Below, one piece after another: positions 1-31,498 of a DNA stretch of 31,498 nucleotides. Under the pieces are notes generated by a model, which saw only the letters and a program-made list of their open reading frames with translations, was not told the origin of the DNA and did not search any database. Positions within the stretch are counted from its first letter, which is position 1. Each line of letters opens with the position of its first letter. This DNA is from an uncultured Sulfitobacter sp. (GTDB lineage: Bacteria; Pseudomonadota; Alphaproteobacteria; Rhodobacterales; Rhodobacteraceae): the NCBI GenBank assembly GCA_937923365.1, contig CALAIJ010000093.1:1-31498 (forward strand). Direction: 5' to 3'. The position numbers and the translations under genes were made by a program.

Positions 1-3000
1 GTGCGTAAATGTCATCGGCTGCAGTGATGTTGGCATTGTTGCCAAAGCCCGCCGAGATGTTGACCGTCGAAGTGGCGTTGACACTGGAATTCGAAGCCGC
101 CCCGATGCCGCCTGTCGAAGTCGTTGCCTGGGCCCGCGCGGAGTCGCCCGTGGTGGACGTGCCCGTCGTGTTGGTGTTGAACAACGCGTCCACATCAACG
201 TCGCCCACAGTGGCTGTGACGGTCGCGCCTGAAATGGTGGCGTTGACTGTTGCGTTGGTCGTTGCTGTGGATTCCGAGTCTCCAAGGGCGACACCGCCAA
301 CGCTGACGCCCGAAGACACCGCATTGGATTGCATTTTGGACTGTGCCAGAACTCTAACGCTGTTCGCGGTGATGATGTCGTTTGAATTGCCCGTGACAAG
401 CGCCTGAACGGACCGCGTCGTGATCGCAACTGCGTCTGCCCCGACACCGGCCAAAAGACCGCCGCCGCCTGCTACCGCTGTGGCTTCGGACTTGACGTTG
501 TCGATGGATTTGATGCTTAGCGTGCCGCGCGACGTGACGTCGGCGGACTGAACTGCCGCAAGGTTCGAGCCGCCCATCGTGGCACCCGCTGTTGACGTGC
601 CTTTGGCCGCAAGACCGCCCACGACGGAGTTTGCATCTGCGTCGGCACGGCCGACTGAAACGCTGACGACGTCTACATTGTTACCGCCGACGCTGCCGCC
701 GACGATTTTTGCCGAAACGCTGCTGCTGTCAAAGGCGACCGCTTTTGTTTCTCCGCCTGCGATCAGGCCGCCCGAAGACGCCTGAGATTTCGCGCTGGCC
801 CCAAGGCCAAGATCGCCCGCTGTATCCCCACGCGCCGTGCCAGAACGTTCTGCGTTGTGGCGCGCATAGATATCTACATCGCCCGTACTGGTCACACGAC
901 CGGCCCCGATCAATGCATTCACCGCGGTCGAAACACTGGCCTGTGCGAGGGCACCACCAACAGACAACGCACCACCAGAGATGCCGCGCGCATCTGCATC
1001 TGCATCAATCTTGGAAATCGCTTCGACGGTCACAGACGTTGCATCAACCTCTAGCCCGGACCCGCCAAGGCTGGCCGTGACAGTGCCACCCACGGTGGCA
1101 TAGGATTCCACGCCTGTAACAGAGATGGCCGCGCCCGCAGAACTGGTCGCCGTGGCGTCAGCTTCGTGCGTGGCGTCCGCCGTCACGTTCAGCGCGCCCA
1201 CATCAAGGTCAGCCGACCCGCGAACCTGCGCGGTGACATCGGTGGTGACGCTGGATCTGGCGATTGATTTGCCCAAGGCAATGCCCGCCGCCTTGATCGA
1301 CCCGACAACAACTTCGGAATAGACATCACTGTCGGCCCGCACTGTGGCAGAACCGGATGTCGAAATGGTTGAACCGTTTACATCCGCACGCACCAGGCCC
1401 GTCACCAGGACTTTCATGGAGTTGACGCCACCCGATCCGATACCGGCCGAGATGGACTGGCCGCTGACCTTGGCGTTGATCTCGCTGTCGGCCTCCAGAA
1501 GGAAAGTCCCGACGCCACCCGATGTGCCCGTGCCAATGACGGCAGAGCTTCCGGTGCGGGCCTCGGTCGTGCCGCCGATGGAAGCCTCGGTGATAGAGGC
1601 CCCTCCGGCAATCGCACCCACGGTGGCTTCGGTCGAAGACAGATCGACATCACGCTCGCTGAACGCTTTTACGTTGACGGAATCCGCGTCAGTGACGTGG
1701 CCTTCAATCTCGGCCTTGGCGCCTGCGAAATCGTCATGGATTGTCACGGAGGCACCAAGTGCGCCGATCAAACCACCTGCGCCCACCGCACTGGTTGCGT
1801 CCGCGTTCACGCGCATGTCTGCCATCACGTCGACGGTGCCGGCTGCCTTGACGCGGCCGGCTGCATCGATGCTGGCCGTGGCAACTCGGTTGATGTTGGC
1901 GACGGTCACGCCCGCCCCTGCACTGCCGAGGCCGACAGCAACCGCACCCGCGATCGTGTCCAGATCAACCCGCTCGTTGGCACGCACATCGATGTTGCCG
2001 CCTGCGTTTACAGTGCCTGCGATGAAGGCATCTGTGCCTTTAGTCGTCACCGTTGGCGTGCTCAAACCGCCCGACGCGGCGTTCGCGCCCGATTTTGAAT
2101 TCACGGTGTCTTTCGCGCCATCGGTGGCCGAAGCCAGACGCGATGCAGCGGACGGCGTGCCGGTGCCGTCGATGCCATCTGCATCACCGGTCGAAGAGAA
2201 CCCGCCAAGGACACTGTTGGTCCAGGTGGTCGAGGAGGCATCATCTGCCAACGCCAGGCTGTCATCGCCCCCGCTGGACAATTCGCCACTTTGTTCGGAC
2301 GTCAGATCATTGCCCAGAGAAACGACAGAGACCGAAGCCGCAAGACCGATGCCCGCCGTCGCAGCGCCGGAGACAGCAATGGCGTCAATGTTCATCAGCT
2401 CAGCAGCACCGACGATCACGTCACCTGTACCAGTGGTGGTCAGCACGGTGCCGGATGTGGTGTAAGCGGATGTGTCCGACCGGACAACAACGACGCTGAC
2501 GGCACCTGCAGCGCCTCCGGCCAAGGCAAGCGACAGACCGCCGTTGCCGCTGAAAAGATCCAGTTTGTTGGTCGCGGAAATAACTGCGGACCCGCCGCTC
2601 GTCACGCGGGCGGAATTGCCCAGATAGGCCGAGGTATCGCTGTCCACGACGATGACACCAACAGCGCCCGCCGCCCCCACAAACCCAGAGGCCGCGCCTG
2701 CAGCACCAATCACAAAGACGTCTTCGGTGCTGGTCGCGGTAACGGCCACCCCTTTGATCGCTACTGTGCTGGCGCGATCGCCATCGTCATAGGTGTCGTT
2801 GCTGCCGATCAGGCCGCCATCAGCCACAGTCATGTTCGCCGCGCCAACGAGGGCATTCGCCGTCACGACGGAACTACCGCCGATGGACGCATCGGTCGTT
2901 TTCTCGATCACAATGACGTTGACGGCTGCGCCGCCCGCACCGGATCCACCAACACCGACCGCGCCACCGATGGAATCGATGTCCGTGGTGTGATTGGCCG

Positions 3001-6000
3001 CAACGGCGATGTTGAAATCAGCCGTGATGTCGGAGGCGCCATCAATGGCCGCAGTCACATCGGATGTGACAACAATCGCATTGGCCGAGGCCCCGACGCC
3101 GACACCCGCACCGGCACCGACAGCGATGGTGATCGCCAGAGCGTCATCTGTGCCCGACGCTGTAAGGGTAAAATCACCCGCGCTGCGCATTGTCGCGCCT
3201 GTGATGCGGGCTTCGGTCGTGTTGTCGAACACGGCAGCCGACGCGCCGGGGGCACCTGCGCCACCGCCAACGGCAACGGCGGCCATCACATTCAGTGCAT
3301 AGGCATCAGATGCCGCGCCGACGCTGATATCATCGCCGTTATCCGTCGTCGTCAGTGACGCGCCCGCGCCAATCAACGTCTTAGTTTCATTGAGGAATAC
3401 ATTTGCCGTACCGCCAAGCGCCACAGCACCCGCGCCGCCGGCAAGGTTGAACGAGATCGTCTCGACCCGGTCGGTCGAAATCGCCTGAACATGGATACCG
3501 CCCTGAGTGGCCGTCGCGAGGTTTGCGATACGCTCACCACTTGCACCGCCATCTGCAAAGCCTTCGGAACTCGCATCGGACAGGTCGACCTGACCGACCT
3601 CGCTCAAGTTGACGTCATTCTCGTCCGCATCATCTGCGGCAAACGTGATGCCGACGCCGCCTGTCAGGGTTTTCACACCGCTGCCTGTGCCCAGCGACAG
3701 CAATGTCGCCCCACCCTGGACTTCGGTCTTTGTCGATTTGTCGACAACCGTCACGCCACCGGAACCTGCACCTGCGCCAAGCGCGCCTGCAATCGCACCT
3801 GCCACCACGTCGAGGCTGGTCTCATCCAATGCGTTGACAGCGATGGAATCCCCCGCCGTCAAAGAGGCGGTCGAACGCACTGTCGCTTCGGTTGTGTTGT
3901 TGATCGTCACGACGCTGGCCGCACCGGCCAAACCGCCGTAGGCACCGCCCGCACCGGATGCGGACACGGCCACGCCTTCGTCCGAGGACAATGCGCGAAT
4001 GGCGATGTCGTCTTTGACGGTCACTTGGCCCGCAATATAGGCCTCTGTTTCTTTGGTCGTGACCTGCACGCCGACGCCTGCCGCGCCCCCGCCAGTGGCA
4101 CCGATGCCAACCGCGCCACCAGTGGTGATGACCGAACCAATGTCCCGTGCAAGGACCGTTGCATCCTGCCCGTTGTTTGCGCCATCGTCAGAGACGACTG
4201 TGCCCGCGCCAATCCAGGCACGTGTATATTCTTCCTGAACCGAAACAGCCGCCGTGCCGGCCACGCCGATGTTGCCGCTGGCACCGGCACCCACGGCGCC
4301 GGTGATGATTGTCTGGTCAGAGACCGCCGAAACGGCCACACCGCGCGTGCTTTCCAGCACTTTGCTGCCGCCCAATTCGGACCCTGTGGGCATGAACGTG
4401 CCACTGGTGTTCCCGCGCGCAATCAATGTGCCGTTGCCCTGCACCGACGCTTCGGTCGTGTCGCTGTGGAAGGTGACCGCAGCACCGACACCGACACCAA
4501 CCGCACCGCCGCCTGCAACGCCGCCAGCAAGGGTTTCGAGTGTGGCGTCGCTGTCCGCCAGAACTGTGGCGTTGCCGTTGGTCGTAACCGTACTGGCGTT
4601 GATCTGCGCGTCGGTCGTGCGGATGGCGGTTACATTCGAGAACGCCCCAGCCACGCCTACAGCATCGCTGGCACCGCCTGCGACGGTCAAAGCCGCTGCA
4701 AACATGTCCGACTGCGCCACAACATCGACACCCGTGGCTGTGCGTGTCGACAATGCGGTGATCGCCCGATCTGTCGCGCCCCGCTGGGCGTTTGCCGTCA
4801 CGGTGGAGCCTGTAATCTTGGCCGTCACATCGTGGGTCACGATGACCGTGCCGATGGTCGCACCCACGCCGACACCGGAACCCCCACCGATGGCTCCGCC
4901 GCCTGCGACGATGACCGCCGAGGTGACAGGCTCGATGATCGCGCCTTTAAGGTCTTGATCGGAAATACCGTCACGACCGCGGGCCGTATCGGCAAACAGG
5001 GTGACATTGCCGTCCGTGTTCAGTGTGGCGTCGCGCACCATGGCTGTGACGTCTTCCTCGGACGTCACGACTGCGATGACACCCGCCGCCGCACCGCCAC
5101 CGCCAACCGCACCGGCAACACCCGCCGCCACCAGCACCGGAGAGGCGGTCGCCACAAGGTCAACGCCGCGCACGGTCCGCTGCGCACCGGAATCGGTGAT
5201 GACAGTCGCGTTGGTTGCGCCTGCTGTGATCATTGCGCCGCCACCGATCAGGGCAGTGGTTTCGGCGATGCGCGTCAAAGTCACAAGCGTCGCACCGAAT
5301 GCCGGACCGCTGCCGCCTGCAACCGCACCGGATATTGGAACGATGATCGCATCACTGTCGGCCTCAAGCGTAACGTTGCCTGCAGCTGTCGTGACCGAGG
5401 TCGCACCATACACAGGGTCAGTCGGGCCGCGCGCCTCAACTGCGCCGATGGAAGCGCGCGTTTCATCCGTTTGCACAACGACGTTGATGGTGCCGGAACC
5501 GGCGATACCACTGCCGCCCGAACCCGCAACTGTCAGACCGGCCACGACAAAGAAACTGTCGGCATAGAGATCAACGCCGCGCACCGCGCGGGTGCCCTCG
5601 TCGTCTGGAATATTGCTTGCCGCGCCGTTGGCCATCGCCAGCACAGTCGCGCCTTCGGCGATTTCAGCTACGGTCTCTGACAGGGTGACGGCCACGGCAA
5701 CGGAAGCACCGATACCGCCAGAGCTGCCAATCGCCACGGCACCCGAACCGAACGTCAGGATCAGGTCGCTGTCGGACCCGATTGTCAGGTTGCCACCAGT
5801 CGTCACATCAGCCCCTGCAAGAAGGCTGGCGCGTGTCACATCATCAGTCACAATGACAGTGACCGCGCCCGCGCCGGAGAACCCGGACGAGCCCGCACCA
5901 CCGACAGTCAGGGCTACGATCACCAGATCGCTGTCAGCGGAAACATCGACACCCGTGATGGAACGGGTGTCGCCATCATCCGCCAGCACACTGGCCGGAC

Positions 6001-9000
6001 GCAAGGCGTCGGCGTGAATTTCAGCCGCGCCAATGACCGCTTGTGTAATGCTCTTGCGGGCAACAACGGTGCCTGACAGACCGACGCCGGTTGACCCACC
6101 GCCCGCCGCAACAGCACCGGTGATCGCAATGACCGTGGCGGTCGTATCTGCGGACAGCGACAGGTTGCCGCCGGTCGTGACGCGTGCGCCATCCATAACG
6201 AGGGCTTGCGTCACAGACGCATTGCCCGTCGCCGAAGGATTTTCATACTCGAGCGACGGCACAGGATTGGACCCGTCGATCACCTGCTCGGTGCCGAACA
6301 GGAACGCACCCGAGAATGCGCCTGCGCCCTGGAAACCGCCCGAAGAGGATGAGCCTGAAATCGCTGCTGCCACAGACACGATACGATCGTTGGCCGAAAC
6401 GTCTACGCCACGGATCGAACGGTTGCCTTCCAAGGTCGACACAACGGTGGTGTTGTCTGCATTTGCATTGATATCCGCGTTACCGCGAATTTCGGCAGAG
6501 GTGTTGTTGATCGTGATCAGCGGGGCCGCCGAGATGCCAACCGCGCCTGCGCTGCTGGAGATGGCAATAGAGCCTGCAATCATCGCCGCATTCAGCCGTG
6601 CATCCGCAGAGACCGACACATTGCCGCCAACACGCACAGTTCCGTCGATATAGGCGGTCGTCGTGCGATCCAGAACGCCCAGCGACAAGGAGCCAGCGCC
6701 AGCAAAGCTGTCAGACTGCGATCCGCCGACGGCGAACGTAATGATCGTGTCGCGAGAATCTGCGTGGACCAGCAGGTCGCGGCGCGCTTCAATGAAGGCA
6801 CCCGTACCAACGGAAGCAATGACATCGCGATCCATCGTGGTGATGCCAAAGGCCGCGCCGATTGCTGTGCTGCCGCCTTTGGCCGCACCACCCGTGGCTG
6901 TGATTTGCAGCGCCCCGGCTTGAGCTGCAACGGTGACATCCTGAGCGGAAGATCCACCCGCCGCAATCGTCAGGGCGTTGCCGTCGTCATTGACGCGCGC
7001 GTTGTCCGCGATTGTGGCCTCTGTCGTGCCCAGCACATTGATTGACCCGACCGAGCCCGCAAGGGCTGTGGCGTCGCCCTTCGCGCCCGCAAGAGCGACC
7101 ATGAACAATTTGTCGTCGGTATCAGCAGCCACGGTCAAACCGTAGCCGGTTCCACCAAAGTAGTTCAGACCTGCGCCAAAGCCGCGCGCGGTGACATTCG
7201 CCGTGCTTGTCAGCGCGGCGCGCGTGTCATGATCGACAACCATAACGCCCGGCGCAATGCCGATGCCCGTTGTCCCTTTGCCCACAGCGCCCACAATCGA
7301 AACGGCAATCAGTTGATCCGTCGCAAAGACCCCGACCGATCCATCCGCCGTTACCGTACCGCCAATCTCTGCGGTGACGTCACTGTCGACATAGTTCACG
7401 CCGACCGACCCTGCGAGACCAAGCCCGGTATCGGCAGACCCGAGACTTGCCGCTATAGAGACAAGAACCGAGAAATTGGAGGCCTCAACCGTCACATCGC
7501 CCGTGGCAGTCACGTTGCCGTCGATGCGCGCTTCGACCGTGTCATTATAGATGCCGATGTCAAAGGCCGCGCCAACGCCGGTTTGGTTGCCGTCTGCTGC
7601 CGCGCCAGCGACCGTCACCGAAACCGCATGATCGTGCGCGTTGACAGACAGGGTGTCCGCGTTGACGATCGACGCTCCGGCACCAATGGCAGCAAAGGTC
7701 GCATCATCCAGCACGCTCACATTGACTGAACCTGCGATGGCCCTATCGGATTGCGATCCACCTGACCCGCCCACGACAACCGCCACAGTTTCCGAGCGGG
7801 TTTCAGCCTCTACGGTGACGTCGCCATTGCCTGTCATCGTGACCGTGCCAGAGACGATCTGCGCAATTGTGTCACGGTCGAACTTGGTCACGCTGAGACC
7901 GCCGGCAATGCCGGTGTTGTTGCCACTTCCCGATGATCCTGTGATCAGTGTGATCGGCATCGACACGGACACCACAGGCGCCTGCGTCAGCGCATGCACC
8001 AGCAGATCGCCACCTACGGCGACATCTGTGTCGGCAATCGTCGCTTCGGTGTGCTGATTAACGATATTGATACCGATGGCGCCGGAAATTCCCAAGCCAG
8101 CCTTGCCGCCGACATCGACAGTGTTCTCGTTAACGGTCACATCACCCGGTGTGGGTGCGGTGGCAGGGGCGTTGTCAGCCGGATCGGGGGCGGGGTCGGC
8201 GCCGCCGCTGTCGGGCTTGGCACCCGCAAAGGCCACGGTCAGACCCAGATTGGTGCTGTCGGCTGTGACGTTCACGTCGTCTGCTGCTGTCACGCCAGCG
8301 TTGAAACCGACAGGGATCGTATCAGACACAACGTCGCCAATCTTGGCGAGGGTGACGTTGTTGGCGATGTTCACAGCAGAGCTGATCCCGATGCCTGTCG
8401 ATCCACCTTTCGCGAGCGACAGACCAAAGCTGAGCATCGTGGCCGAGTGATCGGCATTCACGGTGATATTGTCCGCTGAAACCCTTGCGCCGTCTTCGAT
8501 CCATGCACGCGCATTGTTGGCGTGGTCGTTGATCGAGATGCTGCCCTGGAAGTTCAGATCGTCGCCGCTGCCACCAGCATCGGTGACGTTAAAGACAAAC
8601 TGGCGTGTGACCGCGTCGACCATCAGATCTTTGGTAACGTTCAGCGTCGCGCCGTCGGCAATGTAGGAATCCGCTTCGTTCAGTTTGGACACATAGCTGA
8701 AAGCGCCGCCCATAGCGGAGCCATCGCTTTTGGTGGAGCCTTTGAACAAGGCTTTGATATTCGGGATGCCGACAATATCGACCGTCTCTACGGTGGCATC
8801 TGTTTCAATCGTTGCGCCTTCGTCGCCGGTGACTGTGACCAGAGCGCCTGTCCCGATCCCTGCACTGGCCTTGTTTTCGATCAGCATGATGTTGACCGAC
8901 CCGTTAAGCGCAAACTTGCCTTCCGGTCCGTTTGGCCCGCCGCCGCCTGCTGCGGCGCTGGCTGCGACATAGCTGGTCGCAACTTTGTTGGGTAGACCAC

Positions 9001-12000
9001 CTGTCGGGGTCAGATACCCAAGGAACGGCGTGATTGAATCACTCACGCCGGTCAGGGCTGGCCCAAGGCTCTCGTCGTAATAAGAGGTAAATGCGGTCTG
9101 CACATCCGCCAATGCACCGCGCGTTGCGGCGGGGTCCTCAACGTCAACACTGCCCCATACGGCCCCAAAAGCATCAGAAAGTGACGGCATGTCACCCAAA
9201 GAGGTCCCAAGGTCCGAGAAGGCCGCGCCAAGGGCGGGGATTTCGTCAAGCAGGTCAACCTGATTGGGGATGATCGCCTCTGCGCTCATGACAAGGGCGC
9301 CAACAGTTACAGTCGCGGCGTCAATGCGGACGACTGCATCATTGTCGAATTGGGACACGTTCACGGCACCTGCAAGGCTGACGGCAGCGCCTGCCTTGGA
9401 GCCACCGATGGCCGTGGTGCGGAAGTTGTCTTCGACACGGGCGGTCAGGTTCAAGGTTTCAGCTTCAATTCTGGCCCCGTCCAGCACAAGCGCGTTCGCG
9501 CCCAGAACATTCTCGGAGACGATAACGCCGGCGGACAGACCGAACTGGCCCGGACCACCCCATTTGCCAGCCAGACCGCTCGCCTGTCCGGTGATCTGCT
9601 GTTTGGCAGCGCCCGCGGCACCCTGATCGGCAGCGGCAGGTTTCGCCTTGGTGGACGCCTTGGTCGAGAGCAGCGTTTCTTCGTTTACCGCGTCGGCTTC
9701 GATGGTGATCGTATCCGTCGCGGTCAGTTCACCTGCAACCTGTGCGGTGGCCTGATTGTTGAGAAACGCAACCGTGATCCCGATCGCGGTGCCCTGATTG
9801 GACTGCGGCTGGACGATCTTGGAGGATGTGCCGACGGATTGTTTGGTGTTGGTATCCGCCGAAATCGTGATGTCGCCGGCGATGATCTCTGCGCCCGCGC
9901 TGATGTCGGTTGTCGCGGTCGTTGTCGCGTCGCCAAGGGTCACGGCAATCGCTGGCCCTTTGACCCGTTTCTGCTTGGACCCTGTAGTGGTGCTTTTCTT
10001 GGCTTTGAACACAAGGCCGGACTGGATGTTGGTCGCCACGTCGAGCGTATTTTCAGCCGACGCCGCAAGCGACACAAGACCACCAGCTTCGAGTGTGACA
10101 CCATCCTCGACCGTGGTCAGGGCGGTCGCATCGGACTCCCCGAAGGTAAAGCCAAAGTTCATCCCCGGATTGGTGAATGTCAGTTCCGACGTCGCTGTCG
10201 CGTCGACATCGATCGAGGTTTCGGCCCAGACATCAAGACCGTCCAGCAGGTCGATCTTGGCAATCGCTTCGGCCCGCATGAAGTGGACCGGAATCTTGTT
10301 GGTCAATGCGCCTAGAACCGGCAGGTTGTCGAACTGTTTCTGGATGGCGCTTTCAAGCTCGTTTGCTACCAGTTGGATACCGCCAACCAGAAGCGGAACA
10401 TCACCGTCTTCGACATCACCCTCAGCCGAGCCGTCGTCGGGCAGGCCCAGCAATGCATCAACGTCAATCTCGATCTCGACGGCCTTGGAACTGTCGGCAT
10501 TTGCGGTGATCTTCAATTCACCCGCGCGAATGACGGCATTGCCGATCTGGATCGCAGCGGCCGCAATCTTTTCGTTCAGTCCCGGCGTGAAGGCCAGCGC
10601 ATCCAGCGCAAAGCCGGCATCGACCGTGATGGTCACATTACCGGCTGTGGCCGCTTCGGTGTTGCCCTTGACGTCTGCCGCCAAAAGCTGCGCACCGCCA
10701 CCGATGACAATGCCCGCACCTTCAACCTGAGCGCCGCCATTCTCGAACGGATTGCTCCCCGAGAAGATCCCTGCAAAGCGCGATGATGATACGCCACTGC
10801 CGCCACCTTCAAGCAGAATGTCACCATGTGATCCGACAGCGCCGGGCAAAAGACGGGTGTCGATCACTGCGCCGTCGACGAGGATCAGCTCGGCGTCCAT
10901 CTTGATATCACCGCCGCGCGTGTTGATATCGTTTTCCATATAGATGACGTCGCCGCCAAAGTCGCCGCGCACGGTCAGGCTGCCAGCCCAGGCGGTCAGA
11001 CCTGTGCCAAGGCGGAAGGTGTCATCGCCAAAGCCAAGGTTCACGACAAGTGGCGCACCAGCATTGAAGGTGGACCCTCCAAAGCGCGCGCCGGACCCGT
11101 TGATAATCTCGAACGCGCCGGTTCCGGTTGCCCGCAGCGTGAAGTCGTCATCCCCGACAGTGCCGCCAACGGTGATCGTGGGCTCCATGCCGGTGTAGTT
11201 GAATGTCTCTAGGTTGATTGACGCGCTGCCGGAACTGCCCGCCATCGGACCGGAGAAAATCGCACCCTGTTGCACGATGACATCCGTTCCGCCTGCCCCG
11301 CCGTTGATCACGCCGGACCAGCGTCCGGGAAGGTCGATTGTTTCCCACGGATCGTTAACGCCGCCATCCGCAAATGTATTGCCCAGATTCAGTTCGAAAT
11401 AGAACGTGTCGTCGTTGTTTTCGGCACCGGTAAGCGTGTCGACGCCACTGACGAACAGCCCGTCCACATAGGCGCGGTCTTGCCCGACGATGTACCATGT
11501 CACATCTGCCTGTGGTCCGGTCAGTTCTGCATTGCCGCCCGCGATCAGGCGCGCGACCACATCAGGGTTGCCCGCAAGGTCCAGTTCGGTGGCGGCATCC
11601 GTCAGCTGCTGATCGAACCCTTCGAACCGGATGTCGTCGTTGCCATCCATGATATTGATATCAAGCGCACCACTGCCATAGGCGCCGCCAAGGGCGGGTT
11701 TGCCAAAGTCCAAAACGGTCTTGGATGCATCTGGTCCCATCGAAATTCGGGATAGTCCGTCATTTTCGACATCATTGTCGCCAATCACGATTGATCCGCC
11801 ACGGCCGGAAACCGTGTCATTTATCGTGCGTGATTCTGCTGCAGAGGTATCCGTCACCAGTTCCACGTTGACGAAATCGCGCACATGATCGGCGCCGCCT
11901 TCGCTCTGTGTGATGGTGCCCGTTCCATTCGCACCAAGGTCATAGGTGACGCTGGTATGCTTGGCGCCATCAAGGATCAATTCGTCCTCACCGTCGCCAC

Positions 12001-12424
12001 CGTCAAATGTAATTTTGAACGCGGGGTCGGGGCGGAACAACAGATCGACCGTCAGTTTGTCGGCGTCCGATGTGCCCGTAATCTGCACCTCGTTCACGCC
12101 ATCCAGTTCAGAGCTGGCGACGACTAACCCATCGATATCATTCGTCAATTGGATGCGGTAGAGGTCTTCCGCATCGTCGAACATCAGCCCAAGGGTGTAA
12201 TCACCGCCGTCAGACAACATATGCGCGAAAATTGGGTCTGCCGACAGCAGGATCCGCGGCTCCATGGCCTCCACGGTGACTGCGTGGCGGCGCTGGGAGG
12301 TCTGTTTGCGTTCCCGTCGCCGCGCGAACATTTCGCGAATTGCCGCACCGTAACTGCGTCGCACGGGGCGGGCCTTTGTCAGTGTGGAGATTTCAAAATC
12401 AGACTTGCCGAATGGAAAAGGCAT
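1..12424 (-). CDS. Giant LEPR-XLL-type repetitive surface/secreted protein (3' end beyond window)
   Basis: One uninterrupted minus-strand frame runs from an ATG at 12424 (AGGGA nine bases upstream) to the left edge, at least 4,140 codons. Sampled codons at 9289, 6421, 2062 and 4 are all in this frame. Residues 1-50 are basic with no ordinary Sec signal peptide. Residues 51-64 read VEAMEPRILLSADP, a Met variant of the LEPR-XLL motif known near the N-terminus of very large repetitive bacterial proteins. Residues 65 to about 560 are less repetitive and hold acidic RTX-like loops (e.g. GGDGEDELIL). The rest is degenerate repeats rich in Ala, Gly, Thr, Val and Ser, ending in phrases such as GGNVTVxADS. 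I noticed no cysteine in the translation. It follows three probable export genes on the same strand, 97 bp downstream of the SecA-like gene. Surface adhesion or biofilm scaffolding is plausible but unproven; no enzyme domain was recognised. The C-terminus, which could reveal an anchor or RTX signal, is not visible. Confidence 0.9.
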   Translation of the reverse strand, partial: MPFPFGKSDFEISTLTKARPVRRSYGAAIREMFARRRERKQTSQRRHAVTVEAMEPRILLSADPIFAHMLSDGGDYTLGLMFDDAEDLYRIQLTNDIDGLVVASSELDGVNEVQITGTSDADKLTVDLLFRPDPAFKITFDGGDGEDELILDGAKHTSVTYDLGANGTGTITQSEGGADHVRDFVNVELVTDTSAAESRTINDTVSGRGGSIVIGDNDVENDGLSRISMGPDASKTVLDFGKPALGGAYGSGALDINIMDGNDDIRFEGFDQQLTDAATELDLAGNPDVVARLIAGGNAELTGPQADVTWYIVGQDRAYVDGLFVSGVDTLTGAENNDDTFYFELNLGNTFADGGVNDPWETIDLPGRWSGVINGGAGGTDVIVQQGAIFSGPMAGSSGSASINLETFNYTGMEPTITVGGTVGDDDFTLRATGTGAFEIINGSGARFGGSTFNAGAPLVVNLGFGDDTFRLGTGLTAWAGSLTVRGDFGGDVIYMENDINTRGGDIKMDAELILVDGAVIDTRLLPGAVGSHGDILLEGGGSGVSSSRFAGIFSGSNPFENGGAQVEGAGIVIGGGAQLLAADVKGNTEAATAGNVTITVDAGFALDALAFTPGLNEKIAAAAIQIGNAVIRAGELKITANADSSKAVEIEIDVDALLGLPDDGSAEGDVEDGDVPLLVGGIQLVANELESAIQKQFDNLPVLGALTNKIPVHFMRAEAIAKIDLLDGLDVWAETSIDVDATATSELTFTNPGMNFGFTFGESDATALTTVEDGVTLEAGGLVSLAASAENTLDVATNIQSGLVFKAKKSTTTGSKQKRVKGPAIAVTLGDATTTATTDISAGAEIIAGDITISADTNTKQSVGTSSKIVQPQSNQGTAIGITVAFLNNQATAQVAGELTATDTITIEADAVNEETLLSTKASTKAKPAAADQGAAGAAKQQITGQASGLAGKWGGPGQFGLSAGVIVSENVLGANALVLDGARIEAETLNLTARVEDNFRTTAIGGSKAGAAVSLAGAVNVSQFDNDAVVRIDAATVTVGALVMSAEAIIPNQVDLLDEIPALGAAFSDLGTSLGDMPSLSDAFGAVWGSVDVEDPAATRGALADVQTAFTSYYDESLGPALTGVSDSITPFLGYLTPTGGLPNKVATSYVAASAAAGGGGPNGPEGKFALNGSVNIMLIENKASAGIGTGALVTVTGDEGATIETDATVETVDIVGIPNIKALFKGSTKSDGSAMGGAFSYVSKLNEADSYIADGATLNVTKDLMVDAVTRQFVFNVTDAGGSGDDLNFQGSISINDHANNARAWIEDGARVSADNITVNADHSATMLSFGLSLAKGGSTGIGISSAVNIANNVTLAKIGDVVSDTIPVGFNAGVTAADDVNVTADSTNLGLTVAFAGAKPDSGGADPAPDPADNAPATAPTPGDVTVNENTVDVGGKAGLGISGAIGINIVNQHTEATIADTDVAVGGDLLVHALTQAPVVSVSMPITLITGSSGSGNNTGIAGGLSVTKFDRDTIAQIVSGTVTMTGNGDVTVEAETRSETVAVVVGGSGGSQSDRAIAGSVNVSVLDDATFAAIGAGASIVNADTLSVNAHDHAVSVTVAGAAADGNQTGVGAAFDIGIYNDTVEARIDGNVTATGDVTVEASNFSVLVSIAASLGSADTGLGLAGSVGVNYVDSDVTAEIGGTVTADGSVGVFATDQLIAVSIVGAVGKGTTGIGIAPGVMVVDHDTRAALTSTANVTARGFGAGLNYFGGTGYGLTVAADTDDKLFMVALAGAKGDATALAGSVGSINVLGTTEATIADNARVNDDGNALTIAAGGSSAQDVTVAAQAGALQITATGGAAKGGSTAIGAAFGITTMDRDVIASVGTGAFIEARRDLLVHADSRDTIITFAVGGSQSDSFAGAGSLSLGVLDRTTTAYIDGTVRVGGNVSVSADARLNAAMIAGSIAISSSAGAVGISAAPLITINNTSAEIRGNADINANADNTTVVSTLEGNRSIRGVDVSANDRIVSVAAAISGSSSSGGFQGAGAFSGAFLFGTEQVIDGSNPVPSLEYENPSATGNASVTQALVMDGARVTTGGNLSLSADTTATVIAITGAVAAGGGSTGVGLSGTVVARKSITQAVIGAAEIHADALRPASVLADDGDTRSITGVDVSADSDLVIVALTVGGAGSSGFSGAGAVTVIVTDDVTRASLLAGADVTTGGNLTIGSDSDLILTFGSGAVAIGSSGGIGASVAVAVTLSETVAEIAEGATVLAMANGAASNIPDDEGTRAVRGVDLYADSFFVVAGLTVAGSGGSGIAGSGTINVVVQTDETRASIGAVEARGPTDPVYGATSVTTAAGNVTLEADSDAIIVPISGAVAGGSGPAFGATLVTLTRIAETTALIGGGAMITAGATNATVITDSGAQRTVRGVDLVATASPVLVAAGVAGAVGGGGAAAGVIAVVTSEEDVTAMVRDATLNTDGNVTLFADTARGRDGISDQDLKGAIIEPVTSAVIVAGGGAIGGGSGVGVGATIGTVIVTHDVTAKITGSTVTANAQRGATDRAITALSTRTATGVDVVAQSDMFAAALTVAGGASDAVGVAGAFSNVTAIRTTDAQINASTVTTNGNATVLADSDATLETLAGGVAGGGAVGVGVGAAVTFHSDTTEASVQGNGTLIARGNTSGTFMPTGSELGGSKVLESTRGVAVSAVSDQTIITGAVGAGASGNIGVAGTAAVSVQEEYTRAWIGAGTVVSDDGANNGQDATVLARDIGSVITTGGAVGIGATGGGAAGVGVQVTTKETEAYIAGQVTVKDDIAIRALSSDEGVAVSASGAGGAYGGLAGAASVVTINNTTEATVRSTASLTAGDSIAVNALDETSLDVVAGAIAGALGAGAGSGGVTVVDKSTKTEVQGGATLLSLGTGSGVKTLTGGVGITFAADDADENDVNLSEVGQVDLSDASSEGFADGGASGERIANLATATQGGIHVQAISTDRVETISFNLAGGAGAVALGGTANVFLNETKTLIGAGASLTTTDNGDDISVGAASDAYALNVMAAVAVGGGAGAPGASAAVFDNTTEARITGATMRSAGDFTLTASGTDDALAITIAVGAGAGVGVGASANAIVVTSDVTAAIDGASDITADFNIAVAANHTTDIDSIGGAVGVGGSGAGGAAVNVIVIEKTTDASIGGSSVVTANALVGAANMTVADGGLIGSNDTYDDGDRASTVAIKGVAVTATSTEDVFVIGAAGAASGFVGAAGAVGVIVVDSDTSAYLGNSARVTSGGSAVISATNKLDLFSGNGGLSLALAGGAAGAVSVVVVRSDTSAYTTSGTVLTTTGTGDVIVGAAELMNIDAIAVSGAATAGIGLAASVSVVSLGNDLTSEQSGELSSGGDDSLALADDASSTTWTNSVLGGFSSTGDADGIDGTGTPSAASRLASATDGAKDTVNSKSGANAASGGLSTPTVTTKGTDAFIAGTVNAGGNIDVRANERVDLDTIAGAVAVGLGSAGAGVTVANINRVATASIDAAGRVKAAGTVDVMADMRVNADATSAVGAGGLIGALGASVTIHDDFAGAKAEIEGHVTDADSVNVKAFSERDVDLSSTEATVGAIAGGASITEASIGGTTEARTGSSAVIGTGTSGGVGTFLLEADSEINAKVSGQSISAGIGSGGVNSMKVLVTGLVRADVNGSTISTSGSATVRADSDVYSEVVVGSIKAAGIALGKSIARSSVTTDVTAQVRGSADLDVGALNVTADATHEADATATSSAGAAISVTGVESYATVGGTVTASLGGSGLEVDATSVTVEAISKIDADADARGISGGALSVGGALAQASVSTAVNALIGAGRVTSTGDVDIYARHNAERSGTARGDTAGDLGLGASAKSQASSGGLIAGGETKAVAFDSSSVSAKIVGGSVGGNNVDVVSVSVGRADADANSVVGGLAAKGTSTAGATMGGSNLAAVQSADVTSRGTLSIKSIDNVKSEATAVAGGGGLLAGVGADAVAITTRSVQALVTGNSNDIITANSVRVLAQSKMQSNAVSSGVSVGGVALGDSESTATTNATVNATISGATVTATVGDVDVDALFNTNTTGTSTTGDSARAQATTSTGGIGAASNSSVNATSTVNISAGFGNNANITAADDIYA
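4331..6409 (-). repeat. Protein-level super-repeat inside the giant gene (about 375-456 bp per unit)
   Basis: The phrase G-V-(D/A)-(V/L), usually after an Arg-containing TR-x-(V/I)-x-G stretch, recurs at 6398-6409, 5942-5953, 5567-5578, 5156-5167, 4721-4732 and 4331-4342. The spacings are 456, 375, 411, 435 and 390 bp, all multiples of three (125-152 residues). Between them lies a second half-unit ending in a GGN(L/V)T(L/I)-type phrase, so the array alternates two kinds of repeat. A diverged copy (GVAV) is at 2741-2752. The repetition is clear in protein but poor in DNA, which points to old, selected repeats and not recent slippage. Confidence 0.7.
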
Positions 12425-12521
12425 ATAAATAGTCCCTGCAGAAAGGGTAAATGAAATGTCATGGTACCACCCAAAGGCGATTTAACGTAGGGGAAACTTA
12501 GTCTTTAGGGAGAAATCTGCC
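12425..12521. other. Short gap between SecA-like gene and giant gene
   Basis: These 97 bp separate the SecA-like stop codon from the giant gene's ATG. An AGGGA ribosome-binding site for the giant gene is visible. I see no convincing terminator hairpin or sigma-70 promoter, so read-through from the upstream export genes is likely but not shown. Confidence 0.4.
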
Positions 12522-14111
12522 CTAGGCGCGGGATGCGAAGGCCAGCAAACGCCGCCGACGCGTCGCTGCATCCTTTTGGCTAGCTCTTTGACGCGCCGCA
12601 ACCTTGCCGTGTTTTTGCCGTTGGGTATCCAGAAATCGCGACGCCCGAAGCCCGCGCCATGGCAGCACCGGCCAAAGCGCGCGCAGGATGCGCCAGCGCC
12701 ATCCCGACAGTGCCGGATCGTCCAGCGAGAGGCACTCCAGAACCTGCGCGTTGGCGTTGCGTTGCGACAGGGCAACCGCGGTGCGTCGGCTCTCGGCGGC
12801 GTCGGCCAGAACGATCAATTCCGTTGGCTCAGACAGCCCCTGTTCGGCAACTTCGCGACGCACGGGATCGATCCCGCCAACAAGCTCGGGACGGTCGGTG
12901 ACAATCGTCGCACCCGCCCGCGCGTGGCGCTCCAGAAGCTGGCCAAGCGCTGCGTTGTTGCGCACGAACTTCTGGCGTCGTTTGCGCCCATGCCGTGATG
13001 TCCAGACCGGCGCGCCATAAAGCAGGTACAACTCGCGCGCAGCACCATCCAGATCGGCTGCAACACCCCCCAAAAGAGGCAGTGCGTCCAGCACCTCGCC
13101 CAGCCCGATCTGCGCCCGCGAGCGGCGCACGGGCGTGGGGCGCAGACCGTTGCGCAATTCGACCATCTGCTGCATGCCGCTGGTCCAGGAGCGCCCCGGA
13201 TCGGGCGCGCCGGTCTGCGGGTCGATGATGGTCACGGTGTCGTCTTCGATGACATAATCATGGCCCTTGCGCAGTTGGTTGATCGCTGTCAGCGCGAGCG
13301 TCACCAGAAATACGCGTCGCGCGATTTCTACGGGCAGATCAGGATCGTCCACCTCGGCCACGCGCGTGCGTCCAATGGCGCTGAGGGTGGGTTGCTTTTC
13401 GAGCGTCCAGTCCCTGCCCTCCTGCAGCGCGTTGGCAAGCACCAGTGCACGGCGCCCTTCTGCCGGGGCAAAGATATGATCAAGTGCCACACCCCCCGCG
13501 ATGGCGCTGCGGGCGTCATCCAGCAAGGCGCGGTCCGCATCAGCGAGAATGACCGCCGGGTCGCGCCGCTCTGTTGGCACGGTCATCGGTTTGCCGCGCA
13601 ATTGACGCGTCGCCAGACGCATCGGCGTCGCAGGTTCGTCGATCAGAATCCGGTCACGCAGACGGTCATGGGCGATCCGGCGCAACTGCCCGACAGTCGC
13701 GCGTCCTTCGGGAAAAGCCGCCGCATCATCCAGCGGCTCAAGCGTCCTGCCCAATCGGGCAAACGACGCTTCCATCGCATCCGCCAGACGTTCCGCGTCT
13801 CCGGGATGGCTGGTTGCGATGGTGACCCCGCGCTGGTGTTGCGACAAAATCAGTGCCGCCAGTTCCAACACCGCTTCGCGCCGGGGCTGATTGAAGAGTT
13901 CTACGATCCAGCCCCGCGACACGGCCAGCGCACGCAAACGGTCAGAATAGCCAAGCTTTCGGGTCATCGCTGCGTGGGCCTGTCGCGTCTGCCGACCCCG
14001 CAGGGCAAGTCCGACGATGGCAAGTGGTCTGGCAACCGGCCAGAGCCGTACCCACAGTTTACGCCCCAGCTTGTCGAGTGCGCCTGCATCACGCCCTGCG
14101 CGTTGCGCCAT
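12522..14111 (-). CDS. Truncated SecA-like protein without Walker A (probable dedicated export factor)
   Basis: The 529-residue protein keeps recognisable pieces of the SecA motor. ILIDEPATPM (155-164) matches SecA SILIDEARTPL. DYVIEDDTVTIID followed by PGRSW (285-309) matches the SecA stretch around VDExTGRxxxGRRW. VTIATSHPGDAERLA (about 96-110) matches the VVTVNDYLAxRDAE region, and LLGGVAADLDGAARELYLLYG (346-366) matches the LxGMTGTA...YGL region. Where SecA has the TGEGKT Walker A loop, this protein reads VELFNQPRREAV (70-81), and the DEVDS motif is also missing. Housekeeping SecA is about 850-900 residues; this one lacks much of the C-terminal half and ends in a very basic tail. It lies 2 bp after the M50-HlyD gene and directly upstream of the giant gene. 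The resemblance is by eye. I infer a non-hydrolysing or strongly altered SecA paralogue that serves the giant protein. Confidence 0.75.
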   Translation of the reverse strand: MAQRAGRDAGALDKLGRKLWVRLWPVARPLAIVGLALRGRQTRQAHAAMTRKLGYSDRLRALAVSRGWIVELFNQPRREAVLELAALILSQHQRGVTIATSHPGDAERLADAMEASFARLGRTLEPLDDAAAFPEGRATVGQLRRIAHDRLRDRILIDEPATPMRLATRQLRGKPMTVPTERRDPAVILADADRALLDDARSAIAGGVALDHIFAPAEGRRALVLANALQEGRDWTLEKQPTLSAIGRTRVAEVDDPDLPVEIARRVFLVTLALTAINQLRKGHDYVIEDDTVTIIDPQTGAPDPGRSWTSGMQQMVELRNGLRPTPVRRSRAQIGLGEVLDALPLLGGVAADLDGAARELYLLYGAPVWTSRHGRKRRQKFVRNNAALGQLLERHARAGATIVTDRPELVGGIDPVRREVAEQGLSEPTELIVLADAAESRRTAVALSQRNANAQVLECLSLDDPALSGWRWRILRALWPVLPWRGLRASRFLDTQRQKHGKVAARQRASQKDAATRRRRLLAFASRA

Positions 14112-14113
14112 GG

Positions 14114-16282
14114 CTAGACTCCGAACCGATCAAGGAAGATCTGCCGCATCCAGCGGCCCCATTGCACCGCAATCGAGCTGCGGCCCTGATCGAAACGCAC
14201 CCAGACCCGTTGGTTGAAGAACAAGGTATCGGGGCGTCCGTCCACGGCCAGATCAAGTATGAACACGCTTTCAAGGGCACGGGTGGGATTGGGACCAAAA
14301 TCGGCAGGGATCGGACCGCCGAAGGTCGTCGTCAGTGCAGCGCTTGGCAGATCGCGGGTGGCGCGCGGTGTGCGCGCAACGACCTGTGCCGTATAGGTCT
14401 GGGACGGCTCGGTCGAGAAACGCAACGCAATCGGTCTCTGCCCCACGGCGATCCGGTCAATGTCTTTTTGCGGCACCACAGCACGCACAACCCAGCCGTC
14501 ATTGTCATCGGTGACATAGCCCAGCACGGTGCCCTGCGGCACAAACCGGCCCAGCGTATCTGCCCCGATCAGCGGCTGGAATTGTCCGGTTTGCGGGGCC
14601 AGCACTTGTAATGCATCGTGCTGCTCACCCAGACGCTCCAGATCGCGCCGGGCAAGATCACGCCGTGATACGTCAATGCGCGCCTGCAACGGGTCGCGGG
14701 CATCGCTGGCGGCGAGCTGAATCTCCGCCTCTTGCAATTGCGCGGCGACCAGCCGGGCACGCGGTACGGCGAGCGGATCTTCCAGCTGTGCCACCTGTGC
14801 GCGCGCATCATCGACCATGCGACCGGGACTTGCCACCTCACTCAGCCAGCCGCCGGTGCGTGTCATCACCCGCGTCTCACCGGGTGCGGTGACAACGCCC
14901 CACGCGATTGTTGCATCCGGAACGGGGATCACAATCAACGGCCCGCAGATCACCGCCACAAGCCCCGCCGACGCGATAAAGGCACGGCGACGGCGGGTTT
15001 CCAGCTCAGGCGCGCTCAACAGATAGATCACCGCCTTTGATATCGGCAGACCGATCATCAGGACGACAGACCACAGCGCCAGCGCGATCCCGACAAAAAA
15101 GAACTTTCCCGCCACGAATAGCGAAATCCCAAGCATGATTATCATACGGTAGATAAAGGCCAGAACCGCATACCAAAACAGCCACTTACGTTCTCCGTGT
15201 GCCGTAACGGGTGTGCGTGCGTTGTCCAATCCGAACAGATGACGGCGCACCAGATATGACAGGTACTTGTTGGACCGCTGGCCCAGATTCGGGACTTCGA
15301 TCAGGTCGGCAAACACGTAGTACCCGTCAAAGCGCAGCAACGGATTGCCGTTGAACAACAGTGTCGATATGCCGCCAATCAGCATCACATTGAACATCAA
15401 GGCCCTTGCCACGCCCGGCTCCATTTCGGTCCAGGCGATCATGGCCATGGCGGCGACAGCAAGCTCGACCATGATACCGGCCGCGCCGACCACCATGCGT
15501 TGACGCTTGGACGGGAAACCGATCGCGGCAGAGGCATCGACATAGGGCACAGGCATGAACACAAGGAACATCACCCCCACTTCGCGCACCTGCCCGCCCC
15601 AGTGTTTGACGGCATAGCCATGCCCGAGTTCGTGCAGCATCTTGACCACCGGATAAGAAATCAACAGCAACGCGATCCCGTTTCCCGAAAGCACGCGATC
15701 CACGATGTTTCCGGTCAGTTCGTCCCAATGGATCGCGGCCATCACCGTGCCCCAGACGATCAGCCCCAGCCACGCGATAAACCCCACCCAAGTGAACAGG
15801 GGCCGCACCAATGGCATCGTGGCACTGATAAAGCCGTCAATGGTGAAGAGCGGCACCTTGACGCCCAAGGGGTTGCGCATCGATTGCATCATCCGCTTGC
15901 GGCGCATTGTCTTGTCGCGCTCTGCGATTTCCTCGAGGTCGGGAATACGGTCGGTGGTCAGAACGCCTGCCACGTGAAGCTGTGACAGAAGTTGCACGAT
16001 TTCGTCCTGCGTGGGCGCGTTGACGCCAAGGCGCTCCTCTGCGGCGCGGGCGACCTCGCCCAATGCGCGGCGCCCGTCCATCAACCCGATCAGCGCATAG
16101 GCTTCGGGCGAGAAGCGGAAGAATTTCCCACCGGTCGGATCCTCCATCACATACCAAAGGGAGCCGCGAAAATATTGCCGGTGCAAAATGACGTGGGGGC
16201 GCAACGCAGGCCGCAGCGATGCGACTTGCGCCCAGATGGCTGAATATGGGGTCGGTGCGATGCTCACGGCAGCCAACGCCAT
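14114..16282 (-). CDS. PqqD-like / M50 zinc metalloprotease / HlyD-like fusion membrane protein
   Basis: The 722-residue protein has three parts. Residues about 30-110 resemble a PqqD-type winged-helix peptide-binding domain (FSPEAYALIGLMDG, then a helical half ending in LLSQLHVAGVL). Residues about 150-450 form a polytopic site-2-protease (M50) domain: HELGH at 217-221 supplies the two zinc histidines and catalytic Glu, and NPLLRFDG at 313-320 supplies the Asp ligand. After a membrane helix near 437-455, residues about 460-700 look like a HlyD membrane-fusion arm with a short coiled coil (about 490-560) and beta-barrel. Similar M50-HlyD proteins are known as peptide zinc metalloproteases. 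It overlaps the previous gene by 19 bp if the ATG at 16282 is used. A GTG at 16267 would give a GTGA overlap of 4 bp and is an equally reasonable start. The likely role is to bind, perhaps cleave, and pass on the giant protein; the substrate is inferred from position only. Confidence 0.85.
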   Translation of the reverse strand: MALAAVSIAPTPYSAIWAQVASLRPALRPHVILHRQYFRGSLWYVMEDPTGGKFFRFSPEAYALIGLMDGRRALGEVARAAEERLGVNAPTQDEIVQLLSQLHVAGVLTTDRIPDLEEIAERDKTMRRKRMMQSMRNPLGVKVPLFTIDGFISATMPLVRPLFTWVGFIAWLGLIVWGTVMAAIHWDELTGNIVDRVLSGNGIALLLISYPVVKMLHELGHGYAVKHWGGQVREVGVMFLVFMPVPYVDASAAIGFPSKRQRMVVGAAGIMVELAVAAMAMIAWTEMEPGVARALMFNVMLIGGISTLLFNGNPLLRFDGYYVFADLIEVPNLGQRSNKYLSYLVRRHLFGLDNARTPVTAHGERKWLFWYAVLAFIYRMIIMLGISLFVAGKFFFVGIALALWSVVLMIGLPISKAVIYLLSAPELETRRRRAFIASAGLVAVICGPLIVIPVPDATIAWGVVTAPGETRVMTRTGGWLSEVASPGRMVDDARAQVAQLEDPLAVPRARLVAAQLQEAEIQLAASDARDPLQARIDVSRRDLARRDLERLGEQHDALQVLAPQTGQFQPLIGADTLGRFVPQGTVLGYVTDDNDGWVVRAVVPQKDIDRIAVGQRPIALRFSTEPSQTYTAQVVARTPRATRDLPSAALTTTFGGPIPADFGPNPTRALESVFILDLAVDGRPDTLFFNQRVWVRFDQGRSSIAVQWGRWMRQIFLDRFGV

Positions 16283-18174
16283 GTGGCAAGGCGTAGCCAG
16301 TTCACGAAGTCCTGCGTCCAGACCTTCACCGTCAGACGGTCCTCGATCGACACGCGCGCCACCCCTTCCATACCGGGCAGCAAGACTTCCGTACCGGTCG
16401 AGGCAGGCGCCTCAAGATGTGCCTCAAGCGCAAAGCGGTTGCCACCATCTTCGGGTGTGGCAACGGACAGGATACGCTCGACCACGAAGGGAAAGGTCTC
16501 GTCCGGCCGCGCGGCAAAGCGCACGCGGCCCACCTGCTCCGCTGTCAGCACCGCGATGTCACCTTCCTCGACCGACAGCCGCAGGCGGTAGTCATCCAGC
16601 GGCGCAATCACGAACAGCTCTTCTCCGCGCGAAATTGCCGCGCCGAGTTCCTGTGTGCGATCCCCCGACACCACCACCCCGTCAAATGGCGCCACCAGTT
16701 CCGTACGCGCGATTTGCGCGCGCAACAGATCGATCTGTGCATTGGCCTGTGCGATTTGCGCGCCCAGAAGCGCCTCGTCGGTACGCCGCCCAAGGGCGGT
16801 GGCCTCGTTGCGCTCGATCTCGTTCTCGTTGAGCTCGGCTTCTGCCGCCAGCAAGCGCAGCCGCAGATCGCGGTCATCCAGTTGGGCCAACACCTGTCCT
16901 TCCGTCACGCGATCACCGGGGCGCACCGTCTGGCCCACAAGATAGCCGTCAAATGGGGCGGACACGATCCTTTGCACGGTGCCTTCCAGCCGCGCATCCG
17001 CGACGACCTCGAAGGCGGTGCGTGCTGTCGCCGCCCAAAAGATTGCCGCGGCAAGCAACAGGAACGTCAGCTTCGCACCAAGCCGCGCAGGCCCGAATAT
17101 CGCCGCCAGAATGCGCCCGATTGACGTCAGAAGGCGCATGGGCCAACCGCGATCCGCGAGCATCTTCTGACGCAGGATCGGACCTATCAACGCGCCGATA
17201 CCAAGTGCGAGGTCGCGCCGCTCTTGCGTCACGCCCGCCGCGTCGCGATGTTCCAAGGTCATCGCGCCGATCACCTCGCCATCCGCGTCACTGAGCGGCA
17301 AGGTCAGGACCGACATCGCGCCCTGCTGGCGCAGCAATTCACCGTGGGCACGGGACACGCGCGTGTCTTCTTGCGCGTTGGCCTCGGCGGTGGCGCGGCG
17401 CTGGATCGCACCACCCTGGTCAAGGCATTCCAGCATCGCACGACGGATCAGTTGCGCCAGCGACAGCTGCGTGCCCATGTCTGCCGTATGCGACACCGCT
17501 GCTACTTTGAGCTTTTTGCCGCGCAGTAACCCCACAGATACGCGATCGCAATCCAACCCCGCCGCCGTCGCAGTGGCCGCCGCCATGGCCGCCGCGCGGT
17601 GGCCTCGGGCCTCAAGCAGTTCCACCAGAACATCGATGGCCGCCTGCCCGCGATCCCGTTCAATTGCGATGCTATGTTCGCGGTCCCGCGCATCGTGCAG
17701 TTCGACCCAGCCGCCGCCCCATTGCAGCCGGCGCATCGCTTGACGCGCCTCTTGCTGGGTGGCTCCGTCTAGGCGCAACAGCGCAGCCCCAAGCAGGCGA
17801 TCATCGTCAAGATAGGGATAGCAGACGCAAATGACCTGATTGCCGGTGTCCCGCAGAACAGCGCGCTTGTCGGCAATTGCGCGTTCCGCTGTCGCGCTCA
17901 TATCGGAATCGATGGTTGCATCCGCGGGCCAGATGGCGCGGGGAATCATGTGATTGTCTTTGTCTGGTCCCGGCAGGATCAGCGCCGCTTTCGTCACCTT
18001 ACCGATAAACTGCGATTGGAGCGTCAGCCATGCATTGGCAAAAGCATCCGTCGGCGCCGAGGGGCGCAACATCTGCCAAAGCGCGCGGTCCACCATGCCA
18101 GTCTGGCTGTCGTCGCCTGAATCCTGTGACTTCGACGTTTGAGGGCTAAGGCCATCTTGGGAGGAAGCAGTCAT
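16264..18174 (-). CDS. GAF-domain / HlyD-family membrane-fusion protein
   Basis: In this 636-residue protein, residues about 30-160 and 175-330 look like two GAF-type sensor domains. The first holds LLGAALLRLDG and the second VLTLPLSDADGEVIGAMTLEH, the usual closing GAF strand. A single membrane helix follows at about 367-383. Residues 390-620 form a HlyD/RND-type periplasmic adaptor: the first lipoyl half (SAPFDGYLVGQTVRPGDRV, 405-423), a coiled-coil hairpin (about 435-490), the second lipoyl half (VAPFDGVVVSGD, 494-505) and a beta-barrel. The GAF part would sit in the cytoplasm and the adaptor in the periplasm. It is first in a run of three tightly packed genes, with its start 224 bp after the ccoS stop. 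The ATG at 18174 has only a weak ribosome-binding site. No ABC transporter or TolC-like partner is present in the window. Fusion of GAF domains to a secretion adaptor is unusual; the ligand is unknown. Confidence 0.85.
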   Translation of the reverse strand: MTASSQDGLSPQTSKSQDSGDDSQTGMVDRALWQMLRPSAPTDAFANAWLTLQSQFIGKVTKAALILPGPDKDNHMIPRAIWPADATIDSDMSATAERAIADKRAVLRDTGNQVICVCYPYLDDDRLLGAALLRLDGATQQEARQAMRRLQWGGGWVELHDARDREHSIAIERDRGQAAIDVLVELLEARGHRAAAMAAATATAAGLDCDRVSVGLLRGKKLKVAAVSHTADMGTQLSLAQLIRRAMLECLDQGGAIQRRATAEANAQEDTRVSRAHGELLRQQGAMSVLTLPLSDADGEVIGAMTLEHRDAAGVTQERRDLALGIGALIGPILRQKMLADRGWPMRLLTSIGRILAAIFGPARLGAKLTFLLLAAAIFWAATARTAFEVVADARLEGTVQRIVSAPFDGYLVGQTVRPGDRVTEGQVLAQLDDRDLRLRLLAAEAELNENEIERNEATALGRRTDEALLGAQIAQANAQIDLLRAQIARTELVAPFDGVVVSGDRTQELGAAISRGEELFVIAPLDDYRLRLSVEEGDIAVLTAEQVGRVRFAARPDETFPFVVERILSVATPEDGGNRFALEAHLEAPASTGTEVLLPGMEGVARVSIEDRLTVKVWTQDFVNWLRLATWRWLP

Positions 18175-18218
18175 AAATCAACGGTCCAAAATGCAGCCGC
18201 GATTGGAGGCGGTGGCCA

Positions 18219-18248
18219 ACTATACGCAGGGGTCGTGCCGTTTGGGAA
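18219..18248 (-). promoter_or_regulatory. Candidate sigma-70 promoter for the GAF-HlyD / export / giant gene run
   Basis: On the minus strand, TTCCCA (18243-18248, 4/6 to TTGACA) and TATAGT (18219-18224, 5/6 to TATAAT) are 18 bp apart. Initiation would fall near 18212, about 38 bases before the ATG. It is the best promoter-like pair in this gap but has only pattern support. Confidence 0.35.
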
Positions 18249-18323
18249 CCCGCAAAGGCGGCAAGCTGATTATGGCCGGACGTCTGCTGAAATGACCGGT
18301 GCCAAGCGACGCTGGAGAGGGCC

Positions 18324-18351
18324 CTTGTGCGGCCAAACCTATCCGCACAAG
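18324..18351. terminator. Perfect 9-bp inverted repeat after ccoS
   Basis: CTTGTGCGG (18324-18332) and CCGCACAAG (18343-18351) form a perfect stem with a 10-base loop, 48 bp after the ccoS stop in the direction of transcription. There is no T-run on the minus strand after it, so a classical intrinsic terminator is not proven. It may also be a protein-binding palindrome before the GAF-HlyD gene. Confidence 0.45.
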
Positions 18352-18398
18352 AACTGGCGGTGACGCTTCGCCTGGTTGGATGAATGGCGACAAAATCG

Positions 18399-18539
18399 TT
18401 AGCCATCGTCAGCAAGAATGCGGGCGGCGTCTCCACTTGGATCATCATACTGCCGCGCCTTCAGTGTCCAGATAAAGGCCGCAATACCCAGGCCACCAAG
18501 GCTGAGCGAAATCGGGATCAAGAAAACCAGTACATTCAT
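18399..18539 (-). CDS. ccoS: CcoS, cbb3 oxidase maturation protein
   Basis: A 46-residue protein starting MNVLVFLIPIS with one N-terminal membrane helix (about 4-25, through SLSLGGLGIAAFIW) and a short polar tail containing YDDPSGDAARIL, the typical CcoS pattern of a helix followed by a YDDPxGDAxRIL-like segment. Its ATG overlaps the ccoI stop codon (ATGA, 4 bp), so the two are translationally coupled. CcoS is needed to insert cofactors (haem b and CuB) into CcoN in Rhodobacter. It is the last gene of the ccoGHIS cluster. Confidence 0.93.
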   Translation of the reverse strand: MNVLVFLIPISLSLGGLGIAAFIWTLKARQYDDPSGDAARILADDG

Positions 18540-20668
18540 TTTCCATACCCCACCCGTGCCGCGTTCAGCAAAACGGTAACCGAAGAAAGCGACATCGCGA
18601 GTGCCGCTGCCAATGGCGTGGCGTACCCCAGAACAGCAATTGGAATGGCGACAGCATTGTATGCGATGGCGATCCCAAAGTTCTGCCGCGAAAGAGCCAC
18701 TGCCATGCGGGAGATCGCAAAGACCTGCGGAATTTTTTCCATCTCGTCGCTGATCACAATCACATCTGCAGCATTGCGTGCGGCATCCAGTGCCTCTCCC
18801 GGCGCGATGGAAGCATGCGCATTTGCCAGTGCGATGGTATCGTTCAGCCCATCCCCGATCATACAGGGGTATTGTGACTGGGCAGAAAGTTCGGTGATGC
18901 GGGCATTCTTTTTCTCCGGCGAAACCTCTGATCTGAATCTGCGCAACCCTAGAGAGCGGGCAAGGGCGCTGGTTTTTGCCGCGTTATCCCCTGACAGAAT
19001 TTCCAGATCAAAGGCCTCGGCTTGGAGCCGTCTTATCATTTCGGGAACACCTGATCTGAGAGCCTCTTGAAAGGGGAGCGCGTGGACTTCTTCGCCAATC
19101 TTCAAGATCAGACCAGATTGCTCTGGGCTGAGCCATTCTGCCTTGCCCAGCGCAACCTCCATCTGGTTCAGATGCCCCGAAACCCCACATCCCGATACTT
19201 CGATGATATCCGTCAGTTTTGCAGGGGCCTGATCGGACAGGTACGTGTTGAGCGCCTGTGACAGCGGATGGGCGCTTGATTGGGCGAGCGCTTTGGCAAT
19301 GCCCAGTTCTTCGGCGTGAAATGCACTTAGGTCGAAAGAGAAATCCGGTTTGGTCAGTGTCCCCGTCTTATCAAGGACAATGGTTTTCACTTCTGACAAT
19401 CGTTCCAAAGCGGTCCCGGACTTTACCAGAAATCCCATGCGATAGAGCCGGGCAATCGCGGCAGTAGACACAGCCGGCACCGCCAGCCCCAGCGCACAGG
19501 GGCACGTAATAATCAACACAGCGATGGCGATATTGAGCGCGTGGCGGACATCCTGGGTCCAGAGGAACCATCCTGCGAAGGTGATGATGGCCAACAAATG
19601 GACCGCAGGCGCGTAGATTTGCGCGGCCCGATCCGCCAGCGAGGTATAGCGGTTACGCGCATTCTCGGCAGTTTCCACCAATCGCGCGATCTGGTGCAGG
19701 CGGGTGTCTTGTCCTACGGCTGAGACTCTGACTTCAACGGGTCCCGCCAGATTTACTTCACCCGCATGGATCTGGTCAGAGGCCACATGGGGCACAGGCT
19801 CGCTTTCGCCAGTCAGCAATGAGCGGTCGGTGATGCCATGCTGCGTGATCAATTGACCGTCTGTCGGAACGCGCATGCCGCTGGCTACCAAAACGATGTC
19901 GCCGACCTTCAACGCGTCAATCGGGACGATCTCTGATCCGGTTTCTGTTTGCCGCTCTGCCGTATGTGCTTCAAGCGCGGCCAATTCCTTTGCCGCCGAA
20001 TGCGCAGCCGATCGGGTGCTGTGTTCAAGGTACCGGCCGATCAGCAGGAAGAACGTCAGTGACAGGGCCGCGTCGAAATAGGCGTGTTCGCCTCCCATCA
20101 GGCTCTCGAAAAGTGACATGCCACCGGCAAGAATGATCGCCAGCGAAATCGGTACATCCATATTCAACCGACCGACCTTCAGCGCCGATAGGGCATTCCT
20201 GAAAAACGGCTGTGCAGAATAGAGAACCACCGGAAGCGCAATGGCGGCGGAAACCAAGTGGAACAAATCCCGTGTGGCGCCCGACGCGCCTGACCAGACC
20301 GCGACAGACAACAGCATGACGTTCATCATCGCAAACCCGGCAACCCCCAGCCGCATCAGCAGATCGCGGCCTTCCGGGTCCACATCGTTGACCAAAGCGC
20401 GGGAAGCCAGCGGGAAAGCTTCGTAGCCAATGTGCCCAAGAGCGTCGACCATCTGACTGACAGGATGATCCGTGATGATCTGCACGCGTTTCTGGGTCAG
20501 GTTCACCCGCGCAGAGACGACCCCTTTGACCTGCGACAGGTGGCTTTCAATCGTGCTGATACAGGCCGCACAACGCACAGAGGGCACGGACAGCTGAACG
20601 GCATTGGCCATCTGCGCCAGTTCAACCGCCGCAGGGGCCGCCACACAGGCAGGGCAGGCCGCCATCAT
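18536..20668 (-). CDS. ccoI: CcoI/FixI copper-exporting P1B-type ATPase for cbb3 oxidase
   Basis: The 710-residue P-type ATPase has an N-terminal heavy-metal domain with CAAC at 33-36 and a further CPAC pair at 5-8, a CPC membrane metal site (TCPCALGLAVP), the phosphorylation motif DKTGTLT, the LTGES actuator motif, an SSAHPLS nucleotide-domain motif and GDGLNDTIAL at the hinge. CcoI-type ATPases move copper to the periplasm for the CuB centre of CcoN, not for detoxification. The position between ccoH (4-bp overlap) and ccoS (4-bp overlap) settles this role over a general CopA. Confidence 0.95.
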   Translation of the reverse strand: MMAACPACVAAPAAVELAQMANAVQLSVPSVRCAACISTIESHLSQVKGVVSARVNLTQKRVQIITDHPVSQMVDALGHIGYEAFPLASRALVNDVDPEGRDLLMRLGVAGFAMMNVMLLSVAVWSGASGATRDLFHLVSAAIALPVVLYSAQPFFRNALSALKVGRLNMDVPISLAIILAGGMSLFESLMGGEHAYFDAALSLTFFLLIGRYLEHSTRSAAHSAAKELAALEAHTAERQTETGSEIVPIDALKVGDIVLVASGMRVPTDGQLITQHGITDRSLLTGESEPVPHVASDQIHAGEVNLAGPVEVRVSAVGQDTRLHQIARLVETAENARNRYTSLADRAAQIYAPAVHLLAIITFAGWFLWTQDVRHALNIAIAVLIITCPCALGLAVPAVSTAAIARLYRMGFLVKSGTALERLSEVKTIVLDKTGTLTKPDFSFDLSAFHAEELGIAKALAQSSAHPLSQALNTYLSDQAPAKLTDIIEVSGCGVSGHLNQMEVALGKAEWLSPEQSGLILKIGEEVHALPFQEALRSGVPEMIRRLQAEAFDLEILSGDNAAKTSALARSLGLRRFRSEVSPEKKNARITELSAQSQYPCMIGDGLNDTIALANAHASIAPGEALDAARNAADVIVISDEMEKIPQVFAISRMAVALSRQNFGIAIAYNAVAIPIAVLGYATPLAAALAMSLSSVTVLLNAARVGYGK

Positions 20669-21114
20669 TGTGATGTCTCCACGATAACCCGCTGCCGAAA
20701 CACCGCACCGTTTTCAGCGCGCGCAACAAGGCGTAGGTTCCAATTCCCTGTCGCAGCCTCAACAGGTGCGACGAACGCTGTGCCATCGAACGCAAACTCT
20801 GGTTGTTGATCGACGGAAACCGATGTTGCGCGACTGAATATCGCACTGACTATTTCCGGTTCAACCGGCTGCCCCTTTTTCATGAATTCGAGCACCAGCT
20901 TGTCCCCCTGCAACTGCGCAGAGACGTCCCAGCCCAATGCCAATTGCGCAGCACGGTCGGCATCGAATGTCTGGCTTGCAACATAGGAATTTCGAACCTC
21001 AAGACCGGGGAAGGTCCGGACCGCATTCCAGGCCAGCGTGAGGTTCACGGCGATGATGATACCAAAACCCGTTACGAACATCGTGGCCACATGTTTGCCC
21101 TTTAGCTCAGCCAT
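20665..21114 (-). CDS. ccoH: CcoH/FixH, cbb3 oxidase assembly protein
   Basis: A 149-residue FixH-family protein: a short cytoplasmic start, one membrane helix at about 10-30 (ATMFVTGFGIIIAVNLTLAW), the family pattern NSYVASQTFD at about 42-51, and a periplasmic beta-rich domain. It is needed for stable assembly of the cbb3 complex. Its ATG shares one base with the ccoG stop (TAATG) and its end overlaps ccoI, so ccoG-H-I-S are translationally linked. Confidence 0.93.
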   Translation of the reverse strand: MAELKGKHVATMFVTGFGIIIAVNLTLAWNAVRTFPGLEVRNSYVASQTFDADRAAQLALGWDVSAQLQGDKLVLEFMKKGQPVEPEIVSAIFSRATSVSVDQQPEFAFDGTAFVAPVEAATGNWNLRLVARAENGAVFRQRVIVETSQ

Positions 21115-22526
21115 TATTGATCTCCTCTCCCGTTGAAGATTGAGTTCACAGAAGCGCGCTCCCCATTCCCGAGGTCCTCGATCCAGAAGCGGATTGGCGT
21201 TTCGTTCGCCTCTGCAAGTGGGCTGTGCCTCGGTATCGTGACATAGACGCGGATCTTGTGTGTTGCGTCCGGTGCAACGGCGATGGAGTCGTAAGGGGTT
21301 CCTTCAAGATCAAGGCGCAGCGCCAGATCCCCAGAGACATGGACGCCGAATTGGCGTGGTTCACCGTGCTTGTTACGCAGACGAATTTCATAAGCATTTC
21401 GGATGGAGCCATCAGACAAGGTCACAAAGGTCGGGTTGCGGACCGGTGCAACGGTCATCTCGATCTCGGGCCGGATGAACAAGGCGTACATCATCGCCAC
21501 CCCAAAACTCGCCCAGATGATCGAATAAAGAACCGTACGGGGCCGCAGCACATGCGCCCAAAGAGGGCGTGGTTTTTCGCCCGCCTGTTCCATGGGCGCG
21601 TCAGAAAGCGCGAGATAGTCGATCAACCCCCGCTCGCGGCCAAGTTTGCCCATGATATCGTCGCACGCATCTATGCAAAGCGCACAGGTAATGCACTCCA
21701 TTTGCTGTCCGTCGCGAATGTCGATCCCCATCGGACAGACGGCCACGCAGGCGTTGCAGTCGACGCAGTCTCCGGCTGTTGCATCGCGGGCTTTGCCGCG
21801 TGGCTCGCCCCGCCAGTCGCGGTAGGCCACTGTCAGGGTACTGTCGTCCATCATGGCCCCCTGGATGCGCGGCCAGGGGCACATGTAGATACAGACCTGT
21901 TCGCGCATGAACCCGCCCAATATGACGGTTGTGGCCGTCAAAATTGCCACCGTGATCCATGCAACCGCTGGCGCCGTCAGGGTCAGAAACTGGTTTGCCA
22001 ATGTTGGTGCATCCGCAAAATAAAACACCCAGGCCCCGCCGGTCGCTACGCCTATCAATGTCCAGACAATCCATTTCAGGGCCCGCAATGCGGCCTTGCG
22101 CGGCGACCATTTTGCCCGGTGCAGACGGATGCGCGCATTGCGATCCCCTTCGATCCAACGCTCGACAAGGATGAACAGATCGGTCCAGACCGTTTGCGGG
22201 CAGGTATATCCACACCAAACGCGGCCCAAGGCTGATGTAAACAGAAACAGACCCAGCCCTGCCATGATCAGCAATCCTGCGACAAAATAGAATTCATGCG
22301 GCCAGATTTCGATCCAGAGAAAGTAGAAGCGGCGGTTGGCAAGGTCGATCAGAACGGCTTGATCCGGCAGGTTGGGGCCGCGATCCCAGCGGAGCCATGG
22401 CACCAGATAATAGATGCCAAGAGTGACAGCCATGATCGCCCATTTCAGGTTGCGAAACGTGCCATACACACGTTTTGGAAAAATCGGCTCGCGTGCCGCA
22501 TAAAGGCCGTCAGTTTGGGGTGCCAT
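21114..22526 (-). CDS. ccoG: CcoG/RdxA/FixG iron-sulfur membrane protein
   Basis: A 470-residue polytopic protein with CGYTCPQTVW (NapH/CcoG-type signature), CIYMCPWPRIQG, and a two-cluster ferredoxin segment (CVDCNACVAVCP, then CITCALCIDACD), followed by a periplasmic Ig-like C-terminal domain. CcoG acts as a cupric reductase in cbb3 assembly. I chose the ATG at 22526: GGCGGA precedes it, MAPQTDGLYAAREPIFPKRVYG is the normal family start, and an FNR box plus -10 element lies just upstream. A longer frame back to 22640 would overlap ccoP and place this promoter inside the gene, so I reject it. Confidence 0.94.
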   Translation of the reverse strand: MAPQTDGLYAAREPIFPKRVYGTFRNLKWAIMAVTLGIYYLVPWLRWDRGPNLPDQAVLIDLANRRFYFLWIEIWPHEFYFVAGLLIMAGLGLFLFTSALGRVWCGYTCPQTVWTDLFILVERWIEGDRNARIRLHRAKWSPRKAALRALKWIVWTLIGVATGGAWVFYFADAPTLANQFLTLTAPAVAWITVAILTATTVILGGFMREQVCIYMCPWPRIQGAMMDDSTLTVAYRDWRGEPRGKARDATAGDCVDCNACVAVCPMGIDIRDGQQMECITCALCIDACDDIMGKLGRERGLIDYLALSDAPMEQAGEKPRPLWAHVLRPRTVLYSIIWASFGVAMMYALFIRPEIEMTVAPVRNPTFVTLSDGSIRNAYEIRLRNKHGEPRQFGVHVSGDLALRLDLEGTPYDSIAVAPDATHKIRVYVTIPRHSPLAEANETPIRFWIEDLGNGERASVNSIFNGRGDQ

Positions 22527-22553
22527 TTTGTCCGCCGTGCATGGTTCTTGGTC

Positions 22554-22595
22554 AGCATAGATCGGCGACGGCCCCAAAACCTTGACCCAGATCAA
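22554..22595 (-). promoter_or_regulatory. FNR box and -10 element driving ccoGHIS
   Basis: TTGACCCAGATCAA at 22582-22595 is a near-perfect FNR palindrome (TTGAT-N4-ATCAA with one change) and is the exact reverse complement of the fnrL-hemN site. With the site centred 41.5 bp upstream, transcription would start near 22547. TATGCT at 22554-22559 is then a correctly placed -10 (4/6), leaving a leader of about 21 bases before ccoG. This is a class II FNR-activated arrangement. Confidence 0.75.
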
Positions 22596-22611
22596 GTTTG
22601 GTTCTGGGACG

Positions 22612-23463
22612 CTATTCGCCTCCCCCGAGGGAATGCACATAGGTCGAGACCGCGCGCACGTCTTCTTCGCTCAGGCGCTGTCCCCATGCGGGCATGACAC
22701 CAAACCGTGCTTTGGCAATCGTCTGGGTCAGGCTTTCGCTGTCACCACCATAAAGCCAGATCGCATCAGCAAGATTGGGCGCGCCCTGACTGCGATCACC
22801 CAATCCAAGGTCGCCGTGACAGGCCGCGCAGTTATCTGCAAAAAGGACACCGCCCGCACTGTCCCAATCTGCCTCGGCAAGGGTGGGTACAAATTTGACC
22901 AATGCCTCAATCTCTTCGGGCTCAAGTATGTCGCCAAATGCGGGCATTTCAGAATAACGGGCATCAGTATCGGTTTCATTACGAATACCGTGCCGCACAG
23001 AATGGGCAACATTCTCTAGGTCTCCGCCCCAGAGCCAATCGTTGTCCAGCAGATTTGGATACCCAACCGCACCGGCAGCACCCGACCCGTGGCACTGACT
23101 GCACTGCGCGCGAAACACGGACGCGCCCCGCGCAACAGCATATCTGTGCAGGTCTGATTGCGGGTCAAATGCCGCAAGATCCACAGCATTCAACTGTTCA
23201 ACCAGTGCAGCGTTTGACAGGTTATGATCGGCAATATCGGCGGATACTTCAGCCCGTGTCGAATAGCCCAAAAGTCCGGCTGTCGCGCTCGAAACCATCG
23301 GCCAGGCAGGATAGGCAATCGTATACCCGACACCCCAGATGATCGTGAGGTAGAAGGTCCATAGCCACCAGCGCGGCATCGGTGTGTTAAGCTCTTCGAT
23401 CCCGTCAAACTCATGCCCCATTGTGGGCCGGCCGGTCAGTTCGTCAACGCGCGGTTCATCCAT
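22612..23463 (-). CDS. ccoP: CcoP, dihaem cytochrome c subunit of cbb3 oxidase
   Basis: The 283-residue protein has one N-terminal membrane helix (about 33-52), then two class I cytochrome c domains with haem motifs CSQCH (121-125) and CAACH (212-216) and likely axial methionines in SEMPAFG (M173) and FGVMPAWG (M257). It passes electrons towards CcoO and CcoN. The ATG at 23463 has AGGAG upstream and overlaps the last codons of ccoQ by 8 bp. The length and the second WLYGGD motif (236-241) are typical of the family. Confidence 0.97.
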   Translation of the reverse strand: MDEPRVDELTGRPTMGHEFDGIEELNTPMPRWWLWTFYLTIIWGVGYTIAYPAWPMVSSATAGLLGYSTRAEVSADIADHNLSNAALVEQLNAVDLAAFDPQSDLHRYAVARGASVFRAQCSQCHGSGAAGAVGYPNLLDNDWLWGGDLENVAHSVRHGIRNETDTDARYSEMPAFGDILEPEEIEALVKFVPTLAEADWDSAGGVLFADNCAACHGDLGLGDRSQGAPNLADAIWLYGGDSESLTQTIAKARFGVMPAWGQRLSEEDVRAVSTYVHSLGGGE

Positions 23464-23680
23464 CGTTGCGCTCCTGTTCTAAGAGTGGTTTGCACACACA
23501 GGTCGCGCAATTTTTGGCGCAGCCCGTCGCCTCATCCCGCAGCGGGATGGAAGCCGCGTCATCGCGCGCGGCCTTCAATGACGGCCAGAAGGCAAAGACC
23601 GCCGTGCCAAGAAAGAAAGCGAACATCGCAATCAGGAACCAGCTGTCGGCGAATTCTCTGAGAAGTGAATAGGTTTCCAT
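23456..23680 (-). CDS. ccoQ: CcoQ, small cbb3 oxidase subunit with Cys-rich tail
   Basis: A 74-residue protein starting METYSLLREFADSW with one membrane helix (about 14-34). The ATG at 23680 has AAGGAG six bases upstream, which decides it over an in-frame ATG 33 bases earlier that would run into ccoO. CcoQ stabilises the cbb3 complex and affects oxygen-dependent signalling in Rhodobacter. The tail is unusual: GCAKNCATCVCKP places four cysteines at 54, 58, 61 and 63. Confidence 0.93.
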   Translation of the reverse strand: METYSLLREFADSWFLIAMFAFFLGTAVFAFWPSLKAARDDAASIPLRDEATGCAKNCATCVCKPLLEQERNDG

Positions 23681-23690
23681 CTGAGTCTCC

Positions 23691-24416
23691 TTAACGGCTG
23701 TCGTCAGGCACAAAGGTCGAGAAATCGACCAACGTCCCCATCATCTGTAAGTAGGCGATCAGCGCATCCATTTCGGTGATCCCCGGCTGCCCGTCAAAAT
23801 TGCCGACCACCGCACCGGGATACCTTTCGACCATCGGATCCCAATCTTCATCGGGGTCCGCTTGCAGCTTGAAATCAAGGCGCGCATTTTCGATCTGATC
23901 ATCACTGTATGGCACGCCCACAATGCGGTGCGTTGCCATCAGGTCGCCGATCCGCTCACCATCAAGCGACGCATCCATCAAGAAGGCGTAAGAGGGCATG
24001 ATGCTTTCGGGTACAACCGATTGCGGGTCTATCAGGTGTACAAGATGCCAGTCATCCGAATAGCGCCCACCGACGCGCGCCAGATCCGGACCCGTCCGTT
24101 TTGACCCCCATTGAAATGGATGATCATACATCGATTCCGCAGCCAGCGAATAATGGCCATAGCGCTCCACCTCATCGCGCATGGGCCGGATCATCTGACT
24201 GTGACAGACATAGCACCCTTCGCGGATGTAGATGTCGCGCCCGGCCAATTCGAGCGGACTGTAGGGGCGCATGCCCTCCACCTTTTCGATCGTGTTCTCC
24301 AACCAGAACAAGGGCGCGATTTCGACGATACCGCCGATGGTCACCACAGTAAGCGAAAAGGTCAGCAACAGGGTTGGGCTTCGCTCAAGAATGGCGTGTT
24401 TGTCGATCAATGCCAT
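23691..24416 (-). CDS. ccoO: CcoO, monohaem cytochrome c subunit of cbb3 oxidase
   Basis: The 241-residue protein has one N-terminal membrane helix (about 16-38), the haem c motif CYVCH at 68-72, followed by [15 protein letters not shown], the CcoO/FixO hallmark, and a candidate Met ligand in [10 protein letters not shown] (M140). It is 12 bp downstream of ccoN with AAGGAG before the ATG. It carries electrons from CcoP to the CcoN active site. Confidence 0.97.
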
Positions 24417-24428
24417 GTGTCTTTCTCC

Positions 24429-26033
24429 TTACTCGGCCGGAACGGTCATTTGGGAAATGGGCTGATGGACGATGGCGTGACCGCGAATGGTCTTCCACAT
24501 ATTCCAGACCATGATGCAGGCCCCGCCAAGATAGAGAACACCCCCCAGACCCCGCACCACGTACATCGGAAACTTGGCACTGACGGTGTCGGCAAAGCTG
24601 TTGACGAGGAAGCCCTGGTCATCGACTTCGCGCCACATCAGGCCTTCCATGATGCCGCTGACCCACATCGACGCGGCGTATAGAACGATCCCGATCATCG
24701 CGAGCCAGAAGTGCCAGTTCATCGCAGCAGTGGAATACATCGCGCCACGGTTCCACAGGCGGGGCGTCAGGAAGTAGATCATCGCGAAAATGATCATGCC
24801 GTTCCACCCAAGCGCGCCGGAGTGCACATGCCCCACGGTCCAGTCGGTATAATGCGACAGGCTGTTGACCGCACGGATCGACATCATCGGACCCTCAAAG
24901 GTGGACATGCCGTAAAAGGCGAGGGACGCCACAAGGAAACGGATGATCGGATCAGTGCGGATTTTGTCCCAGGCACCGTTCAACGTCATGAGGCCATTCA
25001 TCATGCCCGCCCAACTTGGCATCCACAGGATGATCGAGAACACCATGCCCAGCGTCGACGCCCAGTCGGGCAGCGCCGTGTAATGCAAGTGGTGGGGGCC
25101 CGCCCAGATGTAGAGAAATATCAGCGCCCAGAAGTGCACGATGGACAGTTTGTAGCTGTACACAGGCCGGTTCGCCTGTTTGGGCACGTAGTAGTACATC
25201 ATGCCCAGAAAGCCTGCTGTCAGGAAGAACCCGACCGCATTATGCCCGTACCACCATTGGGTCATCGCATCCTGAACGCCCGAGAAAAGCTGTACGGACT
25301 TACTGCCCCAGATACTGACAGGCACCGCCAGATTGTTGACGATATGCAGCATGGCCACGGTGACGATGAACGCCAGAAAGAACCAGTTGGCGACGTAGAT
25401 GTGGCGCTCTTTCCGGTTGATGATCGTGCCCAGAAAGATAACGAGATACGCCACCCAGACGAGCGTCAGCCAGATGTCGACATACCATTCAGGCTCTGCA
25501 TATTCCTTGGACTGCGTGGCCCCCAGCAAATAGCCTGTCGCGGCCAGAACGATGAACAGCTGGTACCCCCAGAACACGAACCAGACGAGGCCCCCTCCGA
25601 ACAGGCGCGTGCGGCTGGTGCGTTGCACGATGTAGATGGACGACGCGATAAGCGCGTTGCCACCAAACGCAAAGATCACCGCAGATGTATGCAGCGGACG
25701 AAGCCTGCCAAAATTCCCGTAAGGCTGCGCCCAGTCGAAATTCAATGCGGGAAACGCCAGTTGAAAAGCGATCAAGACACCAACCGCCAATCCGGCAATG
25801 CCCCAAAATGCGGTCGCGATCACGCCAGCCCTGACCGGCCCATCGTTGTAATCAGTTGCGACTATGGCCGTCTTGGGTTCATCAACGCGGCGCAGTACGT
25901 GAATAAAAAGGCCTGCCGCAACGACCAGCACAATGAACCCATGGACGCGAAACGCGATATCCAGCCCTTGGTCCGATGCATAGGCCGCGATCAAAGTGAT
26001 CAGGCCAAGTGCTACAAGCTTTACTACATCCAT
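24429..26033 (-). CDS. ccoN: CcoN, catalytic subunit of cbb3-type cytochrome c oxidase
   Basis: A 534-residue polytopic haem-copper oxidase subunit. The low-spin haem and active-site ligands are all present: H115 ([10 protein letters not shown]), H264 (WWYGHN), H314 and H315 (GPHHLHY), H402 and H404 (GHVHSG). Y308 lies 44 residues after H264 and six before H314, the spacing of the crosslinked Tyr in the crystallised Pseudomonas stutzeri enzyme. It reduces oxygen to water with high affinity while pumping protons. GAGGGA lies nine bases before the ATG at 26033. It is first in ccoNOQP, with an FNR box in the 108-bp gap before it. Confidence 0.98.
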
Positions 26034-26122
26034 CGTACGTGTCCCTCTTTCTGCGAATGCGGAAATCAGGCCACCCGACCCCGCATATCAGAATGAGTTA
26101 CGGCATGTGTTCGGATGTATCT

Positions 26123-26136
26123 TTGATCTAGGTCAA
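26123..26136 (-). promoter_or_regulatory. FNR box upstream of ccoNOQP
   Basis: TTGATCTAGGTCAA matches the FNR/FnrL consensus TTGAT-N4-ATCAA with one change and is centred 96 bp before the ccoN ATG. A class II start would fall near 26088, but the matching -10 (around TAACTC, 26095-26100) is weak. Activation of ccoN by FnrL under low oxygen is known in Rhodobacter. Confidence 0.8.
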
Positions 26137-26141
26137 GTTCG

Positions 26142-26870
26142 TCAGATGATCACACCACCATCCGCATCATCGCCTGTCGCTTCTTGCAAGGCGGCCAAAT
26201 TCAGAACCGTGAACTTCCGGCGATCACTGAATGTCAGGACGCCCTCTTTCTTCATGGAGGACAGCTGACGGCTGACGGTCTCCAACGTGAGGCCGAGGAA
26301 ATTCGCAATCTCCTCGCGGGTCAGAGGCAAGGTATGTGCCTGACCAGTATGAACGGGCACAGTATCGCGCCGGACAACCATTTCGATGAAAGTTGCGATT
26401 TTCTCGCGTGCGGTCTTCCTGCCCAACAGGACCATCCACTCGCGCGCGGCATTCAATTCGTCCAACGCCATTTCCATCACGCGTTGCGAGATATGGGGCA
26501 CGTCAGTGACCAGCGTTTCAAATTGTTTGCGCTGGAAACGGCACAGAGTGACTTCGGTTACAGCTGTGACATCAAAATCAACCGTTTCGCGCCCCGGTCG
26601 GCCAATAAAGTCTGACGGCAGCAACAGCCCGACGACCTGTGTGCGGCCATCTTCCAGCGTGCGCGACAAGGAGGCGATCCCCGCCACAACAGAAGAGATG
26701 TGATGCATATCATCACCGCGCCATATGATCGGCTCCCCTTGGGCGAAAGTCTTATACGACTTCATGCCTTCCAACACTGAAAGCTCGTCTTCGTCGCAGC
26801 GCGCACACACCGCCCGATGGCGGATCGGGCACTTTGCGCACCCATCACGTTCGTTAAATACAAAGTTCAT
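26142..26870 (-). CDS. fnrL: FnrL, oxygen-sensing CRP/FNR-family regulator
   Basis: The 242-residue protein has an N-terminal cluster C11, C14, C22 and C25 (CAKCPIRHRAVCARC) plus a central C110 (TEVTLCRF), the set needed for an oxygen-labile [4Fe-4S] cluster. A cyclic-nucleotide-type beta-roll follows, then a dimer helix and a helix-turn-helix (LTREEIANFLGLTLETVSRQ) whose recognition residues E197, S200 and R201 read TTGAT half sites. All three FNR boxes in this window suit this protein. It lies between ccoNOQP and hemN as in Rhodobacter. There is no clear ribosome-binding site before the ATG at 26870, and an FNR box begins only six bases upstream. Confidence 0.96.
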   Translation of the reverse strand: MNFVFNERDGCAKCPIRHRAVCARCDEDELSVLEGMKSYKTFAQGEPIIWRGDDMHHISSVVAGIASLSRTLEDGRTQVVGLLLPSDFIGRPGRETVDFDVTAVTEVTLCRFQRKQFETLVTDVPHISQRVMEMALDELNAAREWMVLLGRKTAREKIATFIEMVVRRDTVPVHTGQAHTLPLTREEIANFLGLTLETVSRQLSSMKKEGVLTFSDRRKFTVLNLAALQEATGDDADGGVII

Positions 26871-26875
26871 TGAGT

Positions 26876-26917
26876 TTGATCTGGGTCAATGTTGTTGGCT
26901 ACGTCCATCACCATAGT
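26876..26917. promoter_or_regulatory. Shared FNR box between fnrL and hemN, with hemN -10
   Basis: TTGATCTGGGTCAA (26876-26889) is a near-perfect FNR site (TTGAT-N4-GTCAA). Towards hemN, a class II start would be near 26924, with CATAGT at 26912-26917 as a well-placed -10 (4/6). Towards fnrL the site ends six bases before the ATG, where bound protein would hinder and not help transcription. Confidence 0.8.
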
Positions 26918-26924
26918 GGCGGTC

Positions 26925-28280
26925 ATGGATCACACAAGCACTCTTCAAAAATATGGTCTCTTTGACGCGAAAGTACCGCGTTATACGAGTTACCCGCCCG
27001 CAAACCGTTTTGCACAGGACGTAGGGGCCCGATTTCAACGGGATTGGCTGGCAAAGGTCGATCCTGACGACGCGATCTCGGTCTATGTGCATATCCCCTT
27101 CTGCCGCCGCCTCTGCTGGTTCTGCGCCTGCCGTACGCAAGGCACCAAGACCCTCAGCCCGGTTGAGGCCTACATGGATGTTCTCATGCTTGAGGTCGCG
27201 GCCTATCACGCGGCATTGCCCGACGGCATCAGACTGCGGCGGCTCCATCTTGGTGGCGGGACACCGACGCTGCTGAGCGCTGACTTGATGCAGCGCTTCC
27301 TTGACCAGATTTTCGCACTTTTCGATGTCACAAAAGATTTCGAATTTTCGGTTGAAATCGATCCCACGGAGGCACAGCCGGATGTTCTGGACGTGTTGGC
27401 GAAGCGCCGGATGACCCGCGCCAGCGTTGGGGTGCAAGACTTTGCGCCGCGCGTGCAACGCACCATCGGGCGGGAGCAGAGCTTTGAGCAAACCCAAGAC
27501 GTGATCGAAACACTGCGCCACAATGGCGTCAAAAGCCTGAATGTCGATCTGCTTTACGGACTTCCCTTTCAGACGGCGATAAGCATTGGGGATACTCTTG
27601 ACCAGATCGCGTCCCTTCGTCCCGACCGGATTGCCTTATACGGATACGCCCATGTCCCGCATGTATCGAAGCGACAAGTGATGATACCGGACACCGAATT
27701 GCCCAATGCGCAAGCACGCTACGGTCTTGCACGCCTTGCCAAAGATCTGCTGACGACGATGGGGTACGAGGCCATCGGCATCGACCACTTTGCCCTGCCA
27801 TCCGACAGTCTGACGGCCAAAGCGAAGGCCGGGACATTGATCCGGAACTTCCAGGGCTACACAGACGACCCCTGCGAGACGCTTGTCGGGATCGGTGCTT
27901 CGGCCATCTCCAGGTTTCCTGAAGGCTATGTGCAAAATGCAGTGTCCACTTCAGCCTATAGCGAGCGGGTCAGGGCGCGCGGGCTTGCCGGCCACAAGGG
28001 CATCTCCCTGACAGAAGAAGATCGCTTTACCGGCGCTCTCATAAACGATGTGATGTGTCATGGCGTGATCCACAAAGACGCCTTGGCAAGGGCATTTCCA
28101 GACTTCACCAACCTCTTACAACAGCGGATCGAGGCCCTGACAGAGCGGTTTTGCGAGCTGGTTGTCGACACGCCCGAGCGTTTGACAGTGCGCCCCGAAT
28201 TCCTCGCTGCAACACGGCTGATCGCGGCCGCCCTTGATCAATACAGTGCTGAGGACCACCTACATAGCCTTGCTGTGTAA
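26925..28280 (+). CDS. hemN: HemN, oxygen-independent coproporphyrinogen III dehydrogenase
   Basis: A 451-residue radical-SAM enzyme that converts coproporphyrinogen III to protoporphyrinogen IX without oxygen. VPRYTSYPPANRF (17-29) is the HemN N-terminal signature. C60, C64 and C67 (CRRLCWFCAC) hold the [4Fe-4S] cluster, with C69 completing the CxxxCxxCxC pattern. GGGTPTLL is the SAM-binding glycine motif. The ATG at 26925 gives the usual family start (MDHTSTLQKYGLFDAKVPRY); an ATG at 26889 would add twelve residues and lie across the FNR box. It supplies haem when the cbb3 oxidase is made under low oxygen. Confidence 0.96.
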   Translation: MDHTSTLQKYGLFDAKVPRYTSYPPANRFAQDVGARFQRDWLAKVDPDDAISVYVHIPFCRRLCWFCACRTQGTKTLSPVEAYMDVLMLEVAAYHAALPDGIRLRRLHLGGGTPTLLSADLMQRFLDQIFALFDVTKDFEFSVEIDPTEAQPDVLDVLAKRRMTRASVGVQDFAPRVQRTIGREQSFEQTQDVIETLRHNGVKSLNVDLLYGLPFQTAISIGDTLDQIASLRPDRIALYGYAHVPHVSKRQVMIPDTELPNAQARYGLARLAKDLLTTMGYEAIGIDHFALPSDSLTAKAKAGTLIRNFQGYTDDPCETLVGIGASAISRFPEGYVQNAVSTSAYSERVRARGLAGHKGISLTEEDRFTGALINDVMCHGVIHKDALARAFPDFTNLLQQRIEALTERFCELVVDTPERLTVRPEFLAATRLIAAALDQYSAEDHLHSLAV

Positions 28281-28412
28281 GCTGCCGTTGCGGTTGATCA
28301 CGATGCTCATTGTGCTGATACCCGACCGCTCAGCTACCTCTTTGACCGCGCTCTCCGTACAACAAGCTGTGCTGCAGCATCCTGCCTGAACGCATCCGTG
28401 AACTGAATTCCC
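28281..28412 (-). pseudogene. Decayed IS3-type orfA (transposase) fragment
   Basis: Read on the minus strand, this stretch gives FTDAFRQDAAAQLV followed by VKEVAERSGISTMSIV, which matches the N-terminal helix-turn-helix of IS3/IS911 OrfA proteins (FTDEFRxDAVxxV...VREVAERLGVSTKSL). A stop codon lies just upstream of the match and the rest of the element is missing. It begins directly after the hemN stop codon. Confidence 0.6.
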
Positions 28413-28620
28413 TACTGCATAGCCGTCGTTGCCTTGTTCCCAAAAAGCCAGGCACAGCGGCTGCGCATCTTAGTGGCAGGCTCCTCCGATCTGCGGCCTT
28501 CTTTCGCTGTATCTGGCAGGGCGCAGTCCGCCCTTTAACAGCAAGGCGGCAGCGGAACGCTTGCCGAAATGGCTGATTTCGTGTTCCAACTGGGGTCATA
28601 GTTGAATTCTTTCTTGAACA
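28413..28620. other. Gene-free stretch between IS remnant and sulfotransferase
   Basis: No frame here resembles a known protein. A short CCGCC/GGCGG hairpin (28530-28551) is present. It may be further decayed insertion-element sequence, but I could not identify ends or target duplications. Confidence 0.35.
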
Positions 28621-29520
28621 ATGGACCCAGCCATGGCGCAACCAAGTCGAACCTTCCATTTCATCTCGGGACTGCCGCGTGCAGGCTCTACGCTGATGGC
28701 TGCCCTGCTGCGCCAGAACCCACGGTTCAGTGCGGGCATGTCGAGCCCGGTTGCAGGGCTTTTCGAAGGGGTGATCGGTCAGGTTTCAGCGGGCTCTGAG
28801 ATTTCCTCCATGGTCAGCCCAGAGCAGCGCGCGCGCCTTTTGCGAGGCATCTTTGACAGCTACTATGCGGACAACACCCACGACGTGCTCTTTGACACGA
28901 ACCGGGCGTGGACGGCGAACCTGCCTGCCCTGATGCACCTCTTCCCGGAGGCCAAGGTGATCTGCTGCGTGCGCAACGTGGCTTGGGTGATGGACAGCCT
29001 TGAGCGCCAGTTCCGCGACAACGCCTTTGAGAACACACGGCTTTTCAACAACCCTTCAGAGCGCGCCACAGTCTACACCCGGGTAGAGGCGCTGGCCAAT
29101 GCGAACCGTTTGGTGGGCTTTGCGTGGCATGCCCTGCGCGAAGCGGTCTATTCAGAGTTTGCCGACCGGCTGATCCTGATTGACTATGACATTCTGGTGG
29201 CCCGCCCCGGCGACGTGATGAAACTGCTCTATGAGTTTCTGGGCGAAGACCCATTTGAGCATAGTTTTGAGGACGTGGAATACGATGAGCCGACCTTTGA
29301 CGCGCAATTGGGCCTCGATGGCCTGCACCGTGTCCACAAAAAGGTGGAGCCCCGCCCGCGCAAAACCGTACTGCCGCCGGATTTGTTCGAAAAATACGCG
29401 AACATCTCGTTCTGGCAGTCGATGCAAGGCAGTGCGGCCTATCAGATTACGGTGCAGGCACCCTCTGGGGTTGCGCCGAGCGAAACAATGCCCGCGCCCA
29501 CCCAAAAGCTAGACACCTAA
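28621..29520 (+). CDS. PAPS-dependent sulfotransferase family protein
   Basis: The 299-residue protein has a 5'-phosphosulfate loop FISGLPRAGSTLMAALL (14-30) and a 3'-phosphate-binding segment VICCVRNVAWVMDSLERQ (103-120 in the same numbering), with the expected Arg and Ser. Sulfotransferases move sulfate from PAPS to a hydroxyl or amine; the acceptor cannot be read from sequence. The start may be the ATG at 28621 or the ATG at 28633 (MAQPSRTF); neither has a clear ribosome-binding site. It is 296 bp upstream of a large beta-helix protein on the same strand, so modification of a surface polymer or protein is possible but unproven. Confidence 0.85.
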   Translation: MDPAMAQPSRTFHFISGLPRAGSTLMAALLRQNPRFSAGMSSPVAGLFEGVIGQVSAGSEISSMVSPEQRARLLRGIFDSYYADNTHDVLFDTNRAWTANLPALMHLFPEAKVICCVRNVAWVMDSLERQFRDNAFENTRLFNNPSERATVYTRVEALANANRLVGFAWHALREAVYSEFADRLILIDYDILVARPGDVMKLLYEFLGEDPFEHSFEDVEYDEPTFDAQLGLDGLHRVHKKVEPRPRKTVLPPDLFEKYANISFWQSMQGSAAYQITVQAPSGVAPSETMPAPTQKLDT

Positions 29521-29547
29521 GATCGCGCGAAAAGCTTGCATTTACTG

Positions 29548-29568
29548 GAAAATTAACGTCTAATTTTC
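29548..29568. repeat. AT-rich 8-bp inverted repeat after the sulfotransferase
   Basis: GAAAATTA (29548-29555) and TAATTTTC (29561-29568) form a perfect stem with a 5-base loop, 28 bp after the sulfotransferase stop. It is too AT-rich for a strong intrinsic terminator, although TTTTC follows in the plus direction. A regulator-binding palindrome for the next gene is the alternative. Confidence 0.4.
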
Positions 29569-29816
29569 GAAATTTGTGATGGCCGATGGGGCCTGAGGGG
29601 ATTGAGAAGCTGCGCGACACGACACTTGGAAGGGCCAGTGCTATTGCGCGCAGGCCTGATCTGTAGCCGCTGCACAGCCCGGCAATCCACCGCAGAGCGA
29701 AATCGCACTGGGCACAGATCGCGCATATTGGCGCGTGATAGCTGTGGCGGCCTTTTGGACATCAACCTGAGTTTATGCACCTGAGCTAAGCAGCCCGGGA
29801 TTTGAGGAGACGGCCC
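29569..29816. other. Leader region of the beta-helix gene
   Basis: There is no convincing gene in this gap. It holds an imperfect palindrome (ATCGCGC...GCGCGTGAT, about 29719-29740) and a strong ribosome-binding site GAGGAGA (29804-29810) six bases before the next ATG. I could not settle on a promoter. Confidence 0.4.
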
Positions 29817-31498
29817 ATGGCGACGATTTATGTAAATACTACAATTGATGAGCAGGACGGCAGCGTCTTTGACGGCGACACCTCGCTGCGCGACGCGCTG
29901 GCGGTGGCGGCTGCAGGCGATGTGATCAAGTTCGCCGATGGCCTGTTTACCGCCAACAAATACCCGCTGAACAACTCTGTCATCATCCTGACCCTGGGCG
30001 AATTGATCCTAAGCCAGGACATCACCATCGACGGCGATGTGAACGGGGATGGCATCGCGGATGTGACGATTGACGGCGGCGGCGCAGACGGGATTTTCCG
30101 CGTGGACAATGCGGGTACGGATGTAACCCTCAACGGTCTGACACTACGAAACGGGTACGATGCGAACGATGGCGGCGCGGTTGACGTCCGCAACGCCAAT
30201 GCCACCCTAACCATCGGCAATTCGAACTTTGTGAGCAACACTGCGAGCTCCGGTGGCGCAATACACACGGATGGCGCGCTGACAATCGCGAACTCCTACT
30301 TTGCCAACAACAACGGATATCTTGGCGGGGCGGTTAACGGGGGATCCTCCTCAACAACCATCGTAAACTCGACCTTCACGCAGAACGCAGGTGGCTATGG
30401 CGGTGCAATCTACACGGCTGGTGGCACGCTTGATCTGATAAATTCGACGATCACCGGCAATCACGCCAGCATTTACGGGGGCGGCATCTTTGGCGGCACG
30501 ACAAACGTCTCAAATTCCATTGTGTTTGGTAATAGCACGAGTACGGGCGGCGCGGACATGGCGTTCAACACGCTGAATTCCAGCGGCAACAACATTTTCG
30601 GCACCGGCGTGACTGGCACTGGCGGCGACCAAATCCTGTCGGTGTTTGATCTGCCAAACGTCTTTGCAAGCGTTGGGCCTGTCACAGTGGGTGGCGCGAC
30701 CTTTGACGCAGGTCTGGTCAGCAACACCAAAGGTATCACGCCCACGGTCGGTATCGCCGAAGGTGGATTGGCCGAGGATGCGGGCACCAATGCCGACATC
30801 CCGTCCGAGGCCGACCTTGGCTTTGATCTGGACGGCGACGGCACGGTTGAGACCGGCCCGCTGGAGCGTGACGGCTCTGGCTACACCCGGATTGTGGGCG
30901 GAACCGTCGATATCGGCGCAAGTGAGAATTATGGCCGGACTTGGGTTGTGGATGTCACCAATGATATTGACGATGGCGACCTGAGCACCGGCAACCTCAG
31001 CTTCCGCGAAGCGGTAACTTACGCGCAAGCTGGCGACACGGTGCTTTTCGACAGCACTGTCTTTACCGCGGATGATGACGAACGCACAAACACATCGATC
31101 TTCCTCACCAATGGGACAATATTCCTGTTGGGCGATGACGACGTCACCATTAACGGTGATGTGAACGGCGATGGCATTGCTGACGTGACACTGGATGGAT
31201 CAGGCAATGGGACTCGCATGCTTCAGACGCTTGATAACACCGCGTTGCACATCGAAAGCATGACACTTGCAAATGCGGATGTAACGGGCCAAAGCGGCGC
31301 TGTCATCGCAACAAGAGGCAACCTGACCGTTCTCAACTCGTCATTCCTGAACAATACATCCAGCGTCTATGGCGGCGCGATCCGCGCATACGCCGGCAGC
31401 ACGACGATCGCCAATTCGACCTTTGACGGGAATACGGCCGAACGTGGCGGCGCAATCAGGTCAACGGCTACCGACGTTCAAATCTTCAATTCGACGTT
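29817..31498 (+). CDS. Tandem parallel beta-helix (CSLREA / choice-of-anchor Q-like) protein, 3' end beyond window
   Basis: An open frame from an ATG with GAGGAGA six bases upstream runs to the right edge, at least 560 codons. It has CSLREA-type segments SLRDAL (23-28) and SFREAV (395-400), a DVNGDGIADVT calcium-loop-like phrase in both modules, then beta-helix rungs of the form GGAI...(T/V)I.NS.F..N. The first module closes with VDIGASE (around 365-370), the usual end of choice-of-anchor Q-type domains. There is no N-terminal signal peptide and no LEPR-XLL motif, so a C-terminal secretion signal (type I/RTX) beyond the window is likely. It is probably an extracellular or surface protein. Proteins of this kind in marine Rhodobacterales are often very large. 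Confidence 0.88.
   Translation, partial: MATIYVNTTIDEQDGSVFDGDTSLRDALAVAAAGDVIKFADGLFTANKYPLNNSVIILTLGELILSQDITIDGDVNGDGIADVTIDGGGADGIFRVDNAGTDVTLNGLTLRNGYDANDGGAVDVRNANATLTIGNSNFVSNTASSGGAIHTDGALTIANSYFANNNGYLGGAVNGGSSSTTIVNSTFTQNAGGYGGAIYTAGGTLDLINSTITGNHASIYGGGIFGGTTNVSNSIVFGNSTSTGGADMAFNTLNSSGNNIFGTGVTGTGGDQILSVFDLPNVFASVGPVTVGGATFDAGLVSNTKGITPTVGIAEGGLAEDAGTNADIPSEADLGFDLDGDGTVETGPLERDGSGYTRIVGGTVDIGASENYGRTWVVDVTNDIDDGDLSTGNLSFREAVTYAQAGDTVLFDSTVFTADDDERTNTSIFLTNGTIFLLGDDDVTINGDVNGDGIADVTLDGSGNGTRMLQTLDNTALHIESMTLANADVTGQSGAVIATRGNLTVLNSSFLNNTSSVYGGAIRAYAGSTTIANSTFDGNTAERGGAIRSTATDVQIFNST
29883..31498 (+). repeat. Tandem modules of about 373 residues in the beta-helix protein
   Basis: SLRDAL at residue 23 recurs as SFREAV at 395 (372 apart). 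The phrase D/N-GDVNGDGIADVT recurs with a spacing of about 374. The second module is cut by the window edge. Within each module, rungs of roughly 20-30 residues repeat. Confidence 0.7.

Follow-up and report, generated by a model that had tools for sequence, protein, structure and literature searches.

The closest described relative of the locus analysed here is the secondary SecA_DEAD module of Kamneva, Poudel and Ward (2015; PMC4452313), which comprises a SecA-like protein without the wing/scaffold part, an M50/HlyD protein, a GAF/HlyD protein, often an extra HlyD/biotin-lipoyl protein and sometimes an OEP, with no ABC gene. A system resembling type I secretion (T1SS) was proposed, with SecA as the ATPase, M50 as a possible pore and a suggested regulatory role for the GAF protein, and this SecA-like family was described as having lost the SecA_SW domain, a portion of which has been linked to SecYEG binding. 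In Methylorubrum extorquens AM1, the module corresponds to META1p2399-2402 according to that paper. The main text of that paper makes no mention of a substrate, the LEPR motif or a PqqD domain. A second point of reference is the daptide leader peptidase MpaP (NF041824; PMC10036551), in which an RRE is located at the N-terminus of an intramembrane site-2 protease and the leader motif is ELExMEAP.

Our locus resembles the 2015 module in that M50/HlyD and GAF/HlyD proteins are encoded beside a SecA-like protein with its wing/scaffold part lost. It differs in that the SecA-like protein lacks PF07517 and the ATPase motifs, no small HlyD gene adjoins the SecA-like gene, and a gene for a giant protein lies downstream. 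With type I secretion (HlyB/HlyD/TolC) it has in common periplasmic adaptors, TolC in some loci and, in relatives, RTX-repeat substrates; it differs in having no ABC exporter at the locus, a signal that is proposed to lie at the N-terminus, and an M50 protease fusion as its inner-membrane part. Accessory SecA2 systems use a second SecA-like protein for particular substrates. The locus likewise has a presumably dedicated second SecA-like protein, but this has no ATP site and no wing/scaffold part, and SecY, SecY2 or accessory Sec proteins were not found among the 14 window ORFs scanned.

Gene content and order of the locus

The window, meaning the whole 31,498-nucleotide stretch of DNA that was analysed, is an entire contig (G000:C93) of a genome that is 65% complete. 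Its relevant features are as follows.

2-12424, minus strand: giant LEPR-XLL gene, first 4141 aa only
12236-12274, minus strand: proposed leader motif, giant residues 51-63 VEAMEPRILLSAD, following a basic, non-hydrophobic N-terminus
12522-14111, minus strand: g2, SecA-like pseudo-ATPase, 529 aa
13158-13391, minus strand: SecA preprotein cross-linking domain PF01043 (Pfam), g2 residues 241-318
14114-16282, minus strand: g3, PqqD/RRE - M50 site-2 protease - periplasmic adaptor fusion, 722 aa
14156-14923, minus strand: periplasmic adaptor part (MacA/AcrA/MexA-like, from the fold model), g3 residues 454-709
15326-15346, minus strand: NPLLRFD, second M50 motif, g3 residues 313-319
15620-15634, minus strand: HELGH zinc site of the M50 domain (motif), g3 residues 217-221
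15947-16216, minus strand: RRE (PqqD-like) domain (Pfam match and fold model), g3 residues 23-112
16264-18174, minus strand: g4, GAF - HlyD periplasmic adaptor fusion, 636 aa
29802-31496: ORF with PMP-type repeats, cut by the contig end

An earlier note had described four same-strand genes encoding a giant protein, a SecA-like protein without Walker A, a PqqD-like/M50/HlyD fusion and a GAF/HlyD fusion, and both ORF coordinates and domain calls confirm this arrangement. The g4 and g3 genes overlap by 19 bases, 2 bases separate g3 from g2, and 97 bases separate g2 from the giant, which is incomplete because the window is the whole contig and the gene crosses its end. The order GAF/HlyD - M50/HlyD - SecA-like on a single strand is kept in 77 of 80 loci of other genomes, which are the 80 most similar to the window's g3 among 580 and thus describe its near branch; a chance arrangement is therefore excluded. 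As the note also stated, a Pfam scan of the 14 window ORFs found no ABC ATPase, OEP/TolC, TpsB or autotransporter barrel; since the contig ends truncate both the giant and the ORF at 29802-31496, a barrel past either end would be missed, and missing TolC or ABC genes in the window carry no information on the remaining genome. The sole ATPase among the ORFs scanned is the P-type ATPase of adjoining cbb3-oxidase genes.

In g3, HlyD_3 scored above its Pfam cut-off (28.9), and PqqD (21.4) and Peptidase_M50 (18.4) both scored under theirs. NF041824 (daptide_HExxH) spans residues 26-411 with an E value of 7e-43 and 147.2 bits, under the 300-bit equivalog cut-off. Both motifs of MpaP-like site-2 leader peptidases, HExxH and NPxxxxD, are present, the former in all 80 relatives of g3, and the fold model contains the N-terminal RRE fold of these peptidases and likewise supports the adaptor fold. 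From its sequence, g3 appears to be a relative of the daptide leader peptidase and not itself a daptide enzyme: it resembles MpaP in the RRE - site-2 protease fusion and differs in its C-terminal adaptor and in a substrate that would be a giant protein, and no daptide-type enzymes were found among the window ORFs scanned. Slightly higher Z scores (10.1-11.4) were obtained for the RRE region with the methyltransferase Rv2067c and two carbamoyltransferases, GdmN and NovN. None of these is known to us as a leader binder, so the fold is insufficient as proof of leader binding. The dN/dS of g3 is 0.04-0.08. In g4, GAF (31.9) and HlyD_3 (63.4) were both above cut-off. A phage origin of the module was considered and rejected, as a SecA-less M50/HlyD query gave no phage match.

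Association with LEPR-XLL giants

The giant belongs to the LEPR-XLL proteins, with a match to LEPR-8K (NF012209) near its N-terminus (residues 50-69; 28.7 bits, curated cut-off 17). Among 14 well-known control genomes, the model had no match at E 0.01, matched one at E 0.05 (Deinobacterium chartae) and seven at E 1, of which one was above cut-off. The first 4141 aa of the giant contain 22 LktA_tand_53 repeat stretches, and no Sec-type signal peptide was detected by hydropathy. Relatives adjoining the module variant found here have ORF lengths of 7731-7919 aa and RTX-type repeats close to the C-terminus; these repeats are seen in the relatives, the window gene ending before its own C-terminus.

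The N-terminal motif was recovered in 46 of 50 loci scanned, a count that includes the window (L008) and near-identical pairs, and was not recovered in L011, L012, L187 and L220. Tag positions -1, 0 and +2 are part of the search pattern, and -4 and -3 are independent of it. At position -3, E or D occurs in 34/34 LLSAD-type tags versus 0/12 tags with D at +6; the latter are of the FDAA type and come from mostly SecA-less loci. The spacing of the LEPR tags equals that of the daptide leader motif.

A dedicated module tied to LEPR-XLL giants, as the note had proposed, is borne out by the genome comparison. The M50/HlyD family is found in 48 of 50 LEPR genomes versus 37 of 249 others, genomes that are not phylogenetically independent and were scored with three candidates each, more being added in a second pass for 49 of the 50 LEPR genomes (G000 apart). 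In the genome scan, a giant ORF or a LEPR giant lies no more than about 12 kb away at every one of the 43 evaluable loci; at 36 of them this neighbour is an ORF of at least 1200 aa on the same strand, with its N-terminus, the tag site, mostly beyond the stretch, and as a rough yardstick an opposite-strand ORF of at least 1200 aa occurs somewhere in 20 of the 80 loci. The other seven, without a same-strand giant in 3 kb, were considered as counter-examples and rejected, since LEPR giants are close by in 7/7 genomes. Conversely, of the 18 LEPR giants found in good assemblies, 4 have no M50/HlyD gene nearby. The reverse pattern that the note had named, with the families mostly lacking a nearby LEPR protein, was searched for, and the association was not refuted.

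These comparisons show that a LEPR giant beside predicted RRE - site-2 protease - adaptor and GAF-adaptor fusions is conserved across Pseudomonadota. The best overall explanation, to which we give slightly better than an even chance, is that the locus is a maturation and export module for one substrate. The module is not fully new, as the note had it, because a version without a substrate was published in 2015 (PMC4452313). Added beyond that description are the link to LEPR giants, the RRE/site-2/adaptor reading of g3, the pseudo-SecA lineage and a SecA-less version with TolC.

The pseudo-SecA lineage and SecA-less loci

The only Pfam domain in g2 is SecA_PP_bind (PF01043; 43.9 bits, cut-off 23.5). 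SecA_DEAD (PF07517) gave no match at E up to 1, the wing/scaffold domain PF07516 gave none, and Walker A and the DEAD box are absent from the alignment. The g2 model keeps the SecA motor and preprotein cross-linking fold and superposes on Bacillus subtilis SecA to about residue 612, the C-terminal wing/scaffold part being absent. The missing Walker A that the note had seen is real in the window's copy and is not a family trait: of the 74 SecA-like relatives that reach 480 aa, 70 keep Walker A and DEAD, and the four that miss both are all from the window's lineage. Two members of this lineage, P0010 and P0011, have PF07517 assigned in precomputed annotation. With a dN/dS of 0.13-0.25, g2 is under weaker constraint than g3; this value and seven relatives at 58-88% identity rule out a pseudogene. 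Sequence and model thus indicate that the window's lineage has retained a SecA fold under purifying selection and lost the ATPase motifs. A hidden active SecA-like copy was sought and not found in G000 (65% complete), Litoreibacter and Pseudoruegeria, where a housekeeping-size SecA was the only other one detected; both Roseovarius genomes have an active SecA-like copy besides the pseudo-SecA. The pseudo-SecA lineage is a natural experiment on the need for a SecA-like motor.

We examined 36 loci from the 37 M50/HlyD genomes without an NF012209 match, leaving out G122, the weakest M50/HlyD match. The SecA-like gene is missing in 32 of the 36, several of which are contigs of 3-8 kb where gene absence means little, and 17 of these 32 have their own TolC. 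A SecA-less version of the module with TolC exists, as in Azospirillum brasilense Sp7, and the SecA-like part is not supported as a necessary element. A phmmer search with six seeds detected TolC in none of the 80 type A loci; among five plasmid type A loci, one has it. Nor is a bridge consisting only of the two HlyD arms in the note's model supported, given TolC in some loci and a third small adaptor matched in 59 of the 80 relatives' loci; in at least one case, L067, this adaptor sits away from the module.

Proposed maturation and export, and competing explanations

In the reading we favour, the LEPR tag would be captured by the RRE and trimmed by the protease, and the RTX-type giant would leave through adaptors and TolC. 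In the step we consider most probable, the cytosolic RRE of g3 would bind VEAMEPR, the form that the N-terminal motif takes in this giant, in the manner of RREs with RiPP leaders; the note had proposed the MEPRILLSAD region as a target of the PqqD-like domain, a suggestion strengthened by the RRE fold match and the daptide leader spacing. The HELGH site-2 protease of g3 would then, with marginally less confidence, cleave near the EPR-ILLSAD junction. It is an evenly balanced proposal that the unfolded chain crosses the inner membrane and envelope along a path formed by g3 and the adaptors together with a TolC from another site in the genome, with C-terminal RTX repeats folding with calcium outside. 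More tentatively, the SecA-like ATPase may ancestrally have fed the chain, and the pseudo-ATPase of the window's lineage may still clamp or escort it, with energy from another source such as housekeeping SecA, another ATPase, proton motive force or folding outside.

Alternatively, the giant could be a conventional RTX substrate of an ABC-type T1SS encoded elsewhere, with the module trimming or modifying its N-terminus only and the adaptors tethering the protease to the export complex. RTX repeats do lie close to the C-terminus of giants, and of the 19 LEPR genomes tested, 16, among them the window's own, encode a PrtD- or LssB-type exporter that scores above cut-off, so that RTX giants could exit by this route. 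However, neither of these two families, the ones scored, was above cut-off in the other three (G019, G082 and G064), an ABC gene is not conserved at the loci (an ABC ATPase ORF of any sort in 6/80, 2 within 3 kb; phmmer, two seeds), and the module has its own adaptors and, in 17 of the 32 SecA-less loci, TolC, which would be superfluous for a trimming enzyme. We consider this account unlikely.

Less probable still is export of the giant through SecYEG powered by the SecA-like protein, which is active in most relatives, with M50 as a signal-peptidase-like trimmer and the adaptors as a second step. The retained SecA fold with its preprotein-binding domain, and the ATPase motifs of most relatives, would suit such a role, but g2 aligns with B. 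subtilis SecA only to about residue 612, SecA_SW is lost in the family (PMC4452313), the window's copy has lost its ATP site, 32 of the 36 loci from genomes without an NF012209 match (some on short contigs) show no SecA-like gene, and the giant has no recognizable Sec-type signal peptide. We regard as very improbable that the module is not an exporter and instead senses envelope state through GAF and the site-2 protease, regulating expression or release of the giant. Site-2 proteases frequently have roles in signalling, and g4 has a GAF domain. The 2015 suggestion of a regulatory GAF protein (PMC4452313) points the same way. Against it, no regulator gene lies within the module, the adaptor-type proteins and the TolC of SecA-less loci point to transport, and RRE domains are leader-peptide binders facing a conserved, leader-like element at the giants' N-terminus.

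Export by capture, trimming and an adaptor - TolC conduit might, with rather less than even confidence, define a separate Gram-negative secretion class, in which RTX-type giants carry a RiPP-style leader (LEPR-XLL) that is read by an RRE and cut by a fused intramembrane site-2 protease, and leave through adaptors and TolC without an ABC exporter. A motor would not be obligatory in such a class: most loci of one branch have a SecA-like protein, the window's lineage has a pseudo-SecA, and the TolC-linked branch has neither. Should the tag prove to be an RRE leader, a motif defined by conservation alone gains a function, RRE recognition reaches from short peptides to giant proteins, and the working of a T1SS-like conduit without an ABC exporter becomes directly testable in laboratory strains. 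We found no published route to the surface for LEPR-XLL proteins in a literature represented mostly by titles and summaries, and the accessible parts of papers naming the LEPR motif give no export mechanism. As an experimental example we considered the large, exported, Ig-like RSP protein of plasmid R27, and rejected it because T4SS export is reported for it. Some LEPR-XLL proteins are among the longest predicted bacterial proteins, with LEPR ORFs of up to 19,427 aa in the genome scan.

Locus organization and conservation of the module

The module lies on a complete contig (C93) of the draft genome G000 (completeness 64.75%) and comprises four genes.

16264–18174, minus strand: g4, GAF and HlyD domains
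14114–16282, minus strand: g3, PqqD-like, M50 and HlyD domains (the M50/HlyD gene)
12522–14111, minus strand: g2, SecA-like
2–12424, minus strand: giant LEPR-XLL protein, 4141 aa, gene cut by the contig end

The g4 and g3 genes overlap by 19 bases, whereas gaps of 2 and 97 bases separate g3 from g2 and g2 from the giant. Genes for a fixGHI/ccoNOP-type cbb3 oxidase and a Crp-family regulator (18536–26870) are located directly upstream; nothing in the window indicates that they are module members. A second surface-type protein, with polymorphic outer membrane protein repeats, is encoded on the plus strand by an ORF (29802–31496) that runs past the contig end, and the LEPR tag, the conserved N-terminal motif of the giants, is absent from its readable stretch.

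Architecture was compared in type A loci, the best 80 of 580 found in a scan of genome contigs. GAF/HlyD is present in 79 and the SecA-like gene in 78 of these best 80, with GAF/HlyD, M50/HlyD and SecA-like genes in a single order and strand in 77, and HExxH, which did not form part of the scan pattern, is retained in all 80. For 43 of them, at least 6 kb is available on both sides of the module. In 36 of these 43, an ORF of 1200 aa or more on the same strand lies no further than 3 kb away, its tag mostly beyond the stretch covered; in the remaining seven genomes, the module's contig carries LEPR ORFs of 5,428–15,371 aa at distances of up to about 12 kb. SapC-family genes occur in 28 of the same 80 loci, and DUF3467 genes were matched in 27. 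Loci with a SapC-family gene include L072, L074, L080, L105 and L004, where it sits between M50/HlyD and SecA-like.

The gene set has been known since 2015; no published account of its substrate was found. In their passages on these genes, Kamneva, Poudel and Ward (PMC4452313) describe secondary SecA_DEAD proteins lacking the wing/scaffold domain, their genes accompanied in several phyla by M50/HlyD, GAF/HlyD, HlyD/biotin-lipoyl and sometimes OEP, and suggest SecA as the energy source and M50 as a possible pore. The terms LEPR, PqqD and giant are absent from their main text. Literature searches returned no follow-up, and the passages found that name LEPR-XLL give no export mechanism; further searching added nothing. 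Nor did these searches turn up the link to a LEPR substrate, the reading of the tag as a leader, the pseudo-SecA of the window's lineage (g2 without Walker A and DEAD box) or the SecA-less branch.

A plasmid search with g2 gave 13 matches. The 5 examined as annotated loci group giant, GAF/HlyD-type, M50/HlyD and SecA-like genes, often with DUF3467 and mostly with a small adaptor; the giant is annotated LEPR-XLL in two, and the Methylosinus plasmid has TolC as well. At one of these loci, L003, the giant's side carries no annotated gene.

A branch without the SecA-like gene

M50/HlyD without a LEPR match was seen in 37 genomes, from which 36 loci were taken, several of them short contigs; no SecA-like gene was seen in 32. 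TolC is nearby in 17 of these 32, and in six of the 36 a giant bears a related tag, for example LEPRMMFDGA. Across these loci, 21 ORFs (shadow ORFs included) reach 1000 aa and have their N-terminus in view; 5 of them match the tag pattern, compared with 0 of 349 ORFs of 300–999 aa. Plasmids of Kosakonia, Azospirillum, Burkholderia and E. coli likewise carry giant, TolC, small adaptor, HlyD and M50/HlyD genes, with no SecA annotated. M50/HlyD, adaptors and giant are thus the core common to both branches, and the SecA-like gene is confined to one.

At L184–L188 and L220 the SecA-less module (giant, TolC, two adaptors, M50/HlyD) is plasmid-borne, including on E. coli IncHI1B plasmids; among 5426 complete E. 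coli genomes, 24 have a match to its M50/HlyD gene. The E. coli plasmid giant lacks the tag pattern at its N-terminus, as does the DUF4347 giant adjoining the module in L187 (153–10061), where the tag may be looser than our search pattern.

Association with LEPR giants and the possible route of export

The earlier note had paired LEPR-XLL giants with this module, and for M50/HlyD the pairing held among 299 genomes of Pseudomonadota, surveyed with the LEPR-8K profile NF012209 and an alignment-based M50/HlyD search. NF012209 was positive in 50, M50/HlyD in 85, and both in 48 (Fisher p 1.5e-29); by genus, M50/HlyD occurs in 29/30 with LEPR versus 15/123 others. The two LEPR-only genomes are G279, whose match falls in a 64-aa ORF, and G212, with a completeness of 86%. 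The LEPR sites number 77; ORFs of 1000 aa or more hold 62 of them, and 36 of these 62 have an M50/HlyD gene within 12 kb (14/18 in assemblies of at most 30 contigs). Three LEPR giants on the single contig of G006 each have their own M50/HlyD gene within 5 kb.

We somewhat favor the view that the module is a dedicated maturation-and-export system for the giant. The main rival is export by an ordinary T1SS, the module merely processing the giant. A PrtD- or LssB-type exporter does score over the cut-off somewhere in 16 of 19 LEPR genomes, that of the window included, but 3 of the 19 have neither of these two types. Moreover, the module has adaptors of its own, its SecA-less branch has its own TolC, and its loci show no conserved ABC gene.

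Giants adjoining the same module variant in relatives are ORFs of 7731–7919 aa, with 21–22 RTX-type repeats by pattern in pieces of three; at least 2 such repeats occur in 43 of 44 giant pieces examined, and PF00353 in all 4 C-terminal pieces scanned with Pfam. RTX-type chains fold upon meeting calcium outside the cell, as established for T1SS substrates, and such folding would suit one-step passage of an unfolded giant.

The tag as a candidate leader

In daptides, according to the passages on the leader in PMC10036551, a site-2 protease carries a fused RRE, the leader-binding fold, and the leader carries the motif ELExMEAP; residues L(-7) and M(-4) proved essential, as demonstrated with the RRE of MpaB, not that of MpaP. 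When 46 giant N-termini are aligned on the invariant E, the LEPR tag resembles this motif: position -4 is hydrophobic in 41, -3 is E/D in 34, -1 is L/M/I in 46 and 0 is E in 46. Since -1, 0 and +2 were fixed in the search pattern, only -4 and -3 count as independent; both agree in 33 of 46, in related sequences, versus a background of about 2% (0.228 × 0.091). The Pontibrevibacter tag reads LDPMEPR. E/D stands at -3 in 34/34 LLSAD-type tags and in 0/12 of those with D at +6; daptide D(-6), the place matching tag -3, is replaceable without loss. The tag sits 17–101 residues from the ORF start and is preceded by a mostly basic segment in which hydropathy revealed no Sec-type hydrophobic core. 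From this alignment we infer that the LEPR tag may parallel the daptide leader.

At the other end of the chain, many giants (L070–L146, by eye) finish with a motif centred on tryptophan, for example GLIDWS or GGWMVMRAD. A basic or amphipathic tail often comes after it, and this ending is possibly a second sorting signal.
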